From contig LQXN01000062.1 in NCBI GenBank assembly GCA_001648575.1, positions 124,001-188,000 of the forward strand: a stretch of DNA of 64,000 bases. The letters run 5' to 3'. Numbering within the stretch: the first letter of the stretch is position 1; the number at the start of each line of letters is the position of its first letter. The translations under genes were made by a program, and so were the position numbers. The notes under the pieces are model-generated. The model searched no databases, had not been told where the DNA came from, and saw nothing but the letters and a program-made list of their open reading frames with translations. Shown piece after piece: positions 1-64,000 of the stretch. The stretch is from Sutcliffiella horikoshii DSM 8719 (GTDB lineage: Bacteria; Bacillota; Bacilli; Bacillales; Bacillaceae_I).

Positions 1-2
1 AT

Positions 3-632
3 GGCGTTAAAGTATTAGACAACGTCAGCTTCATCATGAATAAAGACGACAAAATTGCTTTGGTTGGCGGTAGCGAGATTTCCAATACAACTCTATTGAA
101 AATCGTTTCCGGTGAAATGGAGCCTGACAGCGGGACATACAAATGGGGAATTACTACTTCCCAGGCATACTTCCCAAGAGATAACTCTTCCTATTTTGAA
201 GGTGTCGATATGAACCTTGTGGACTGGTTACGTCAGTATTCCCCTAATGATCAAACAGAAAGCTTCTTACGTGGATTCCTGGGAAGAATGCTGTTCTCTG
301 GAGAAGAAGTAATGAAAAAGGCAAGTGTTCTATCCGGTGGCGAAAAAGTCCGTTGTATGCTTTCTAAAATGATGCTGAGTGGATCTAATATATTATTATT
401 GGACGATCCAACGAACCACTTGGACCTAGAATCCATTACGGCACTGAACAACGGATTGACCAATTTCAAAGGCTCTATGATCTTCACTTCACATGACCAT
501 CAGTTTATTGAAACTATTGCAAATCGAATCATAGAAATCACTCCTAAAGGCTTGGTTGACAAGCAAATGACATATGATGAGTATTTAGAGGATGCAACTG
601 TTCAACAACAGCTGGCGGAACTTAATTCTTGA
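3..632 (+). CDS. ykpA: ABC-F family ATPase, C-terminal part (partial)
   Basis: The frame is open from base 3, so only the last ~209 residues of a protein that usually has about 530-540 are visible. They form the second ATPase domain of an ABC-F protein, a soluble ribosome-associated ATPase without membrane segments. Seen: a signature motif LSGGEK, a Walker B/D-loop region DDPTNHLD and an H-loop SHDHQF. The Walker A region is degenerate (GGSEISNTTLL instead of GxxGxGKST). The usual Walker B glutamate is aspartate. From memory the closest relative is Bacillus YkpA, which I also recall as having an unusual second P-loop. A strong terminator follows directly. Confidence 0.85.
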   Translation, partial: GVKVLDNVSFIMNKDDKIALVGGSEISNTTLLKIVSGEMEPDSGTYKWGITTSQAYFPRDNSSYFEGVDMNLVDWLRQYSPNDQTESFLRGFLGRMLFSGEEVMKKASVLSGGEKVRCMLSKMMLSGSNILLLDDPTNHLDLESITALNNGLTNFKGSMIFTSHDHQFIETIANRIIEITPKGLVDKQMTYDEYLEDATVQQQLAELNS

Positions 633-636
633 TTTT

Positions 637-665
637 AAAGCCCTTTTTATAAAGGGCTTTTTTAA
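637..665 (+). terminator. Rho-independent terminator of the ABC-F gene
   Basis: Stem AAGCCC / GGGCTT around a short T/A loop, followed by a run of T, starting 5 bases after the stop codon. Confidence 0.85.
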
Positions 666-786
666 AATGATGAAACCTTTATGCAAATACTTCGTATGTA
701 AAAAGAGCTATTTGTTACATTTTCATTGAAAGTCATGTATAGTAAATTAAAAATTCTATTTTTATAACAGAATGAGGTGTGGGAGT

Positions 787-1887
787 ATGCCACAGACGAA
801 GTGGTTCAGGGTTGGTTACGGTATTATTGTAATACTATTGATTATTTTCTTGGCATCATTGGTTGACTTTATTTTCACACCATTAACGGTGATGATCAGT
901 ACATTGTTTGCGCCGATTATTTTAGCAGGCGTGCTCTATTATTTGTTAAGACCCTTAGTGAATTTAGCGGCACGCTATATTCCAAGAGCTTTAGCAATCT
1001 TAAGTATTTATCTTATGTTTATCGGATTAATAACATTGCTCCTTTTCCTTATTGGTCCTACTTTACAACAACAGGTGAATAGCCTAGTAGAAAACACACC
1101 TAAAATAATTAATGAAATACGGGAATTCACTGTGGAACTTCAAGAAAATGAATATGTGGCTAGATTCCAACAGGATGAAAGGTTTTCTCTTGAAGAAATA
1201 TCAGGGAAAATTGCTGATAACTTGAATGCCTATCTCGCTTCCTTCGGTTCTAATGTTGTGAATGTCATCAGCGCTGTAACAGGGTTCCTGATTTTATTGG
1301 TGGTCATTCCATTTGTCCTTTTCTATATGCTTAAGGATGGAGAGAAATTACCTAATCAAGTTCTTAAAATCATTCCCCGCCAACATGAGCGTGAAGGAAG
1401 AAATGTGTTAAAAGATATGGACATTGCTTTGAGTTCATATATTCAAGGTCAGATTATTGTAAGTGTTTTTGTTGGTGTTCTAATTTATATCGGATTCTTG
1501 ATCATTGGTCTGGAATACTCGCTGGTGCTTGCATTGATCGCAATGTTCACAAACGTGATTCCTTTCATCGGCCCATTCATTGGAACGATACCAAGTGTTG
1601 TCGTCGCGTTTTTTGACAGACCGATCATGGCGCTTTGGGTGCTGCTTGTCGTCATCGTCGTTCAACAAGTGGAGAGCAATCTTATCTCCCCTCAAGTAAT
1701 GGGTAAAAAATTGGATGTCCATCCATTGACAATTATCCTGCTGCTATTGGTAGCCAGTAAGTTTGCCGGGCTCCTTGGCCTACTCCTTGCAGTACCTACC
1801 TATGCAGTTTCAAAAGTAATCGTTCTGCATACTATACGTTTCATTAAATTAAGAAAAGTGAAAGTAACAGAAGAATCATTGTTGTAA
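787..1887 (+). CDS. AI-2E family (PerM-type) permease
   Basis: Integral membrane protein of about 366 aa with around eight hydrophobic segments, the length and pattern of the AI-2E/PerM family (Bacillus YrrI, YueF and YtvI are members). Two hydrophobic pairs at the N-terminus are followed by an amphipathic charged stretch (about residues 95-150) and then a C-terminal block of helices with the glycine-rich SKFAGLLGLLLAVP segment. The substrate is not predictable; family members range from signal export to ion antiport. An in-frame ATG lies 15 bases upstream, but the ribosome site GAGGTG at 774-779 fits the ATG at 787. It appears to be a single gene. Confidence 0.8.
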   Translation: MPQTKWFRVGYGIIVILLIIFLASLVDFIFTPLTVMISTLFAPIILAGVLYYLLRPLVNLAARYIPRALAILSIYLMFIGLITLLLFLIGPTLQQQVNSLVENTPKIINEIREFTVELQENEYVARFQQDERFSLEEISGKIADNLNAYLASFGSNVVNVISAVTGFLILLVVIPFVLFYMLKDGEKLPNQVLKIIPRQHEREGRNVLKDMDIALSSYIQGQIIVSVFVGVLIYIGFLIIGLEYSLVLALIAMFTNVIPFIGPFIGTIPSVVVAFFDRPIMALWVLLVVIVVQQVESNLISPQVMGKKLDVHPLTIILLLLVASKFAGLLGLLLAVPTYAVSKVIVLHTIRFIKLRKVKVTEESLL

Positions 1888-1953
1888 AAGCTTCCCTGTA
1901 AAATAGAAAAAAATATTAAGTTTAATTAATAGATTAAAGTGAGATGATAAAAA

Positions 1954-2598
1954 ATGGCTCAAACTCATACTTTCTCAAAAGGTGAGGAAATCGCCAATTC
2001 CATCACTCATGGAATCGGTATATTAACCAGTATTGCGGCACTTGTGTTACTGATAGTCTACTCTGCCATAAATGGAACGGCTCTTCATGTTCTGACTTTC
2101 ATAATTTATGGAGTAACCATGCTATTGTTATATACAGCCTCCACCCTTTTACATGCCCTGCCTAAAGGAAAAGCAAAGAACGTCTTTGAGATCTTAGATC
2201 ATTCTTCCATTTACTTTTTCATTGCTGGCAGTTACACTCCCATCACTCTCATTGTCATGGACGGAGCTTTGGGATGGACGCTCTTTGGAATAGTGTGGGC
2301 ATTGGCAATCGGAGGTACGGTGTTTAAGGTCTTCTTTGTCAAAAGATTTGTATTCGCCTCCACCCTCTTATATGTCCTGATGGGTTGGTTGGCAGTTTTC
2401 GGATGGGGTGAGATCACGGCAAAGGTCAGTTCAACCGGTATTGCCTTTTTAGTATTGGGAGGGGTAGTATACAGTGTTGGTGCAATATTTTATGTATGGC
2501 GCGCCTTCCCCTATCATCATGCAGTTTGGCATTTGTTTGTCCTTGGTGGCACTGTTTTGCATTTCTTCTTCATTTTATTATATGTCCTCCCTCTTTAA
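1954..2598 (+). CDS. Hemolysin III / PAQR family membrane protein
   Basis: A 214-aa protein with seven predicted membrane helices, matching the bacterial hemolysin III (YqfA/YplQ) branch of the PAQR superfamily. The family motifs are visible: HGIG near residue 19, HSSIYFFIAGSYTP near residues 76-90 and a C-terminal HHAVWHLFV stretch. The histidines are the expected metal-binding positions of this fold. Despite the name, real haemolytic activity is not established for most members. A degenerate copy of the terminator-associated repeat separates the stop codon from the terminator. Confidence 0.85.
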   Translation: MAQTHTFSKGEEIANSITHGIGILTSIAALVLLIVYSAINGTALHVLTFIIYGVTMLLLYTASTLLHALPKGKAKNVFEILDHSSIYFFIAGSYTPITLIVMDGALGWTLFGIVWALAIGGTVFKVFFVKRFVFASTLLYVLMGWLAVFGWGEITAKVSSTGIAFLVLGGVVYSVGAIFYVWRAFPYHHAVWHLFVLGGTVLHFFFILLYVLPL

Positions 2599-2604
2599 TA
2601 GAAG

Positions 2605-2757
2605 GGCACTGAAAAAGTACAATATTTTAGTTTTCTGTATCATACCGCTGTTGATTCCCGCAAACGGCTTCGCCTGCGGGGGAAATCAAAGTTCCTGTAA
2701 CGAAGATCAACTATCCCATCAGATAACTTAACTAATTTAGAGTTTCTCAACTGTCTG
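2605..2757 (-). repeat. Terminator-associated repeat, copy A (degenerate)
   Basis: Decayed, shortened member of the family described at 28256-28463. The right end TTTCTCAACTGTCTG matches the canonical TTTGTCAACAGTCTG in 13 of 15 positions and abuts the terminator hairpin that starts at 2759. The core keeps GTTCCTGTAACGAAGATCAAC-like sequence near 2690-2711 but lacks much of the middle. The left end is barely recognisable and no second copy of the terminator is visible on that side. Confidence 0.6.
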
Positions 2758-2758
2758 A

Positions 2759-2787
2759 CCAGAATCTTAAAGATTCTGGTTTTTTTA
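2759..2787 (+). terminator. Terminator downstream of the hemolysin III gene
   Basis: Stem CCAGAATC / GATTCTGG with a 5-base loop and a run of seven T. It lies 160 bases after the stop codon because repeat copy A sits in between. Confidence 0.8.
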
Positions 2788-2992
2788 TATTTATCTTTCC
2801 GGAATTGTCTCTGTTAATGAAAAATCATTTATTATTAAAGAGTTTAACCTAACCTTTGGTACGTTTTTTGGGGCAATTACAATTACTCAACTCGGAATAA
2901 ACGATTTCTCTCTTTCAAATAATCCTTTTTTAAATTAGGAATATTTCTCCATAACATACACATAATAGACAAGAATAACTTGAATCTAAGAG
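2788..2992. other. AT-rich intergenic region, no gene seen
   Basis: No supported ORF. It must hold the promoter of the DUF3231 gene, but no clean -35/-10 pair stood out to me. The ribosome site AAGAGGTG of that gene lies at 2988-2995. Confidence 0.4.
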
Positions 2993-3001
2993 GTGTTAAA
3001 T

Positions 3002-4006
3002 TTGGAAAAAGAGAATATCAAACTTACATCATCAGAAATAGGTACTTTGTGGGGAGCTTATGTGGATGGTACTTGCATCGATACTGTAAATAGATACATG
3101 GTAACCATTATTGAAAATGAAAAGATTAAAGCTATTATGGAGGAAGCGATCCAAATTTTCATTAAGCAAAAAGAGCAGATTGTAACTTTTATCGAGAATG
3201 ACGGTTTTCCTGTCCCATACGGGTTTTCAGAATCTGATTTAGTAAAAGGGACACCACGGTTATTCTCTGATATTTTTTGTTTACATTATTTGCAAATAAT
3301 GACTATGCATGGATTAGTTGGTCATAACACCGCTCTATCTTCTTCGGTACGAAAAGATTTAAGGAATTTTTATGATTCTTGCGACAATGATGCAAAGTAC
3401 CTTTATCAAAAAATAATTGACTTGCTTTTAGAACTGGGACATTTTCAGCGGGACCCTTATTTTTATCCTGAAGAAAACCAGCAATACGTTTCAGGAAAGA
3501 ACTTTTTAGACGGCTTTTTCAGTGAGAAACGGCCCTTAGCAGCAACAGAACTTATTAGTCTTTCATTAAATTTAAAAAAATCCATCTTGGCAAAGTCTCT
3601 ATCGATTGGTTTTAGTCAAGTCGCTCAATCTACAGAAATAAGAAAATTCTTAGAAAAGTCTGGTGACAATGCAAATAAGCAGATTCAATCATTAAGTAAA
3701 ATCCTACGTGACGATAACTTACCTGTCCCAATGTCATGGGAATCAGAAATAACTACTAGCAAAGAGGCAACTTTCACGGACAAATTAATGGTTTTTCACA
3801 TGGGATTTTTGTATCAAACCTCACAAACTTTCCAAGGTGCAGGTTTAGCAACTGCCATGAGAACCGACCTTGCTTTGGCTTATGAAAAGATAATATTGAA
3901 AAATATCACCATTACAAAGGATTGGTTTGATTTAATGGTTCAAAATCAATGGTTTGAGCAACCGCCTCTTGCACCGAATAGAAAGAAGTTAGCACAAGAC
4001 AAATAA
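3002..4006 (+). CDS. DUF3231 family protein
   Basis: A 334-aa protein of the DUF3231 family, common in spore-forming bacilli, with no established function. It is built of two similar halves (about residues 1-165 and 175-330). Each half starts with a short LTSSEIG- or LAATEL-like segment followed by long helices, a layout reminiscent of ferritin-like bundles. No signal peptide or membrane segment is seen. I place the start at the TTG at 3002, because AAGAGGTG at 2988-2995 gives normal spacing; the GTG at 2993 would lie inside that ribosome site. Confidence 0.75.
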   Translation: MEKENIKLTSSEIGTLWGAYVDGTCIDTVNRYMVTIIENEKIKAIMEEAIQIFIKQKEQIVTFIENDGFPVPYGFSESDLVKGTPRLFSDIFCLHYLQIMTMHGLVGHNTALSSSVRKDLRNFYDSCDNDAKYLYQKIIDLLLELGHFQRDPYFYPEENQQYVSGKNFLDGFFSEKRPLAATELISLSLNLKKSILAKSLSIGFSQVAQSTEIRKFLEKSGDNANKQIQSLSKILRDDNLPVPMSWESEITTSKEATFTDKLMVFHMGFLYQTSQTFQGAGLATAMRTDLALAYEKIILKNITITKDWFDLMVQNQWFEQPPLAPNRKKLAQDK

Positions 4007-4103
4007 GTGAAGAAGCCATTAAAATATTGGCATTAAAGTCAGCGTCTTTTGCTGGGCTGCAATCACTCTCTTCATATAGGCAGAGCAATCTTGAATCCAT
4101 TCA

Positions 4104-4135
4104 AAAGGCGCAATCTACTTAGACATTGTGCCTTT
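4104..4135. terminator. Hairpin between convergent genes
   Basis: AAAGGCGCAAT pairs with ATTGTGCCTTT around a 10-base loop. It lies between the plus-strand DUF3231 gene and the minus-strand small membrane protein. Tails are weak on both sides, so a shared bidirectional terminator is likely but not certain. Confidence 0.6.
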
Positions 4136-4143
4136 AATTCACT

Positions 4144-4407
4144 TTAATAATAACCGTAGTAAACGGCAACCAAAATTAATATGAAAAATATCGCCCTGAT
4201 CCATATCAATTTTTTACTGATTCCTGCTTTCTTTTCCAGAAAATATATGTAATGAATTGTAATTATAAAACCTAGAAGTAACAATACATAATTTGAAGCA
4301 TCACCTATTATAAGAAATTCCATAATTCCGAAAGTAATTAGTATAATACCTATCGAACCCAAGACCATACTGAGATAAAGACTTCTATTATTACCCTTCA
4401 CTTTCAC
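4144..4407 (-). CDS. Small membrane protein of unknown function
   Basis: An 87-aa protein that is almost entirely hydrophobic: three predicted helices (about residues 11-31, 38-55 and 66-86) with one charged loop (EKKAGISKK). I do not recognise a family. GTG starts at 4407 and 4401 are both possible; GAGGG upstream favours the second slightly. It is followed on the same strand by nothing and lies just downstream of another small membrane gene. Confidence 0.55.
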   Translation of the reverse strand: MKVKGNNRSLYLSMVLGSIGIILITFGIMEFLIIGDASNYVLLLLGFIITIHYIYFLEKKAGISKKLIWIRAIFFILILVAVYYGYY

Positions 4408-4459
4408 GCACCCTCTTATCCTTTAATTCATGAAAATCATTGATATAAGGAGTAGACTA

Positions 4460-4642
4460 TTAGTTTAAGTTTTTAACTTTCATTAATATTTCCGAAACAC
4501 CTATTGCTATGCTTGCATTAAGCATAACTAATACTGATCCTACCATTAAGGTACTATCGAAATCGGAAAAAAAATTCATTACAAAAAATATAAAGCTAAT
4601 AAAAAATACAATAATACCAAAGATAAATAAAAATCTATCCAT
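4460..4642 (-). CDS. Small two-helix membrane protein
   Basis: About 60 aa with two hydrophobic segments (about residues 4-25 and 33-52) and a lysine-rich tail. No recognised family. The ATG at 4642 with GGAAG upstream is preferred over an in-frame GTG at 4651. The region around the start (AAGTGAAGGGTA) is also found at the start of the downstream gene at 4407. The two may therefore be relatives or share a translation signal. Both probably form one short transcription unit. Confidence 0.5.
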   Translation of the reverse strand: MDRFLFIFGIIVFFISFIFFVMNFFSDFDSTLMVGSVLVMLNASIAIGVSEILMKVKNLN

Positions 4643-4730
4643 ACCCTTCACTTCCTTTCAAAATTCATCCCCTATTACTTATACCAATTATTTCAAATGA
4701 AGAATATATAAACAAGTAGTATTTTCCATA

Positions 4731-4764
4731 GAAAAAGAAGCTTTCCTATTTGTAGGTAAGCTTC
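4731..4764 (-). terminator. Terminator of the zinc-ribbon/S4 gene
   Basis: Stem GAAGCTT-CCTA / TAGG-AAGCTTC with a run of T on the minus strand, 48 bases after the stop codon at 4812. Confidence 0.8.
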
Positions 4765-4811
4765 AAAATAATTCTCTTTCCATAATTCTTATATCTTTTT
4801 CAATCATTGAT

Positions 4812-5309
4812 TTAATGAATGAAAATGGATATGCGTTCTCCTTTTGACAATTTTCTACTAGGTTTAGCGACTTGGCCATTTAATTGAATTGCCCCAATTT
4901 TTATCTTTTCTATAATCTGTGTTCGACTCCAATCCTCAATTTGATTGGCAAGTACTTTATCAATACGATGTTCTCCTTTTACATCATCTAGTACAATGTA
5001 AATCACCTCTACCCCTTCTTCTGCTAAGTTACTTATCGGAATGGATGACAGAATGGAGGATTCTTCTTTTTGTTCCTCCTTTTCAACAAGATGCTCTGAG
5101 AAAGTTTTATATATAGATAACTTATTGTTCCAAGTATGATTTTTTTCACACTTATAAATTGCGAATTGGTAGATGTTTTTACCATTCGCGTTATGTCTTC
5201 GGATATTCGTATCTGTAAAAACAGATATTTTCCCACACATTTTGCAGTGCTTTTTCACAGATGGTTCTGGTGTCTGAGAAAGTTTCCAATAGAATGATTT
5301 CGATAACAT
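4812..5309 (-). CDS. Zinc-ribbon plus S4-domain RNA-binding protein
   Basis: A 165-aa cytoplasmic protein. The N-terminal part has a CKMCGK motif (about residues 22-27) and a second CEKNH motif around residue 57, suggesting a four-ligand zinc site. The last ~55 residues (HRIDKVLANQ to GERISIFIH) look like an S4 domain: R-x-D-K-x-L, then IKIGAIQLNG and SRKLSKGERI. S4 domains bind structured RNA, so an RNA-related role is likely, but the target is unknown. The ATG at 5309 with AGGTGAAG upstream is the start; an in-frame extension to 5345 is unlikely. A structured region lies directly upstream (5395-5580). Confidence 0.65.
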   Translation of the reverse strand: MLSKSFYWKLSQTPEPSVKKHCKMCGKISVFTDTNIRRHNANGKNIYQFAIYKCEKNHTWNNKLSIYKTFSEHLVEKEEQKEESSILSSIPISNLAEEGVEVIYIVLDDVKGEHRIDKVLANQIEDWSRTQIIEKIKIGAIQLNGQVAKPSRKLSKGERISIFIH

Positions 5310-5394
5310 TGATCCTTCACCTCTTAATAAGATAAAGGAACGCAAGCTTCTATTCGGATATCTTGCAGCACAATATTAAATTAACACTAACAAA

Positions 5395-5580
5395 TAAAAA
5401 AGAAGATCCCAAAGGACCTCCTCTCGCATCGAGACTACAGGATTACTTGGTTCCTTTGTAATGAGAAAAATGGGCATACTACCCCCTGAGAAAAACACAA
5501 ATGTGTTTTGAGGGTTATGCTATCCAATTTATTGATCATTACAAAGTAAAGTTTGGCATACTGTTCTCCTGTATCCTTTC
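5395..5580 (-). promoter_or_regulatory. Candidate structured RNA leader upstream of the S4 gene
   Basis: On the minus strand an 11-base perfect stem (5536-5546 with 5454-5464) encloses a strong hairpin (511-520 region GGGTTATGC with GCATACTACCC at 5474-5484, inner stem 5492-5499 with 5502-5509). A second hairpin (5449-5457 with 5411-5418, inner 5430-5434 with 5422-5426) is followed by a T-rich run at 5395-5402. The two structures share the bases at 5454-5457, so they exclude each other, as in attenuators and riboswitches. The S4 gene starts about 90 bases further on. I do not recognise a known RNA class. Confidence 0.4.
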
Positions 5581-5646
5581 TATCCAAATAGACTTAAAGT
5601 TATTATATCCATAACCACATTTAAATGTAAATGTTTACTTTTAATT

Positions 5647-5827
5647 CCTGCTGTTCACAAACCAATTAATTTTTTGATGTGATAGTGATTGTTGATCGGT
5701 GTTCCAGGCCTACGCTTTCCAGCGAGGGCTTAAATGACCCTTCCTCCCATGGGAATTTGCGCGCCTTCCACTACGATCAAAATGTGTACTAGATATTCCT
5801 ATGCATAAAGGCTTTGTTTACACACTA
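5647..5827 (+). repeat. Terminator-associated repeat, copy B (degenerate)
   Basis: Decayed copy of the family. Left end TGTTCACAAA at 5652-5661 and right end TTTGTTTACA at 5813-5822 form the inverted ends. The core keeps GTTGATC, CCAGGC, CTTTCCAGCG, CTTCCTCCC and GCGCCTTCCACTACGATCAA. The part with GTAAGCC/GGTCTTAC is reduced. It abuts the hairpin at 5829-5853. No second hairpin copy is visible on the left side. Confidence 0.7.
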
Positions 5828-5828
5828 A

Positions 5829-5853
5829 AACGCTTGGATTTAAAGTGTCCAAG
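5829..5853 (-). terminator. Terminator hairpin of the SDH-protease gene
   Basis: CGCTTGGA pairs with TCCAAGCG around a 9-base loop, 37 bases after the stop codon at 5890. The T-run on the minus strand is short (TTTTAG), because repeat copy B begins there. Confidence 0.65.
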
Positions 5854-5889
5854 CGGTTATATATTTTCTCAGTGGTATTCATTTATCAT

Positions 5890-6753
5890 TCAGGATGACT
5901 TCTTAGCTTTCCCGAACCGCTCGCTTTCATCGATCCATCCTTCATATTCCTTGGTATTTATGCAGACAGTTTTACCATATTGTGTTGATTCGATTAAAGC
6001 CTTAACTTTTCCGCGCTTATTATCATGGTTACTCAAATCCAGCTCTTTGGAAATGTCATCAAAAATCGAAAGAATCAGCTTCTCCTCTACCTTTGTAGGA
6101 TGTACAACAGGTAGCCCGATTCGTTCCACTTCGTCCCGATAGAATCGGTAATTGTGATGGGTATTCGACTCCATGAAGTGGTGAATGATATCTTCGGGCG
6201 GACGTTTACGACTAGTGCCAATCAGATGAGGTGCATAGGTTCTTATCTGAGAGACGGTTCTCTCAGCATGGCCGATCAATAGAGGGTGGACCTGGCTATC
6301 AATAAGCGTGTGCATCGGATGAGTTTGACCGCAGGTCGTACTCAAATTTTCGGTTGCGCTGCTCATAAAAAAATTCATGTCTCGCCAACTGATATTCATC
6401 CCATTGTTAATACGCTCATTGCGTACAGACGGATCAAAAGGACTAAGGCTTGCCTGCCTTGTCATTAGAAGCTTGCTCGCCCCAAGACTCAGCAATGTCC
6501 CTGCACTATGGGCAACAGTCGGAATTATAATTTCAAACTCCTCAAAATACTGCTTGATCATATTTACTATATTAAAGGACGTGGTGGTATCTCCACCACC
6601 AGTTCTTAGAAACAGGGATAACTTCTGAGGGTCTTCTATAGCCTCTAAGTGTCTTGCTAAAGGTTCCAGAACATCTTCATACATACCAGACACCATGACA
6701 ATAATACTGGATTCCCTCAAGCTTTCCAACGACTTGATATATTGTAATCTCAT
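5890..6753 (-). CDS. Serine dehydrogenase proteinase (SDH) family, ClpP-fold protease
   Basis: A 287-aa protein with the ClpP/crotonase-like fold of the SDH proteinase family, related to SppA-type peptidases but without a signal peptide or membrane anchor. Seen: the oxyanion-type loop RTGGGDTTTSFNI (about residues 50-62) and the nucleophile motif AHSAGTLLSLGA (about 80-92), where the serine of HSAGT is the expected catalytic residue. Known members degrade denatured proteins in archaea; the Bacillus role is not established. Start ATG at 6753 with GGAGG upstream. It appears monocistronic. Confidence 0.75.
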   Translation of the reverse strand: MRLQYIKSLESLRESSIIVMVSGMYEDVLEPLARHLEAIEDPQKLSLFLRTGGGDTTTSFNIVNMIKQYFEEFEIIIPTVAHSAGTLLSLGASKLLMTRQASLSPFDPSVRNERINNGMNISWRDMNFFMSSATENLSTTCGQTHPMHTLIDSQVHPLLIGHAERTVSQIRTYAPHLIGTSRKRPPEDIIHHFMESNTHHNYRFYRDEVERIGLPVVHPTKVEEKLILSIFDDISKELDLSNHDNKRGKVKALIESTQYGKTVCINTKEYEGWIDESERFGKAKKSS

Positions 6754-7020
6754 AATTTTCCTCCACTTAATAACTTGTCCAAAGGCACGTGTTAGTATCT
6801 TTATATGCAGAAAAAACAGAGCTTAGAACTTGCTCTTCCCTATCAATATCGTCAAAAAATCAGATTTATAAAACCAAACTTAAGGAAACTTGTATTAATA
6901 GACCAGGTAATTTCACCCAAGATTATTACTCGTATAATCTAATAATATTCAGATTAATAAACAGTTATAGGCGAAAAGGAAGCAAAAAGCTGATCACTCA
7001 GTAGAATCACCTCTTAACTA
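6754..7020. other. Intergenic region without a supported gene
   Basis: AT-rich. A 71-codon plus-strand reading frame at 6789-7004 has no ribosome site and no recognisable protein features. The right part borders an IS200/IS605-type end, so this may be decayed insertion-sequence DNA, but no tnpA or tnpB residue could be recognised. Confidence 0.4.
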
Positions 7021-7062
7021 GTACCCTAGAACCCCACTGCTTTAGCTGTGGGAAGTTGTCAG
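7021..7062 (+). mobile_element. Relic right end of an IS200/IS605-family element
   Basis: The hairpin CCCACTGC-TTTA-GCTGTGGG at 7033-7052, preceded by TAGAA and followed by AAGTTGTCA, is the typical subterminal hairpin at the right end of IS605-type elements (also the end of the tnpB-associated guide RNA). No transposase or tnpB coding sequence lies next to it, so only the end remains. Confidence 0.55.
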
Positions 7063-7093
7063 TAATGATGCTAAAAACATACCTCCGTACTTA

Positions 7094-7133
7094 AAGGGTG
7101 GTTGCATGGTCAGCAAACGCACCCTTTAGTTAT
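7094..7133. other. Imperfect hairpin near the IS relic
   Basis: AAAGGGTG-GTTGC pairs with GCAAAC-GCACCCTTT around a 7-base loop. There is no T-run on either strand, so it is not an obvious terminator. It may be part of the decayed insertion element. Confidence 0.35.
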
Positions 7134-7181
7134 AACATAAAGACTTTCACATATTTTATATATTGAAACAACAATACGGCA

Positions 7182-7466
7182 TCATTTCTTCCCTTTATGC
7201 TCTAAAAGTATAGGTGCAATATTAAGAAAGATTGAAACTATTGTCAAAAACCATAATGCCCTCTCCATACCAGGTACTACATCCATTAAAGCAGCCCAAT
7301 CTTCCACTTCTACCCAATCCGAGATAAGACTGTATTCTGCACAAAGTGTTAATGCTGTGAACGACAATCCCATCGCCATAGCAAGCTTATAATCCTTACC
7401 TGCTTTATACATATAAAGGTTTATGAATGTTGTTATTATTGCAATAACCCCTAATACTACCCACAT
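7182..7466 (-). CDS. Small membrane protein of unknown function
   Basis: A 94-aa protein with three hydrophobic segments (about residues 1-20, 27-45 and 69-88) and an acidic stretch between the second and third (DWVEVEDWAALMD). The ATG at 7466 has a strong GGGAGGAA ribosome site. I do not recognise the family. It stands alone between the insertion-sequence relic and a divergent gene, so there is no context to suggest a role. Confidence 0.6.
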   Translation of the reverse strand: MWVVLGVIAIITTFINLYMYKAGKDYKLAMAMGLSFTALTLCAEYSLISDWVEVEDWAALMDVVPGMERALWFLTIVSIFLNIAPILLEHKGKK

Positions 7467-7590
7467 AAATATTCCTCCCTAAAGTTTTTAACTTGCAATA
7501 ATACTATTGAGCTCTGTGTATTTTGTTTAATATTTACAATTTCCTCAATAGTTGTTAATATTATAACATCTACATAAAAGGAGGATTTTT

Positions 7591-7908
7591 ATGGTAAATA
7601 ACAGAAATATAAAAAGAGTAGCCAATAAATTCTCGTTTGGACTAACACTTATCTTACTGGTAGTATTTATCCTTTTCATATCACTTGTGACAAACTATGA
7701 ATATTACAACTTGATATATTATTTAGTGCCCTTATTATTAATTTCATTTTTCTTATCTGTATTCGGAATACCTTTTGAAGAGAAAAATGATAAATTTATG
7801 ATTATTCGAAGTGGGTTATCCCTGATGATATCATTTATACTTATCATAGTAATTGGAATTCTCTATGTAGCACCAATAATATTCCCGTTTGGAATACCAC
7901 CACAATAA
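7591..7908 (+). CDS. Small membrane protein of unknown function
   Basis: A 105-aa protein with a basic N-terminus (NNRNIKRVANK) and three predicted helices (about residues 15-33, 40-60 and 75-98), separated by a short charged loop (EEKNDKF). GGAGG lies 8 bases before the ATG. The family is not recognised. It is divergent from the 94-aa membrane protein gene, sharing a 124-base promoter region. Confidence 0.6.
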   Translation: MVNNRNIKRVANKFSFGLTLILLVVFILFISLVTNYEYYNLIYYLVPLLLISFFLSVFGIPFEEKNDKFMIIRSGLSLMISFILIIVIGILYVAPIIFPFGIPPQ

Positions 7909-7974
7909 GTGACTTAAAAATTAATATGAAAAGCAACAAACTATATAAAGATAGCCTGTAATATATAAAAAAAC

Positions 7975-8547
7975 TCACCTGTCTCTATTGGTTGGTCGAT
8001 AAATCAGTGAGACCACACCTGAAGTAAAGCTCCTGCTCTCGACAAGGTTTAGATCTACCTTATTGGCTATGGTACGGAACATCGGCTTGCCGCTGCCCAA
8101 AAGAGTTGGGTAGACTATGACCTGGAATTCGTCGATTAAATCGAGTTCAATGAAACTCTGAGCCAATGTTGCTCCACCCACGATAATATTCTTTCCAGGT
8201 GCTTTCTTTAGCTTAGCAACTTCAGTTGCCACGTCGGTCTCTGCAAGGCGAGCACGTCCCTCTACCGATTTCAGCGTTCGCGAAAAAACTACTTTTTCAA
8301 GAGCATTCCAAATTTGGGCATATGCAATAATCTCAGAAGCAGCATCAGGATTGTCAGCGGCCGTTGGCCAAAAGTCATTCATGATTTTATATAGTCTTCT
8401 TCCATAAATATGCGTATCAGACTGGGCTTCCAGGGCATTAAAATACTCGTGCAATTCTCGGTCCGGATTGGTAAATCCGATGGATCCCGAGGCATCCTCG
8501 ATATAGCCATCGAGCGACATTTGCATCGAATAAATGATCTTGCGCAT
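7975..8547 (-). CDS. Dihydrofolate reductase-fold (RibD C-terminal type) protein
   Basis: A 190-aa cytoplasmic protein of the RibD C-terminal/dihydrofolate reductase-like family. The N-terminus (RKIIYSMQMSLDGYIED) is the typical first strand and loop. HIYGRRLYKIMNDFWP (about 47-62) and NIIVGGATLAQSFIELDLIDE (about 121-141) carry the NADPH-site glycines. Members are usually uncharacterised reductases; this one is not part of a riboflavin or folate operon. The ATG at 8547 has GGGGACATG upstream. Its codon choice looks more GC-rich than the flanking small genes, which could mean a recent acquisition, though I have not computed this. Confidence 0.8.
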   Translation of the reverse strand: MRKIIYSMQMSLDGYIEDASGSIGFTNPDRELHEYFNALEAQSDTHIYGRRLYKIMNDFWPTAADNPDAASEIIAYAQIWNALEKVVFSRTLKSVEGRARLAETDVATEVAKLKKAPGKNIIVGGATLAQSFIELDLIDEFQVIVYPTLLGSGKPMFRTIANKVDLNLVESRSFTSGVVSLIYRPTNRDR

Positions 8548-8737
8548 GTTTCATGTCCCCTTTTCAAATTTATTTTGCATAAAAATCTCAGCTAGATTTA
8601 TTCAGTTATTATAATTTTTTCACATATAACTAAAGACACATAATTAAAAGTCGCCTCTCCATTAAATAATCAAAATATGAACACTATACCTTTAATAATA
8701 ATTCTCCATTTCTACAAATCATCCTGCCAATACTCCA

Positions 8738-8782
8738 AAAAATAAAGCAGTTCTAATTCTTATTTGAATTAGGACTGCTCTT
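8738..8782 (-). terminator. Terminator of the phospholipase D-like gene
   Basis: Stem AGCAGT-CTAATTC / GAATTAG-ACTGCT (one G-T pair) followed by TTTATTTTTT on the minus strand. Confidence 0.85.
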
Positions 8783-8809
8783 TAAAGATTTGATTTCTGC
8801 TTTTCTTAA

Positions 8810-10237
8810 TTAATAAGTCGTAAATCTTAGTACCTTCTGTATACGGTACATGGCTTTTTTCACTATAGTCATTTCATCTTTATATGATTCATATGGCAAT
8901 GTGTAAATTTCGTCCTCGTTACTCCACAGTCTCAAATAGTAATCGTTCATATCCTTCATAATCTGCTCGTCATTTGGGGCTGTGATTTTAACATTGGTTT
9001 CCAAATTGAGATCATATAAGTTTCTTCTTGTGAAATTAGCTGATCCTCCAATAATAGTTGATTCTGTGTCTCTTTTAAAGTAGATCATTTTCGGATGGTA
9101 CTGTTCACCTTTAGAGTTGTACCATCTTAACTCAATATTTCCTTGTCCTTCTTCTTTAAGCTCTGCAGCCACCGGCCTGTTAGGGAGTCCGATTTTTTGC
9201 TGTCCAAACGCATGTTCATTAGGGTCTAGGATCAAGTTTACAGTAACTCCACGTTGTGAAGCATCAATTAACTCTTCAATAATTTTTCTCTCTGCTAAAT
9301 AGAACATCCCAACCCATATCTCTTCTTTATCTTTAGAAACCTGAATTTCTTTAAGAATGTGATCTAATATTTTGCGTTCAGTTAAGAGTTGGACGGCTAT
9401 ATCACCTTCTTTTGCCACACCATTATATTCTGGTAAAGTCCCTCCACCTGAAAAATCCAGGACAGCCTGTTCTGTTTTTAATATCTCCCTTATAATCGGT
9501 CCGGTTACTTCAAATGCTGTGTTAGAATGAAGCCCGCTTGCATCATGTGGATTGGCAGAAGAAATAATCGCACGTTTATCCGTCGCTATTACCTTTCGAT
9601 GATTTGCCTTTATATTCATAAGCTTCAGATAGGAGCGAACTGTCGTTTCAGGAGCACTTTTTGCCATCGGATTTTGTATCCAACCTGAACCTCCTTGTCC
9701 AAACCACTGGAAGAAAACTCTCCATACTCCTGAATACAGGGGGTTGGAGTCCCTTAACACTTTCACATTCGATACAACAACTTTTATTCCATTCTCTTCT
9801 AACCTTTTGAGTTCGTCCGCTTCATGAGAACCATACGTTGTATTGATTTCATCGGTAATGAAAATAATTTCCACTTCAGGGTCGTTCTTTTTTTTAGCAA
9901 GAAGATTCTTCATTAATGTGCCACTCAAAGGTGGATAATCCATTTCACCGTCGTTATATCCATTGAAAAGGAACATATCCATTACAACGAACTCCTCCGC
10001 CTCATCAATCACTTCATATATCCTATTAAAAATTTCATGTTCCTGCTGTTGGTTATCTTTTTCCCCAAATGTTAAATCGTAAAGGAAATCTACTTCTGAA
10101 ACATAATGGACTTCTCCTTCAAAGGAAACACCATCTGGTAATGGCTTATAGCTATGGTATACGCTCGTCGAAGCAACAATAACAAAAAGTATTAGTAAAA
10201 TGGCTAACAGTTTATTCTTCTTTATCCACTTCTTCAT
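8810..10237 (-). CDS. Membrane-anchored phospholipase D / cardiolipin synthase-like protein
   Basis: A 475-aa protein starting MKKWIKKNK with one N-terminal membrane helix (about residues 9-29) and the rest outside the cell. It has the two HKD-type motifs of the phospholipase D superfamily: HRKVIATD (about 226-233), followed by SSANPHDASG, and HPKMIYFKRD (about 396-405), followed by GGSANFTRRN. Members transfer or hydrolyse phosphatidyl groups, cardiolipin synthases being the best known. The single helix and long insertions differ from classical Cls, so the substrate is open. AGGGGG lies 7 bases before the ATG at 10237. Confidence 0.8.
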   Translation of the reverse strand: MKKWIKKNKLLAILLILFVIVASTSVYHSYKPLPDGVSFEGEVHYVSEVDFLYDLTFGEKDNQQQEHEIFNRIYEVIDEAEEFVVMDMFLFNGYNDGEMDYPPLSGTLMKNLLAKKKNDPEVEIIFITDEINTTYGSHEADELKRLEENGIKVVVSNVKVLRDSNPLYSGVWRVFFQWFGQGGSGWIQNPMAKSAPETTVRSYLKLMNIKANHRKVIATDKRAIISSANPHDASGLHSNTAFEVTGPIIREILKTEQAVLDFSGGGTLPEYNGVAKEGDIAVQLLTERKILDHILKEIQVSKDKEEIWVGMFYLAERKIIEELIDASQRGVTVNLILDPNEHAFGQQKIGLPNRPVAAELKEEGQGNIELRWYNSKGEQYHPKMIYFKRDTESTIIGGSANFTRRNLYDLNLETNVKITAPNDEQIMKDMNDYYLRLWSNEDEIYTLPYESYKDEMTIVKKAMYRIQKVLRFTTY

Positions 10238-10274
10238 AAAAAATCCCCCTAGAAATAGTACAAATTGAAACATA

Positions 10275-10307
10275 AGAAAAAAGCTTGCCTGCTCTACAAG
10301 CTTTTTC
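10275..10307 (-). terminator. Terminator of the sugar dehydrogenase gene
   Basis: AGAAAAAGCTTG pairs with CAAGCTTTTTTCT on the minus strand, starting 24 bases after the stop codon at 10331. Confidence 0.8.
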
Positions 10308-10330
10308 TTATCGCTTTCTCTTCGGGAACC

Positions 10331-11434
10331 TTATTCAGAGTCTAGTTCAACCATTATGAGTTGATCATCGTCAGGTCCCGGGGTTCCTCTTCCATCTGTA
10401 TTATTAGTTATAAAATATAGATTGTTTCCCTCAATAAATACATCACGGATTCTTCCGTTTTGATCCCAAAGTGTTGCTTGCTTTTTAAAACGCAATTCAA
10501 ACTCCCTGATCATCTCGCCTCGAAGGCTTGCAACCAACAACACACCATCTTTAAATATTAATCCTGAGGGTGCCCATGTTTCTGATCCTGAATGGAATAA
10601 TGGTGCTACCATTCCTTCAGGGTGTTCATCCCCTGTAGCTCTTGGCCAACCGTAGTTCTTACCTTTTTCGATTTGATTAATTTCATCAAAAGCAGAGGGA
10701 CCATGCTCAGATGCATACATCTCCGCTGTCTCCTCATTCCATGTAAGACCTTGTGGATTACGATGACCAAAGCTGTAAATGTAGGAATCAGGATATGGGT
10801 TGTCGCTGGGTACGGTACCATCTAGGTTCATACGTATTATACTTCCCGGTAATGTCTCTGAATTTTGTGCAAGATCCGGTTTGTTTGCATCTCCAATTGT
10901 TGCGTATAATTTATTGTCAGGTCCGATTTTTAATCTTCCCCCATTATGGAAGATCGCCCCCTCAATCTCGTCTAAAAGCACTTTTTGTTCTGTCCATTTA
11001 TCTTGGTCGTATTTAATGACTACTATTCTATTTTTTACCGCCTGCTCTGTACCATATGTGTGATAAATGAATGCTAGACCGTTCTTTTCAAATTCAGGAA
11101 GCAAAGCCATTCCGAGCAGGCCGCCTTCACCGTAGACCAATATCGGTTCATTGAGAGTGACTTCCTCCCTTTTCATGTCTCCATCTTCCACTTTAACTAT
11201 ATGACCTGTCCTCTCAGTGACAAAGAATTGATCTTCATTTTTACTGATTGCCCATGGAACCTGCAATTCTGTCGCAAGCATTTCCTTTTTTGATGCACTA
11301 AACTTCAATTCTTGTACTTCATCCGGTGCAGCGTTAGTTTCTTTTGTTTCATTTCTGTTCCCGGACTGATTCCCTTGCGTACAGGCAGTTAACAATAAAC
11401 ATGTAATAACACTAATAATAATTTTCTTTTTCAC
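10331..11434 (-). CDS. PQQ-dependent sugar dehydrogenase-like lipoprotein
   Basis: A 367-aa secreted lipoprotein: basic start MKKK, hydrophobic stretch and lipobox LLTAC with the cysteine at residue 18. The mature part is a six-bladed beta-propeller of the glucose/sorbosone dehydrogenase family (relatives of E. coli YliI). Typical segments are seen: WAISKNEDQFFVTERTG, GGLLGMALLPEF, HNGGRLKIGPD, YSFGHRNPQGL and PSAFDEIN. Known members oxidise sugars with PQQ; whether this host makes PQQ is not visible here. It is monocistronic, with terminators on both sides. Confidence 0.85.
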   Translation of the reverse strand: MKKKIIISVITCLLLTACTQGNQSGNRNETKETNAAPDEVQELKFSASKKEMLATELQVPWAISKNEDQFFVTERTGHIVKVEDGDMKREEVTLNEPILVYGEGGLLGMALLPEFEKNGLAFIYHTYGTEQAVKNRIVVIKYDQDKWTEQKVLLDEIEGAIFHNGGRLKIGPDNKLYATIGDANKPDLAQNSETLPGSIIRMNLDGTVPSDNPYPDSYIYSFGHRNPQGLTWNEETAEMYASEHGPSAFDEINQIEKGKNYGWPRATGDEHPEGMVAPLFHSGSETWAPSGLIFKDGVLLVASLRGEMIREFELRFKKQATLWDQNGRIRDVFIEGNNLYFITNNTDGRGTPGPDDDQLIMVELDSE

Positions 11435-11499
11435 AAATTCACCCCTTTAATCTTTTCCCTCCGTAATTAGAGTCTAATCCACCATTTAGTATAAAATAC

Positions 11500-11529
11500 A
11501 AAAAAACAAGACGTTTTTTACGTCTTGTT
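11500..11529 (-). terminator. Terminator of the small conserved gene at 11531
   Basis: Stem CAAGACGT / ACGTCTTG followed by a run of seven T on the minus strand, directly after the stop codon. Confidence 0.85.
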
Positions 11530-11530
11530 A

Positions 11531-11734
11531 CTAAACCTGCTCAAAGTATGTTTTGTAATATCCGCCAATATGTCCGCTGTTATCAATGACAAATATAAAT
11601 TCGTCTGTTTCATTCTTTACTTCATATGTTTTCCCGACGGTCAACATATTGCCCACAAGATATTTTTTTGCATCGGTATGTACGCATTTCACTTGTTTGG
11701 TTGATTCTTTCTTATCCCAGATATTATGTAACAT
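11531..11734 (-). CDS. Small conserved Bacillus protein (DUF6501-like)
   Basis: A 67-aa soluble protein with central VKCVHTDAKKYLVGNMLTVG and a C-terminal FVIDNSGHIGGYYKTYF segment. It resembles a short conserved protein found throughout Bacillus, which I believe is classed as DUF6501; the name is from memory. The predicted structure is beta-rich, SH3-like (KTYEVKNETDEFIFVID). The ATG at 11734 has a GGAGGTG ribosome site. No function is known. Confidence 0.65.
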   Translation of the reverse strand: MLHNIWDKKESTKQVKCVHTDAKKYLVGNMLTVGKTYEVKNETDEFIFVIDNSGHIGGYYKTYFEQV

Positions 11735-11839
11735 TGCTAAACACCTCCAAAATCTTTACGTCTTTATTTTACCTTAACCAATGCTTAAGAACAATAATAA
11801 CCCCCAACACATATGATTACATGAGGTGATTTATTTTTG

Positions 11840-12538
11840 ATGAACCATACTTATACTGACCTGCTTGCAACGTTTGGGATTGGTGGTGCCCACCCTGGGG
11901 GACTGGAGCTTACCAAAACAATATTGATGGAAGAAACTCTTGTTGGAAAGAAACTTTTAGAAGTGGGATGTGGCACAGGACAATCCTCCTTATTTATCAA
12001 CTCTTTTGGGATTGATGTTACACCTATTGACAAACATCCACTCATGATTAAAAAGGCAAATAAAAGATTTGCAAAGGAGAGTATCCAACTGTGTGCCCAG
12101 GAGATGGATATAGAGGACTGCGATTTTGAAGATTGCTCCTTTGACTTTATTCTTTCTGAATCAGTCTTATCCTTTACCAATACTTCTAAGGCGATACTTG
12201 AGCTTATGCGGGTCCTAAAGGACGATGGAAGGCTTGTTGCTGTAGAAATGACAAAAAAATCATCCCTTCCTTCAGCTCTAGAAGAAAGCATGAGAAAATT
12301 CTATGGCATGCCAGCCATTATGACCAAACAAGAATGGGAAAATCGTTTTCTTGAATCGGGATTTAGCTCTGTTTCCATTTCAACTTACTCCTTGATGGAC
12401 CTCGAGCCGACCGAACCAGATATCAATCCTTCAAATGACATAGATGAATCTTTATTTGAAATCATGCACCAACATGAAAAATTGACTCAGGAATCCCAAG
12501 AACATATTGAACTGAGTATTATCAAAGCAAAAAAGTAA
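11840..12538 (+). CDS. SAM-dependent methyltransferase
   Basis: A 232-aa class I methyltransferase. The SAM-binding motif LLEVGCGTGQSS is at about residues 39-50, the acidic end of strand 2 is in DVTPIDKHP and FDFILSESVLSF (about 103-114) is motif II. An RLVAVEMT strand follows. The acceptor is unknown. GAGGTG at 11823-11828 could serve either the TTG at 11837 or the ATG at 11840; I chose the ATG. The gene converges with the minus-strand gene at 12812. A terminator-associated repeat lies between them. Confidence 0.8.
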   Translation: MNHTYTDLLATFGIGGAHPGGLELTKTILMEETLVGKKLLEVGCGTGQSSLFINSFGIDVTPIDKHPLMIKKANKRFAKESIQLCAQEMDIEDCDFEDCSFDFILSESVLSFTNTSKAILELMRVLKDDGRLVAVEMTKKSSLPSALEESMRKFYGMPAIMTKQEWENRFLESGFSSVSISTYSLMDLEPTEPDINPSNDIDESLFEIMHQHEKLTQESQEHIELSIIKAKK

Positions 12539-12540
12539 AA

Positions 12541-12570
12541 GCTAAAGCTTCATTACAAGGCTTTAGCTTT
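12541..12570 (+). terminator. Left copy of the duplicated hairpin at repeat C
   Basis: GCTAAAGC pairs with GCTTTAGC around an 11-base loop, two bases after the methyltransferase stop codon. The same hairpin occurs at 12790-12816, with three differences, all in the loop. The T-run is cut short by the repeat. Confidence 0.75.
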
Positions 12571-12788
12571 GACTGTTGACAAAGCCCTAAATATATTTAA
12601 ATTTGCATCCTGCTGTTGATCTTCGTTCCAGGCGCTTCGCTTTTCGCGGGCGGTCCGGAAGCCTCCTCGGGCTTACGCCCTGCGGGGTCTTCCTTGTCCC
12701 TTCCTCCCGCAGAAGTCTGCGCGCCTTCCACTACAATCAACAAAGGTTTTGCATATCTCAAAGATAAAATAACTTTGTCTACACACTG
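12569..12788 (+). repeat. Terminator-associated repeat, copy C
   Basis: About 215 bp with inverted ends TGTTGACAAA (12574-12583) and TTTGTCTACA (12774-12783). Core stems: GGCGC with GCGCC; GGAAG with CTTCC; CGCGGGCGG with CCTCCCGC. The element is flanked on both sides by the same terminator hairpin (12541-12570 and 12790-12820), 27 of 30 bases identical. Confidence 0.85.
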
Positions 12789-12789
12789 A

Positions 12790-12820
12790 GCTAAAGCCTC
12801 CTTACAATGCTTTAGCTTTC
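12790..12820. terminator. Right copy of the duplicated hairpin at repeat C
   Basis: GCTAAAGC / GCTTTAGC stem followed by TTTCTTTT on the plus strand. The stop codon of the minus-strand gene (12812-12814) lies inside the stem. Before the insertion this was probably one bidirectional terminator shared by two convergent genes. Confidence 0.75.
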
Positions 12821-13264
12821 TTTTGATATTTCTTGGCTTTTGTATAAAAAATCATCCTTCATTACAATAGTAAGCAGATTATTTTTACCGAATGAATGCA
12901 ACTCTCCGTACATACTTTCAGGCTTGAAATTCACCAATCGAACAGGCAAAAACTTATTGGTGAAAATATACGCAGCCCTAGAAGAACGACCAATTTGTTT
13001 AAATACAATTTTACTAATGTCCATGCAGCTAATTTCTTTAGAAGTAAGAACAACATGTAAGAACATTACTTGATAATGAATAGAAGTTTTATTCACCCTC
13101 ACTTGATAACGAATAAAATAAGAAAAGGCGATAATAAAAACAATAGACAATTGGACAACAGCTCTTCCGTAATTTTCATGAAGAAGCTGATAAATACCTT
13201 GGACCAACATCAAAGAAAGAATAAAGCTATGAACAACAGTAGGATATTTCGCATTATAGGTCAT
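12812..13264 (-). CDS. Membrane protein of unknown function
   Basis: A 150-aa protein with two N-terminal hydrophobic segments (about residues 11-27 and 34-51), then a mostly beta-type soluble part. That part (YQVRVNKTSIHYQVMFLHVVLTSKEI) resembles the short PH-like domains of small Bacillus membrane proteins, but I cannot name the family. The stop codon overlaps the terminator hairpin. The ATG at 13264 is preceded by a weak GGAGGAC ribosome site. Confidence 0.55.
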   Translation of the reverse strand: MTYNAKYPTVVHSFILSLMLVQGIYQLLHENYGRAVVQLSIVFIIAFSYFIRYQVRVNKTSIHYQVMFLHVVLTSKEISCMDISKIVFKQIGRSSRAAYIFTNKFLPVRLVNFKPESMYGELHSFGKNNLLTIVMKDDFLYKSQEISKES

Positions 13265-13490
13265 TGAACTTGTCCTCCGGTTTTTCCAAAGTAGGCTAAC
13301 TTTGGCTTTATGGACTTATTCTCCCACCAAAATCCCAATTATATCCTTATTTTTGTAAAAACCAGGTAAATTCTACAATATATATCTTCTCATGGCAACA
13401 TTTATACAGTGAACCACATGTGCTTTCTTGTTAGGATATTTATTAGAGTGTCCGAGAGTTGCTGAAAACACAACAAGGAGGAACTTATTC

Positions 13491-14078
13491 ATGAAAAAAC
13501 TAATTGCAATTTCAACTGCAGCTATAGCATTTTTTGCAGGTACAAGCTTTAATGCCCAGGCAGCAGGCTCATATAAAGTACAATCTGGTGATTCCTTATG
13601 GAATATAGGTAAAACGTACGGGGTTTCAGTTAAAGAAATGAAGGAATTAAACAATAAAAATAACCATTTAATCTTTCCAGGCGAAGCAATACAACTGCCA
13701 GAAAAAGTATCAAACGGTGAAAAAGAAGTATTAGCTCGTCTTGTTCACGCTGAATCAAAAGGTGAACCATATGAAGGTAAAGTTGCAGTGGCAACGGTAG
13801 TGCTTAATCGAGTAGACAGTGACACTTTTCCGGACTCCATTAAGGAAGTAGTCTATGAAACATCTCCGGGCGGCATTTATCAATTCTCACCAGTTGGAAA
13901 CGGTCAAATTGATAAACCAGCTGACGAGGAAGCAATGAAAGCAGTAGAAGAAGCTATAGCTTTCCGTGGAGATGGCAACAATTCTCTATACTTCTTTAAT
14001 CCTGATAAAACAAACGACCAGTGGATTCGTACTAGAAAAGTAACGAAAACCATCGGAAACCATGTTTTTGCACAATAA
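13491..14078 (+). CDS. ykvT: LysM and cell wall hydrolase (SleB/CwlJ-type) protein
   Basis: A 195-aa exported protein. Its signal peptide ends near AQAAG (about residue 25). A LysM domain (YKVQSGDSLWNIGKTYGVS, about 29-70) binds peptidoglycan. The C-terminal hydrolase_2 domain (about 78-195) is the SleB/CwlJ lytic transglycosylase-like domain, with LARLVHAESKGEP carrying the catalytic glutamate, followed by AVATVVLNRV. This is the layout of Bacillus YkvT. The neighbour ykvS is also adjacent to ykvT in B. subtilis. AAGGAGGAAC before the ATG at 13491 fixes the start. Confidence 0.85.
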   Translation: MKKLIAISTAAIAFFAGTSFNAQAAGSYKVQSGDSLWNIGKTYGVSVKEMKELNNKNNHLIFPGEAIQLPEKVSNGEKEVLARLVHAESKGEPYEGKVAVATVVLNRVDSDTFPDSIKEVVYETSPGGIYQFSPVGNGQIDKPADEEAMKAVEEAIAFRGDGNNSLYFFNPDKTNDQWIRTRKVTKTIGNHVFAQ

Positions 14079-14090
14079 TAAAATAATCAA

Positions 14091-14130
14091 AACGAGGTGC
14101 CGGATCTCTTTTCCGGCACCTCGTTTTTTA
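14091..14130. terminator. Bidirectional terminator between ykvT and ykvS
   Basis: Strong stem CGAGGTGCCGG / CCGGCACCTCG with TTTTTT on the plus side and TTTT on the minus side. The stop codon of ykvS (14128-14130) lies at its edge. Confidence 0.9.
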
Positions 14131-14319
14131 TATCGCTTTATAGTTTTTGTGATTGATTACAGTTCGGATAGGTTCTCCAGTATTCGGATTTTTTCCTAAT
14201 TCCACTATGACCGAACTATCTCTTACAACAATGACAGTTCCTTTACTTCCTTTTTTGGAACCCTTATTAATTTGTATCATATCTCCAACTTGAACAGTGC
14301 TTGTATTACTCTCTTCCAT
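14128..14319 (-). CDS. ykvS: YkvS-like small KOW-type protein (DUF2187)
   Basis: A 63-aa protein. Residues 10-60 form a KOW/SH3-like beta barrel (VGDMIQINKGSKKGSKGTVIVV), the DUF2187 pattern. The Bacillus homologue is YkvS, whose function is not known. KOW folds commonly bind RNA or ribosomal partners, so this is only a hint. It converges with ykvT. Confidence 0.75.
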   Translation of the reverse strand: MEESNTSTVQVGDMIQINKGSKKGSKGTVIVVRDSSVIVELGKNPNTGEPIRTVINHKNYKAI

Positions 14320-14377
14320 GTAAATATTCCACCTTTATCTAATCAGTTTATATTGCTATCTATTCTTTAGTATCCCC

Positions 14378-15241
14378 TTATTCGGCCAAAAAACTTTTAA
14401 TATGAAAAAATGTCAGTTCTCTGATAACATCCTTTTCATTAAAAAGCTGGTGATTCCCTTCATCTACAAGAATACATTTCGATTGCGGATATTTGTCCAA
14501 AAGAAACCGGATGTTGTATTTCCAATCAACAGTTGTGTCTTTATTACCCTGTAGAATATAAAGATCCTTCTTACTTACTGGTAAGTGGGAAAGGTTACTA
14601 TGCCACTTCTCAAAAGAATGCAGCCAGTTTAATGGCAATCGGGAAAACTGAAGGGGATCATCTTTTACGAATTTGAGATAGTGCAAATCCGAAGAGTTTT
14701 TACGAAAAGACCTTTTTATATGCTTCACTTTCTTCCCAATAATTTTAACACCAATTTTTGAAAAAGACCACAGATAAGGTTGTACCAATGGTGCCACCAT
14801 GATTATTTTGTTAAATGACATGTTTCCGCTGTTGATATAATCAGTAATAATTGCAGCACCAGTACTATGGCCGATGACAGACCAACTCGTATCTGTTAAC
14901 CCTTTTTCCCTATAGTGGGCCTGCACAGCATGGAGCGCCTCGCAATAATCAGTAAAATTCTCGATATCTCCCCTCAAACCATGTGAGTAACCATGTCCTG
15001 GCAGATCAAATGTAACGATTCCATAACCTTCAGACAATAAAGAATCAATAAGTTTAGAAAATGAACCTGAATGATCAAGGTAACCGTGGATTAAGGTCAC
15101 AAGGCTTTTTCTCTTTTCAGGAATAAAGGATTGAGAAAAAATCCCCAGATTATTATGATGAATTCTGGCGCATTTATGAATAGAGGACCAATGATTAAGT
15201 CCGTAGTATGTCAGATACTTGTTTTTTTCAAAAACCATCAT
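14378..15241 (-). CDS. Alpha/beta hydrolase, monoacylglycerol lipase-like (S33)
   Basis: About 287 aa. Oxyanion-hole region VTLIHGYLDHSG, then DLPGHGYSHG, then nucleophile GHSTGAA (around residue 130 of the shortened form), and a C-terminal DEGNHQLFNE carrying the last catalytic histidine. The ILQGNKDTTVDW segment probably holds the catalytic aspartate. The pattern fits lysophospholipase/monoacylglycerol lipase-type hydrolases. I chose the ATG at 15241 (GAGG 9 bases upstream) over the GTG at 15280. The substrate is unknown. Confidence 0.75.
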   Translation of the reverse strand: MMVFEKNKYLTYYGLNHWSSIHKCARIHHNNLGIFSQSFIPEKRKSLVTLIHGYLDHSGSFSKLIDSLLSEGYGIVTFDLPGHGYSHGLRGDIENFTDYCEALHAVQAHYREKGLTDTSWSVIGHSTGAAIITDYINSGNMSFNKIIMVAPLVQPYLWSFSKIGVKIIGKKVKHIKRSFRKNSSDLHYLKFVKDDPLQFSRLPLNWLHSFEKWHSNLSHLPVSKKDLYILQGNKDTTVDWKYNIRFLLDKYPQSKCILVDEGNHQLFNEKDVIRELTFFHIKSFLAE

Positions 15242-15387
15242 ACGAATCATCCTCAAAATAAAACTTCGGTTAATCTCCACTTTAAACTTTCTAAACCATC
15301 TTACCTTATTATGAACTAAATATCGTATAATTCCTTACTAATTGTCAAAACATAACCGTAAATGCTAAGAAAGAGGTGTTGAAAGGT

Positions 15388-15921
15388 ATGAAGTTGAAAG
15401 GTATTGTCGTTACCGGTCTTGCTCTTACCATGCTTGTTACTGGTTGTGGGAATGTAGATGAATATGGAACTGCAAGACAGGATAATCAAGATGATGCTCT
15501 TAATGTTAATTATGATAACATGGGGCGCTATACAGAAAATGTTAGAAGAGATCGAGTCAATCCTCGTCGGGTCAATGAAACGAACCAACCCCGCATAGAG
15601 GTTGCAGATGAAGCTTCAAAACGTATTACGGACCTTAAAGAAGTAAAGAGCAGTAATGTTCTAGTTACTGACCGTAATGCCTATGTTGCAGCTGTATTGG
15701 AAGGTGAAAACAAAGAACTAAGCAATGATGTGGAAGAAAAAATTGCCAATCAAGTACGGAAAACAGATCGAAGTATCCGTAATGTATATGTTTCTGTAAA
15801 TCCAGAATTTGTGGACCGGATGGAAGGTTATACAAATGATATTAATGAAGGTCGACCTATCAGAGGAATTTTCGATGAGTTTACAGAAATGGTGCAACGA
15901 GTATTTCCTAATCGCCGATAA
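15388..15921 (+). CDS. YhcN/YlaJ-family sporulation lipoprotein
   Basis: A 177-aa lipoprotein: signal peptide with lipobox LVTGC (cysteine about residue 20), followed by a low-complexity charged region (residues 25-75). A YhcN/YlaJ domain follows (about 80-165, VADEASKRITDLKEVKSSNVLVTDRNAYVAA broken into its usual blocks). Family members are spore inner-membrane or cortex-associated proteins expressed in the forespore. AAGAGGTG lies 9 bases before the ATG at 15388; the in-frame GTG at 15376 lies inside that ribosome site. Confidence 0.8.
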   Translation: MKLKGIVVTGLALTMLVTGCGNVDEYGTARQDNQDDALNVNYDNMGRYTENVRRDRVNPRRVNETNQPRIEVADEASKRITDLKEVKSSNVLVTDRNAYVAAVLEGENKELSNDVEEKIANQVRKTDRSIRNVYVSVNPEFVDRMEGYTNDINEGRPIRGIFDEFTEMVQRVFPNRR

Positions 15922-15936
15922 CAACTAAAAATAAAC

Positions 15937-15973
15937 AAAAACAAGAGGAGAGTTGAAGTTCCTCTTGTTTTTG
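15937..15973. terminator. Bidirectional terminator
   Basis: AAAACAAGAGGA pairs with TCCTCTTGTTTT, between the convergent lipoprotein gene and the TelA-like gene. T-runs occur in both directions. Confidence 0.85.
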
Positions 15974-15996
15974 GTTTTTTTAAGTTGTCTGATATA

Positions 15997-17199
15997 CTAT
16001 TTCCTCTTTGCTTTAGAGCGTACTTCCAGCAACTTGGTCTTGAGGTCGTTTTCCATTTGAACAAGCTCCAGCTCGACTTGATGGCGTTTTTCCCGGCCCT
16101 CTTGCTGGATTTGCAATGTTTCTTCCAACGTTTCGATTAGGTTTTCTTGTGTTTTCTTCAGTGTCTCTATATCCACGAGCCCTCTTTCATTCTCCCTCGC
16201 GGCTGAAATGGTATTTTGTTTCAGCATTTCAGAATTCCTCAACAGCAATTCATTTGTTGTTTCAGAGACATTTTTCTGGGTATCCACGGCTTTTTGCTGA
16301 TTATATAAGGAAACTGCAATAACAAGTTGATTCTTCCATAAAGGAATAGCCGTAAGTATTGATGACTGGATTCTCTCTACCAATGTCTGGTTGGTATGCT
16401 GAATCATCCTTATTTGAGGAGCCATTTGCAATGTGATCTGCCTGCTGATTTTCAAATCATGTGTTCTCTTTTGTAATCGATCTCCAAATTGAATCATATC
16501 ACTAACTGCTTGTACGTCCATTTGGTTGTTTGTTTCCCTTGCTTTCCGCTCAAGCTCAGGTATAATATTCGCTTGAATTTCATCAAACTTATGCTCTGCA
16601 GCTGCAATATAAATGTTCAATGCCTGAAAATAGTCTTTATTTTTATCGTAAAGTGATTCCAGCATAATATTATCGCGTTGAAGTACCTTTTTAAAACTTT
16701 CGAGCTGGTCGGAAATTTTATCAATTTCAAAACCGATTTTTCGATATTTTGCAAATAACTGTTGTACAGAGTTATTTACATTTCCAAACAGCTTACCGAA
16801 AAATCCTTTCTTTTGCGGTTCAAGCTCCCCTGGCTTGACTTCTTTGATCTTCCGCATTAAATCTGATACGACTTCTCCCACAGGGCCAGCATCCTTTGCC
16901 TGCACATGTGAAAGGATGGAGTTTGAGAAGGTGGAAAGTTCGTTTTGAGCACTAATGCCGTAAGAGGAAATGGCTTGTTGATCTGTAGGGTCTATCTGTT
17001 TTGCTATTTCCAATGCACGTGATTTATATTCAGCTGATAAGGTATCCATTACCTTTTCTTTCATGGGTTCTGTCGCTGTGTCTTTTTCCTGCTGAGGAAC
17101 CATTTCATTCTCTAGCTTAGGTGCAGAGAATGGATTGCTCAATAAGTCATTTAACGTATCTTCTTTTACCTGCTCTTTGTATTTTTCATTATTGCTCAT
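15997..17199 (-). CDS. yaaN: TelA / toxic anion resistance family protein
   Basis: A 400-aa, largely helical cytoplasmic protein of the TelA/KlaA family. It has a disordered acidic N-terminus (residues 1-60), the conserved QKKGFFGKLFGNVNNS segment near residue 130 and long coiled coils to the end. It is linked by name to tellurite resistance, but the chromosomal Bacillus form (YaaN) is better described as an envelope-stress protein of unclear biochemistry. The gene is 18 bases downstream of xpaC, as in B. subtilis, so the two form an operon. Confidence 0.85.
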   Translation of the reverse strand: MSNNEKYKEQVKEDTLNDLLSNPFSAPKLENEMVPQQEKDTATEPMKEKVMDTLSAEYKSRALEIAKQIDPTDQQAISSYGISAQNELSTFSNSILSHVQAKDAGPVGEVVSDLMRKIKEVKPGELEPQKKGFFGKLFGNVNNSVQQLFAKYRKIGFEIDKISDQLESFKKVLQRDNIMLESLYDKNKDYFQALNIYIAAAEHKFDEIQANIIPELERKARETNNQMDVQAVSDMIQFGDRLQKRTHDLKISRQITLQMAPQIRMIQHTNQTLVERIQSSILTAIPLWKNQLVIAVSLYNQQKAVDTQKNVSETTNELLLRNSEMLKQNTISAARENERGLVDIETLKKTQENLIETLEETLQIQQEGREKRHQVELELVQMENDLKTKLLEVRSKAKRK

Positions 17200-17217
17200 T
17201 GCTTTTCACCCCATAAG

Positions 17218-17865
17218 CTACTTCTTTTCAATTATTTTGTTTGAAGGTTTGATTTGTTGAAGGTTTGATTGATTCATCAACCGAATTTCTGTATGAAGAT
17301 GGTTCATATCACCTGATAAGACAGACATTAATTCTTTTTCCATGCTCTTTTCCAATTGTTTTAATGCATCTTCAGTTTCACGGAGAGCCAATGATACTTC
17401 GTGTGTACGCACTGGCTGATTCAACAGTTGAACATACTTTTCCGTGATAATGGCTGAAGAGTCCAAGTGTTGATTAAAGAAATTCTGTGCGGTTCGGTAA
17501 CGGACAGGTTCCTTTTCCACCATTTTGATAATCTTATTTGATATTTTGGATATTTTAGTAATGGTTTGGTAAACGAACAGGGAACGTACCCGGAATCGTG
17601 AACTGTTTATCGTCTTTGCTTTTTCCTTTGCCTGTCTCAGTTGATTCAGAACATATTTTTTTTCTTTGCGTTCCACCCTTTCCAAGTCATTGCTTGGAAG
17701 GAGTTTTCTTTTTACAGCCCAGTAACTGACAAGAAAGCTAGCAAAAGCACTTAAAATCCCCAATTGAACTTGGTTACCTGTTACAAGGTATGCTATTAAA
17801 AAACCAACAATGGCTAAATTGAAGGAGACAATAATAATAAAGGTTTGTAGCATGATTCGTTTCAT
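17218..17865 (-). CDS. xpaC: XpaC-like membrane protein
   Basis: About 215 aa with two N-terminal membrane helices (about residues 7-25 and 30-45 after the chosen start), then a long helical soluble part. It is the upstream partner of the TelA-like gene, matching the XpaC/YaaN pair of Bacillus. XpaC was named for hydrolysis of a chromogenic phosphate, but its real activity is uncertain. GAGGAG 8 bases before the ATG at 17865 supports this start; an upstream extension to 17952 lacks such a site. Confidence 0.75.
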   Translation of the reverse strand: MKRIMLQTFIIIVSFNLAIVGFLIAYLVTGNQVQLGILSAFASFLVSYWAVKRKLLPSNDLERVERKEKKYVLNQLRQAKEKAKTINSSRFRVRSLFVYQTITKISKISNKIIKMVEKEPVRYRTAQNFFNQHLDSSAIITEKYVQLLNQPVRTHEVSLALRETEDALKQLEKSMEKELMSVLSGDMNHLHTEIRLMNQSNLQQIKPSNKIIEKK

Positions 17866-18041
17866 ATTCTCACTCCTCATATTTGAAGAAATTCCTACTT
17901 GTATACTTCTATTTACGTAATTCTGAGGAAAAGGTTTCATCTTTGTATACATTTATTATATAGGAAATTGGTTGGAATACGAAGTGTTTTGTGAGACTTC
18001 AGCGAAGATGCTACTTAATAACCTTTGAAAAATAACCAAAT

Positions 18042-18076
18042 GAAAAATAACCCTTGATATTAAATCAAGGGTTATG
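18042..18076 (-). terminator. Terminator of gabD
   Basis: Perfect stem ATAACCCTTGAT / ATCAAGGGTTAT followed by TTTTTC on the minus strand, just after the stop codon at 18082. Confidence 0.9.
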
Positions 18077-18081
18077 AGTTT

Positions 18082-19497
18082 TTATATACCGATGGATATA
18101 TATTTTACTTCCAGGAATTCTTCAAGGCCGTGGTGACCACCTTCGCGACCGATGCCACTTTCTTTTAGGCCACCAAATGGCGCCTGGGCAACAGATGGTC
18201 CACCATCATTCACACCGATGATGCCATAATCCAGGCCTTCGGTTACACGATAAATTCTTGACATTTTTTCGGTATAAACATAAGCTGCCAGCCCATAAGG
18301 AGAATTGTTTGCGCGTTTGATGACTTCCTCCTCATCTTTGAATGTTGTAATCGGAGCAAGTGGTCCGAAGGTTTCCTCCTTCATACATTGCATGTCATCA
18401 TTGACCCCTGTGATAACGGTTGGATCCATAAACGTCCCATCCTTTACGTCTCCCCCGTACGCCACAGAAGCCCCCTTCCCTTTTGCATCACTTAGGTGCT
18501 CCTTAACTTTGTCAAGGGCCTCCTCGTCAATAAGTGGACCAAGGTCAACTCCACGTTCCATTCCATTTCCCACTTTCAATTTGGAAACTTCTTCTACAAA
18601 GTAGGATGTGAATTTTTCTGCCACACTCTCATGTACATAAATTCTATTTGCACAAATACAAGTTTGACCGGCATTTCTGAACTTGGATTGTACCAGTCCT
18701 TTTGCTGCCTTCTCAAGATCTGCATCCTCAAATACGATGAAAGGAGCATGCCCACCAAGTTCTAAAGACAATTTTTTGACGGTATGTGCTGCTTGTTCCA
18801 TCAGCTTTTTGCCGATTTCGGTAGATCCGGTGAATGTAAGTTTTTTAACATCATTATGTTTCATCAAAGTTTCGCCAATCACACTGGATTTTCCAGTTAC
18901 AACTTGAAGAACTCCCTTTGGAATCCCAGCTTCCTCTGCATATTTTGCTAGCATTAATGCAGTAAGAGGAGTTTGCCCTGCGGGTTTAACTATGACGGTA
19001 CAACCTGCTGCAAGGGCAGGTGCCACCTTCCTGGTAATCATAGCGGCCGGAAAGTTCCATGGTGTGATAGCCGCCACTACTCCGACAGGTTGTTTCTGGA
19101 TAAGCACACGTTTATCTTTTGATGAAGATGGAATGGTTTCACCATAGATTCTTTTTCCTTCTTCTTTGTACCATTCTACAAAGCTATTGGCATACCCTAC
19201 TTCCCCAAGTGCTTCACGAAATGGTTTTCCCTGTTCTTTTGTCAATGTTTCTGCAATTAGTTTTTTATTTTCTTCCAGAAGGTTAAACCATTTATCCATT
19301 AGGTCTGCCCGTTCATAGGCTGTATAATTCCGCCATGTTTGAAAGGCTTCATTTGCATATTGGACGACTTCTTCAAGCTGATTTTCTGAGATGCTTGGCA
19401 CTGTACCTATTACTTCTCCCGTTGCGGGGTTTGTCACCTCAATCACTTCATCGGTCGTAACCCATTCACCGTTTATGTACATTGAATATTGTTTCAT
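18082..19497 (-). CDS. gabD: Succinate-semialdehyde dehydrogenase-like aldehyde dehydrogenase
   Basis: A 471-aa NAD(P)-dependent aldehyde dehydrogenase. Seen: PWNFPAAMITRK (residues about 135-146), cofactor loop FTGSTEIGKKL, catalytic glutamate in LELGGHAPFIVF (about 237-248) and catalytic cysteine in NAGQTCICANR (about 270-280). The whole is of the GabD subgroup, which oxidises succinate semialdehyde to succinate. There is no gabT neighbour, so other aldehydes cannot be excluded. AGGAGGG lies 7 bases before the ATG at 19497. Confidence 0.85.
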   Translation of the reverse strand: MKQYSMYINGEWVTTDEVIEVTNPATGEVIGTVPSISENQLEEVVQYANEAFQTWRNYTAYERADLMDKWFNLLEENKKLIAETLTKEQGKPFREALGEVGYANSFVEWYKEEGKRIYGETIPSSSKDKRVLIQKQPVGVVAAITPWNFPAAMITRKVAPALAAGCTVIVKPAGQTPLTALMLAKYAEEAGIPKGVLQVVTGKSSVIGETLMKHNDVKKLTFTGSTEIGKKLMEQAAHTVKKLSLELGGHAPFIVFEDADLEKAAKGLVQSKFRNAGQTCICANRIYVHESVAEKFTSYFVEEVSKLKVGNGMERGVDLGPLIDEEALDKVKEHLSDAKGKGASVAYGGDVKDGTFMDPTVITGVNDDMQCMKEETFGPLAPITTFKDEEEVIKRANNSPYGLAAYVYTEKMSRIYRVTEGLDYGIIGVNDGGPSVAQAPFGGLKESGIGREGGHHGLEEFLEVKYISIGI

Positions 19498-19579
19498 GAA
19501 ATTCCCTCCTAGAAAAATATAGGTAACTCTTCTTAATATATTCACTCTTTACAGGTCATTCCCTTTATTAGAAAGAAAA

Positions 19580-19599
19580 AAACACCTATTAAGGTGTTT
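19580..19599 (-). terminator. Distal copy of the duplicated hairpin at repeat D
   Basis: AAACACC / GGTGTTT stem. On the minus strand it is followed by a run of T, so this is the copy that kept a complete terminator. The other copy is at 19810-19829. Confidence 0.8.
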
Positions 19600-19809
19600 C
19601 AGTGTGTAGACAAAGCTATTTTCTAGTTATAAATTCCCTGTTGTTCGTAGTGGAAGGAGCGGAGACTCCCGCGGGAGGAAGGGACATGGGAGACCCCGCA
19701 GGCGAAGCCGAGGAGGCTCCCGGACCGCCCGCAGGAAAGCGAAGCTCCTGGAACGAAGATCAACAAGAAAATGCAATTCTAAAGATGATTAGGGTTTGTC
19801 AACAGTCTC
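19600..19809 (-). repeat. Terminator-associated repeat, copy D (inverted)
   Basis: A 210-bp copy in the opposite orientation to C, E, F and G. Inverted ends CAGTGTGTAGACAAA (19600-19614) and TTTGTCAACAGTCTC (19795-19809). Core stems read in element orientation: GGAGC with GCTCC; GGGAG with CTCCC; GCGGG with CCCGC. It is flanked by the same 20-base hairpin on both sides, with one difference in the loop. Confidence 0.85.
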
Positions 19810-19829
19810 AAACACCCATTAAGGTGTTT
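19810..19829 (-). terminator. Proximal copy of the duplicated hairpin at repeat D
   Basis: AAACACC / GGTGTTT stem. The stop codon of the MFS gene (19819-19821) lies in its loop. On the minus strand it is followed by GAGAC of the repeat rather than a T-run. Confidence 0.75.
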
Positions 19830-21021
19830 TTTGTTGAGCGATCGCTACCGGCTGACGGAATAACCTCAGACCATAAATCAATATCAGCGTCAAGGACAAA
19901 AGGCCGAAAACTATCGCCATCATCTGCAAGCCGATGGTATCAAGGAATAAACCTGTACCGAGCAAAACTACTTGGAACAATACACGGTCTAACATATTTC
20001 GAAATGAAAAGAATCTCCCATGGTATTCCTTTGGTATCTTGGTCTGGAAAATCGTCGCTGCAATCGGAAAAAAACACCCAACTGCCAAACCGAATAAACC
20101 GAAAGAAAATAAAGTGACCCATTTTATATCCGCAAAATATAGGCTTAAGTGTGATATTGCAATAAGCGTTACAAATCCGAACATCAGAGGGACCATATTC
20201 TTATCATTGGATATTCGTTTCACTGCAAATGCACCGATCATAAAGCATATTCCTTCAATGGTATAGATAAAACTTTTTATCGTTTGATCATCCTGTATTT
20301 CGCTGATGTTGATGACCATTAAATTGAATCCTCCGATAAACAAGAATGGAATAAATGTTAGTATTAACACAGTCAAGGCGATCGGGGTTTCTTTCAATAC
20401 AGGCAATACTTCTTTAAAACTGCCTGCATTCTTACCTTTTTCATCCTTTTTGTTGTCAGATGCATCTTCAAAGTTTAACAGAAACGTTAGTGCAAATAGG
20501 AATCCGTATGCAACCATAGATGCCATATACAAAGAAGATAAACTCATCACTACAAGCATAGCCCCTGCTAAAGCTGTCCCGGCAATTCTTGATACCGTAG
20601 AGACGTTCATATGGACACCATTCATTTCTAAAAGATCTTTATCTTTTACAATCATCGGAATCGAAGACTGTAAGGCAGGGAAATAAAAGGCTGCTGAGAT
20701 TTGGATGGCTATCATGAATATTATCATGAAAATAATTGATTGGAACTCAATAGCGAGAAACATGAACAATACACTGACCATCCGCCCGAAACCCGAAATT
20801 AACATTACTCTTTTTTTACTGGATGAATCAATTACCTTTCCAGCTAGGGGACCTACCATGACACCTGCTAAAAGGCCCGCAAATAAAATGAGCGATTTCG
20901 CAAAATCTGAAGGCACCAACGCCTGCATAAATTCCAAGTTTCCAATAATACCTGTCCATAGTCCTAAGCCGGCGATGAACTCACCAATTAAAATAATCCA
21001 AACATTTCGATTTTTCCACAT
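19819..21021 (-). CDS. MFS transporter (drug/siderophore exporter type)
   Basis: A 400-aa protein with twelve predicted membrane helices. The motif between helices 2 and 3 (GPLAGKVIDSSSKKRVM, about residues 57-73) is the MFS motif A. Overall it resembles the EntS/MFS_3 group of exporters. No substrate can be inferred and the gene stands alone. GGAG lies 8 bases before the ATG at 21021. The last codons and stop overlap a terminator hairpin into which repeat D has inserted. Confidence 0.8.
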   Translation of the reverse strand: MWKNRNVWIILIGEFIAGLGLWTGIIGNLEFMQALVPSDFAKSLILFAGLLAGVMVGPLAGKVIDSSSKKRVMLISGFGRMVSVLFMFLAIEFQSIIFMIIFMIAIQISAAFYFPALQSSIPMIVKDKDLLEMNGVHMNVSTVSRIAGTALAGAMLVVMSLSSLYMASMVAYGFLFALTFLLNFEDASDNKKDEKGKNAGSFKEVLPVLKETPIALTVLILTFIPFLFIGGFNLMVINISEIQDDQTIKSFIYTIEGICFMIGAFAVKRISNDKNMVPLMFGFVTLIAISHLSLYFADIKWVTLFSFGLFGLAVGCFFPIAATIFQTKIPKEYHGRFFSFRNMLDRVLFQVVLLGTGLFLDTIGLQMMAIVFGLLSLTLILIYGLRLFRQPVAIAQQKTP

Positions 21022-21118
21022 ATATAATTCTCCGTTCGCATGGGTTGTAAGAAAACTATACCATGGAAAGATTTAATTCGCCACTCGAAATTTCCTATAC
21101 TGAATGATTTAATTCCCC

Positions 21119-21161
21119 TCAAAAAAACACTTGAATGAGCATCTGCCCAATCCAAGTGTTA
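21119..21161 (-). terminator. Terminator of the YusW-like gene
   Basis: AACACTTGGAT pairs with ATTCAAGTGTT on the minus strand, followed by TTTTTTTG, about 90 bases after the stop codon at 21254. Confidence 0.75.
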
Positions 21162-21253
21162 TTCGTATATTCCTTTTAACCAGTTAAATTATTTACTGAC
21201 TTGCTCTTATCGATGCAAATTGCAACAATTCATGAGAAAAGAGCATTAAAGAA

Positions 21254-21754
21254 TTAACGTTTTTCCTCATATTTCTTTTTTGTTCCATCACCAAAGGTTA
21301 TTTCCAGTTCAAACTCCTTATAATCATCCTGCAGCCCAAACACTTCGAGAACCTGTGACATGACATCTTGATCATCTGAGTTACTATCAATATTCAACTG
21401 TTCAAGTAACGGGGAAAGTTCGGCATATGCTTCGTCTCCTTTTAGGGAGACATCATTTAAATCATCTTCAATATCGGCCTCACCATTTCCCTCGGCCTCA
21501 TATTCTGCTTCATATTTCACATTATTCTCATACTCAACTTCCAAGTCAAACTTTGTAAAGTCGTGGCCCATTGCTCCCTCTTCGCCTGTCGTTGTTCCTT
21601 GATTCGTTTCCTCAGTACCTGTCCCTTCATTTTGAGCAGGGGCGTTTTCGGGAGGGGCAGATAAATCATTATTTGTTCCACAGCCAGCTACAATGCCTGA
21701 AGTCAATATCAGACTCATAGCAAGCGGGATATGTTTTTTACTTGACCATACCAT
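21254..21754 (-). CDS. YusW-family lipoprotein
   Basis: A ~166-aa lipoprotein: N-terminal hydrophobic segment with lipobox IVAGC (cysteine about residue 25), then a Gly/Thr/Glu-rich linker (about 30-65). The acidic C-terminal domain has two internally similar strands (FDLEVEYENNVKYEAEYEA and FELEITFGDGTKKKYEEK), as in the YusW family. The function is unknown; the acidic extracytoplasmic domain might bind metal or wall polymers, but this is a guess. Starts at 21760 (GTG) and 21754 (ATG) are both possible behind AGGAGG. Confidence 0.7.
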   Translation of the reverse strand: MVWSSKKHIPLAMSLILTSGIVAGCGTNNDLSAPPENAPAQNEGTGTEETNQGTTTGEEGAMGHDFTKFDLEVEYENNVKYEAEYEAEGNGEADIEDDLNDVSLKGDEAYAELSPLLEQLNIDSNSDDQDVMSQVLEVFGLQDDYKEFELEITFGDGTKKKYEEKR

Positions 21755-21799
21755 AACCACAAAACCTCCTAGAAATATTTTTAAACAGATGATTAATAT

Positions 21800-22456
21800 T
21801 TACCCATTATTATGGATAAAAAACAAATTCTTATTCTTCTCCCCCAATTTCATCCAAACTCCCGAGAGAAAGAGTAACCATGCTAAGCCCATTAAAAATC
21901 CACCAAGAACATCCAGGGGATAGTGAACACCAAGATAAACCCTGCTTATTCCGATTGATAATATCAATAATACAAAGAAACTGAATAGAATCACTTTAAG
22001 CCACTTCGAAATGGAGAGGAGAAGAACGAGGATGGCAAATGCCCCGAAGAATGCCATTGAGTTCATCGAGTGGCCACTAGGGAAGCTATAAAAACCCGCT
22101 TCAACAACGTGCTCTAGCGATGGCCTTTCCCTTGTAAAGATACTCTTCAAGAAAGTGTTTAATAGCCTTACACCAACTAAATTGCACCAAAGAAATGCTG
22201 CAAGTGACCAATTCTTCTTCAAGAACAATACTATAGAAATGGCAATCAGTGCTGGATAGAAAAAGATCCTGGATCCTATATGTGAAAGAAAAATAAAGAA
22301 GCGATCCAATTCTGCAAATCGATACAAACTTACCCCAACAGCCTTGTCCAAAGAATTTGTATTCTCCATCAAGGTTAATCCAGTAACAATAAGAAAGAAA
22401 AATAGTAGGATGAAACTTGTAATGAATAACGTTTTTGGCCTTGAATTTACATACAT
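21800..22456 (-). CDS. PAP2-family membrane phosphatase
   Basis: A 218-aa protein with about six membrane helices and all three motifs of the type 2 phosphatidic acid phosphatase superfamily: KSIFTRERP (about residues 104-112), PSGH (about 126-129) and SRVYLGVHYPLD (about 170-181). The catalytic histidine is in the third motif. Such enzymes dephosphorylate lipid phosphates such as undecaprenyl or phosphatidylglycerol phosphate. The ATG at 22456 has GGGAG upstream. The gene lies between a lipoprotein gene and the yojO terminator. Confidence 0.85.
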   Translation of the reverse strand: MYVNSRPKTLFITSFILLFFFLIVTGLTLMENTNSLDKAVGVSLYRFAELDRFFIFLSHIGSRIFFYPALIAISIVLFLKKNWSLAAFLWCNLVGVRLLNTFLKSIFTRERPSLEHVVEAGFYSFPSGHSMNSMAFFGAFAILVLLLSISKWLKVILFSFFVLLILSIGISRVYLGVHYPLDVLGGFLMGLAWLLFLSGVWMKLGEKNKNLFFIHNNG

Positions 22457-22474
22457 AAATAATTCACTCCCGCT

Positions 22475-22508
22475 AAAAAGGCTAACTCCATGTAACTTAG
22501 AGTTAGCC
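22475..22508 (-). terminator. Terminator of the yojNO operon
   Basis: Perfect stem GGCTAACTC / GAGTTAGCC followed by TTTTT on the minus strand, after the yojO stop codon at 22521. Confidence 0.9.
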
Positions 22509-22520
22509 TAACATGATGGT

Positions 22521-24452
22521 TTATAAACTTTTTAGCAATAATTTTTTTAACAAAGGAAAAAGAACGTCAGGTAACTCCTCGATGTCTGGCACTAAAATAC
22601 TGTACTTTCCATACATATTTTGAATCGTTTTTACCTGACCTTCGTCGATTTCGCCATTGGCTAAAAATACATTGATTACTTCCAATCCATTCTTTCTAGC
22701 TTCCATGATTGCCTGATGGGTGTCTACAATTCCGTTTTTTTCATAATCCATTGCAGCAGGTTCTCCATCTGAAAAGACGAGCAGAAACTTCTGTTTTTCG
22801 CCCCGCTGTATGAGTCTCTTCGTCATATGCCTGATTGCATATCCATCCCTGTTATCCTCTTCTGGTTCCAACTGTAGAATTTCAGGACCTGATATTTGCC
22901 TTAGACTTGAAGAAAATTCAATCACCGTCTTGAAATAGTTTGGTTGGCTTGTAGAGGTTGCATCGTTAGTATCCTCCCAAAATCCGACCACTTCATGTGG
23001 GACGAAGACTGATTTCAACGCTTCATGAAAAAGAGTGATCCCGTACTTTGTTTGTTCCATTTTATCGAACATGGATGCGGAACAATCAACCAGCAGGGAG
23101 AACACAGCATCTATCTCTATGGAAGGATTGTCTTTTTTATAGAAAACCCTAGGATTTTCATCTGTGAACCACGGGATTAGCTTTCTACTCAGTCTCCCAA
23201 AAGGAAGATCATTTCTTGGAAGAATTTTTTTATGTTCCAATGTTTTTTGAATCAATTGCTTCAGTTTCTTTTGGTAGGGTGCGACAAACTGCTTATATTC
23301 TTCATATGCTAATTTTTGTTCACCAGAAATCCCTTCAGGCTTAACAAATACAGGATAAGCAAACTTATTCTCCCTACCAAACTCTGCGCCACTTCCACCT
23401 TCTTTTCGTGCATCGTTCAACACATCAAGTGCCTCAAGCCTCGAATAATCGTTTTTATGCGTCTGTTGACTTTCCCCTTGCACAAAGCCCATCGCCTGGT
23501 CTCCGTCCTCGCCTTCGCGAACCCCTTCTCCCATCAAGTCGGTCTTTGTCCCCTGCTCCATATCAAACTGCAAGAAGCTTTTATTATTGCTTTCTGATTC
23601 TCGATGCCAAGTCGGAAGCTTGTCTTCATGAACATCTTCCTCATCTTCATCTGATTTATCCTTCTGTTTTATGTCGTCATTCTTCAGCTCGCTTTTTCTC
23701 TTCATTTCATCGAAGGTCGGTCCTGCTGTGTCTTCTTCTCCCTTTACAGAAAAATCGGGCAGGAAGAAATACGTATTCAGCATATCGTTTTCCAAAAGTT
23801 CTTCTAATACTTCCACGATTAGTCTGATACTTACGAGGATGTCATAAGTGTTATTAGCTTCATAACACTTTGATGCTTCTTCCCTTAAAAAAGGAAGGGC
23901 GCGGTCTATGTCTTGATTTAGGGAGGGCACATCCTCTAGCGGGTTATCAGTTGTCAAAAGCAAATATAATAAGTTGTATAAGGCATCAGTCAAATTGTTT
24001 CTTTCTGCATTTACGGTTAATTGACTACGAAAGTATTTGCGATACTCCAATCGTCTTACCATAAATGTCCGGGTTGTCCCTGGCCGTTCCCGTTTGCAGA
24101 GTTCTTCTAATCTCAAGTCTTCAAGCAACATGAATAATTGTCTGCTAAAGCTACTCAAATGTGTGTTTTTCATTAGCATGAATAGTTTATTGACTACTTC
24201 ATAATCAGTCTGTGCAACAGAGCCTATGCTACGTAGAAATACATCACTTTTCAACCCTTGCACTTTTTCAAAGGGTGGATGGTTATCCCAGAACAAACTT
24301 ATATATAGTTTGGTCATATACGGATCATAGTAGGATTTGAATGCGTATTCTACTTCAAGACCTTTTTTCTTCGATAGTGAAGTAGCCAAGTCTGATAGCT
24401 CCATAAATAGGAAAGAGTCGATTTTTTTATCATTAAATACAATAGGTCTCAT
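22521..24452 (-). CDS. yojO: VWA-domain protein, YojO/NorD-like
   Basis: A 643-aa cytoplasmic protein. The C-terminal von Willebrand A domain (about residues 440-640) contains the MIDAS motif DCSASM followed by SDGEPAA. The middle (about 230-350) is highly charged and probably disordered. This is the NorD/CoxE-type partner of a MoxR AAA ATPase, which lies directly upstream. Such pairs act as metallochaperone-like or complex-activating machines; the client here is unknown. The ATG at 24452 with GAGGGG upstream is preferred to a TTG at 24470. Confidence 0.8.
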   Translation of the reverse strand: MRPIVFNDKKIDSFLFMELSDLATSLSKKKGLEVEYAFKSYYDPYMTKLYISLFWDNHPPFEKVQGLKSDVFLRSIGSVAQTDYEVVNKLFMLMKNTHLSSFSRQLFMLLEDLRLEELCKRERPGTTRTFMVRRLEYRKYFRSQLTVNAERNNLTDALYNLLYLLLTTDNPLEDVPSLNQDIDRALPFLREEASKCYEANNTYDILVSIRLIVEVLEELLENDMLNTYFFLPDFSVKGEEDTAGPTFDEMKRKSELKNDDIKQKDKSDEDEEDVHEDKLPTWHRESESNNKSFLQFDMEQGTKTDLMGEGVREGEDGDQAMGFVQGESQQTHKNDYSRLEALDVLNDARKEGGSGAEFGRENKFAYPVFVKPEGISGEQKLAYEEYKQFVAPYQKKLKQLIQKTLEHKKILPRNDLPFGRLSRKLIPWFTDENPRVFYKKDNPSIEIDAVFSLLVDCSASMFDKMEQTKYGITLFHEALKSVFVPHEVVGFWEDTNDATSTSQPNYFKTVIEFSSSLRQISGPEILQLEPEEDNRDGYAIRHMTKRLIQRGEKQKFLLVFSDGEPAAMDYEKNGIVDTHQAIMEARKNGLEVINVFLANGEIDEGQVKTIQNMYGKYSILVPDIEELPDVLFPLLKKLLLKSL

Positions 24453-24462
24453 TTGATTCCCC

Positions 24463-25335
24463 TCACTCAAACAATGTTTGTGCGATGTTTATGATAGCAG
24501 CTTTTTCTCTTTCGTCCTCTAGCTTCTCGACAATCCCTCTTTGAATCGCACGGATAGGAGGCAAATACACACTAAGGTCGCACGTGTCCAAAAGAGCACG
24601 TACAGAAGCAGCCTCTTCTGAAAGATTCCCATTTTCCACCAGTGAAATGAGGTCTGATGATAAAGTAACATATTTCTTTAGCAGCTTTTCATCATTCAAA
24701 CGTGATTGACTTTTCAATACTTGTAATAGAACATCTCCTTGGACATATGGAACGTCAATGACCACAAAGCGGTTCTTCAGTGCTTCATTAAGTGGAACCG
24801 TTCCCACATACCCTTCATTGATAGCGGCAATGACCCCAAAATTCTGGTCGGCCTTTACAACTTCACCTGTAAATGGGTTCGTTATGGTTTTACGGTAATC
24901 CAGAACCCCATTTAAAATTGGCAATGTTTCTGGTTTTGCCATATTGATCTCATCAATATATAACAAATGTCCCTGTTTCATCGCCTTGATGACAGGTCCA
25001 GGTACAAATTCGATGGATGCCCTTCCATCAACATTTTCTATGGTTTTGAATCCCAACAACGCTTCTGCGTCCAGGTCTACCGAACAGTTAATACTGTGCA
25101 TTGGTTGATGAAAGATTGAAGACAAAGTTTCTGCCAGTTTCGTCTTCCCGGAACCCGTTGGTCCCTTCAACAGTACGTTCTTCCCCATCGCCAAGGCAAT
25201 GATGCAATCATACATGACATTATTATCCGTTGCCGTATAACCCGATATGCCGATAAGGGAATTGTCAACATTCTTATCTTTATTACTATTGATTTTTTCT
25301 TGAATTTCTTCTGGAAATTGATCTATTTTAAACAC
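24463..25335 (-). CDS. yojN: MoxR-type AAA ATPase, YojN/NorQ-like
   Basis: A 290-aa AAA+ ATPase of the MoxR/CbbQ/NorQ group. Walker A is GPTGSGKTK (about residues 57-65), Walker B is [13 protein letters not shown] (about 121-133), and the sensor and arginine positions lie in IAAINEGY and ALKNRFVV. It starts with GTG at 25335 behind AAAAGGAGA. The stop codon is 10 bases before the yojO start, so the two genes are translated from one message. It probably remodels a client together with the VWA protein. Confidence 0.85.
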
Positions 25336-25411
25336 GTTTCCGTCTCCTTTTCCAATGATACTTTTAGTATTTCACAATTATAGTGCAGTTAATGATTTAA
25401 TAATTCCTTGA

Positions 25412-25448
25412 TTGAAAAAGGCTGCTGACAATAGTTTGTCAACAGCCT
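25412..25448 (-). terminator. Terminator of terC
   Basis: Stem GGCTG-TGACAA / TTGTCA-CAGCC followed by TTTTT on the minus strand. Its left arm contains TGTTGACAAACTA, the same 13 bases found at the left end of repeat copies E and G. Confidence 0.8.
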
Positions 25449-25497
25449 AGTTCATTATATCAATTAATGCATTCTTCTTGAAGCGAAAAGATTTGTT

Positions 25498-26280
25498 TTA
25501 CTTGATACTGTCCACTTCTTGAACAACTTTGTTCTTTCCGGAAACGATCCATCCGCCGACAGCTATCCCAATCAAGACAATCCAGAACATCGCCTTAAAA
25601 ATGGGACTGTGCGGGAAGTGGTATGGCAATACACCGACACTTGGATGAGCCAATGTGTATATGAGCAATTTAAACCCTACCCAACCTACAATCAGGAATG
25701 CTGCTGTTTCCAAGCTTGGTCTTTCTTTTAACAATTTCACAAATAACGTAGCAGCAAAACGCATGATGACAACCCCTATGAAGCCGCCTAGGAAGATAAT
25801 GATAAATTGTCCACCATCTATTCCACCTATTTTAGGAAGATTTGTATGAGGCAAAGTCATCGCCAAAGCAAAGGCCGCCAAGATGGAATCAACTGCAAAT
25901 GCGATATCCGCCACTTCCACTTTAAATACTGTCATCCAAAAACCTGACTGTTTCTTGGGCTTGTCAATTCCGGCAGCGTGCTCCACTTTTGCCACTGCAT
26001 ACCTTCGCCATAGATGATTGAGTGCAATGAACAGCAAGTAAGCAGCTCCAAGGGCTTGAACTTGCCAGATAGATACTAAGAACGAAATGGCGAACAGAGA
26101 TCCCAATCTGAAAACAAGTGCTCCTGCAAGTCCGTAGAATAATGCCTTCTTGCGGGCTTCTTCCGGGAGATGCTTAACCATAATTGCTAGGACTAGTGCG
26201 TTGTCAGCCGCCAAGATACCTTCAAGTGCAATCAGGACAAGAAGAACCCAGCCGTATTCAAGTAATAATGATAATTCCAT
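25498..26280 (-). CDS. TerC-family membrane protein (Mn export/metalation)
   Basis: A 260-aa protein with about eight membrane helices. The acidic residues typical of TerC are in ALEGILAADNALVLAIM (about residues 18-34) and KVEVADIAFAVDSILAAFAL (about 120-139). In B. subtilis the TerC proteins YceF and YkoY deliver Mn to secreted enzymes and protect against Mn excess. The yybP-ykoY riboswitch and tandem terminators upstream predict induction by Mn2+. The leader between the last terminator and the ATG is long (about 210 bases). Confidence 0.85.
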   Translation of the reverse strand: MELSLLLEYGWVLLVLIALEGILAADNALVLAIMVKHLPEEARKKALFYGLAGALVFRLGSLFAISFLVSIWQVQALGAAYLLFIALNHLWRRYAVAKVEHAAGIDKPKKQSGFWMTVFKVEVADIAFAVDSILAAFALAMTLPHTNLPKIGGIDGGQFIIIFLGGFIGVVIMRFAATLFVKLLKERPSLETAAFLIVGWVGFKLLIYTLAHPSVGVLPYHFPHSPIFKAMFWIVLIGIAVGGWIVSGKNKVVQEVDSIK

Positions 26281-26487
26281 GGTTTCCTCTCCTTTTCACA
26301 TGGCTCTTTTCTTAAAGATTGTTGCTTTTACTTGTAAAAAGTCGGTAATTGGACTTTTTCCTGCTCTCATACTCCATAAGGTGCAAGTAGTTCTTTAAGT
26401 ACGGCGGGGAAAAGAGCACGACAGTAAAGAAAATAACAATTGATGTATCCATCAGAAAAAGCAACAAAGTTTGCGAAAAGAGCCTTT

Positions 26488-26527
26488 TACATAACAAAAG
26501 CCTTACCTGGAAACGGTAAAGGCCTTT
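26488..26527 (-). terminator. Second terminator-like hairpin in the terC leader
   Basis: AAGGCCTTTACC pairs imperfectly with GGTAAGGCTTTT on the minus strand, directly downstream of the first riboswitch terminator. The T-run is short (TTTTGTT). Confidence 0.6.
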
Positions 26528-26538
26528 TATACACGCAT

Positions 26539-26588
26539 AAAAAGACCTTTACCTAGAACTGTCCAATTTCCAGTTTAGGCAAAGGTCT
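26539..26588 (-). terminator. Riboswitch expression-platform terminator of terC
   Basis: AGACCTTTGCCTAAACTG pairs with CAGTTCTAGGTAAAGGTCT around a 9-base loop, followed by TTTTTATG, just downstream of the Mn aptamer. Confidence 0.85.
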
Positions 26589-26589
26589 T

Positions 26590-26700
26590 GCTAACAACAA
26601 TCATCGTTGCCGATAAAGCCGGTGCTGTTTAATCAGACACGTCATGACGGCAATATCGTTCTCATAGCTACTCCCCTTTGATTGGGCTTGTGAGTATGTA
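26590..26700 (-). promoter_or_regulatory. yybP-ykoY manganese riboswitch
   Basis: The minus strand reads AAAGGGGAGTAGCTATG (complement of 26664-26680) and then, after a variable arm, CAGCACCGGC and GCCG. These are the conserved loops of the yybP-ykoY (Mn2+) aptamer. It is followed by a strong intrinsic terminator and then the TerC gene, which is a known target of this class. Confidence 0.85.
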
Positions 26701-26716
26701 GTTTTAATATATTATT

Positions 26717-26745
26717 ATTCTAGTAGCTTAAGAGATATGTGTCAA
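26717..26745 (-). promoter_or_regulatory. Sigma-A promoter of the riboswitch-terC transcript
   Basis: TTGACA (complement of 26740-26745), 17-base spacer, TAGAAT (complement of 26717-26722), about 20 bases upstream of the aptamer. Confidence 0.75.
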
Positions 26746-26885
26746 CATCTTTATGAGGAAATAGGATACCATAATAAAAATCAAAAAAATTCGAATTGAT
26801 TATTTCTACACTCTAAATAAAAATAATATGTTATAATCCTTTCATTATAAAATTCATCAGTTTCTAATAAAGGTCGTGGCATGAT

Positions 26886-28247
26886 ATGCATCAAGCGTCT
26901 ACTTATAAAGAGCGTATACAAATTTTCATAAAGATTGTCGTTCCAATCCTAGTGACCCAGCTTGGATTATTCTCCATGAATCTCTTTGATATCATGATGA
27001 CAGGAAATGTAGGTGCTGGCGATTTGGCAGGAGTTGCCATCGGGGCAGGACTCTGGGTCCCTGTTTACACTGGGCTCAGCGGTATTCTCCTCTCTATCAC
27101 GCCGATTGTGGCACAACTTGTAGGTGCCAAAAAAACGGACAATGTTCCATTTTCAATTACTCAAGGTGTGTATGTTGCCTTCGCGATGAGCGTCCTCATC
27201 ATCGCCATCGGGGCTTTGTCACTTAATCCGATTCTAAACTCCATGAACCTCGAATCAGAGGTCAGGCATGTAGCCAAGTTTTATCTGGTTGCACTTGGTT
27301 TTGGAATCGTCCCATTGTTCATTTATACCGTCTTAAGGTGTTTCATCGATGCCTTAGGTCATACCAGGATTTCCATGATCATAACTTTACTTTCCCTGCC
27401 GATCAATGTACTTCTGAACTATTTATTAATTTTCGGGAAACTCGGACTTCCTGCTCTTGGAGGTATTGGGGCAGGTATTGCTTCGGCATTGACTTATTGG
27501 CTCATTATGATCATTTCGCTATATATAGTACTCAAGAAACATCCGTTTACAGTGTACCCTTTATTTAAAAAGCTGTATCCCATTTCCCTTTCGAAATGGA
27601 AAGAAATCTTACTTATAGGTGTCCCGATCGGGCTATCTATATTTTTTGAAACTAGTATTTTCTCCGCAGTAACATTACTGATGAGTTCATTCGATACAGT
27701 GACCATAGCATCCCATCAGGTTGCATTGAATTTTGCTTCCCTGCTCTATATGATTCCCTTAAGTATTTCCATGGCGCTTACTATATTAGTCGGCTTTGAA
27801 ATTGGAGCGGGTCGTATAAAGGATGCAAAACAGTACACATATATGGGTGTGCTATCCGCTGTGTTTTTATCAACAGTTTGTGCGGTCTTTTTATACTTTT
27901 TCAGAGCAGAAGTCGCATTTTTGTACACAAAAGATCCAGAGGTTATTGCCTTAACCACTGCTTTCCTTTTGTACGCTTTATTCTTCCAGCTTTCTGATGC
28001 CATAGCTGCCCCTATTCAGGGTGCTTTAAGAGGCTATAAAGATGTGAACGTCACCTTTATGCTTGCTTTCGTGTCTTATTGGATCATCGGATTGCCTATA
28101 GGTTATTTCTTGGCTAATTATACGGACTTCGGTGCCTTCGGATATTGGCTTGGACTTATAGCCGGTTTAGCTGCCGGAGCAGTTGGCCTTGCGTGGAGGT
28201 TATACCTCTTACAAAATCGATATATGAAAAAAGCCCCTTCTGTATAA
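26886..28247 (+). CDS. MATE-family multidrug/Na+ antiporter
   Basis: A 453-aa membrane protein with twelve predicted helices in two similar halves, of the NorM/MATE type. The first helix region IVVPILVTQLGLFSMNLFDIMMTGNVG (given here as its conserved block, residues about 18-40) and SITPIVAQLVGA (about 71-82) fit the family. It exports cationic drugs or metabolites in exchange for H+ or Na+. The ribosome site AAAGG is weak and distant. The stop codon lies inside the loop of a terminator hairpin duplicated by repeat E. Confidence 0.85.
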   Translation: MHQASTYKERIQIFIKIVVPILVTQLGLFSMNLFDIMMTGNVGAGDLAGVAIGAGLWVPVYTGLSGILLSITPIVAQLVGAKKTDNVPFSITQGVYVAFAMSVLIIAIGALSLNPILNSMNLESEVRHVAKFYLVALGFGIVPLFIYTVLRCFIDALGHTRISMIITLLSLPINVLLNYLLIFGKLGLPALGGIGAGIASALTYWLIMIISLYIVLKKHPFTVYPLFKKLYPISLSKWKEILLIGVPIGLSIFFETSIFSAVTLLMSSFDTVTIASHQVALNFASLLYMIPLSISMALTILVGFEIGAGRIKDAKQYTYMGVLSAVFLSTVCAVFLYFFRAEVAFLYTKDPEVIALTTAFLLYALFFQLSDAIAAPIQGALRGYKDVNVTFMLAFVSYWIIGLPIGYFLANYTDFGAFGYWLGLIAGLAAGAVGLAWRLYLLQNRYMKKAPSV

Positions 28248-28254
28248 GAAGGGG
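28234..28254 (+). terminator. Left copy of the duplicated hairpin at repeat E
   Basis: A 21-base palindrome, stem CCCCTTCT / AGAAGGGG, containing the MATE stop codon (28245-28247) in its loop. An identical copy stands at 28465-28485. Confidence 0.8.
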
Positions 28255-28255
28255 T

Positions 28256-28463
28256 CAGACTGTTGACAAACTAAAAATCAGTTGAGTTATTTGTTGGAAC
28301 GGTTGATCTCCGTTGCAGGAGCTTCGCTTTCCAGCGGGCGGTCCGTAAGCCTCCTCACTCCGCCTGAGGGGTCTTACTTGTCCCTTCCTCCCGCAGGAGT
28401 CTTCGCTCCTTCCACTACGATCAACTAGGGAATTTCAATTTTTTAAGCTTTGTCTACACAATG
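28256..28463 (+). repeat. Terminator-associated repeat, copy E (best preserved)
   Basis: A 208-bp element with ends CAGACTGTTGACAAA (28256-28270) and TTTGTCTACACAATG (28449-28463), i.e. imperfect inverted repeats. The inner core starts GTTGATC and ends GATCAAC. Paired segments: GGAGC with GCTCC; AGCGGG with CCCGC; GTAAGCC with GGTCTTAC. It is flanked by a perfect 23-bp direct repeat that is itself the terminator hairpin of the MATE gene. Confidence 0.9.
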
Positions 28464-28464
28464 G

Positions 28465-28490
28465 CCCCTTCTGTATAAGAAGGGGTTTTT
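28465..28490 (+). terminator. Right copy of the duplicated hairpin at repeat E
   Basis: Exact copy of the palindrome at 28234-28254, here followed by TTTTTG, so it is the functional distal terminator. Confidence 0.85.
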
Positions 28491-28591
28491 GTTTGATTAA
28501 ATTTCCCTATTCCTATAGGAATAATAAAAGGAGTATGTAGGTAATTGTCGAATTTAGTCAAATAACAATTAGTATTTGAGGGGTTTTTTAT

Positions 28592-28960
28592 ATGACTAAA
28601 TATGATAATGAAAGAAAGTCCACCAGCTATTTTCGAGAGAATCTTTACATCCTCTTGAATCTATTGGAAAGGTACGAAGCGGCTGATTTCGATACAAAAA
28701 AGGACATCTATCCAAACTTGATCGTGGAATACAAAAGATATAAAGATGAGCTAAAGAGAGAGATAAAAATATTGATTCAATATGACACAAATCTATGGAT
28801 ATCAAATCATATACTGCCTTCTCTCGCTGTCACATTTGTATTCCTTCAGGAAATAGGGATAAACCGAATCAACCCTAACAGTATTGATAAGGTTGTCCAA
28901 CAGGTGAGAAAAGCATATTTATTTATGGAGCGTTATGATACTGACCTCTATGGGAATTGA
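28592..28960 (+). CDS. Hypothetical protein, helical
   Basis: A 122-aa soluble protein, almost entirely helical and rich in Lys, Glu, Tyr and Asn. No motif, signal peptide or membrane segment. I do not recognise the family. GAGGGG lies 9 bases before the ATG and a bidirectional terminator follows. It converges with the CAP-domain gene; no functional context is visible. Confidence 0.6.
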   Translation: MTKYDNERKSTSYFRENLYILLNLLERYEAADFDTKKDIYPNLIVEYKRYKDELKREIKILIQYDTNLWISNHILPSLAVTFVFLQEIGINRINPNSIDKVVQQVRKAYLFMERYDTDLYGN

Positions 28961-28965
28961 ACATT

Positions 28966-28995
28966 TAAAAAGGCAGCCAAAAGGCTGCCTTTAGA
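28966..28995. terminator. Bidirectional terminator
   Basis: GGCAGCC / GGCTGCC stem with a 4-base loop, T-run TTTTT on the minus side and TTT on the plus side, between convergent genes. Confidence 0.85.
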
Positions 28996-29003
28996 AACCA
29001 ATA

Positions 29004-29867
29004 TTATTTACCGATAAACATTTGTGTCCAGTAGTTACCTTCTTCCACATGACCTACACCAATGTGAGTGAAGTTTCCATTCATGATATTAGCACGGTGA
29101 CCTTCTGAGTTCATCCAAGCATTTACCACTTCTTCAGGGCTTTGCTGACCTTGTGCAATGTTTTCCCCGGCAGCACTGTATTCTACACCGAATTGTTTCA
29201 TCATATCGAATGGAGATCCGTAAGTTGGGCTGTTATGAGAGAAGTAATTGTTTTGTTGCATGTCTTTTGACTTCTCTTTTGCAACCTTACTTAATTCTTC
29301 ATCTAACTTTAATGGAGCTAGTCCTTGTTTTTCACGCTCAGCATTTGTTAATTCAACAACTTTCTTTTCAAACTCACTTACAGCACCTGCAGTTTGTTCG
29401 GTTGCTGGTTTTTCAGCATTTTGCTGTGGAGCTTGTTGTTGAGGTGCTTGAGCTTCTTGTTTAGGTGTTTCTTGTTTTGGAGCTTCCTGTTTTGTTGCTT
29501 CAGCAGGAGCTTCTTTTTCTTTAGGAGCTTCTACTTTTTCAGCAGGTTTCTGCTCAGCTTGCTTTGGTGCTTCTTGCTTAGGTGCTTCTTTTTTTGTTTC
29601 TTCAGCGGATGGTGCGCCATTTAAATTAACTTTTACGCCATATTTCTCTTCAAGCTCTTTCACATAACCATCTAAGAATGCTTTTGCATCTTCTTGATTA
29701 GTGAATGATTTATTTATATTGAATGCTGTGACTTTATTTGTTAAGTCACATGTTGGTTTTGTTGGAGCATTATTTGATTCGGCTTTTGCATTCATTCCGA
29801 ATGGTGCAGCAGTTAGTACAGCCGCAGTAGTTACAGCAGTGATGATTGACTTTTTGTTGATTTTCAT
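29004..29867 (-). CDS. ykwD: CAP-domain (SCP-like) secreted protein, YkwD-like
   Basis: A 287-aa exported protein. Signal peptide ending near NAKAES (about residue 30). A low-complexity region rich in Pro, Lys, Gln, Glu and Ala (about 85-160, repeated units such as KQEAPKQ) is a wall-spanning linker. A C-terminal CAP domain (about 165-287) has HNSPTYGSPFDMM, GENIAQGQ and GHRANIMN motifs. Bacillus YkwD has the same layout. The activity of bacterial CAP proteins is not settled. GGGGGA lies before the ATG at 29867. Confidence 0.85.
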   Translation of the reverse strand: MKINKKSIITAVTTAAVLTAAPFGMNAKAESNNAPTKPTCDLTNKVTAFNINKSFTNQEDAKAFLDGYVKELEEKYGVKVNLNGAPSAEETKKEAPKQEAPKQAEQKPAEKVEAPKEKEAPAEATKQEAPKQETPKQEAQAPQQQAPQQNAEKPATEQTAGAVSEFEKKVVELTNAEREKQGLAPLKLDEELSKVAKEKSKDMQQNNYFSHNSPTYGSPFDMMKQFGVEYSAAGENIAQGQQSPEEVVNAWMNSEGHRANIMNGNFTHIGVGHVEEGNYWTQMFIGK

Positions 29868-30213
29868 AGGTGTTATTTCCCCCTTGAAAGTTTTTTGTGT
29901 TGCTTTCTTGCTACACGAAAATCATACCACGGCTTTTATGTAATATTAGAGGAATAATCTGGATTTGTAATCAATTTTATTTCAATAAATATCCAAGTAT
30001 CAACAAGTTCTATACATATCAATGATTTTCAATCAAAGTAATATGTAGAGCAATCTTTAAAGTTTTCCAGTAATATGTAACGCATTAAAATTATACTAGA
30101 AAAATGCTATTGACAGGTTTAAATACAGTCCATTTTATTACAACCTGGTACAATAATGTTACATATTTTACAACTAATCTTACTTTTATGGCTATTTATC
30201 CCATAAAATAATG
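29868..30213. other. Intergenic region with a probable ykwD promoter, otherwise no gene
   Basis: AT-rich, no supported ORF. An extended -10 TGGTATGAT (complement of 29921-29929) lies 55 bases upstream of the ykwD start. No good -35 was found. The rest up to the hmgA terminator shows nothing I can name. Confidence 0.4.
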
Positions 30214-30246
30214 AAAACCCTAAGTTTTATATCAAAACTTAGGGTT
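30214..30246 (-). terminator. Terminator of the tyrosine-degradation operon
   Basis: Stem AACCCTAAGTTTT / AAAACTTAGGGTT with a 5-base loop, followed by TTCATTATTTT on the minus strand, after the hmgA stop codon. Confidence 0.8.
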
Positions 30247-30257
30247 CTTCGTATGAT

Positions 30258-31409
30258 TCATTTTTCAATCCAAGTGAACATATAATTTTTGTCTTCTATA
30301 TTATGTGCTTTTTTTACTATCTTTAAAGGTTTAAATGTATCAATCATCACTGCAAGTTCCAATGTTTCTTTCTTTCCGATGCTCGCTTCTGTGGTTCCTG
30401 GATGTGGACCGTGTGGAATACCAGAAGGATGTAATGTTATGGACCCTTCCTCAATCCCTTTCCGGCTCATGAAATTCCCTGCAACATAGTAAAGCAATTC
30501 ATCGCTGTTAACATTACTATGGTAATAAGGGGCAGGGATTGCTTCCGGATGGTAGTCATACAATCTTGGAACAAAGGAGCAAACAACAAAATTATGACCT
30601 TCAAAGGTCTGATGTACTGGTGGTGGCTGATGAACTCTGCCGGTAATCGGTTCGAAGTCTTCTATATTGAATACCCAAGGATAAAGATAACCATCCCATC
30701 CTACTACATCTAAGGGGTGATGCCCTAGGACATGGGAATGCAGGTATCCCCTGGTTTTTGTGATAACTTCATATTCCCCTTTATCTGTAAAAGTCTCCAG
30801 TGCCTCTGGTCCCCTGAAATCCCGTTCACAGAATGGACTATGCTCCAACAGCTGTCCATATTCATTTCGATATCTTCTTGGTGTTGTCAATTGACTGAAG
30901 GATTCAATAAAAAGGATTTTGGTATCTTCATTTGGAACGACACGATAAATCGTCCCTATTGGAATCGTTACATAATCCCCAGGGCGGTAGGTAATCGTTC
31001 CAAACATGGTTTCCACCTTACCAGATCCGTAATGTATGAATAAAAGCTCATCGCCGTCCCCGTTTCGATAATATTTATCCATAGCCTCAGTGACCATCGC
31101 TGTTCCGATTAATAGATCACTGTTCCCCAATAAATACTCTCTTGCATCTAATGCATCTCCTTTGCTTTCAATGGAGGTGGTTAGTAAGTGCCGATGATTC
31201 AATGCATCTTGTTCTTCATATTCCGGCAGATAACTTCCGATGACTGATGACTTTACTACTTCAGTGGGCAGGAAGTGATGATATAGAATGGATTGTGTAC
31301 CTGAAAACCCCTTAGTGCCCATTACTTGTTCCCGATATAAAGAACCATTTTCCTTTTTAAACATAGTGTGGCGTTTATGAGGGATTTTCCCCATTGACCG
31401 ATAATACAT
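30258..31409 (-). CDS. hmgA: Homogentisate 1,2-dioxygenase
   Basis: A 383-aa cupin-fold enzyme that opens the ring of homogentisate to maleylacetoacetate with O2 and Fe(II). Conserved blocks: GSGKVETMFGTITYRPGDYV (about residues 127-146), HQPPPVHQTFEGHNFVV (about 268-284), YHSNVNSDELLYYVAG (about 301-316, with the H..E iron-ligand pattern) and HPSGIPHGPHPG (about 331-342). It is the last gene of an operon with FahA, a flavin reductase-like protein and an aminotransferase, 15 bases after fahA. Confidence 0.9.
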   Translation of the reverse strand: MYYRSMGKIPHKRHTMFKKENGSLYREQVMGTKGFSGTQSILYHHFLPTEVVKSSVIGSYLPEYEEQDALNHRHLLTTSIESKGDALDAREYLLGNSDLLIGTAMVTEAMDKYYRNGDGDELLFIHYGSGKVETMFGTITYRPGDYVTIPIGTIYRVVPNEDTKILFIESFSQLTTPRRYRNEYGQLLEHSPFCERDFRGPEALETFTDKGEYEVITKTRGYLHSHVLGHHPLDVVGWDGYLYPWVFNIEDFEPITGRVHQPPPVHQTFEGHNFVVCSFVPRLYDYHPEAIPAPYYHSNVNSDELLYYVAGNFMSRKGIEEGSITLHPSGIPHGPHPGTTEASIGKKETLELAVMIDTFKPLKIVKKAHNIEDKNYMFTWIEK

Positions 31410-31424
31410 ATGCTCACCTCATCA

Positions 31425-32339
31425 TCATTTAGTAATGTTATTCTTTAATTTCCCAAGGCCGGTTATGGATAATTCCACTTCATCCCCTGGTTGCAACCAA
31501 CGGTGTACGTCTGTTCCAAGCTCCAGAATACAGCCAGTACCGACCGTACCGGAGCCAATTACTTCACCGGGGTACAATGTAACACCTGCGGAAGCTCTTT
31601 CGATCATCTCGCCAAAGGTGTAATGAATATGATCAAAATTCCCTTCTGAAAGTAGACGGCCATTTACAGAAGCAGTCATTTTTAAGTCATAACCATTATC
31701 TGTTTTATACGATGATAGTTCATCTGGAGTAACAATGAATGGCCCCAATGAGGTGGCAAAATCCTTCCCCTTTGCTGGACCAAGGCCCACCTTCATTTCT
31801 TTCGCCTGAAGATCCCTTGCGCTCCAATCATTCATGATGCAATAGCCGAAAATGTGCTCTTCAGCTTCATTAGCCGTTATGTTCTTTCCTGTTTTCCCTA
31901 TGATACAGGCAATCTCGAGTTCGTAATCCAGCCATTCACAAGAAGCAGGTTGTGAAATGGTATCATCTGGCCCTTTGACGGCCATATGGTTGGTGAAATA
32001 AAATACAGGGATTTCGTACCACTCAGGCACTACATCGAGCCCCCTTCTTCCCCTGGCTGTCTTGACATGTTCTTCAAATGCATAAAAATCCCGAACACTG
32101 ACTGGCCGTGGCAGTGGTGCTAGAAGAGTTATCTTATCTACGTCATATCTACCTTTAGTTCCATTGCTTTTACAGTGCTGCTCCACTATTTCTTTGAATG
32201 TATCATATTGACTTATTAATGTAAGAAGGTCGCTTGGCAGAAGCCCATCTGATGCTTCATGCATATCTACTGCTTGATTTTGGTCCAACCACCCTGCTTT
32301 TATCTCACCGGTTTCTTTTTTAAAGGTTATATATTTCAT
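31425..32339 (-). CDS. fahA: Fumarylacetoacetate hydrolase
   Basis: A 304-aa FAH-family hydrolase. The metal-binding glutamates are in YELEIACIIG (about residues 138-147), and the WSARDLQAKEMKVGLGPAKG block (about 169-188) and a C-terminal GEVIGSGTVGTGC loop are typical. In this operon it should split fumarylacetoacetate (or maleylacetoacetate directly) to fumarate and acetoacetate. A separate maleylacetoacetate isomerase gene is not present in the window. The gene is 19 bases after the flavin reductase gene. Confidence 0.85.
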   Translation of the reverse strand: MKYITFKKETGEIKAGWLDQNQAVDMHEASDGLLPSDLLTLISQYDTFKEIVEQHCKSNGTKGRYDVDKITLLAPLPRPVSVRDFYAFEEHVKTARGRRGLDVVPEWYEIPVFYFTNHMAVKGPDDTISQPASCEWLDYELEIACIIGKTGKNITANEAEEHIFGYCIMNDWSARDLQAKEMKVGLGPAKGKDFATSLGPFIVTPDELSSYKTDNGYDLKMTASVNGRLLSEGNFDHIHYTFGEMIERASAGVTLYPGEVIGSGTVGTGCILELGTDVHRWLQPGDEVELSITGLGKLKNNITK

Positions 32340-32358
32340 ATCAAACCCTCACATTTTT

Positions 32359-32967
32359 TTATTTGCGCTGAAGCTCAAACAAATCGCTGATGGATCTTGT
32401 ATACATACTGCCAGCCATTCTTCCGACAGGGTTCAACTTTCTTGTATCAATTTTCCCATCATAATAAAGTTCATCTGAAATGTGGATGTTTTCCACCTTA
32501 CCTATAACTAGGCTACCTGCACCTGGTGTATCTCCGAAATGAAGCACTTGATGGAGCGTACACTCTAATTGGACCAGACTTTCTTTTACACGTGGCGGGG
32601 CTATGTGGACACTTGGCTCTTTCGTGAAGCCGGATTCTTCAAATTCATCCACCTCACTTGGAAATTCCGTAGCAGTTATGTTCATTTGCTCCACAATATC
32701 CTCACTGACGATATTGATCACAAATTCTTTTGTACTTTCAATATTAAGCAAGGTATCCTTTTTTGATCCGTCTGCCCCTCTCCTCATCGGAGAGAAACAA
32801 ACGAGCATCGGTTCGGCGCTGATAGCTGTAAAAAAGCTGAAAGGTGCAATGTTTGTTATCCCGTTATTATCAATAGAAGAAACCAGTGCGATGGGCCTTG
32901 GTAAAATAGAACCTACCATTAATTTATAGGCATCTCTCCAGGCCAAACTGCTTGGTTGTATATGCAT
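32359..32967 (-). CDS. Flavin reductase-like FMN-binding protein
   Basis: A 202-aa protein of the flavin reductase/DIM6 family. The FMN-binding split-barrel pattern is visible: GSILPRPIALVSSIDNNG (about residues 18-35), NIAPFSFFTAISAEPM (about 39-54) and a C-terminal KLNPVGRMAGSMYT. It is conserved in homogentisate operons of bacilli, but its exact step is not known to me. It might supply reduced flavin or act on a side product. It follows the aminotransferase gene by 6 bases and is clearly co-translated. Confidence 0.75.
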   Translation of the reverse strand: MHIQPSSLAWRDAYKLMVGSILPRPIALVSSIDNNGITNIAPFSFFTAISAEPMLVCFSPMRRGADGSKKDTLLNIESTKEFVINIVSEDIVEQMNITATEFPSEVDEFEESGFTKEPSVHIAPPRVKESLVQLECTLHQVLHFGDTPGAGSLVIGKVENIHISDELYYDGKIDTRKLNPVGRMAGSMYTRSISDLFELQRK

Positions 32968-32973
32968 GTTGTT

Positions 32974-34074
32974 TCACCTGCTCATATCTAGATTTTTTAA
33001 TGCCTCAATAAAATTCCGGTTATCTTCCATAGAACTGATGGTGACTCGAATACTCTCCTTGTACCCCAATCCTACAGCTGACTTTACCATGATTCCTTGC
33101 ATTAGTAACTCTTGCGCCACTTCGTTTCCATCTCTGCCCGTATGTACCATCATGAAATTTGCTTGTGTAGGAAAAAAGGAATAACCTAATGTCGCCAGTT
33201 CTTTTTCTAAATAGCTTCTTCCCTCTTCGTTATGGAAGATGCACTGCTTCCGGAACTCCTGATCTTCTATCGCAATCACTGCAGCTGCCTGTGCCAATTG
33301 ATTGACATTAAAAACCTCTTTTACCTTAGTCAATTCACTGGTAATAAATGAATCCATAATGCCATAGCCGATCCTTAAACCTGCCAGACCATACACTTTA
33401 GAAAAGGTTCTTAAAATAACTAAATTGGAGTGTTCAGTAAGTAAAGGGATGGACTGTAGATATTCGTTGCTTGTTGCATATTCGTAATAAGCTTCATCCA
33501 GTATAATTAATATATGGTCAGGCACTTTTTCTATAAAACCTTGTAAGGATTCCTTCTCGACGATTGTACCTGTCGGATTGTTGGGGTTGCACACAAAAAT
33601 CATTTTGGTCTGTTCGGTTATATGTGCAAGCATTGCATCAAGGTCATGCACGCCATTTTTTAAAGGTACGATAACAGGTTTTCCGCCTTCAATTGTCACA
33701 TTGGTTTTGTAACGTGGAAAAGTTATTTCTGCCATGATGGCTTCCTCTCCTGAATTAAGAAATGCTCTAAGAAGTAACCTGATAATTTCATCTGAACCAT
33801 TTCCTATGAACAATTGACTTTGTCCTACTCCCAAAAAACTCCCTAATTTCTCTGATAGGCATCTTGCAGACCCATCGGGATAATTAAATAGGTGATCTAA
33901 CTTTTGCATGAGTTGCTCTTTTACTTTTGGAGAACATCCGAATATATTCTCTATTTCTGACATGTTCCGCAATGTCGGGATACCCAATTCCAATTGTATT
34001 TCCTCTAAACTTTTGCCCAATGGATAGGCAGCGATATGCTGGAGAATATCTCGACTTTTTACTTTTACCGCCAT
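32974..34074 (-). CDS. PLP aminotransferase (HisC-like), probable aromatic aminotransferase
   Basis: A 366-aa fold-type I aminotransferase of the histidinol-phosphate aminotransferase group. Seen: FIGNGSDEIIRLL (about residues 88-100), CNPNNPTG (about 163-170), DEAYYEYA (about 194-201) and the PLP lysine in TFSKVYGLAGLRIGYG (about 225-240). Within a tyrosine-degradation operon it most likely turns tyrosine and phenylalanine into 4-hydroxyphenylpyruvate and phenylpyruvate; histidine synthesis is unlikely here. GGAGG precedes the ATG. A terminator separates it from hppD. Confidence 0.8.
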   Translation of the reverse strand: MAVKVKSRDILQHIAAYPLGKSLEEIQLELGIPTLRNMSEIENIFGCSPKVKEQLMQKLDHLFNYPDGSARCLSEKLGSFLGVGQSQLFIGNGSDEIIRLLLRAFLNSGEEAIMAEITFPRYKTNVTIEGGKPVIVPLKNGVHDLDAMLAHITEQTKMIFVCNPNNPTGTIVEKESLQGFIEKVPDHILIILDEAYYEYATSNEYLQSIPLLTEHSNLVILRTFSKVYGLAGLRIGYGIMDSFITSELTKVKEVFNVNQLAQAAAVIAIEDQEFRKQCIFHNEEGRSYLEKELATLGYSFFPTQANFMMVHTGRDGNEVAQELLMQGIMVKSAVGLGYKESIRVTISSMEDNRNFIEALKNLDMSR

Positions 34075-34097
34075 TCTCTGGATTACCTCCTATAAAA

Positions 34098-34122
34098 AAG
34101 GAGGGAATCTATTCCCTCCTCT
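34098..34122 (-). terminator. Terminator or attenuator between hppD and the aminotransferase
   Basis: Perfect stem GGAGGGAAT / ATTCCCTCC followed by TTTTTT on the minus strand. It lies inside the presumed operon, so it may lower expression of the downstream genes or end the hppD transcript. Confidence 0.8.
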
Positions 34123-34130
34123 TGTAAATC

Positions 34131-35249
34131 CTACAGATTTCCTCTTAATTCTTGTTCTCTTTCAATTGATTCGAAAAGAGCCTTGAAGTTTCCTTCCCCA
34201 AACCCTTTTGCTCCTTTTCGTTGAATTACTTCAATGAAAAGTGTAGGTCTGTCAACGATAGGTTTTGTGAAAATTTGAAGTAGATATCCTTCATCATCAC
34301 GGTCTACAAGAATGCTCAATTCCCGAAGCTTCGCAATTTCTTCATCAATTTCGCCCACTCTATCAGATAACATTTCATAGTAGGTATCAGGGGTGTTCAA
34401 GAACTCCACTCCATTTTCTTTTAATCTGCTCACCGTCTGAACGATATCTTCCGTCAGGATGGCAATATGTTGAACACCGGCACCATTGTAAAACTCCAAA
34501 TATTCTTCTATCTGGGACTTTCTCTTACCTTCTGCTGGTTCGTTTATCGGGAATTTGATGCGTCCCCCATTATGCATAACTTTTGACATTAATGCCGAGT
34601 ACTCTGTATTGATGTCCTTATCTGTAAAGTGGGTCATTTCTTTAAAGCCCATAACTTTTTCGTAATAAGACACCCACTCTTCCATCTGTTCCACATTTCC
34701 CACAACATGGTCAATACCGATAATTCCTGCATCTTTTACAGGAGTGGAGTTCTTGTACTCCCTAAATCCAGGCATGAATACACCTTTATAATTCTTTCTT
34801 TCGATTAATGTATGGATCGTATCCCCATATGTACCGATTACAGCCTTTTTCAAAGTACCTTGCTCATCCGTCATTTCCTGAGGAGGCTGAATGGCAATCG
34901 CCCCTCTCTCAACAGCTCCGTTGTAAGCACTTTCAACATCATCCACGACTAGGGCAATATCTTTGACTCCGTCTCCATGTTTTTTTACGAATTCGGATAT
35001 TCTCGTATCCTGTTTAAGTGATCCAGTTATGACAAGGCGAACATTTCGTTGTTTTAATACATAGGAAACTGTTTCTCTGTTTCCTGTTTCCAAACCGGAA
35101 TAAGCAATTGGTTCAAATCCGAAGGTCGTAGCAAAAAAATGGGAAGCTTGCTTTGCATTCCCTGTATAAATTTCTAGATAATCAACATCTCTGACCGGAA
35201 AAATTTCTTCCACCTTTTCTTTTGGTTGCATCGTTTTTTCTACGTTCAT
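34131..35249 (-). CDS. hppD: 4-Hydroxyphenylpyruvate dioxygenase
   Basis: A 372-aa vicinal-oxygen-chelate enzyme converting 4-hydroxyphenylpyruvate to homogentisate. It has two glyoxalase-like halves (about residues 18-160 and 175-360). The three iron ligands are recognisable: histidine in GIDHVVGNV, histidine in GVQHIAILT and glutamate in LFIEVIQRKG near the C-terminus. The KGFGEGNFKALFESIE tail closes the active site in this family. It has its own promoter (35296-35324) and a terminator just behind it. Confidence 0.92.
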   Translation of the reverse strand: MNVEKTMQPKEKVEEIFPVRDVDYLEIYTGNAKQASHFFATTFGFEPIAYSGLETGNRETVSYVLKQRNVRLVITGSLKQDTRISEFVKKHGDGVKDIALVVDDVESAYNGAVERGAIAIQPPQEMTDEQGTLKKAVIGTYGDTIHTLIERKNYKGVFMPGFREYKNSTPVKDAGIIGIDHVVGNVEQMEEWVSYYEKVMGFKEMTHFTDKDINTEYSALMSKVMHNGGRIKFPINEPAEGKRKSQIEEYLEFYNGAGVQHIAILTEDIVQTVSRLKENGVEFLNTPDTYYEMLSDRVGEIDEEIAKLRELSILVDRDDEGYLLQIFTKPIVDRPTLFIEVIQRKGAKGFGEGNFKALFESIEREQELRGNL

Positions 35250-35295
35250 TGGTTTTCCCTCCTATTTTTTAAAAAATATTACTATTCTGAATAAA

Positions 35296-35324
35296 ATATA
35301 ATCTATTACCATTTTTAATTGCAA
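35296..35324 (-). promoter_or_regulatory. Sigma-A promoter of hppD
   Basis: TTGCAA (35319-35324, minus strand), 17-base spacer, TTATAT (complement of 35296-35301), about 50 bases before the hppD start codon. Confidence 0.65.
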
Positions 35325-35348
35325 GAGTTCCATTTAAAGCTAGAATGC

Positions 35349-35368
35349 TTTGACGCGCCAACGTGTCA
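35349..35368. promoter_or_regulatory. 20-bp inverted repeat at the lpd stop codon
   Basis: TTGACRCG / CGYGTCAA arms around a 4-base centre, with one mismatch. It starts in the lpd stop codon and lies just upstream of the hppD -35 box. There is no T-run. It could be an operator for hppD or a hairpin protecting the upstream message. Confidence 0.4.
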
Positions 35369-36802
35369 AGATGAAGTGACTTTTTGCTTACTGGCTTGAG
35401 GGGTTTTATGAATGGCTTGATTTTTGATATCCTCCACCGACTCCCATATACTTTCATTGACACTTGGATGAGGATAGGTTGGAAAAAGCATGTCCTCTTG
35501 CCTTGCCACCATCTCAAGCGCTATGGAACCAGCACTGATCATCTCAACCGCCTGGGAGCCCATTATATGAACGCCAAGCAATAGTTCCGTTTTAGCATCT
35601 GAAATAGTTTTCACTATTCCATCCTTTTGTCCGATGATACTTGAATAACCGTTAGTTTGAAGGCTGCTCTCACCAACCTTGACTTCAAACCCATTTTCCA
35701 TTGCCTCCAACTCTGTCAATCCTACCGTTGCAATAGGAGGTATCGTTTGGACGACTCTCGGCAGAAAGGTAAGGTCAACCTCAGAGTGATGGCCAGCAAT
35801 ATTTTCCGCTGCCACTTTCCCTTGTTTAATAGACTTTACCGCCAAGGCAGCCCCTTCTGTGACATCACCGATGGCATAAATGGTAGCTATATTTGTTTTG
35901 CAGGTTTTGTCAATTTCAATGAAACCTTCCTCACTCAGTTTTATTCCAGCACGCTGAATTCCAAGTGAATCAAAATCAGGATTTCTTTCTTCTGATACAT
36001 AATAATGGGAACCTTCCAGTGTAATCGGGGCCTCTTTCCCCGTATTAACCTTTACTTCCCAATAATCTTGAATAAATTGAACTTCAGGGGGTGATTCGGC
36101 TTTCAAAATTTTTATTTTTTGTTTTTTCAATTGTCTTTGTAACTCTTTATTGATTATAGGGTCAAAAGAAAAATCATGTTGATCCATCGGTAAAATCATC
36201 GTGACCTCAGATCCAAAACTGCGGAATGCAGTTGCAATTTCAAGTGTGAAGTCATCATTTCCGTAAAGAATGAGTTTGCCCGGAAGTTCTTTCAGATTCC
36301 AAATCGATATGGGTGATAATGCATGGTGGTTCCCACCTTGAATTGGACTTTTTCTAGACCCGACAGCGATAATAGCTTCATTAAATGTATAGGTATCATA
36401 TTGATGGCCGTTCTCCACACCGATTTTTCGATCTGATATAAAGGAGGCCTCACCAGTTATCACTTCTATTTTGTTTGCCTTACACAAAGCTTGAACACCT
36501 TGAAGTAATTGAGCCACCACTTTCTTTTTATGTTGTTGTAGTCTATCCAAATCAAATGTCACTTTGCTTGTATCCATCCCAAGCTGCTGAAGGGATCCCA
36601 TTTGAAAAAAGGACTGCGCCGCTTTTGTATGTATTTTTGACGGGATGCATCCCTCGTTTAAACAAACCCCTCCAAGCTTGTTTTTCTCGATGATGGTAAC
36701 CTGCCGGCCAAGCTGCGCCGCCCTTATTGCCGCATGATACCCTCCAGGCCCACCACCAATCACAACAACATCCCGTTCTTGTGTAAGTTCACCTACAACC
36801 AT
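35366..36802 (-). CDS. Dihydrolipoamide dehydrogenase (E3) of a 2-oxoacid dehydrogenase complex
   Basis: A 478-aa flavoprotein that reoxidises the lipoyl groups of E2 with NAD+. FAD-binding VVVIGGGPGGYHAAIRAA (about residues 12-29), redox disulfide in GGVCLNEGCIPSK (about 44-56), NAD-binding region about 175-215 with LILYGNDDFTLEIA instead of a classical GxGxxG, and a C-terminal YPHPSVNESIWE carrying the base histidine. The NAD-binding loop is less typical than in housekeeping Lpd. It starts directly after the E2 stop codon and ends the phenylalanine operon. Confidence 0.85.
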   Translation of the reverse strand: MVVGELTQERDVVVIGGGPGGYHAAIRAAQLGRQVTIIEKNKLGGVCLNEGCIPSKIHTKAAQSFFQMGSLQQLGMDTSKVTFDLDRLQQHKKKVVAQLLQGVQALCKANKIEVITGEASFISDRKIGVENGHQYDTYTFNEAIIAVGSRKSPIQGGNHHALSPISIWNLKELPGKLILYGNDDFTLEIATAFRSFGSEVTMILPMDQHDFSFDPIINKELQRQLKKQKIKILKAESPPEVQFIQDYWEVKVNTGKEAPITLEGSHYYVSEERNPDFDSLGIQRAGIKLSEEGFIEIDKTCKTNIATIYAIGDVTEGAALAVKSIKQGKVAAENIAGHHSEVDLTFLPRVVQTIPPIATVGLTELEAMENGFEVKVGESSLQTNGYSSIIGQKDGIVKTISDAKTELLLGVHIMGSQAVEMISAGSIALEMVARQEDMLFPTYPHPSVNESIWESVEDIKNQAIHKTPQASKQKVTSS

Positions 36803-38044
36803 TTAAATCAGCTCCAGCATCAATAAATTTGGTTCTTCCAGTAGTTGCGTAAGCCTGTTTGTAAAAGCTACTGCTGTAGCCCCGTCTGCCACACGATGAT
36901 CAAAGGACATGGAAATATTCATCATAGAGCGGATGACTATTTCCTCTTTATCGTTCACTACAGGACGTTTCTTTGTTTTATGGAAGGAAATCAAGCCTAC
37001 TTCCGGCTGATTGATGATCGGCGTCGCTCCAATGCTTCCTCCAAGAGGTCCAACATTGCTGATGGTAAAACTGCTCCCGGTCATTTCTTTCATGGAGAGT
37101 TCATTTTCCTGAGCCTTTTTGGTTAACTCTTTTAAGCTTGCATGGATCTCTTTTAATGATTTGGCTTCCACGTTATGGATGACAGGGACAATAAGTCCAT
37201 CTTCCGTGTCTGTGGCAATTCCAATATGGTGTTCTTTTATCAATTCAATGGTTTCTTCCTGTTCATTTAATCTAGCGTTGAAAATCGGGAAATCCATCAA
37301 TGCAATCGAAATCGCTTTAATGAACAAGGCAGTAGCGGAAATGTTTTGATTGCTTCTTTTCCATGTCTCTCTAAGTCCAATGATCTGTGTCACATCCACT
37401 TCTTCAAAGTGGGTGCAATGCGGTATGGTCAGGAGCGACTGGGACATCTTTTTGCCTATTTGCCTTCTCCTGCCTCTGAACGGGATGGTTGTCACAGGAG
37501 TCTTTTCCGTTTTTGTCGGTTTTGCCTCCTGCTTTTCTAGTTTTAATTCGTGCGCTTTTTCAGGTTCAGGCTGTTTTTCCTTATCTATAAATCTATATAC
37601 ATCCTCATCAGTTATCCTGCCAGCTGGTCCGGTCCCTTTAATCTCTTCGATATCCACTCCGGCATCCCTGGCAATTTTTCTAGTAAAGGGAGCTGCCATG
37701 ATTCGAAACGATTTTGAGATTGGTGCCTGGTTGTACTCACTTCCTGATGCGGTACGCTCCATCAAGTCATTGGGAGCAGCCGGTTTATTTACTGTTGAAA
37801 TTCCTGAAGAATCTGTTTCCAATAGAAATAATGTTGTGCCAACAGGAACTGTTTGACCGACCTCGACTTTTATTTCTTTTATGACACCGGCATACGGGGC
37901 AGGTATTTCAGCTGTCATTTTATCCGTCTGTACTTCTACCAATGGCTCATCCGGTTTGACTGTGTCACCTGGTTTAACAAAAAATGTCAATACATCTGCC
38001 TGTGTCATCCCTTCACCAATATCATGAAGTTTTACCTCAATCAT
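36803..38044 (-). CDS. Lipoyl acyltransferase (E2) of a 2-oxoacid dehydrogenase complex
   Basis: A 413-aa E2 core protein. One lipoyl domain (residues about 1-76, lipoylated lysine in EVQTDKMTAEIPAP), a Pro/Lys-rich linker, a peripheral subunit-binding domain (about 112-150, KIARDAGVDIEEIKGTGPAGRI), a second linker and the catalytic domain (about 185-413). The last has active-site MSFDHRVADGATAVAF near residues 380-395. It carries acyl groups from E1 to CoA. The ATG at 38044 fits AAGGAGGT; the in-frame ATG at 38050 is too close. Confidence 0.88.
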   Translation of the reverse strand: MIEVKLHDIGEGMTQADVLTFFVKPGDTVKPDEPLVEVQTDKMTAEIPAPYAGVIKEIKVEVGQTVPVGTTLFLLETDSSGISTVNKPAAPNDLMERTASGSEYNQAPISKSFRIMAAPFTRKIARDAGVDIEEIKGTGPAGRITDEDVYRFIDKEKQPEPEKAHELKLEKQEAKPTKTEKTPVTTIPFRGRRRQIGKKMSQSLLTIPHCTHFEEVDVTQIIGLRETWKRSNQNISATALFIKAISIALMDFPIFNARLNEQEETIELIKEHHIGIATDTEDGLIVPVIHNVEAKSLKEIHASLKELTKKAQENELSMKEMTGSSFTISNVGPLGGSIGATPIINQPEVGLISFHKTKKRPVVNDKEEIVIRSMMNISMSFDHRVADGATAVAFTNRLTQLLEEPNLLMLELI

Positions 38045-38061
38045 TCTCATACCTCCTTATC

Positions 38062-39060
38062 CTAGAACTTCATTACTTTATTCACGGCTGCTATTACTCT
38101 TTCTTTAGTAGGGAGATAATGGTCTTCGAAACCAAAATACGGCACGGGTACATCAAACCCAGTCACTCTTTCCACTGGCGCCTTTTGGTAAAGAAATGAA
38201 GTTTCATTGATGATTGCAAGTACATCACCGCTGACACTTGTCGCAGCGTGGGCTTCATGAATGATAACCGTTCTCCCGGTCTTTTGAACAGATTCGGCAA
38301 TTATGTCTTTATCGATTGGATAGAGAGTTCTCAGATCGATGACTTCACATCTTGTTCCTTTGGCCTCCAGTTCTTTCGCAGCTTGAAGGGCAACTGGAAT
38401 CATCGCACCCCAAGCGATAATGGTGACATCTTCACCTTCCCTGCAGATTTTCCCTTTACCGATTTCAACAGTGTACTTCCCTTCTGGCACCTCTTCTCTT
38501 ACAGATCGATAGCAACGCATAGGTTCTAAGAAAAGTACTGGATCGGGATCCTCTATGGAGGCTATTAAAAGCCCTTTTGCATCATAAGGGTTGGATGGGC
38601 ATACTACCTTGATGCCTGGCATATGGGTAAAAATCGCTTCTGTACTGTCAGAATGAATTTCCGGAGCCCTTACTCCCGCTCCATATGGTGCACGGATAAC
38701 CATTGGAACGGTAAAGTGTCCCATTGTCCTTGCCCTGATTCTAGATGCGTGTGTCATGATCTGTTCGTATGCAGGATAAATGAAACCTAGAAACTGAATT
38801 TCTGTAACCGGTCTGAATCCGTTTATCGCCATACCTATGGCCGCACCGATAAAGCCTGCTTCACTTAATGGTGTATCCATTACGCGCTCTTCTCCATATT
38901 TTGTTTGAAGACCTTCAGTGGCACGGAACACACCGCCGTTCATTCCGATATCCTCTCCCATGAGAAGGACGTTTTCGTCTTCTTGGAGCATCGTATCCAG
39001 GCCGTCTGTAATTGCCTGGACCATGGTAAATGTTTTCGTTTTAAGCGCCGTTTCCATCAT
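38062..39060 (-). CDS. 2-Oxoacid dehydrogenase E1 beta subunit
   Basis: A 332-aa transketolase-like subunit. N-terminal MGEDIGMNGGVFRATEGL (about residues 34-51) contacts TPP with the alpha subunit. FIGAAIGMAINGFRPVTEIQF (as two blocks around 69-88) and the C-terminal transketolase domain (about 200-320, VIIHEAHAATS) are typical. It overlaps the E1 alpha stop codon by four bases, so translation is coupled. Sequence alone does not tell pyruvate from branched-chain or aromatic oxoacids; the operon context with phenylalanine dehydrogenase suggests phenylpyruvate. Confidence 0.88.
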   Translation of the reverse strand: MMETALKTKTFTMVQAITDGLDTMLQEDENVLLMGEDIGMNGGVFRATEGLQTKYGEERVMDTPLSEAGFIGAAIGMAINGFRPVTEIQFLGFIYPAYEQIMTHASRIRARTMGHFTVPMVIRAPYGAGVRAPEIHSDSTEAIFTHMPGIKVVCPSNPYDAKGLLIASIEDPDPVLFLEPMRCYRSVREEVPEGKYTVEIGKGKICREGEDVTIIAWGAMIPVALQAAKELEAKGTRCEVIDLRTLYPIDKDIIAESVQKTGRTVIIHEAHAATSVSGDVLAIINETSFLYQKAPVERVTGFDVPVPYFGFEDHYLPTKERVIAAVNKVMKF

Positions 39061-40121
39061 GCTTCACCTCTTATCAGTTGAAGAAGATCTTTTTTCTGCT
39101 GTTCAATTCCCCATGTTGGTTTTTCAAATACGTAATCAAACATATCTGCCGGATTTGCCGCCGGAAAGCTTTCCATCTCTTCAATCGCTTTATCAACTTC
39201 TTTGGAGGCTTCCAACATGAGCGATTCTTTCCATTCTTCGGTATACCACCCTTTGTTTTTCATGAGACGCTCCAAGCGGAGAACCGGGTCGTTTTCCCTT
39301 CTTTTATCACTTTCAGATTGATCACGATATTTGGTCGGATCATCTGCTGTGGTATGTGCACCATATCTCCATGTAACAGCTTCAATCAATGTAGGACCTT
39401 CTCCTTTTCTTGCTTGTTCCAATGAAGCTAATGTATGAAAATAGACAGCAAAAATATCGTTCCCATCTATTCGAATACCCCTCAAGTCATAGGCAAGTGC
39501 TTTTTGTGCGATTGTTTGTGTATTCATCTGCTTGGATAATGGTACTGAAATGGCAAAATGATTATTCTGGTTAAAAAACACTACAGGGGCTTTTAAAACA
39601 CTGGCAAAATTCAACCCTTCATGGAAATCCCCTTCAGATGTTGCTCCATCTCCGAAATAAACGATACTGGCATTTTTTGTACCTTTTCTTTTTTCGGCAT
39701 ATGCCGCTCCAACAGCATGTGGCAGCTGTGTCGCAATCGGGATTCCTGGCGGGAAAATCTTTCTTCCGTTAGCTGGAACACATCCCTCATTCCTACCGTT
39801 CCAAAACAGGAGAATGTTACGGAGGGAATGGCCGAATGTCATGGTCGCCCCATGGTCACGGTAGGAGGGAAACAGCCAATCCACCTCCTGAAGTGCCAGT
39901 GCACTACCGACCTGGGAAGCTTCCTGCCCTTCATATGGGGCATAAGTGCCTATGCGTCCCTGCCTCTGTAAGCTTATACATTTTTTGTCGAATGTACGGA
40001 TCCTGAGTAAATGCTTATACATGGACTGAGCCAATTCTTCTGTGATACGTTTTTCATACTTTTCATCAAGGATATTCCCCTGATTATCCATAATCTGTAT
40101 GATAGGAAATTGATCTTTCAA
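39057..40121 (-). CDS. 2-Oxoacid dehydrogenase E1 alpha subunit
   Basis: A 354-aa TPP-dependent subunit that decarboxylates the 2-oxoacid. TPP motif GDGATSEGDFHEGLNFASV (about residues 164-182) ending in FFNQNN, and substrate/phosphorylation-loop region ending in RYGAHTTADDPTKYR. The active-site region YAPYEGQEASQVGSAL resembles pyruvate-type E1 more than classical branched-chain E1. It starts with TTG at 40121 behind AGAGGGGGA. Together with PheDH upstream it probably turns phenylpyruvate (and perhaps related oxoacids) into acyl-CoA. Confidence 0.85.
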   Translation of the reverse strand: MKDQFPIIQIMDNQGNILDEKYEKRITEELAQSMYKHLLRIRTFDKKCISLQRQGRIGTYAPYEGQEASQVGSALALQEVDWLFPSYRDHGATMTFGHSLRNILLFWNGRNEGCVPANGRKIFPPGIPIATQLPHAVGAAYAEKRKGTKNASIVYFGDGATSEGDFHEGLNFASVLKAPVVFFNQNNHFAISVPLSKQMNTQTIAQKALAYDLRGIRIDGNDIFAVYFHTLASLEQARKGEGPTLIEAVTWRYGAHTTADDPTKYRDQSESDKRRENDPVLRLERLMKNKGWYTEEWKESLMLEASKEVDKAIEEMESFPAANPADMFDYVFEKPTWGIEQQKKDLLQLIRGEA

Positions 40122-40137
40122 CTTATTTCCCCCTCTA

Positions 40138-41274
40138 TTAAACTCTTACTGACCATTTTGGTCGTTTGGAATGTGTAAAAAAGCTATTTCTTCTGCTCCG
40201 GTCTACCAGTCTTTGTTCACAAAAGTTATTGGCAGCTTCCACTGTGGTGATATTCATTTTTTCCGCTTCCTTATAGACATCCATCAAAGAATTGTAAATG
40301 GCCATCGTTTTGCGAAGTACCCGCTCTTTGTTTGGTTCATAAAGCTCATCTGCCACTTGAATGAGACCGCCTGCGTTCACAATATAATCTGGTGCATAAA
40401 GGATTCCTTTTTCTTGGAGCATCGCACAATGGTGATTCTCGATCAGCTGATTATTCGCTGAACCTACAACCGCTTTCACCTTCAATTGTTCCACTGTCTG
40501 ATCGTTAATGATCCCTCCAAGTGCACATGGTACAAAAACATCTGCATCCACAGAATAGATTTCATCCCCACCCACCACTTTAATGCCAGCCCCTATCTCT
40601 TTGGCTTTGGCTACAAGTTGATTGATGGCGAATTCATTAATGTCAGATACATATATGTCAGCACCGGCAGTCATTAATTGCTCTGCCACTTTTGCACCGA
40701 CTTTTCCAAGCCCTTGGATTGCATAGCTTTTACCAAATAAATTTTTAGAGCCCCACAGGGTAAGGTTTGTTGCTTCAATCCCGTAGATCACCCCTTGTGC
40801 TGTCGGTACGGAAGAATCTCCGCTTCCACCATAAACTTCATCTACTCCGACGATGCAGTTTGTTTCTTTTAAAGCATGTACAAAGTCCTCAGGAGATGTT
40901 CCCATATCTGTTCCCGTGTAAAATCTACCATTCAAAGATTCTACAAATTGGCCAAAGGCCCGGAACAGCTCCGGTGTTTTATCTTTGTTCGGGTCCCCAA
41001 TGATTACGGCCTTGCCTCCACCGAAATCCACATCGGCCGCAGCACATTTATATGTCATCCCTTTTGAAAGGCGAAGAACGTCATATAGTGCTGCGTCGAC
41101 AGATTGATAAGGCTGCATGCGGCACCCACCAAGAGCAGGACCCAATGTTGTGTTATGTATGGCAATAATCGCCTTTAAACCAGTATCAGGATCGTTGCAA
41201 AAAACTACTTGTTGGTGTTGTTGAATCTTATCGAACATTTCCATTCCCCCAACTTCAGAAGTAAGCGTTTTCAT
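40138..41274 (-). CDS. pdh: Phenylalanine dehydrogenase (Glu/Leu/Phe/Val dehydrogenase family)
   Basis: About 378 aa. NAD-dependent oxidative deamination of phenylalanine to phenylpyruvate. Family blocks: [13 protein letters not shown], the catalytic lysine region [33 protein letters not shown], and Rossmann motif [31 protein letters not shown] and the C-terminal [14 protein letters not shown] match, from memory, the phenylalanine dehydrogenases of Lysinibacillus/Bacillus rather than leucine dehydrogenases. The preceding thioesterase and the following E1-E2-E3 genes are in one operon. Several starts are possible (TTG 41283, ATG 41274); the ATG is chosen. Confidence 0.82.
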
Positions 41275-41297
41275 ATTTGTCAAAAGAACCACCCTTT

Positions 41298-41696
41298 TTA
41301 TCTATTATTCTTACTACTTATCATTTGTTCAATTTTCCTTTTAGGCAAAATGACTTGTGTCACTTCCCCTTCACCGACAACTTTTTCATGAGAGTGTATA
41401 AGTACGCTTGTGATGATGAAGTTCTTTTTGCGGGAGACCACAGTTGCATCAAGTGTTAGAATGGACCCTTCAGTTGCCGGAGCCAAGTGCTTCACTTTCA
41501 CCTCTGCCCCCATTCCTTCTTCCCCTTCGGAAAGAATCCCTAAAATCATCTGTCTGGAGACCCATTCCATGTGGTATACCATTGTTGCAGTAGAATAGAC
41601 AGGATGAACCATTTTTCCTTCAAACTGTGCAAACATATCTTCCGTAACAGTAATCTGGATGGAATGCTTTGCACCGACCTTCAAATCAGAATTCAT
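41298..41696 (-). CDS. Hot-dog fold thioesterase (fluoroacetyl-CoA thioesterase-like)
   Basis: A 132-aa hot-dog protein. [22 protein letters not shown] (split here as [13 protein letters not shown] and MEWVSRQMI) corresponds to the active-site helix, with Thr, His and Glu at the positions used by FlK-type thioesterases. [18 protein letters not shown] is the second conserved strand pair. As first gene of the phenylalanine operon it might release stalled aryl-CoA, like PaaI, and so protect the CoA pool. GAGGTG 6 bases before the ATG at 41696 sets the start. Confidence 0.75.
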
Positions 41697-41713
41697 CTTT
41701 TTCACCTCAAACG

Positions 41714-41736
41714 TATAACGTTTATTCAACGCTATA
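41714..41736. promoter_or_regulatory. Candidate PaaX-type operator at the phenylalanine operon
   Basis: 9-5-9 palindrome TATAACGTT-n5-AACGCTATA that begins within the -10 box of the promoter at 41734-41763. The same element occurs at 44767-44789 and 56320-56342. Binding there would block transcription. Confidence 0.65.
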
Positions 41737-41763
41737 ATAACATTTCGTTAAATAAACAGTCAA
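41734..41763 (-). promoter_or_regulatory. Promoter of the thioesterase-PheDH-oxoacid dehydrogenase operon
   Basis: TTGACT (complement of 41758-41763), 18-base spacer, TATTAT (complement of 41734-41739), overlapping the palindrome at 41714-41736. Confidence 0.7.
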
Positions 41764-41804
41764 TAAATTGTAGAAATTTTATAAATAGTCAATAAAAAAC
41801 AATA

Positions 41805-41836
41805 AAAAGAGTAGAACGGAAGGGTCCATTCTACTC
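41805..41836 (-). terminator. Terminator of the ABC transporter operon
   Basis: Stem GAGTAGAA-GGA / TCC-TTCTACTC followed by TTTTTATT on the minus strand, after the ATPase gene. Confidence 0.85.
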
Positions 41837-41849
41837 TCTAGTCATCAAT

Positions 41850-42644
41850 TCAACTTAGCAACGATCGATCGTTTGTCATTTGCTGGCCGCGGATCCGCTG
41901 GAATTCTGATAAAAGTCGTTCGATGGTAAGGGTTTTCTTTTCCTCTTCTTCCACTTCAAGAATAATTTGGCCTTTATCCATCATGATCAGTCGATTACCA
42001 AGATCAAGTGCCTGTTGCATATTGTGCGTAACCATCAGTGTGGTTAATCCTTTATCGGCAACAATTTCTTTGGTGATATTGGTAATCAATTCTGCCCTCG
42101 ATGGATCAAGTGCAGCTGTATGTTCATCAAGTAAAAGAATATCTGGTTCTGTAAACGTCGCCATCAATAAGGATAGAGCCTGTCTTTCTCCCCCAGATAA
42201 CAATCCGACTTTAGCAGAAAGTCTATTCTCAAGTCCGAGGTGAAGTGTTTCGAGCACTTCTTTGAAATAGGTTTTCCTTTTTTTAGTGACACCCATTCTT
42301 AATGTTCTATTTTTGTTGCGGGAATAGGCCATCGCAAGATTCTCTTCGATCGTCATGGTTGGTGCAGTCCCCGCCATCGGATCCTGGAACACCCTCCCGA
42401 TATATCTGGCTCTTCGGTGCTCTGCCATATAAGTGACATTGCGGCCGTCAATTTCCACCTTTCCCGTATCAGGCGTCAGGACACCTGATATCATATTCAT
42501 CATGGTGGATTTTCCTGCACCATTACTTCCGATGATGGTGACAAAATCCCCTTTTTTCAAAGAAAGATTTATGGTATCCAATGCATTCTTTTCATCAAGG
42601 GTTCCTTCGTTAAAAACCTTGTTAATCTGAGTTAAGTGTAGCAC
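41850..42644 (-). CDS. ABC transporter ATP-binding protein (TrpXYZ-type)
   Basis: A 264-aa ATPase. Walker A GSNGAGKST (about residues 39-47), signature LSGGERQALSLLMA (about 147-160), Walker B DILLLDEHTAALDP and H-loop THNMQQA. It energises an importer formed with the permease directly upstream, whose 3' end overlaps this gene by 23 bases. It is the last gene of the transporter operon, which shares an operator with the phenylalanine and phenylacetate operons. Confidence 0.88.
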   Translation of the reverse strand: MLHLTQINKVFNEGTLDEKNALDTINLSLKKGDFVTIIGSNGAGKSTMMNMISGVLTPDTGKVEIDGRNVTYMAEHRRARYIGRVFQDPMAGTAPTMTIEENLAMAYSRNKNRTLRMGVTKKRKTYFKEVLETLHLGLENRLSAKVGLLSGGERQALSLLMATFTEPDILLLDEHTAALDPSRAELITNITKEIVADKGLTTLMVTHNMQQALDLGNRLIMMDKGQIILEVEEEEKKTLTIERLLSEFQRIRGQQMTNDRSLLS

Positions 42645-43644
42645 CCTGCTCCCCCTTTCCAGTTGCCGTACTTAGAGATTGGAGCTTCAACATCTTCTGC
42701 TTCTTCCGCTTTCTCTCTTTATAGCTCTCTATGAATCTTGGGGTAATAAGCGCTAATATAACGATGGTTGCTGTAATGGCTTTTAAATCACCTGTTTCCA
42801 AGAACTCCACCCTTAGTGCCAGGGTCACTACGATCCTGTAGATGATTGCCCCACCAATAACAGCAAAGGTTGTCCAGGCAATGGTCCTTGTACCAAAGAT
42901 TGCTTCTCCTATAATGACAGAGGCCAATCCGATAATGATCATCCCTATCCCCATACCTACATCCGCATAACCTCCGTGTTGGGCGATTAGTGCACCTGAG
43001 AATGCAACCATCGCGTTTGAAATGCCCAATCCTACTATAACTAGGCCGCTTGTATTGGCAGACAAGCTCCGAATCATCCTTTTATTGTCCCCTGTAGCCC
43101 GGATTGCCAACCCAATCTCCGTTCTTAAGAAAAGGTCAGTCAAGAATTTGATCGCAAAAGTGACAATTAGCATGATAATAATGACTGCCCAAGTCCTTGG
43201 AACATAAGCTCCTAATCCGATGGAGGAAAAGATATTATTCATAAACGGGTCAATGCCCATATCATTCCACCAAGAGCGGATATTTGTGAAGAATGTATCA
43301 CTGTTCATCAAAGGTACATTCGATCTTCCCATGATCCGTAAATTGATGGAATACAGGGCAATCATCATCAAAATACCTGATAACAAAGGATTAATTTTAC
43401 CGAAAGTATGTAACGACCCAGTTATACAGCCTGCAATGAAACCGGCGACCATAGCCACCAATGTGGCTGTAACGGGACTATAACCACTTACAATCATCGT
43501 TGCAGCAACTGCTGCACCTATTACGAAGCTTCCATCCACCGTCAAATCAGGAAAATCAAGGACCCTAAAGGAAAGATATACCCCTAGGGCCATGATAGCG
43601 TAGATGATTCCCAATTCGACTGAACCAAAGATTGCTGTTATCAC
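42622..43644 (-). CDS. ABC transporter permease (TrpXYZ-type)
   Basis: A 340-aa membrane protein with about nine helices and a basic C-terminal tail (KERKRKKQKM). It resembles branched-chain/TrpY-type permeases: LGVYLSFRVLDFPDLTVDGSF near residues 21-42 (given here as its conserved segment) and GLGISNAMVAFSGALIAQHGG-like block near residues 205-225. The single permease probably works as a homodimer with the ATPase. It lies 30 bases after the substrate-binding protein gene. Confidence 0.85.
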   Translation of the reverse strand: MITAIFGSVELGIIYAIMALGVYLSFRVLDFPDLTVDGSFVIGAAVAATMIVSGYSPVTATLVAMVAGFIAGCITGSLHTFGKINPLLSGILMMIALYSINLRIMGRSNVPLMNSDTFFTNIRSWWNDMGIDPFMNNIFSSIGLGAYVPRTWAVIIIMLIVTFAIKFLTDLFLRTEIGLAIRATGDNKRMIRSLSANTSGLVIVGLGISNAMVAFSGALIAQHGGYADVGMGIGMIIIGLASVIIGEAIFGTRTIAWTTFAVIGGAIIYRIVVTLALRVEFLETGDLKAITATIVILALITPRFIESYKERKRKKQKMLKLQSLSTATGKGEQGATLNSD

Positions 43645-43674
43645 GTCAGAATCATCTCCTTGTTGAACTTTACT

Positions 43675-44673
43675 TTATTTTTCATCATGGAAATCAGCTA
43701 TCTCACTCCAAGCGTCCTTCATTTCTACCCCTTGAGCTTCTGCTGCATCAGTGTTTATAGTTAGCTTTAAGCTCTGAGGGTAGGATACTGGAATTTCAGC
43801 AGGTGTCTTTTCGCCTTTCAACACCTGAACAGCCATTAGACCAGTCTCGTATCCAAGATCGTAATAATTAAATCCACTTGCAGCTACTGCACCAGCCTTC
43901 ATGGAATCAAGATCTCCTGCAAACAATGGAATCTTCTCATTAGTTGCTAAAGTTACAAGTGATTGTAAAGCTGAAACTACTTGATTATCTGTAGGCATAT
44001 AGATTGCATCCACTCTGCCAATGAGAGATTCAGCTGCTTGCTGTACCTCTGCAGACGTTGAAATTGATGCTTCTACAAGAGTTCCACCTTTTTCTTCAAC
44101 CAGACCTTTCACAACTTCCACCTGAACGACTGAATTCTGTTCCCCGGTATTATAGATAACACCGATGTTTTTCGCACCCAGCTCATCTACCATGAAATTG
44201 ATTGTAGTTGCAATTGCGTCAGGGTGTGTATCAGATGTTCCTGTAATGTTTTCCCCTGGCTTTTCAAATGATTCCACTAACTCTGCTCCAACAGGATCAG
44301 TAACAGAAGTAAAGATGATAGGTATATCCTTTGTCGCTTGTAAGGCACTTTGTGCACTTGGAGTGGAATTGGCAAATATCATGTCCACTTCATCTGCAAC
44401 AAATTTGTCAGCGATTGGCTTGTTATTGTTCGGATCGCCTTGTGCATTCTGAACATCGTATTTAACGTTTTCCCCTTCTTTGTAGCCATTGTCTTCAAGC
44501 GCCTTCTTAAACCCTTCAAATGCAGCATCTAAAGAAGGATGTTCTGCAAATTGAGTCACCCCAATTACCACTTGGTCTTTTGCATCTCCGCTTGTTGCAT
44601 CAGAGCCGCAACCAACCAGCAATGCAGCACAGGCCACACCTGCCAAAATGGATTTCATTTTGAACTTTTTCAT
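43675..44673 (-). CDS. ABC transporter substrate-binding lipoprotein (TrpX-type)
   Basis: A 332-aa lipoprotein with lipobox LLVGC (cysteine about residue 22). The mature protein belongs to the ABC_sub_bind (TrpX) family: VVIGVTQFAEHPSLDAAFEG (about residues 36-55) and NSTPSAQSALQA are characteristic. TrpX-type proteins of Gram-positive bacteria bind aromatic amino acids. The operator shared with the PheDH and paa promoters makes phenylalanine, tyrosine or a related aromatic acid the best guess for the ligand. It is the first gene of its operon. Confidence 0.85.
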   Translation of the reverse strand: MKKFKMKSILAGVACAALLVGCGSDATSGDAKDQVVIGVTQFAEHPSLDAAFEGFKKALEDNGYKEGENVKYDVQNAQGDPNNNKPIADKFVADEVDMIFANSTPSAQSALQATKDIPIIFTSVTDPVGAELVESFEKPGENITGTSDTHPDAIATTINFMVDELGAKNIGVIYNTGEQNSVVQVEVVKGLVEEKGGTLVEASISTSAEVQQAAESLIGRVDAIYMPTDNQVVSALQSLVTLATNEKIPLFAGDLDSMKAGAVAASGFNYYDLGYETGLMAVQVLKGEKTPAEIPVSYPQSLKLTINTDAAEAQGVEMKDAWSEIADFHDEK

Positions 44674-44766
44674 CCTTTATCCCCCTTATATATGTTTTAA
44701 GCTACATAAAAATATGTATGCTTTGAAACCGTTTACAATAACTGTATGTCTATGATGTTAAATAAC

Positions 44767-44789
44767 TATAACGTTTTTTCAACGTTATA
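44767..44789. promoter_or_regulatory. Candidate PaaX-type operator at the ABC transporter operon
   Basis: Perfect palindrome arms TATAACGTT and AACGTTATA with a 5-base spacer, overlapping the downstream edge of the -10 box. Confidence 0.7.
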
Positions 44790-44816
44790 TTAACACCAAA
44801 ATTTTAATAGTGTCAA
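44787..44816 (-). promoter_or_regulatory. Promoter of the ABC transporter operon
   Basis: TTGACA (complement of 44811-44816), 17-18-base spacer, TTAATA/TAATAT (complement of 44787-44793), with the palindromic operator at its end. Confidence 0.75.
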
Positions 44817-44898
44817 TATATTCTAAAAATTTAAATAAATTTATTATTGTACAATAAATACGCCACTTATGGCTGAAATCCTTTTTCTTTTTTGAAAA

Positions 44899-44934
44899 TA
44901 AAAAAAGAAACCCCATTTTAGCATTAGAGGTTTC
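44899..44934 (-). terminator. Terminator of the nitronate monooxygenase gene
   Basis: AGAAACC pairs with GGTTTCT on the minus strand, followed by TTTTTTT, just after the stop codon at 44942. Confidence 0.75.
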
Positions 44935-44941
44935 TGGATTT

Positions 44942-45897
44942 TCATAATAAGCTGCCTGCTCTTTGTAACTGTTTCTTTGCATCAACCATCATCTGTTTGA
45001 ATAACTCATTTACACTAGGAATGGAAGAGATGACACTTACAATCTGTCCACCGTTAATGAACCCTTTTTCCAATTCCCCTTCCACTGCTCCTTTAATATG
45101 GTGATCTTCGGTGGTAAGCTCGTTGAATTCTTCGAGTGTGATCCCTTCATTCTCTTTATGGATCAAGTGGTTGGCATATGGTGTGCGAAGCACTCTTCTG
45201 ACTCTTCCGACGGTCCTTCCGACAATTACTGTACCCTGATCATCAGCTTCTAAAATAGCATTCTTATAAAGAGGATGGAACGGGGCCTCCTTCGTTGCAA
45301 TTAACCTTGTCCCCATCTGGACACCTGACGCACCAAGAGCCATTGCAGCAGCAAGGCCACTGCCGTTTCCCCGTTTCCGATCCCTCCTGCAGCTGCAATT
45401 GGTATCGATACTGCATCCGCAACTTGGGGTATTAAAGTCATTGTGGTGGTTTCTAAACTCGAATTGATTCCGGCAGCCTCATATCCCTCTGCCACAATAA
45501 TGTCAGCACCAGCTTTTTCTGCCTTTATCGCCTGTTTGGGAGAAGCAACCACAGAAATTATTTTTACTCCGTGCTCTTTCAGTTTCGGTATGTAAGGTGA
45601 CGGATTACCTGCAGAAAGTGACACCACCGGCACCCTATGTTTAATGATCAAGGTTAATATTTCTTTAGTATGTGGTGAAACCGATAACGCAACATTGACC
45701 GCAAAAGGTCTTCCCGTCATAGCTTTTGTTTGAATTATGATTTCTTCCACTTCTTCCGGCCGCATTGTCCCTGCCCCGATCGTACCAAGTCCCCCAGCAT
45801 TGGATACAGATGCGGTCAATGCTGCATTACTAATGTTGCCCATCCCCCCTTGAATGATCGGAAGGTCAATTCCTAAAATCTCTACTAATTTATTCAT
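44942..45897 (-). pseudogene. Nitronate monooxygenase (2-nitropropane dioxygenase) with frameshift
   Basis: Two overlapping frames (45897-45301 and 45343-44942) make up one TIM-barrel FMN enzyme of about 315 aa. N-terminal PIIQGGMGNISNAALTA and C-terminal ALGASGVQMGTRLIATKEA are typical of nitronate monooxygenases. The frame breaks at a tandem duplication of the 8 bases CCGTTTCC (45363-45370 and 45371-45378, plus strand). Removing one copy restores GGIGNGSGLAAAMALGASG. No in-frame route is left, so the product should be truncated after the FMN-phosphate loop. A sequencing error or a reversible slippage variant is possible. Confidence 0.8.
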
Positions 45898-45908
45898 CTA
45901 TTCTTTCA

Positions 45909-45931
45909 CCCCTCGTTAAAATAATGTTATA
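45909..45931. promoter_or_regulatory. Weaker PaaX-type site between the NMO and carbonic anhydrase-like genes
   Basis: One good arm (AATGTTATA) and one partial arm (CGTT) around a 5-base spacer, in the 79-base divergent intergenic region. This is much weaker than the other three sites. Confidence 0.35.
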
Positions 45932-45976
45932 CTAATTCTAATATTTAGACAATATTTACTGAGGAGGTTATAAGCT

Positions 45977-46495
45977 ATGATTTATCCTTATGGAGGAAAA
46001 TCCCCGCAATTTGATGGCTCAGTTTTCGTCGCCCCTGGAGCTCGTATCATCGGGGATGTGACCATCGGTGAAGAATCCACAGTTTGGTTCAACGCAGTTT
46101 TAAGAGGTGATGAGGGGCCAATCACTATTGGGAAAAGATGCAGCATTCAAGATAATGTCACTGCTCATTTATATGAAGGATTTCCGTTAGTCATTGAAGA
46201 TGAAGTTACAGTGGGACATACAGCTATTTTGCATGGATGTACAGTTAGGAAAAGGTGCATAGTTGGTATGGGATCCACCATTCTTGATGGGGCGGATATC
46301 GGAGAAGAAAGCATAATCGGCGCGAACACATTGATACCATCAGGTAAGCAAATACCGCCACGTTCATTGGTAGTCGGTTCCCCTGGAAAGGTAATCCGTG
46401 AATTGACTGACAAGGACTTGGAGTTAATACAGCTTTCTATTGATACATATGTTCAAAAAGGGAAAGATTATCAGAAAGAATTGGGAGACAGATGA
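45977..46495 (+). CDS. Gamma-carbonic anhydrase / PaaY-like hexapeptide protein
   Basis: A 172-aa left-handed beta-helix protein made of hexapeptide repeats (about residues 10-150). The three zinc-ligand histidines are expected in AHLYEGF, VGHTAILHGC and neighbouring turns. The family covers gamma-carbonic anhydrases, Bacillus YtoA and PaaY, a thioesterase of the phenylacetate pathway. Its place inside the aromatic island favours a PaaY-like role, but sequence alone does not decide. GAGGAGG precedes the ATG. It converges with paaX. Confidence 0.8.
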   Translation: MIYPYGGKSPQFDGSVFVAPGARIIGDVTIGEESTVWFNAVLRGDEGPITIGKRCSIQDNVTAHLYEGFPLVIEDEVTVGHTAILHGCTVRKRCIVGMGSTILDGADIGEESIIGANTLIPSGKQIPPRSLVVGSPGKVIRELTDKDLELIQLSIDTYVQKGKDYQKELGDR

Positions 46496-46507
46496 GAGCT
46501 ATAAAAA

Positions 46508-46528
46508 ACGGGATTAGTAATCCAGTTT
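46508..46528 (+). terminator. Left copy of the duplicated hairpin at repeat F
   Basis: ACGGGATT / AATCCAGT, one mismatch in the stem. Matching copy at 46744-46764. No T-run here because repeat F follows. Confidence 0.75.
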
Positions 46529-46741
46529 CAGATTGTTGACAAATCATTAAATAGTAAGGGTTATCTGATGGAACAAGTTGATTTCCGCTGCAGGAGTTTC
46601 GCTTGCCAGCGGGCGGTCCGTAAGCCTCCTCACTTCCCCTGAGGGGGCTTACCTGTCCCTTCCTCCCCCAGGAATCTACACTCCTTATCACTTCAATAAA
46701 CAGCGAATTTATAACTCGAAAAGAGCTTTGTCTACACACAG
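46529..46741 (+). repeat. Terminator-associated repeat, copy F
   Basis: A 213-bp copy with ends CAGATTGTTGACAAA (46529-46543) and TTTGTCTACACACAG (46727-46741). Core stems: GGAGT with ACTCC; GTAAGCC with GGGCTTAC. The final core segment is more diverged (CACTTCAATAAAC for CTACGATCAAC). It is flanked by a 21-bp terminator hairpin on both sides with one difference. Confidence 0.85.
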
Positions 46742-46743
46742 AG

Positions 46744-46768
46744 ACGGGATTAGTAATCCCGTTTTTTT
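46744..46768 (+). terminator. Right copy of the duplicated hairpin at repeat F
   Basis: Perfect stem ACGGGATT / AATCCCGT followed by a run of T on the plus strand; the functional terminator of the carbonic anhydrase-like gene. Confidence 0.85.
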
Positions 46769-46859
46769 TAGAATATTTTAAAATAATCATTACTATAATA
46801 ATGTTATGTAAACTCTAATTACAAAAGAACACCTCCTAACGGAAATGCTCTTTCTTTCA

Positions 46860-47735
46860 TCATTCCATAATAAAGGGATGATTCAGCACATCATATTTTT
46901 TATCCTTTAATTCCAATTCATTCCCATCTTCGAATACCTCTTCAAAGAAGCGGGAAGCGGGTTCCGCCAGTTCTTTATAATATCCGCTGAAAAGTGCTGC
47001 AGCATGACTTCCCAGCCACATATCCGGTAAAAGTTCCTCTGGCAATCCCGGGTCCACGAACAAAAACTTTCTGTATTCATGCACTAGCTTGGTCCGCTCT
47101 ACAAAGCATTCAGCTTCAGTCATTTGACCTTTGGCAATCTTGTTTTTGGCAATGATATATTTTTGACTGTATTCTTGAATGAAATGTTGGTATTTATCAT
47201 TAATCTCTTCTAGATCCCAACTTTTCATGACAAGTCGCTCGTTTGCAAAAGGTCCATGATATTCTGATATAAAGAAGTCAACATAGTCTTTTATTTCATA
47301 TTTCACAATTAAGTCCTGAACCTGCTTCTCTAATGAATTTGGAGATATCCAGCAGCTATTAGATAACGTCCCGAAACCACTCCAAATCAACTCTTTTCTA
47401 AGTTCATCCCTGACGCTTCTTATTTCTTCCGGTATGTTGTACATGAGCATACGCCATTTCCCGTCCCAGCTGTCGTTTTTCAGCTTAAAGATACGTTGTG
47501 CAGCCTCATCTATCCTTTTGATACCTCGATCTGTTAAAAAATAGTAGCTTTTATTCCCTTTTTTTTCAGCTTGAACCCAACCCTGTTTGTTCATTCGGGA
47601 GATTGCAGCTCGAACCGCTTGATCATTATGACCAAATTCATTCAATAGTTTGATCAAACTTCCTATCCAGATCTTATTGCCATAATGTCGAACATAATCT
47701 CCATATAAAGTAAAAATCATCGATCTTGTATTCAT
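46860..47735 (-). CDS. paaX: Phenylacetate-responsive repressor PaaX
   Basis: A 291-aa PaaX-family transcription factor. N-terminal winged helix (about residues 1-75: RSMIFTLYGDYVRHYGNKIW, NDQAVRAAISRMNKQGW and a KGNKSYYFLTDRG wing) and the longer PaaX effector domain to the C-terminus. PaaX proteins repress phenylacetate genes and are released by phenylacetyl-CoA. It lies alone in the island, between the upper (phenylalanine) and lower (paa) operons. A short palindrome TAACGCGTTA lies upstream at about 47802-47811. The ATG at 47735 has GGAG close by. Confidence 0.88.
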   Translation of the reverse strand: MNTRSMIFTLYGDYVRHYGNKIWIGSLIKLLNEFGHNDQAVRAAISRMNKQGWVQAEKKGNKSYYFLTDRGIKRIDEAAQRIFKLKNDSWDGKWRMLMYNIPEEIRSVRDELRKELIWSGFGTLSNSCWISPNSLEKQVQDLIVKYEIKDYVDFFISEYHGPFANERLVMKSWDLEEINDKYQHFIQEYSQKYIIAKNKIAKGQMTEAECFVERTKLVHEYRKFLFVDPGLPEELLPDMWLGSHAAALFSGYYKELAEPASRFFEEVFEDGNELELKDKKYDVLNHPFIME

Positions 47736-47856
47736 GGTCTCCATCCTCTTTCTACTACCGAAAATAAATCACTATATTACGCTAATTTCATTTTAACAGA
47801 GTAACGCGTTATAGAAAAGGTGAAAGCATATACCACTTCTAATATCTTAGGCAGCA

Positions 47857-47893
47857 CAAAAAATCATAGAGATGATTACACTCTATGATTTTT
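47857..47893 (-). terminator. Terminator of the paa operon
   Basis: AAATCATAGAG pairs with CTCTATGATTT, followed by TTTTG on the minus strand. The paaJ stop codon (47883-47885) lies inside the upstream arm. Confidence 0.85.
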
Positions 47894-49091
47894 CCAATCT
47901 TTCCACTACTGTAGCGATCCCTTGCCCTACCCCGACGCACATCGTTGCCAGGCCGTAGCGTGACTTCCGCTTAACCATTTCATGGACAAGTGTGGTAAGT
48001 ATCCTTGCACCACTTGCTCCAAGTGGATGACCAAACGCTATGGCTCCGCCGTTAACATTAACTTTACCTGGATCGAGTTCTAGCTGGCGAATACACTCCA
48101 AAGACTGAGAAGCAAAGGCTTCATTAAGCTCCACAAGGTCCATGTCCCCGGCATTCAATCCTGCACGCTCTAATGCTTTTCTCGTTGCATAGATAGGACC
48201 GATTCCCATAACTGAAGGGGTAAGGCCAGCTACTGCAGAAGTGACGTACCGCGCAATTGGCTTAAGTCCAAGTTCATTTGCTTTTTCAGCACTCATCAAT
48301 AATAGAGCTGATGCCCCGTCATTCACCCCGGAAGCATTGCCTGCCGTCACAGTTCCCTCTCCAAAAATAGGACGCAATTTGGCTAATTTCTCTAATGTAG
48401 TATCTGGCCTAGGGTGTTCATCCTTGTCCACTATCATTTCATTTCCTTTTCGGTCCAAAATGGACACTGGGACAAGCTCTTCTTTAAATCTATCTGATTC
48501 CATCGCCCTCTTGGCTTTTTGCTGACTCTCGTAAGCAAAGAGGTCCTGATCTTCCCTTGAAACGGAAAATTCCTTTGCTACATTCTCAGCTGTCTGTGGC
48601 ATTGTGTCGACCCCATGCATCTTTTCGAGCTGTTTATTGGTAAACCTCCATCCGATGGTTGTATCCATCAATTCCATGTTACCACGAGGAAAGTCCATCT
48701 CAGGTTTTGCCATGACAAATGGAGCACGGGTCATACTTTCTGTTCCCCCTGCTATAAATATCTCCCCTTCTCCCACCATAATGGCGCGTGCAGCATAGTT
48801 GACTGCATCTAAACCAGAACCGCAGAGACGATTGATAGTTGTTCCTGCCACTTCCACTGGGAGTCCAGCCAAGAGTGCACTCATCCTGGCTACATTCCGG
48901 TTGTCCTCTCCCGCTTGGTTCGCGTTGCCAAATACCACTTCTTCTATCTCTCCAACCGGAACGGAGGGGTTTCTGTCTACAAGGGCTTTTATCACGACTG
49001 CTCCAAGATCATCCGGACGGACAGCTTTAAGAGCACCCTTGTACCTTCCTATAGGAGTTCGACAAGCATCTACGATGACAACTTCTCTCAT
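47883..49091 (-). CDS. paaJ: 3-Oxoadipyl-CoA thiolase
   Basis: A 402-aa thiolase that splits 3-oxoadipyl-CoA (and probably 3-oxo-5,6-dehydrosuberyl-CoA) with CoA, giving succinyl-CoA and acetyl-CoA. Active sites: cysteine in [11 protein letters not shown] (about residues 87-97), histidine in [16 protein letters not shown] (about 349-364) and cysteine in CVGVGQG (about 387-393). DTTIGWRF and [11 protein letters not shown] match the PaaJ/PcaF subgroup rather than ordinary acetoacetyl-CoA thiolases. It is the last gene of the paa operon. Confidence 0.88.
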
Positions 49092-49106
49092 ATCACTTTC
49101 ACCTCT

Positions 49107-49961
49107 CTAGTTATTGTTTGGATAATCATAAACCCCTTTACCACTTTTCTTTCCCAACCTTCCAGCCTTCACGTATTTCTCAAGAAGTGGAGCAGGGCGG
49201 TACTTCTCACCGAGCTTCTCATGCAAATATTTTAAATTGTTCAGGCGTGTGTCCAAACCGACCAGGTCCCCAAGTTCGAATGGTCCCATAGGGTAATTAA
49301 GTCCAAGCTTGATCGCCTTATCGATTTCTTCTGGCGTACCAACACCTTCTTGCAACATGTAAAAGGCTTCATTTCCGACAAGTGCACTGATCCTGCTTGT
49401 GACAAAACCCGGAAACTCATTCACGACTACAGTTTCCTTTCCCATTCTTTCGGCGGCTTGTCTGATGAAATCGGCAGTCTCATCACTTGTTTCCAGTCCG
49501 CGAACTATTTCAACCAGCTTCATTTTATGTACAGGATTAAAAAAATGCATCGCAATCACTTTATCCGGCCGTCCCGTAAAACTCCCAATTTCAGTCGGAC
49601 TCATCGTAGATGTATTAGAAGCGAATATACAGTTGGCAGGTGCGAGACTATTTATTTTTTCAAAAACTGATTTTTTGATACTGATATTCTCAGGTACCGC
49701 TTCGATTATTAACCCTGCTTCCTTAGCTGCAAACTCAAGGTCTGTAGAATAACTGAGGCATTCTCTTAATTGTTCTGTCTGAGTTGTTTTTAATTTACCT
49801 CTTTCTACTCCTTTAGAGATGATTTTCTCTATTTCGTTTTGTGCTCCGTCTAATTGCTCTTGCTTCACATCGATTAAAGTCGTTTGATATCCTCCAAGCG
49901 CACTTACATACGCTATACCACGACCCATCACGCCAGAACCGATAACCACTACCTTTTCCAT
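49107..49961 (-). CDS. paaH: 3-Hydroxyadipyl-CoA dehydrogenase
   Basis: A 284-aa 3-hydroxyacyl-CoA dehydrogenase. NAD-binding VVIGSGVMGRGIAYVSALGG (about residues 4-23), FASNTSTMSPTEI (about 113-125), catalytic HFFNPVHKMKLVEIV (about 140-154) and the C-terminal helical domain. In the paa pathway it oxidises 3-hydroxyadipyl-CoA. GGAGG precedes either GTG 49964 or ATG 49961; the ATG is chosen. It lies 15 bases before paaJ and behind an internal hairpin. Confidence 0.88.
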   Translation of the reverse strand: MEKVVVIGSGVMGRGIAYVSALGGYQTTLIDVKQEQLDGAQNEIEKIISKGVERGKLKTTQTEQLRECLSYSTDLEFAAKEAGLIIEAVPENISIKKSVFEKINSLAPANCIFASNTSTMSPTEIGSFTGRPDKVIAMHFFNPVHKMKLVEIVRGLETSDETADFIRQAAERMGKETVVVNEFPGFVTSRISALVGNEAFYMLQEGVGTPEEIDKAIKLGLNYPMGPFELGDLVGLDTRLNNLKYLHEKLGEKYRPAPLLEKYVKAGRLGKKSGKGVYDYPNNN

Positions 49962-49985
49962 CACTTTTCCTCCTTTGTCTCGCTG

Positions 49986-50018
49986 TAAAAAAGCAAAGAG
50001 GACTTGCCCCTTTGCTTT
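49986..50018 (-). terminator. Internal terminator or attenuator between the aldehyde dehydrogenase gene and paaH
   Basis: AGCAAAG-GG / CC-CTTTGCT stem followed by TTTTTT on the minus strand, inside the paa operon. It may reduce paaHJ expression or be read through. Confidence 0.7.
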
Positions 50019-50043
50019 GCTCTAAATGGGATGATGAAAGATA

Positions 50044-51561
50044 TTACACCCCGAACGGGTTCAGCGGGCGATTTCCGAAGTAGGAAATAATACTTTTTGT
50101 TTCAGTGTATAGGTCCAATGTTTCTATACATAATTCTCTTCCGAATCCTGACTGTTTGTAACCTCCAAAAGGCGTACCAGGAAATGCAGAGAACGGGCAG
50201 TTCACCATTACGATTCCAGCTTGAATTTGTTTAGCGACTCGAGTTGCACGGCCATGGTCTTTTGTCCAAATAGCTGACCCAAGACCGTATTCGCTGTCAT
50301 TGGCAAGTTTTACTGCTTCTTTTTCGTCGCTGAAAGGCATGACAACCACGACCGGACCGAAAATTTCCTCTTTTACTACTTTCATTTCGTGTGTTACCCC
50401 TGTGATGATGGTAGGCTCATACCAATAACCGTTCTCATACCCTTCCACCTTGGCGACTTTGCCTCCAAGAACGACATTCGCTCCTTCTTCTTTTGCGGAT
50501 TGAACATACCCATCAATCACATCCAATTGACCTTGGTTGATGATGGCACCGATATGTGTTTCCTTAGCAAACGGATTACCAAGAGAAAGCTTCTTCGCTT
50601 TTTCTACAAACTTCTCCATAAACGTATCATAGATATTTTCGTGTACATACAGGCGGGACCGTGCTTCACAAGATTGTCCAGTATTATAGAAAATTCCAAA
50701 TAAGGACCCGTCTACCGCTGCGTCGATATCTGCATCTTCAAAAACAAGATTAGGAGATTTCCCTCCAAGCTCCAATGTTACACGCTTCAGTGTTTGGGAA
50801 GCTTTTTCCATGATGTCTTTTCCGATTGGAGTGGAACCTGTGAAGGCAACCTTATCAACATTTTGATGTTCAACCAGGTAGTTTCCAACTTCAGATCCTG
50901 CACCAGGTATGATGTTCACTACTCCTTCAGGCACTCCTGCTTCTACACAGATTTCACCTAGGACGATGGCAGTCAGAGGAGTCAGAGTAGCCGGTTTGAC
51001 GACAACCGAACAACCGACAGCGATTGCAGGCGCAATCTTCCAAGCTGCCATCATCAATGGATAGTTCCATGGGATGATTTGTGCACAGACACCTACAGGC
51101 TCTTTCTCTGTGAAGTTATGGAACTGTCCAGGAACGTTGTTTACCGATCCGCGGTGTCCAACAATCGCTCCTGCATAAAATTCAAAATCCTCGATTGCCT
51201 GCATGACTTGGCCTTGTGCAGCTGCAAGGGATTTACCTGTATCTAAAATCTCCAATTCTACCAATTCATTAAAACGGGAACGCATTATGGAGGCAATTTT
51301 GTTTAAGGTTCTTGCACGCTTGTTTAACGGGAACAGTTTCCATTTTCCTTTATCAAATGCATGACGGGCTGCTTGAACCGCTTTTTCAGCATCTTCTTTA
51401 GAAGCTTTTGCAATGGTTGCTACCGCTTCCCCTGTAGCAGGGTTGTAGGTAGTGAAAGTTTCTCCATTTGATCCATCCACACGTTGACCGTTAATGATAA
51501 GTTGATATGAATCACGTTTCATCTCTAGTTGTTCCATTTTTTGTTCTTTTACTGTAGACAT
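50044..51561 (-). CDS. Aldehyde dehydrogenase of the paa operon
   Basis: A 505-aa NAD(P)-dependent aldehyde dehydrogenase. PWNYPLMMAAWK (about residues 165-176), FTGSTPIGKDI, catalytic glutamate in LELGGKSPNLVF (about 263-274) and cysteine in NTGQSCEARSR (about 296-306; CEARS in place of the usual CTAGS). In E. coli the bifunctional PaaZ opens the oxepin ring and oxidises the semialdehyde. No PaaZ is present here, so this enzyme may do the oxidation step, with a PaaF/PaaG-type hydratase opening the ring. Phenylacetaldehyde oxidation is an alternative. Confidence 0.8.
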   Translation of the reverse strand: MSTVKEQKMEQLEMKRDSYQLIINGQRVDGSNGETFTTYNPATGEAVATIAKASKEDAEKAVQAARHAFDKGKWKLFPLNKRARTLNKIASIMRSRFNELVELEILDTGKSLAAAQGQVMQAIEDFEFYAGAIVGHRGSVNNVPGQFHNFTEKEPVGVCAQIIPWNYPLMMAAWKIAPAIAVGCSVVVKPATLTPLTAIVLGEICVEAGVPEGVVNIIPGAGSEVGNYLVEHQNVDKVAFTGSTPIGKDIMEKASQTLKRVTLELGGKSPNLVFEDADIDAAVDGSLFGIFYNTGQSCEARSRLYVHENIYDTFMEKFVEKAKKLSLGNPFAKETHIGAIINQGQLDVIDGYVQSAKEEGANVVLGGKVAKVEGYENGYWYEPTIITGVTHEMKVVKEEIFGPVVVVMPFSDEKEAVKLANDSEYGLGSAIWTKDHGRATRVAKQIQAGIVMVNCPFSAFPGTPFGGYKQSGFGRELCIETLDLYTETKSIISYFGNRPLNPFGV

Positions 51562-51606
51562 GGTTTCATCTCCTTCAAATTTTCTTTATTCATTATCAGA
51601 AAAAAA

Positions 51607-52380
51607 TCATCTTCCTTTAAAATCAGGTTTTCTCTTCTCGATAAAGGAGGCCATCCCTTCCTTATGGTCGTCTGACAGGCCTGCAATACGCTGTCCGTAT
51701 GCTTCTTGTTCAAGATACTCATCATAAGAGAGGTTCCAGCTTGCGTGAATGGAGCGCTTAATGAGCCCGATTGCCTGTGTGGGCATACTGGCTAATCTGC
51801 TAGCAAATCCTTGCACTTCGTCTTGCCAGTTTTCAACAGTGACTATTTTTGTAACTAGACCTAATTCCTTTGCTTCTTCCGGCTTAATTTTCTCCCCAAA
51901 GACAGCAAGCTCTAATGCTTTGGCATTACCTACAAGTTTTGGGAGATAATAAAGGTTTCCGGAATCAGGAATCAATCCTACATGAATGAATGCTTGAACA
52001 AAGCTTGCTTTTTCCGACAAGATACGAAAGTCACAAGCCAATGCCAAACTGAATCCAGCTCCCGCAGCAACTCCATTTACCGCTGCAATCACTGGCTTTT
52101 CACACCTTGCAAGCTGTTTCATCATTGGACCGTATCTTGATCGCAATACTTCACCATGATCCATATTTTCATCCACTTCTGCCAGGTCTTGACCAGAGGA
52201 AAATGCCCTGCCTTCACCTGTAATGACAATGACTCTTATTTCTGCATCTGCATTTGCCTTTTTTAGTGCTTTTGAGATCTCTCTATTCATTTGTTCTGTA
52301 AACGCATTCAATTTATCGGGTCGGTTCAGAATTATCCAACCTACCCGGTTCTCTTGCTCATATTTAATCGTTTCAAACAT
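51607..52380 (-). CDS. paaG: Ring-1,2-epoxyphenylacetyl-CoA isomerase (crotonase family)
   Basis: A 257-aa crotonase. GRAFSSGQDLAEV (about residues 58-70) and AAVNGVAAGAGFSLALACD (about 99-117) form the oxyanion hole. GLIPDSGNLYYLPKLVG (about 134-150) has the aspartate used by PaaG-type isomerases in place of the hydratase glutamate. It should isomerise the ring epoxide to oxepin-CoA. The gene lies 14 bases after the other crotonase gene, and both overlap the operon order seen in other bacilli. Confidence 0.83.
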   Translation of the reverse strand: MFETIKYEQENRVGWIILNRPDKLNAFTEQMNREISKALKKANADAEIRVIVITGEGRAFSSGQDLAEVDENMDHGEVLRSRYGPMMKQLARCEKPVIAAVNGVAAGAGFSLALACDFRILSEKASFVQAFIHVGLIPDSGNLYYLPKLVGNAKALELAVFGEKIKPEEAKELGLVTKIVTVENWQDEVQGFASRLASMPTQAIGLIKRSIHASWNLSYDEYLEQEAYGQRIAGLSDDHKEGMASFIEKRKPDFKGR

Positions 52381-52394
52381 TGGGCTGCACCTCC

Positions 52395-53174
52395 TTATTC
52401 CCCTTCAAAATTAGGTTTTCGCTTTTCCTTGAAGGCACGCATTCCCTCTTTTTGATCCTTGGAAGCAAATAGAAGATAAAAGTTCTTCCTTTCAAATTGC
52501 ATCCCTTCATAAATAGGATAGTCCACAGCTTTATGGACGGATTCTTTAATCAAGCGCAGGGACAAAGGAGCTTGTTTTCCAATTTTACGAGCAAATTTCA
52601 TTGTTTCTTCCATTAATAATTCTTTTGCGACCACACGGTTGATGACGCCATGGTGCAGGGCCTCATCAGCACTCATCCTATCACCAGTCAAAAGCCATTC
52701 CATTGCTTTTGATTTTCCCATAAGTTTAGTCAATCTCTGCGTCCCACCTGCCCCTGGCATAACCCCCAGGCTGATTTCAGGAAAACCGAATTCTGCATCA
52801 TGGGCTGCAAACAGTATGTCACAGCATAGGGCAAGCTCAAATCCACCGCCAAGAGCAAAGCCTTGAACCGCGCCAACAATAGGCTTTTTCACCCAGGCAA
52901 GACGGTCCCATTCCGTGAATTGATTCAACAGTTCAAGTTCAATGGCTGTAGCCTCCGCCATTTCATCGATATCTGCACCCGCAGCAAATGCACGGCCTTT
53001 TCCACTCAATACGATTACTTTCACTTCGTCATCACGGTCAAATTCTTCTATCACCGTCACAATTTCTGTTACCATTGGTCTGTTGATTGCATTCAACACT
53101 TTTTGTCGATTTAACATCACGACACCAATCGCACCTTCTATTGAAACCTCGATATATTCGTACGTTCTACTCAT
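52395..53174 (-). CDS. paaF: Enoyl-CoA hydratase of the paa operon
   Basis: A 259-aa crotonase. GRAFAAGADIDEMAE (about residues 58-72), GAVQGFALGGGFELALCCD (about 100-118) and EISLGVMPGAGGTQRL (about 131-146), with the typical hydratase glutamates. In the pathway it hydrates 2,3-dehydroadipyl-CoA. In the absence of PaaZ it or a related crotonase could also open the oxepin ring. Its start overlaps the end of the EthD-like gene by 8 bases, indicating coupled translation. Confidence 0.83.
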   Translation of the reverse strand: MSRTYEYIEVSIEGAIGVVMLNRQKVLNAINRPMVTEIVTVIEEFDRDDEVKVIVLSGKGRAFAAGADIDEMAEATAIELELLNQFTEWDRLAWVKKPIVGAVQGFALGGGFELALCCDILFAAHDAEFGFPEISLGVMPGAGGTQRLTKLMGKSKAMEWLLTGDRMSADEALHHGVINRVVAKELLMEETMKFARKIGKQAPLSLRLIKESVHKAVDYPIYEGMQFERKNFYLLFASKDQKEGMRAFKEKRKPNFEGE

Positions 53175-53475
53175 TCACTTCTTCACCAATCATCAAGGTT
53201 ACAAGATCGCCGGCAAAGCTCATTAAATCCTTTCCAGATGCTTTAGCTTCATCTGTTCTCATTGCTTGCTTCAATGCGTCATGACTGTCATAAAACATTT
53301 CACACATTAAATAGTACTTGCCTTCCCCACCCATTGGACTTCCTACCACTTTTGTCACTTCCATCTTGCGCAAGCCAGGTATCTTTGCAGTGATTGGTGC
53401 ATGTGTGTCAAAATAGTGCTGATCAAAAGCCTCTTTGTTTTCTGGGTGTTTGTATAACGCGATTAATTTTACCAT
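53167..53475 (-). CDS. EthD-family protein in the paa operon
   Basis: A 102-aa ferredoxin-like alpha/beta barrel protein. VKLIALYKHPENKEAFDQHY and HAPITAKIPGLRKMEV are typical for the EthD family. Members occur near oxygenases and oxidoreductases, but no enzymatic role is proven for most. It occupies the position where other paa operons carry paaE. AAGGAGAG before the ATG at 53475 sets the start; the upstream extension to 53544 lacks a ribosome site. Confidence 0.75.
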   Translation of the reverse strand: MVKLIALYKHPENKEAFDQHYFDTHAPITAKIPGLRKMEVTKVVGSPMGGEGKYYLMCEMFYDSHDALKQAMRTDEAKASGKDLMSFAGDLVTLMIGEEVNE

Positions 53476-53610
53476 CTGAAATCTCTCCTTTTTTATATGC
53501 TCTGTTAAACACCGCTGCTTACTTTGGCAATTGGCACCAATCAACAGCTATGATCTCAGAACTTTATGTAATTGCCTGCCAGAGATATACTCCGGAAGGC
53601 ATTGATACTC

Positions 53611-54102
53611 TTACATCATGGTGGAAACGGGTTTCATTGCTTCGAAAGGGTTCTTGCAACCTTTACAGTAAAGGATGCTCCTGCATGCAGTTGGGCCGAA
53701 GATGTTATCTATTGTCGTGTAAGTCGACCCGCAGTAAGGGCAATCCACATGCCATTCTCCAGCATCGTCTAGTATAGGTGGGGGTGCGATCCCAAACTCC
53801 TTTAAATGCTCTCTGCCTTTTGCTGTAATGCGATCGGAAGTCCAAGGAGGCTGGTAGATGAATAGGACCTCCACACGCTTGAATAGTGCCAAGCTGGCAA
53901 TCTCGTTTTCTACATTCTTTTTGATGATTTCAAGGGCTGGGCAACCCATGAACGTAGGCAACATCTTGATGATAACTCCTTCATCGGATAGTTCGACCAC
54001 TTCCACCATCCCAAGATCCACGACACTGACAGAATCTATTTCAGGATCTTTCACAAGATGTAAAGCTTCCCGGACCTTTATTATTTTTGTTTCTTCCTGC
54101 AT
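53611..54102 (-). CDS. paaD: Phenylacetyl-CoA epoxidase assembly protein PaaD
   Basis: A 163-aa protein. N-terminal MIP18/DUF59 domain (about residues 8-85: VKDPEIDSVSVVDLGMVEVV, and TFMGCPALEII with the conserved cysteine). A C-terminal zinc-ribbon part follows with CPYCGST and CKGCKNP pairs (about 126-152). PaaD is thought to help mature the metal centre of the PaaABC epoxidase. It lies between paaC and the EthD-like gene. Confidence 0.85.
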   Translation of the reverse strand: MQEETKIIKVREALHLVKDPEIDSVSVVDLGMVEVVELSDEGVIIKMLPTFMGCPALEIIKKNVENEIASLALFKRVEVLFIYQPPWTSDRITAKGREHLKEFGIAPPPILDDAGEWHVDCPYCGSTYTTIDNIFGPTACRSILYCKGCKNPFEAMKPVSTMM

Positions 54103-54145
54103 GTTGTCCTCATTCCTTTTTGTTTGGCTATAAAGCAAAAGTATT

Positions 54146-54967
54146 TTACCAAACCGCTGCTGGATTGCTTCTATATACTTCACTAAGCGTTAATAGGGCA
54201 TCATCCAAATCCTTGGTATGCTCTCCTTTTCTGCCATTTCCACTTTTCATCCCCATACTTTCAGGGAAGACCATATTCAGTTTTTCAAACATGGAGGCCA
54301 TTTCAGCAACAAAGCGTTTACGCAGTTCACTTTCCTTTTCTATTAAACGGTATTGCGTAATGGCATCACCGCTTGGACCTAAAGCCAGTACACCATCAAA
54401 TTCTTCTAATACCTTGTCAATGGCAGCTTTCATCCTGCTTTTTGCATCACCGTTAGCAGAACATAACTGTTTAAACCATGTCCTCCAATGAAGCAAATGA
54501 TAGTATAGTTCCATATTCACTTTTACAGCAACATGTTTCAAAGGTTCATAGGAGGAGTTTTTCAATGACTCGACCTTTATTTTCTTGGACTGGGTGTAGA
54601 AGTAATGTCTCACCACTGTATATGCCCAATCATATTTAGGTTCCGTGAGATAAGTTCCGGATCCATTCACTTTTTCTAACAGTACGGCGTTAACTCTCTC
54701 TGTCGCTTTCCTTGCATGAGCAAGAGCGTCCATATCCCCTTCACCCAGGTCCTCCAGCAATTGATAGTACATGGCGGCATGCCCCATCGTGTCCTGGTTA
54801 ATGGAAGAAAAGGCAACATCCTCCTCGATGTGAGGAGCAAGACCAAGCCATTCAGAACCTCTATAGGCAATGATGAAGTCATCATCTGCAAGCTGATACA
54901 ATAACGCTGTAAGAGCTTTATAGTACGATGTATCTTTTTGAGCTTCTTCAACCGATGTTATATTCAT
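54146..54967 (-). CDS. paaC: Phenylacetyl-CoA epoxidase structural subunit PaaC
   Basis: A 273-aa ferritin-like all-helical subunit that pairs with PaaA in the multicomponent epoxidase but is usually without its own functional iron centre. EWLGLAPHIEEDVAFSSINQDTMGHA (as EWLGLAPHIEEDVAFSSIN, then QDTMGHA; about residues 39-64) and the WRTWFKQL region are typical. The start ATG at 54967 overlaps the paaB stop as ATGA, so translation is coupled. Confidence 0.87.
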   Translation of the reverse strand: MNITSVEEAQKDTSYYKALTALLYQLADDDFIIAYRGSEWLGLAPHIEEDVAFSSINQDTMGHAAMYYQLLEDLGEGDMDALAHARKATERVNAVLLEKVNGSGTYLTEPKYDWAYTVVRHYFYTQSKKIKVESLKNSSYEPLKHVAVKVNMELYYHLLHWRTWFKQLCSANGDAKSRMKAAIDKVLEEFDGVLALGPSGDAITQYRLIEKESELRKRFVAEMASMFEKLNMVFPESMGMKSGNGRKGEHTKDLDDALLTLSEVYRSNPAAVW

Positions 54968-55311
54968 TGATTTTTCTTCCCTCCCCATGACATGATCTCC
55001 TGTTCATCAAGCATGCCTTGCTCATATTGGCGCCATTTTTTCTTCAAATAGCCATAGCCTTTTGTATTGCGATAATCCTTGTTATCAATTCTTTGTAAGG
55101 TTACGCGCTCCTCTTGTGTCATTTTACGGATATTTGCCCGTTGTACCACCCAAATATCCACAGCAGGCTCGCGGCGCATAAAATTCTCTTGCGCCATCAC
55201 AAGTGCAATCTCTTGATTGGGAGCAAGCAGACTGAATTGATATTGCATTGGAGAAGTGTGGGTTCTTTTGCTGAACACTTCAAATTCTTTATAAAAACCT
55301 TTCGTACTCAT
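54964..55311 (-). CDS. paaB: Phenylacetyl-CoA epoxidase subunit PaaB
   Basis: A 115-aa small subunit. YKEFEVFSKRTHTSPMQYQF (about residues 7-26) and ALVMAQENFMRREPAVDIWVV (about 36-56, written here as its conserved block) are the PaaB signatures: hallmark residues R, HT and REP. The C-terminal part (RNTKGYGYLKKKW) is a basic extension. PaaB bridges two PaaAC units. It lies 19 bases after paaA. Confidence 0.88.
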   Translation of the reverse strand: MSTKGFYKEFEVFSKRTHTSPMQYQFSLLAPNQEIALVMAQENFMRREPAVDIWVVQRANIRKMTQEERVTLQRIDNKDYRNTKGYGYLKKKWRQYEQGMLDEQEIMSWGGKKNQ

Positions 55312-55330
55312 CTCATAAGCTCCTTCCTCT

Positions 55331-56299
55331 TTAACCTGCTGTCGTATCGGAGCTTAGCGCTTCCCGAACCCACGCATTATTTTCATGAGCAATTACTCTT
55401 AAGCGCAAGCGGTCCTTTGATTTTGGGCCGTTGTTCTTAATGATTTCCTTGAAGTTGCTCCAATCAGGCTGCTTGTAGATCCACTTCTGCTCTTCCTCAT
55501 TAAAATGCATTGTCTCATCAGGCAATGTAAGGCCGAGTGAGAGGACACGTGGAATATATTTTGTAAAAAAATCCTGGCGTAACTCTTCGTTGCTTTTTGT
55601 ACGTATGTTGTATTTCATCGTTATATCCTGCTTGGATGTACCGGTAGTGGATGCGTCTGCCGGACCAAAGAACATCAATAGCGCCTCCCACCAGCGGTTG
55701 ATGGAATCTTGGATCATTGCCCTTTGTTCTTCGGTTCCTTCTGCAAGGGCCATGATGATTGCCTCTCCATGCTGGGCATGGAATACTTCCTCTGCACAAA
55801 TGCGTTTAAGAGCCCTTGCATATGGTCCATATGAAGCGTCCAGCATATTTGTTTGGGAAATGATTGCTGCTCCATCTACAAGCCACCCTATAAGGCCCGC
55901 ATCCCCCCAAGTAGGTGCTTCCATGTGGAAAACATTATGAAACTTTAAATCTCCTGAAAATAAATCTTGCATGATTTCTTCACGTGTTTTTCCATAAGGC
56001 TCCATCAAATCTTCTGCTACGCGCAAAAGCAGCTGCCCATGGCCCATTTCATCTTGGACTTTTGCCATGATACCGAGCTTCCTTTTAAGAGTAGGAGCTT
56101 TTGGCACCCATTCCTTTTCTGGAAGCGCTCCCATTATTTCGCTGATTGCATGCATCGAGATCAGTTTAATCAATGTCTTACGATATTCTTCCGGCATCCA
56201 GTCATCTGCTTCAATCTTTTCCCCAGCATGGATACGTTGCATAAAATGCTCTTGTTTCTCTTCTTCCGTCAAGCGGTCAAACGATAATGAATTGGTCAT
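55331..56299 (-). CDS. paaA: Phenylacetyl-CoA epoxidase catalytic subunit PaaA
   Basis: A 322-aa diiron oxygenase subunit that makes the ring 1,2-epoxide of phenylacetyl-CoA. Diiron ligands lie in the four-helix bundle: VQDEMGHGQLLLR (about residues 82-94) and AEEVFHAQHGE (about 169-179) give the ExxH-type pairs. WGDAGLIGWLVDGAAI and MKYNIRTKSNEELRQDF are family blocks. It is the first gene of the paaABCD operon, with a strong promoter and the shared palindrome upstream. Confidence 0.9.
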   Translation of the reverse strand: MTNSLSFDRLTEEEKQEHFMQRIHAGEKIEADDWMPEEYRKTLIKLISMHAISEIMGALPEKEWVPKAPTLKRKLGIMAKVQDEMGHGQLLLRVAEDLMEPYGKTREEIMQDLFSGDLKFHNVFHMEAPTWGDAGLIGWLVDGAAIISQTNMLDASYGPYARALKRICAEEVFHAQHGEAIIMALAEGTEEQRAMIQDSINRWWEALLMFFGPADASTTGTSKQDITMKYNIRTKSNEELRQDFFTKYIPRVLSLGLTLPDETMHFNEEEQKWIYKQPDWSNFKEIIKNNGPKSKDRLRLRVIAHENNAWVREALSSDTTAG

Positions 56300-56319
56300 T
56301 TTCGCCGCCCTCCTAATTC

Positions 56320-56342
56320 TATAACGTTTATTTAACGCAATT
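56320..56342. promoter_or_regulatory. Candidate PaaX-type operator at paaA
   Basis: TATAACGTT-n5-AACGCAATT, one full arm and one partial arm, directly downstream of the -10 box of the paaA promoter. This is the same position as at 41714 and 44767. Confidence 0.65.
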
Positions 56343-56368
56343 ATAATATAATGTTATACGTTTATCAA
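56340..56368 (-). promoter_or_regulatory. Promoter of the paaABCD operon
   Basis: TTGATA (complement of 56363-56368), exactly 17 bases, TATAAT (complement of 56340-56345). Confidence 0.8.
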
Positions 56369-56385
56369 CTCTGAAAGTTCTGAAA

Positions 56386-57705
56386 TCATGTGTATGCCAA
56401 TCTTTTATCGATAATTCGGACTGCTTTTCCTTCTGAGCGTGGGATGGTTCTAGGTTCCACAATGGTTGCTTTGACACTTATAAAACATTTGGACTTTAAT
56501 TCATGCTCCACCTTTTGGGCGATAAGGGCCAGTTTGGTTGTTCTGTCGGCAATATCTGTTTGTAAAAGTGCATTTTCATCTATCTCAACCTGCACTTCTA
56601 CCATATCTAAGCTATTGTCACGGGACACATATATTTGGTAATGAGGTGCTACATCTTTGATTTGAAGCAATGTATGCTCAATTTCCGATGGAAAGATATT
56701 AACCCCCCTGATAATCAGCATGTCATCTACCCTGCCCTTTACCCGGGACATTTTAGTCGTCGTCCTGCCGCAAACACATCGTTCCCTTCTGATAGAAGCG
56801 ATATCACCGGTCCTATAGCGGATGATGGGCATAGCTTCTTTTGTAAGGCTTGTGAAAACAAGCTCTCCCACTTCCCCCTCTGACAGGACTTCCTTCGTTT
56901 CCGGATCAATGACTTCCACATAAAAATGATCTTCAGCTATATGCAGACCATCTTGAGATTCATGGCATTCCATCGCTACACCAGGTCCGATCACTTCACT
57001 TAACCCATAGATATCACAGGCCTTCATGCCAAATCTTCCTTCTAGTGTTTTCCTCATTTCCTCCGACCACGGCTCTGCACCGAAAATACCGTATTGCAAC
57101 GATGTCATTCTAGGATCAATCCCGAGATCAATCATTTTATCTGCTATATTTAGTACATATGACGGCGTCCCGCAAATAACGGTTGGTTGAAAATCTTGAA
57201 TAAGCTGAATTTGCCTTTCCGTGTTACCGCCAGAAACAGGGACTGTAATCATCCCAAGTCGCTCACTTCCGTAATGCAACCCAAGACCTCCTGTAAAAAG
57301 ACCGTAACCGTAAGCATTATGTAGGATGTCTCCTATCTTTCCCCCGCCCATTGCTATTGCTCTTGCTGCTATTTCACTCCACATTTCAATATCTTGTTTA
57401 GAATAAGCTACAACCGTAGGTTTTCCACTTGTTCCAGAAGAAGCATGGAGTCTAGTTATTTGAGTTCTAGGAATAGCGAAAAGCCCGAAAGGATAGTTCT
57501 CGCGCAATTCTTTTTTTGTAGTGAAGGGAAGTTTTACTATATCTTGAATCGTATTGATGTCGGTGGGGATCACGCTATTGTCGGTGAATTTTCGTTTATA
57601 GAAAGGCACATTACAATATACTTTCTGAACAGTACTTTTCAACCTGCCGGATTGCAGTTTTCGCATATCTTCCAGAGACAATATTTCTGTATCGTGAAGA
57701 ATCAT
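56386..57705 (-). CDS. paaK: Phenylacetate-CoA ligase
   Basis: A 439-aa adenylate-forming enzyme that activates phenylacetate with ATP and CoA. P-loop-like HASSGTSGKPTVVAYSKQD (about residues 87-105), GVNIFPSEIEHTLLQ (about 335-349) and YRTGDIASI are typical; the length equals E. coli PaaK (~437). AAAGGTGAG before the ATG at 57705 gives the start; the upstream open frame to 57834 is promoter DNA. It lies upstream of paaA on the same strand, separated by the paaA promoter. Confidence 0.9.
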   Translation of the reverse strand: MILHDTEILSLEDMRKLQSGRLKSTVQKVYCNVPFYKRKFTDNSVIPTDINTIQDIVKLPFTTKKELRENYPFGLFAIPRTQITRLHASSGTSGKPTVVAYSKQDIEMWSEIAARAIAMGGGKIGDILHNAYGYGLFTGGLGLHYGSERLGMITVPVSGGNTERQIQLIQDFQPTVICGTPSYVLNIADKMIDLGIDPRMTSLQYGIFGAEPWSEEMRKTLEGRFGMKACDIYGLSEVIGPGVAMECHESQDGLHIAEDHFYVEVIDPETKEVLSEGEVGELVFTSLTKEAMPIIRYRTGDIASIRRERCVCGRTTTKMSRVKGRVDDMLIIRGVNIFPSEIEHTLLQIKDVAPHYQIYVSRDNSLDMVEVQVEIDENALLQTDIADRTTKLALIAQKVEHELKSKCFISVKATIVEPRTIPRSEGKAVRIIDKRLAYT

Positions 57706-57731
57706 GGGTATCTCACCTTTCATTTTGTTAA

Positions 57732-57754
57732 TATAACGAATTTTTACCGCTGAT
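57732..57754. promoter_or_regulatory. Degenerate PaaX-type site in the paaK leader
   Basis: TATAACGAA-n5-ACCGCTGAT; left arm 7 of 9 and right arm about 5 of 9 compared with the consensus arm TATARCGTT. It lies between the paaK promoter and the start codon. Confidence 0.35.
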
Positions 57755-57784
57755 GAACAATGTGTAATATTACTCAACACCATT

Positions 57785-57813
57785 AAAATAACCTCGGTAA
57801 GTTTAAATGTCAA
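57785..57813 (-). promoter_or_regulatory. Probable promoter of paaK
   Basis: TTGACA (complement of 57808-57813), 17-base spacer, TATTTT (complement of 57785-57790), 80 bases upstream of the ATG. Confidence 0.55.
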
Positions 57814-57842
57814 CAAATAATTCAGAATATTCATTAAAAAAA

Positions 57843-57864
57843 CAGAGGAGTAGGTCCTCTGCTT
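57843..57864 (-). terminator. Left copy of the duplicated hairpin at repeat G
   Basis: Perfect stem CAGAGGA / TCCTCTG; on the minus strand followed by TTTTTTT. The related copy is at 58076-58100. Confidence 0.75.
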
Positions 57865-58075
57865 CAGACTGTTGACAAACTAAAAAATAGTTAAGTTATC
57901 TTTTGGAACAGTTGATTTTCGTTCCAGGCGCTTCGCTTTCCTGCGGGCAGTCCGTAAGCCTCCTCGGCTTACGCCTGCGGGGTCTTACATGTCCCTTCCT
58001 CCCGCGGGAGTCTTCGCGCCTTCCACTGCAATCAACTAGGGATTTTTATCATATTTGAAATTTGTCTACACACTG
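57865..58075 (+). repeat. Terminator-associated repeat, copy G
   Basis: A 211-bp copy with ends CAGACTGTTGACAAA (57865-57879) and TTTGTCTACACACTG (58061-58075). Core stems: GGCGC with GCGCC; GCGGG with CCCGC; GTAAGCC with GGTCTTAC. It is flanked by related hairpins sharing AGGAGTAGGTCCT. A group IIC intron begins less than 40 bases to the right. Confidence 0.85.
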
Positions 58076-58100
58076 AAGCAAGGAGTAGGTCCTTTGCTTT
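58076..58100 (-). terminator. Right copy of the duplicated hairpin at repeat G
   Basis: GCAAGGA pairs with TCC-TTGC with one bulged base. It matches the hairpin at 57843 in its centre but has changed bases in the outer stem. Confidence 0.6.
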
Positions 58101-58187
58101 AATTTATTAATAATCGAGTAGGAGGGGGTGATTAACCCCCGACCTCTCACACCACCGTACGTACCGTTCGGTATACGGCGGTTTCAA

Positions 58188-58780
58188 CTAAGTCGAACGT
58201 AATAATTGATACCTTGTAAGCAAACTTTTAAGCCCTTGATTTAACCAGTAGTGGTTATCAAGGGCTCTATCTAGTATTGGACTCCTGGCGATACGCCAAT
58301 ATCCCAGCCTAGTATTTGCCCATTCCCATGCTTGATTAGGCTTAATGCCTAACTTCGTTAAGTTTCTATGTTTGGTTTTGACTTTCTTCCACTCTTTCCA
58401 TCGAACCATCCGCAATCTTCTTCGTATCCAACCATCTAACTTTGCTAGAACCGAAGGGGTATCAGCTAATTGATAATACCCTAACCAACCTATCAGATAG
58501 CGATTTAGCTTCTTGAGCCTGTCTCTCATACTGATAGACCATTTCCTCGAAGTGATTTCTCTTATTCTTTGTTTAAAACGTTGGATACTCTGTTTAGAAA
58601 TTCGGGTTTTTGGTTCCTCTCGATGGGAGGTAAATGTAAAACCCAGAAACTTACGTTTCCATGGTCGGTCTACTGCACTTTTCTCATGATTAACTTTTAG
58701 TTTGAGTTTTCCTTCAATGAAAGTTGTGATACTTTTCATGATGCGTTCTCCAGCTCTCTTCGAACGAACGTAAATATTAC
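58188..58780 (-). CDS. Group IIC intron reverse transcriptase, 3' exon (C-terminal half)
   Basis: Continues the reading frame broken at 60647. It starts in the third base-pair of the codon after YADD and reads NIYVRSKRAGERIMKSITTF. The thumb and maturase part follow: KLKLKVNHEKSAVDRPWKRKF in two blocks, FLGFTFTSH, and GWLGYYQLAD with the maturase-like basic C-terminus. Joined to 61313-60647 it gives one open frame of 419 aa, the usual size. Without splicing of the inner intron this half has no good start. Confidence 0.85.
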
Positions 58781-58838
58781 AGTAAGTAGACCAAGGGAAC
58801 CTCCCCCTTAGTCCCTCTCAGAACCGTACGTGAACCTC

Positions 58839-60101
58839 TCAGCTCATACGGCTCCCATTATTCATAGCCGGTAGTATTCCATATTTCCAGTGTGAAAATA
58901 ACTTGCGTTCTCGATGGGCAATAGCTCCTAACCAATACTCTGCTCTTCTTCGATGTTTTCGCTTCTTGTATTTTCGGCGAACCCATTTTACCAAGCAACT
59001 ATTGATGTATCGCAATACACTATACATTTCTGATTTATAGAAATGTCCATAGTAATTAATCCATCCTTGGATTTTCTTATTAAACATGTTGGAAATATCA
59101 TGTAATGATTTATCTGCCTTGAGCTGTAATCGCCAACTTCTCACTTCTTTCCTGATTGCTTTCTTCGCCTTTCCCGCAATAGCTGGCAAGAAGTTTGTGA
59201 AAAATTTTCCATATTTGTTCTTTGAGTGCCTTGGTTGAAATGTGTATCCTAGAAAATCAAACGAAATATTAGGATAATTCAATTGTCTATCATCATCTTT
59301 ACAATAAACAATTTTCGTTTTTTCCAAGTTCAACTCCAACCCAAATAATTTAAACCTTTCTTCCAGTCTTCGTTGAAGATATTTTGCCTGTTTCAATGAA
59401 GTACAATGTGCTATTCCATCATCAGCGTATCTAGCCCAAGGAATACTCGGAAATTCTTTCACCATAAAATCATCAAATGTATAATGAAGAAACAGGTTCG
59501 CAAGAACTGGACTGATAACTCCACCTTGCGGAGTACCAGATGTTCGCTCTGTTGTCGTTCCATCTTCCATTTGAAAAGGAGCGGTTAGCCATCTTTGTAT
59601 ATATAAGATGATCCATTCTTGATTTGTATGACGTTTTACCATTTCAATTAGGTAGTCATGACGGATGTTATCAAATAGTCCTTTAATATCGAACTCCAAC
59701 ACCCAGTCTTTCCGCCAACATCTTTTCCTTGTAGCCTCAATTGCTTGGATTGCCGATTTGTTTGGACGATATCCATAAGAATCTGTGTAGAACAATTTTT
59801 CCACTGTGGGTTCAAAATAAAGTTTCGCAACCATTTGTGCCACACGGTCTTCGACCGTAGGTATTCCAAGTGTCCTTGTTCCACCATTCTTTTTAGGTAT
59901 AGCTACTGCTTTTACTGGTTTTGGAAAATAGCTTCCTGAAGACATACGATTCCATAGTTTATATAGATTATTCTTCAAGTCTAGTTCGAAGCTTTCAATA
60001 GACTGTTCATCAATCCCATATGTTCCTTTATTAGCTTTTACTCGCTCGAATGCAATCATTACTGCATGCTTTGAAATACTAAACGGTTTTGTTTCTTGCA
60101 T
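58839..60101 (-). CDS. ltrA: Group II intron reverse transcriptase/maturase (inner intron)
   Basis: A 420-aa intron-encoded protein. RT domain about residues 50-290: RTLGIPTVEDRVAQMV, YGYRPNKSAIQAI, FDIKGLFDNIRHDYL, GTPQGGVISPVLANLFLHY and the catalytic WARYADDGIAHC. Maturase (X) domain about 300-400 (GWINYYGHFYKSEMY) and a basic end KKRKHRRRAEYW. No obvious C-terminal H-N-H endonuclease, so mobility would use nascent DNA strands. The ORF runs into domain V, as in many such introns. GGAGGAGG precedes the ATG. It looks intact. Confidence 0.9.
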   Translation of the reverse strand: MQETKPFSISKHAVMIAFERVKANKGTYGIDEQSIESFELDLKNNLYKLWNRMSSGSYFPKPVKAVAIPKKNGGTRTLGIPTVEDRVAQMVAKLYFEPTVEKLFYTDSYGYRPNKSAIQAIEATRKRCWRKDWVLEFDIKGLFDNIRHDYLIEMVKRHTNQEWIILYIQRWLTAPFQMEDGTTTERTSGTPQGGVISPVLANLFLHYTFDDFMVKEFPSIPWARYADDGIAHCTSLKQAKYLQRRLEERFKLFGLELNLEKTKIVYCKDDDRQLNYPNISFDFLGYTFQPRHSKNKYGKFFTNFLPAIAGKAKKAIRKEVRSWRLQLKADKSLHDISNMFNKKIQGWINYYGHFYKSEMYSVLRYINSCLVKWVRRKYKKRKHRRRAEYWLGAIAHRERKLFSHWKYGILPAMNNGSRMS

Positions 60102-60646
60102 AGGTTCCTCCTCCTTTCAAAGTTGACCTATCCTTAAAACTGAATAATTCGGGTTCTTCGCTCTGCTTCCATTACAGAAGTTTCCTCACTACTACAACCC
60201 AATCTGCCCCTATGACTGCATCGGTACTCTTTTCTTGTGGGTCTTCCACTTGAAATACTCCCTTAACATCAGCCCGTAGGTTCCCACGTTCCGTACAAAC
60301 GCCTGTGTTATGTTCATGCCACCTTTATGCCGCCCACCACTTAGACAGTAAACAGGTTTCCTCTAAGCTTATCCTAGGTTAACGACTACCCCCTAGTTTT
60401 GATGGAATCTCTACGCTTTCGACATTTCCGTAAGTGGTTCACATACTCATTCATCTCCATAACACGCACTTGACAGTTCTTGACTGCCTTTTCCTTAACG
60501 CTCAATACCATAGCTTTTGACTATAGCACCTTAAGGTAGTTTGAAATCTCCACCTGTATGGCGACTCCGACGGGCCCACCGTCATCATTTGTACAGCATA
60601 GTTGCTTTGAGTAGTCTCGCTACTCACGCACACTTTCGTGGCGCAC
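60102..60646 (-). ncRNA. 5' ribozyme domains of the nested intron
   Basis: The 545 bases between the 5' splice site and the RT start hold domain I to IV RNA of the inner intron. No ORF. Several local stems are evident, but I did not fold the domain in detail. Confidence 0.7.
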
Positions 60647-61313
60647 AATCATCCGCATAACGTACAAAACGCAATCCTCTATTCTCCAGCTCCTTATCAA
60701 GTTCATCTAATACGATGTTTGATAGGAGAGGGCTTAAGGGACCTCCTTGCGGAGTACCTTCCGTATTAGGACTGACAAGTCCTTTTTCCATTACACCTGA
60801 CCGTAGATATCTTCGTATTAATCGAAGAACCTTTGGGTTATTTATACGGAGGCTTAATGTCCTCATAAGACGGTCATGGTTCACTTTGTCAAAGAATTTC
60901 TCTAAGTCGATGTCCACAACCCATCTATACCCTTCTTTGATATAGCGTTTTGCTTGTCGGATTGCATCATGACCACGTTTATTGGGTCTAAATCCGTAAC
61001 TTTGTTTAGAGAACAAAGGATCAAACTCCTTGTTGAGTACTTGTGCAATGGCCTGTTGGATGAAACGATCTATCACTGTGGGAATTCCTAACTTCCTTAC
61101 TCCTCCATTCGGTTTCGGGATTTCGACTCGACGGACGGGTTGAGGAAGGTAGGTACCTTTCATCAGTTCGGTTCTTAAAGTACTCCAGTGTTCCATGAGA
61201 TGAGACCGTAGGGTTTGTACGCTCATCCCATCTACCCCATGGCTTCCTTTATTTCGTTCCACTCTTTCGAGTGCACTTGTAACGTTCTGATATGATAAGA
61301 TTTGTTCCATCAT
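60647..61313 (-). CDS. Group IIC intron reverse transcriptase, 5' exon (N-terminal half)
   Basis: N-terminal half of the outer intron's RT: NVTSALERVERNKGSHGVDG, RKLGIPTVIDRFIQQAI, YGFRPNKRGHDAIRQA, DIDLEKFFDKVNHDRL, GTPQGGPLSPLLSNIVL and FVRYADD, where it stops at the nested intron. TAGGAG lies about 10 bases before the ATG pair at 61313/61310; an in-frame start at 61343 is less likely. Unspliced, the frame ends 17 codons into the inner intron and lacks the thumb and maturase domains, so it is probably inactive until the inner intron is removed. Confidence 0.85.
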
Positions 61314-61859
61314 AGATTTCAAACTCCTACGTGAATCAGTCATTCTTCTTGTGTGGTTTTGCTTTCAGCCCTTCTAATGTCCCCCATGGATTCACCATTT
61401 CCTCCAATAGATAGGATAATGTTTCTGCTTCATCAAGCAACACGTACGCCAAGTGCTGATTCTTCTTAATTGATTCAGTCCTTCCCAATGGCTCTAGATA
61501 CCATTGGTACTATGACTTCTGCTGACTTCTGACTGTTCAGCTATTCATCACTAAATAGGTTACCGAGTGTGCTCGGCATGTCAGTCAGACCTCCCTGGGT
61601 AAGAATGCAATCTTTCGCTCCATCTATCTGCTTCATTTACTTGATATCGCCTTCGACAGAAAGGACTTCGTTTTGTTTAGCAAACTCATCCAACGATACC
61701 TAGCCTCATATGAAGTTCGTGTTCCTCAGACCGGAGGTTTGCCGCTCGCTTCCTTCAGATTCCACGTCGCCATGGACACCCTTGCGTTAAGCTAACTGCT
61801 ACTTCTGTCTTCACAGTTCGGGACTTTCACCCTATAGATTGCACCCATGCCAGGCGCAC
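61314..61859 (-). ncRNA. 5' ribozyme domains of the outer group IIC intron
   Basis: About 545 bases of structured intron RNA upstream of the RT start, including the 5' splice site GTGCGCC and the segments TATAGGGTGAAAGTCCC and AGGCTAGGTATC typical of Oceanobacillus-type group IIC introns. No ORF. Confidence 0.75.
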
Positions 61860-61860
61860 T

Positions 61861-61890
61861 AAAAAAACCAGAAGACTTTGTCCTCTGGTT
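61861..61890 (-). terminator. Terminator of yojF-bshB2 and insertion site of the IIC intron
   Basis: AACCAGAGGAC / GTCTTCTGGTT stem with one mismatch, followed by TTTTTTTA on the minus strand; the intron starts at the next base. Confidence 0.85.
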
Positions 61891-61903
61891 TTTATTAAGT
61901 AAC

Positions 61904-62584
61904 TTAACCTTTATACGTCCAAAAGGTCTCTCTATACAGCCAATCCTCAATTTCAGGAGCGTTCTCCTTCAATTGTTTTTCCATTAACTCCACCCAACCG
62001 CTTGTTTGGGATTTATGTGCTTTGATGGCCTTTAGTTTTTCTTCTGCCACAGATCGGATATCTATAGTGATATCCGGTTCACCGATCAGCTCTACACTAT
62101 TTTTTAAGATTGCCTTACCATAAACAGTAGGCCTTAGTTCTTCTGCTAGCCGCCCGACAGCGATTGCCACCGCATTACTCATGGCATCATGATCAGGATG
62201 CACCCCATGGCCGGGATAAAATGTTAATATCAAGCTTGGTTTTAATTCAACCAATGCTTCCTCGACTATATCCGCTAAATATTCCTCATCTTCAAATTCA
62301 AGTGTCTTGTCATGCAGACCAAGCATACGCAGGTCTTCAATTCCCATTACTTTGCATGCATCTATTAATTCTTTCCTACGAACTTCTGGTAATGTTTCGC
62401 GATTAGCGAATAAAGGGTTACCAAGGTTTCTCCCCATCTGTCCGAGTGTACCGCATAAATAAGTTACGGGAACACCACTCTGGGTAAAAAGCCTGATGGT
62501 CCCCGAAGAACTGAATGCTTCATCATCTGGATGGGGAAATACGACTAGTACATGTTTTTCTGCTTCCATTTTCATCTCTCCCAT
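61904..62584 (-). CDS. bshB2: Bacillithiol biosynthesis deacetylase BshB2
   Basis: A ~226-aa zinc-dependent LmbE/PIG-L family deacetylase. Zinc motif HPDDE (in VVFPHPDDEAFSSSGT, about residues 17-32) and the third ligand in PGHGVHPDHDAM (about 123-134). It removes the acetyl group from GlcNAc-malate in bacillithiol synthesis; Bacillus has two such enzymes, BshB1 and BshB2 (YojG). The pairing with yojF is the same as in B. subtilis. The start overlaps the yojF stop (TAATG); in-frame ATGs 9 and 15 bases further are also possible. Confidence 0.88.
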   Translation of the reverse strand: MGEMKMEAEKHVLVVFPHPDDEAFSSSGTIRLFTQSGVPVTYLCGTLGQMGRNLGNPLFANRETLPEVRRKELIDACKVMGIEDLRMLGLHDKTLEFEDEEYLADIVEEALVELKPSLILTFYPGHGVHPDHDAMSNAVAIAVGRLAEELRPTVYGKAILKNSVELIGEPDITIDIRSVAEEKLKAIKAHKSQTSGWVELMEKQLKENAPEIEDWLYRETFWTYKG

Positions 62585-62925
62585 TAAAACGGCTCCTGAC
62601 TAATTTGTAAAGCAACAGCTAATTTTCCTTCTGGGTTCAGTCCTGCTAGGAGCAACCGTTCCTTTTCATCAGTCTCAAAATGGGTTACACCCTCCGCATA
62701 CACCCAGCCGTGCTCTAGCTTCAACCCTACACGATATGGACCTTTTCCCACTATTTTTGCCCTTTCGAACTTTAATGGAACATTCCGAATAAACGCCCCA
62801 ACAGCAAGGCCGGTATTATGATGACTCGCATAAGCACCATTCGTCGTTTCCAAGTGCAGGAAGACTTTTGCATCTATAAGCTTATTTAGTTTGGCTTGCA
62901 CTTGATTCTGATCGATAAGCTTCAT
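62584..62925 (-). CDS. yojF: YojF-family protein (DUF1806)
   Basis: A 113-aa soluble protein of the DUF1806/YojF family, always found next to bshB2 in bacilli. Central HLETTNGAYASHHN and FIRNVPLKFERAKIVGKGPYR segments; predicted mostly beta. Its role in bacillithiol metabolism is not known. GGAGG 6 bases before the ATG at 62925 sets the start; the track of codons up to 62988 is unlikely to be translated. Overlap with bshB2 suggests coupled translation. Confidence 0.8.
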   Translation of the reverse strand: MKLIDQNQVQAKLNKLIDAKVFLHLETTNGAYASHHNTGLAVGAFIRNVPLKFERAKIVGKGPYRVGLKLEHGWVYAEGVTHFETDEKERLLLAGLNPEGKLAVALQISQEPF

Positions 62926-63102
62926 TTTATTCCTCCAGAGGTTATGTACAGTTTTTATTTCTATCCTAAGTTTAATATATGTAAGCATTGAAACAAAATG
63001 GTTTGCTCAACAATACTTTTTAAAAGACTCTTTTTTCGTTAAGGTTGGTGATAAATCGGGGGTGAAGAAACAAGTTACACAAAAAATAGTCTTTAATAAT
63101 AA

Positions 63103-63138
63103 GCAGTGGAGTGAAACCAGAGGCCCCACTCCACTACA
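63103..63138 (-). terminator. Terminator of the MhqD-like gene
   Basis: AGTGGAGTG pairs with CACTCCACT around a 13-base loop, immediately after the stop codon at 63139. The tail is only moderately T-rich (GCTTATTATT). Confidence 0.65.
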
Positions 63139-63738
63139 TTATCCAATCATATTGTCGTACCATCTTTTTGACGCTTGGACCTCAGAGTGTGTTAACTGGT
63201 GACCTTGATTTTCCCAATGGACTTCTACATCAGACCCTCCAGCTTCCAACAATTTGCTTAGTTCTTCTGTTTCTCTTGCAGGACAAATAGGGTCATTTTT
63301 TCCTGCACCGATAAATACCGGTGTCTTGCTTAAGTCAGGAAGCTCAACTCCTCTTCTCGGTACCATAGGGTGGTATAACACAGCAGCCCTTAACACCTTT
63401 TCATGATGAAATAGAAGACTTCCGGCAATATTTGCACCATTCGAATAACCTACCGCTACCACATTTTCGCGGTTGAAATTGTATTTTTCCGCTGCTTCAT
63501 CAAGGAACTCTTGCAATTCTTTAGTCCGAAAAATCAGGTCTTCTTCATCAAACACACCCTCTGAGAGACGTCTGAAAAAACGCGGCATTCCATTTTCTGA
63601 AACATTCCCCCTCACACTCAATATAGATGCTTCTTGATCAATCATTTCCGCTAAAGGCAACAAATCCTGTTCCGTGCCCCCTGTTCCGTGTAATAGGAGT
63701 AATACTCGATCAGAACCTTTTTTGAAAATATGCTTCAT
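63139..63738 (-). CDS. mhqD: Carboxylesterase/hydrolase, MhqD-like
   Basis: A 199-aa alpha/beta hydrolase of the phospholipase/carboxylesterase group. Oxyanion region LLLLHGTGGTEQDLLPL (about residues 13-29), nucleophile GYSNGANIAGSLL (about 98-110), then GAGKNDPICP (about 147-156) and WENQGHQLTHSE (about 176-187) giving the aspartate and histidine. It resembles Bacillus MhqD (YodD), which belongs to the quinone-stress regulon together with ring-cleaving dioxygenases. In this organism quinone formation from homogentisate could make it relevant, but that is inference. Confidence 0.78.
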   Translation of the reverse strand: MKHIFKKGSDRVLLLLHGTGGTEQDLLPLAEMIDQEASILSVRGNVSENGMPRFFRRLSEGVFDEEDLIFRTKELQEFLDEAAEKYNFNRENVVAVGYSNGANIAGSLLFHHEKVLRAAVLYHPMVPRRGVELPDLSKTPVFIGAGKNDPICPARETEELSKLLEAGGSDVEVHWENQGHQLTHSEVQASKRWYDNMIG

Positions 63739-63882
63739 GGTAAATTACCTCCTGGATTATTATCTTGAATTCGAGATTATTTTAGTATAGGCCATAAATA
63801 ACAAACCGTCAAACAAAAGCCGCTTAACACTTACGAACAAAAAGAATAATCTAAAGTAAAGCAATTTTAGGAGGCGTTTAGG

Positions 63883-64000
63883 ATGATACCGTGGAACAAA
63901 ATGTTTCCGTTCCCAAAGGATTACATGAAAAAAGATATTTTTAAACAAACTGACATTGAAAACTGGATGTCCAAAGCCATGCAAGGCAAACTCCCGCCCA
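63883..64000 (+). CDS. N-terminal fragment of an Hsp20-like protein (partial)
   Basis: Open frame from an ATG with a good AGGAGG site (63869-63874) to the window end: MIPWNKMFPFPKDYMKKDIF, followed by NWMSKAMQGKLPP. The start W-N-x-x-F-P-F and the later short helix remind me of the N-termini of small heat-shock (Hsp20/GerT-like) proteins of Bacillus spores. The alpha-crystallin domain itself is outside the window, so the assignment is weak. Confidence 0.45.
   Translation, partial: MIPWNKMFPFPKDYMKKDIFKQTDIENWMSKAMQGKLPP

Follow-up and report, generated by a model that had tools for sequence, protein, structure and literature searches.

The ~210-bp element described here is a MITE that is probably moved in trans by a hairpin-targeting DDE transposase of the IS1182 family, which would join the element at the 5′ feet of its target, the hairpin being copied by repair. 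The whole hairpin is left on each side of the element, so what determines the length of the duplicated target seems to be the target's shape and not a fixed ruler.

The element and its flanking hairpins

The window (the whole stretch of 64,000 nucleotides that was analysed) contains the element at all seven places listed by an earlier note (Table 1). Each of the five intact copies (C–G) is flanked on both sides by the same hairpin, as that note had claimed. The three changes in the hairpin pair of copy C are all located in the loop (loop placement by eye). In the hairpins of copy G, one base pair is altered on both sides, from G-C to A-T; this is the one clear case among 61 changed stem pairs, and we therefore make no claim of compensatory change. 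Copy A is too worn to be included in the paired set described below.

Table 1. Copies of the element in the window and the hairpins next to them
Copy	Feature	Position	Strand	Remarks
A	element, decayed	2605..2758	+	boundaries approximate, by eye
A	right hairpin	2759..2779		hairpin on right only
B	element, decayed	5647..5827	+	no matching flanks
B	right hairpin	5831..5855		left match absent
C	left hairpin	12540..12568		29 bp
C	MITE-like element	12569..12788	+	
C	right hairpin	12789..12817		26/29 identical to left
D	left hairpin	19580..19599		20 bp
D	element	19600..19809	-	reverse orientation
D	right hairpin	19810..19829		19/20 identical to left, 1 change
E	left hairpin	28233..28255		23 bp
E	element	28256..28463	+	
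E	right hairpin	28464..28486		23 bp, identical to left
F	left hairpin	46508..46528		21 bp
F	element	46529..46741	+	
F	right hairpin	46744..46764		20/21 identical to left, 1 change
G	left hairpin	57841..57864		24 bp
G	element	57865..58075	+	
G	right hairpin	58076..58099		20/24 identical to left, 4 changes

The 4.68-Mb genome has 337 matches to the element ends with at most one mismatch, 197 of them exact. Selection of the 118 paired copies (six inside the window) required exact 15-bp ends, and the set therefore under-represents worn copies. The paired elements are 116–221 bp long. The earlier remark that the element encodes no protein is consistent with the ORFs of all 118, the longest from ATG to stop being 59 codons (median 12). 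The element has no Rfam match at the gathering threshold. It has the features of a MITE: it is short, has no transposase gene, and shows terminal inverted repeats and target duplication.

A gapless flank repeat (18–39 bp, score of at least 8) is present in 99 of the 118 paired copies, and 44 of these 99 are perfect. No swapped-flank control reached a score of 8 (0/2000; best control 4.5). The matching hairpins reported for the window are found in the majority of the paired genomic copies. Nineteen copies do not have a clean gapless repeat. By eye, 13 of them show the same hairpin with small indels, L083 shows a partial hairpin match, L086 and L126 have two different hairpins at their flanks, and L045, L121 and copy B are nested or decayed. 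A stricter test looks at each flank separately: both boundaries coincide with the end of a palindrome in 75/118 and at least one boundary does so in 104/118; at random window positions, 13/2000 pass the same test. Four loci (L062, L066, L074 and L112) are tandem arrays of the form hairpin–element–hairpin–element–hairpin.

The flank repeat is a hairpin whose sequence differs from site to site. Its dyad is exactly central in 69 of the 99 gapless repeats and no more than one base off in 95. Folding places 90/99 repeats under the 1st percentile of the controls (990 segments). A T-rich tract on the right or an A-rich tract on the left accompanies 86/99 repeats (165/990 in controls), with the two orientations equally represented (T only in 28, A only in 27). 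The earlier note held that the duplicated length follows the hairpin and has no fixed value; the length does vary as claimed, with a tracking that is moderate (r 0.60 between repeat length and maximal palindrome length). The maximal palindrome often overshoots the repeat by a few bases, which, together with the moderate correlation, suggests that the cut lies close to the outermost base but does not in every case coincide with it. The possibility that the hairpin copies are inverted rather than direct was rejected, as the direct orientation scores better in 106/118 copies, equally in 2 and worse in 10; several of these 10 have decayed or mismatched flanks and the rest differ by a few points.

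Empty sites and candidate autonomous partners

All 23 alignments spanning the join, from four sites, show relatives with a single hairpin and no element at the corresponding position. The single hairpin is imperfect in some relatives. For L160, the relatives with the empty site are 97–98% identical. Two hairpins already in place at an empty site, which the earlier note had considered as evidence against its proposal, were seen in none of the 23.

The full-length autonomous element that was sought has a candidate in IS1182-family elements with like ends and the same hairpin duplication. L170 (445 aa) and L172 (453 aa) are intact, each flanked by identical hairpins, and are members of the family by NCBIfam score (477.4 and 482.7 bits, respectively, on IS1182 model NF033551, cut-off 270). 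Their transposases match DDE_Tnp_1_6, DUF772 and DDE_Tnp_1 above cut-off. The terminal inverted repeats adjoining the target duplication are of the CAGNNTGTNGACAAA type, one end of L170 reading CAGACCGTAGACAAA. In genome G013, four IS copies are each located between identical hairpins (by eye).

Among IS loci of named Bacillales, an exact direct repeat (14–42 bp) flanks 68 of 78 testable ones when 700-bp windows are used (windows of ~300 bp missed many IS ends). The longest exact match in 150 mismatched control pairs was at most 13. The repeat is palindromic about its own centre in 64/68, and nearly all are whole hairpins; exact duplications of 19–42 bp occur at 67 IS sites. One genome contains multiple copies of a single IS, each in a hairpin of its own; exact direct repeats also flank plasmid copies in Enterococcus, Rhizobium and Providencia. 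The other 10 of the 78 have no 14-bp repeat, some of them being near contig ends. The IS locus L295, with duplicator-type ends, is flanked by two unlike hairpins. In a quick tree, the duplicators are largely apart from family members that have no repeat, and the transposases of the latter differ in a stretch of ~60 residues.

Two IS1182 copies with such ends are present in the window's own genome, and both are decayed. An open-frame relative in the same genome (C67:28445-29743, L166) scores 262.3 bits, below the cut-off, and the stretches fetched for the own-genome DUF772 transposase places L166, L167 and L168 contain no TGTNGACAAA-type ends. L068, with inward ends 1985 bp apart, was rejected as an autonomous element; it proved to be a MITE copy split by a second element, and the ORFs of that second element look like an IS110-type transposase.

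The MITE shares 14 of 15 terminal bases with one end of L172, and its ends are 87–100% identical to those of L165 and L170 over 12–16 bases. Between the MITE consensus interior and L165, L170 or L172, only matches of chance length (9–12 bases) were found. MITEs whose interior is unrelated to the partner element exist, and the interior mismatch therefore lowers the case for descent from these three elements, not for mobilisation by them. The partner enzyme that the earlier note considered necessary has a candidate in this family, and the like ends and same duplication suggest that such an IS may have moved the repeat.

Proposed mechanism and alternatives

We propose that an IS1182-family DDE transposase mobilises the non-autonomous MITE in trans, the mover presumably being an IS of the duplicator subgroup. 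Its targets would be hairpins resembling intrinsic terminators, with sequence mattering little. The two 3′ ends of the element would be joined to the target, on either strand at the hairpin's 5′ foot, which would equal a staggered cut spanning the hairpin. The hairpin would then be single-stranded to the left and to the right of the element, and repair would leave one full copy at each of these places. Where a terminator consists of A-tract, hairpin and T-tract, the T-tract would stay with the right copy and the A-tract with the left copy; termination on both strands may therefore survive insertion, which would make such sites cheap to occupy.

The hairpin would be folded at the time of attack, either as a cruciform or as a single strand. 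The earlier suggestion that the machinery recognises or cuts around a folded hairpin is supported for hairpin targeting by the repeats, the empty sites and the IS loci; the folded state, as opposed to a double-stranded palindrome, is what we infer. A transposase that reads the palindrome as double-stranded DNA, through a pair of inverted half-sites whose spacing is flexible, and makes a long stagger, would need no fold, and we regard this as unlikely. Dyad symmetry by itself would centre the repeat, and the repeats mostly begin with A (82%) and finish with T (80%), which indicates some base preference. However, base counts over the repeats gave no common half-site beyond this A/T rim, and a range of 18–39 bp for the MITE and up to 42 bp for the IS would be hard for a fixed protein dimer to span. 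The passages of the IS1272/TnSha1 report that concern the target also describe a hairpin structure and no primary sequence consensus (PMC4923244).

It is very improbable that the element inserts at one hairpin foot with little or no duplication and that recombination or palindrome slippage subsequently produces the second hairpin. Copies with two different hairpins (L086 and L126 for the MITE, L295 for the IS) suggest that exchange between copies may happen, and the loop of L314 reads reversed on one side; swapped partners for L086 and L126 were sought among the fetched own-genome loci and none was found. Against a later origin are the exact duplications at 44 MITE and 67 IS sites, the separate hairpin of each copy of one IS within a genome, the predominance of the direct orientation, and L160, whose empty-site relatives bring it close to a recent-insertion case. 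Neighbouring terminators are found in bacterial genomes, but an element lying between two that pre-existed has next to no probability, being refuted at the four tested sites by the single hairpin of the empty sites and opposed by the 44/99 hairpin pairs that are identical.

The target duplications that DDE elements make usually have a short, almost constant length, since the stagger depends on the enzyme. Here, the stagger is seemingly set by the target's own fold, from 18 to 42 bp. The data support, by comparison, a pathway that had been drawn only as a hypothesis, and the mechanism would help explain more than 100 copies in one genome. Relatives in the same family with another outcome are material for finding the deciding residues. 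An insertion tool for terminators is suggested, as is a clock, the two hairpins being identical at the start of each insertion.

Comparison with known systems

Bacterial MITEs are short, have inverted ends and a target duplication, and do not have their own transposase. The element here has the same general traits, with a duplication that consists of a whole hairpin and is variable in length. Recognition through hairpins or terminators is also a trait of IS200/IS605 (HUH) elements and group IIC introns, neither of which is known to make a target duplication. These systems use other enzymes, whereas the partners here carry DDE domains. In place of the HUH transposase and missing terminal inverted repeats of IS200/IS605, we find DDE domains and inverted ends.

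The staphylococcal IS1272 and TnSha1 share with our elements the transposase family and the choice of hairpins as targets. Their reported targets are hairpin structures, in many cases terminators, with no primary sequence consensus, and the hairpin is deleted partly or wholly with target duplication absent (Furi 2016, PMC4923244; Wan 2017, PMC5678879). In contrast, the element here duplicates the whole hairpin, and deletion of the hairpin with no target duplication is at odds with the repeats at the MITE and IS loci and with the empty sites. Some members of the IS1182 family, an ISfinder class, reportedly target palindromes (Siguier 2015, as cited in PMC4923244 and PMC5678879). Duplication of the whole stem-loop via 5′-foot joining is a hypothetical branch of the model in Wan 2017 (PMC5678879), and the text covered from the open-access papers searched does not record it as an observed IS1182 outcome. 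Within these sources, hairpin targeting by the IS1182 family is already known, with deletion, and whole-hairpin duplication was formerly hypothetical only. On balance, we favour a family with two modes of reading structure. The CAGNNTGTNGACAAA-ended clade would join the 5′ feet of the extruded hairpin and duplicate it whole, with the terminator working on both strands, the paired hairpins identical at insertion and the duplication length reading out the target structure, whereas the GGGGCTGTCC-ended clade, with longer transposases, would join elsewhere and remove the hairpin.

Flanking hairpins of the MITE copies

The seven copies of the element claimed by the earlier note are all present at the places named, and its matching hairpins are seen on both sides of the five intact copies; the remaining two copies are decayed. 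Exact MITE ends occur 98 (left) and 99 (right) times in the genome (4,677,891 bases, 67 contigs), with reversed control patterns giving no matches. Pairing of opposite ends 110–260 bp apart, from 131 genomic stretches and the window, yielded 118 copies. In this search for end pairs, named beforehand as a check, a gapless flank repeat anchored at the element boundaries (score of at least 8) was found in 99 of the 118 copies, compared with 0 of 2000 swapped-flank pairs. The repeat is 18–39 bp long and perfect in 44 of the 99, with the dyad at the exact centre in 69 and no more than one base off in 95. Unpaired ends number 32; a hairpin abuts the boundary in 22 of the 27 examined (13 of 2000 random window positions).

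On folding, 90 of the 99 repeats lie under the 1st percentile for 990 control segments of neighbouring DNA, with stems of 8–12 pairs in 77 and loops of 3–6 bases in 79. A T-rich right or A-rich left side accompanies 86 of the 99 (165 of the 990 controls), split evenly by orientation. In these features, the target hairpins resemble intrinsic terminators. Divergence between the left and right hairpins is lower in stems (3.1%) than in loops (7.9%), as selection on the stem would predict.

Four loci (L062, L066, L074, and L112) are tandem arrays of hairpin-element-hairpin-element-hairpin, both elements having the same orientation in all four. Different hairpins stand left and right of the MITE at L086 and L126 and of the IS at L295, perhaps reflecting recombination between copies, or assembly. 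MITE copies also host other elements, at L068 and at contig-end loci (e.g., L072, L087, L099, L090, L102, and L119), and two recurring sequences adjoin MITE ends close to contig ends; it is as if the MITE itself were a preferred target of other elements. The group II intron matches directly past the right hairpin of copy G may represent two introns, or one nested within another.

Empty sites in relatives

The joined flanks of five sites in this genome were searched against 15 same-genus genomes, and 30 loci were fetched from many more matches listed. All 23 join-spanning alignments among these 30 loci, covering four sites, show (by eye) a single hairpin, in some cases imperfect, with the element absent; two hairpins already in place, the finding that the earlier note held would speak against duplication, were seen in none of the 23. 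For the fifth site (L141), no alignment among the fetched loci spans the join, and partial alignments were set aside. A single hairpin could in principle also result from the element being lost again via recombination between the hairpins. Against this as a general account, the MITE end motif is abundant in just three of the 15 same-genus genomes (78, 57, and 78 matches in G010, G011, and G016) and rare or absent in the other twelve (0–5).

Locations and properties of individual features
Feature	Location	Strand	Observation
Window	C65:124001-188000
L068, MITE copy	C60:10662-13347		contains another element, presumably IS110-like
Rfam group II intron matches	window 58113-61776	minus	five: three D1-D4 parts, two Intron_gpII
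L314, left hairpin	1358-1389		stem matches right; loop GA
L314, right hairpin	2915-2946		stem matches left; loop TC
L149, empty site			11 spanning alignments
L160, empty site			9 spanning alignments; three relatives 97-98% identical
L065, empty site			2 spanning alignments
L140, empty site			1 spanning alignment
L319 (ISEfa7), L321	Enterococcus faecium, plasmid		hairpin repeat
L322	Rhizobium leguminosarum, plasmid		hairpin repeat
L323	Providencia rettgeri, plasmid		hairpin repeat

IS1182-family elements with hairpin repeats

The two IS1182 copies found in this genome with MITE-type ends are decayed. L165 has the ends CAGCTTGTAGACAAA and CAGACCGTAGACAAA and a hairpin on both sides, the left copy minus 6 bases (by eye); L164 has lost its right part. 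Of the 18 family genomes searched with one open piece of L165, five have matches, its own genome being among them. Candidates for the full-length autonomous element with like ends that the earlier note proposed to look for were found outside this genome: L170 and L172, both intact members of the IS1182 family, are each flanked by a pair of identical hairpins (30 and 22 bp, respectively). G013, a further genome, holds four IS copies in four different hairpins, each repeated unchanged; their transposase is divided between two frames, with GAGAAA in place of GACAAA at the ends.

Duplication was also scored by a test blind to hairpins, in which the 700 bp preceding the gene and the 700 bp following it were compared for their longest exact direct repeat, in a scan of named genomes (the best 80 loci of at least 500, with several per species: Bacillus sp. 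OV166 11, B. massiliglaciei 11, and Neobacillus drentensis 8). Among the 78 testable loci, 68 have a repeat of at least 14 bp, 67 of these being 19–42 bp and the other, at L223, a 14-bp piece; mismatched pairs (n = 150) never exceeded 13 bp. Sixty-four of the 68 are palindromic with the centre no more than half a base off (three imperfect palindromes were left unscored), and the listed hairpins vary from site to site.

IS1182 model matches occur in 190 of 299 Bacillota genomes, above cut-off in 51. Thirty loci were fetched, and 26 were long enough to test; exact hairpin repeats of 22–35 bp are present in eight (L289, L290, L292, L293, L299, L303, L310, and L312). L314 has both hairpins with the loop reversed in one, each being the reverse complement of the other. 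The repeat is absent in 17 of the 26, including L295, which has duplicator-type ends yet a different hairpin on each side. Eight loci were picked from the first plasmid search so as to be diverse: four have the repeat, L318 and L320 have just one visible hairpin-flanked end, and at L324 and L325 the ends are of another type and the repeat is lacking. A further five plasmid loci, picked as kin of the non-duplicator clade (L326-L330), have no repeat. L307 and L313 represent a distantly related IS1182 subgroup; its ends read GARACCACTGAAAAAG and adjoin repeats of ~9 bp (GAACCGTCC and GGACGGTCC).

Transposase clades, mechanism and known systems

A quick tree was built from 63 transposases (near copies dropped from 120; IS1272 not among the rows), with labels partly set by hand, SH-aLRT as the only support and some long branches. 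Of the 35 duplicators, 34 fall in one clade of 42 rows (support 98), which also includes eight unclear rows (L295 among them) but none of the nine rows with known ends and no repeat; six of those nine, and no duplicators, fall in a clade of 14 rows (support 98). The duplicator L310 lies outside the 42-row clade. With unclear rows taken as non-duplicators, the tree needs 10 label changes, and none of 500 shuffles got by with so few (mean 20.9). Duplicator transposases have 449–501 aa, and 12 rows of the other clade, six of them unclear, have 493–564 aa, with ~60 extra aligned residues mid-protein. Where the ends are of the GGGGCTGTCC type or similar to it, the elements have no repeat; in some (L304, L316, L327, and L329), the inverted ends extend outward into A-/T-rich flanks. 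By analogy with IS1272 deletions, the extension might hint at a left-over stem; in the one of two analyses that included an end-extension control, the control scores nearly as high.

In DDE transposition, the 3′ ends of the element attack the target, and the spacing of the two attack points gives the duplication length. For the hairpin duplication seen here, an IS of the IS1182 family would move the MITE, the hairpin would be folded at the moment of attack and the 3′ ends would attack its 5′ foot on each strand; with attack at both 5′ feet, the spacing would equal the hairpin. In the part of Wan 2017 (PMC5678879) that sets out the model, such 5′-foot attack is pathway b, and pathway a accounts for the IS1272 deletion. 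Our sequence data match what pathway b predicts.

As far as their available text goes, Furi 2016 (PMC4923244) and Wan 2017 report hairpin targeting and deletion with no target duplication, and PMC12056078 (2025) describes IS1182-related transposases with or without target duplication, the target being a sequence or a structure. The 4-bp repeats given, in the portions available, for single members from Paracoccus and Amoebophilus (PMC3281130 and PMC3196728) make the IS1182 family mixed. The available text of PMC12540322 has nothing on hairpin duplication, and our searches of the open-access literature turned up no paper in which duplication of a whole hairpin had been observed, ISfinder and most subscription papers lying outside this scope. 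IS1272 and TnSha1 are reported to delete the hairpin, partly or wholly, with no duplication, whereas at the present MITE and at L170 and L172, the whole hairpin is duplicated.
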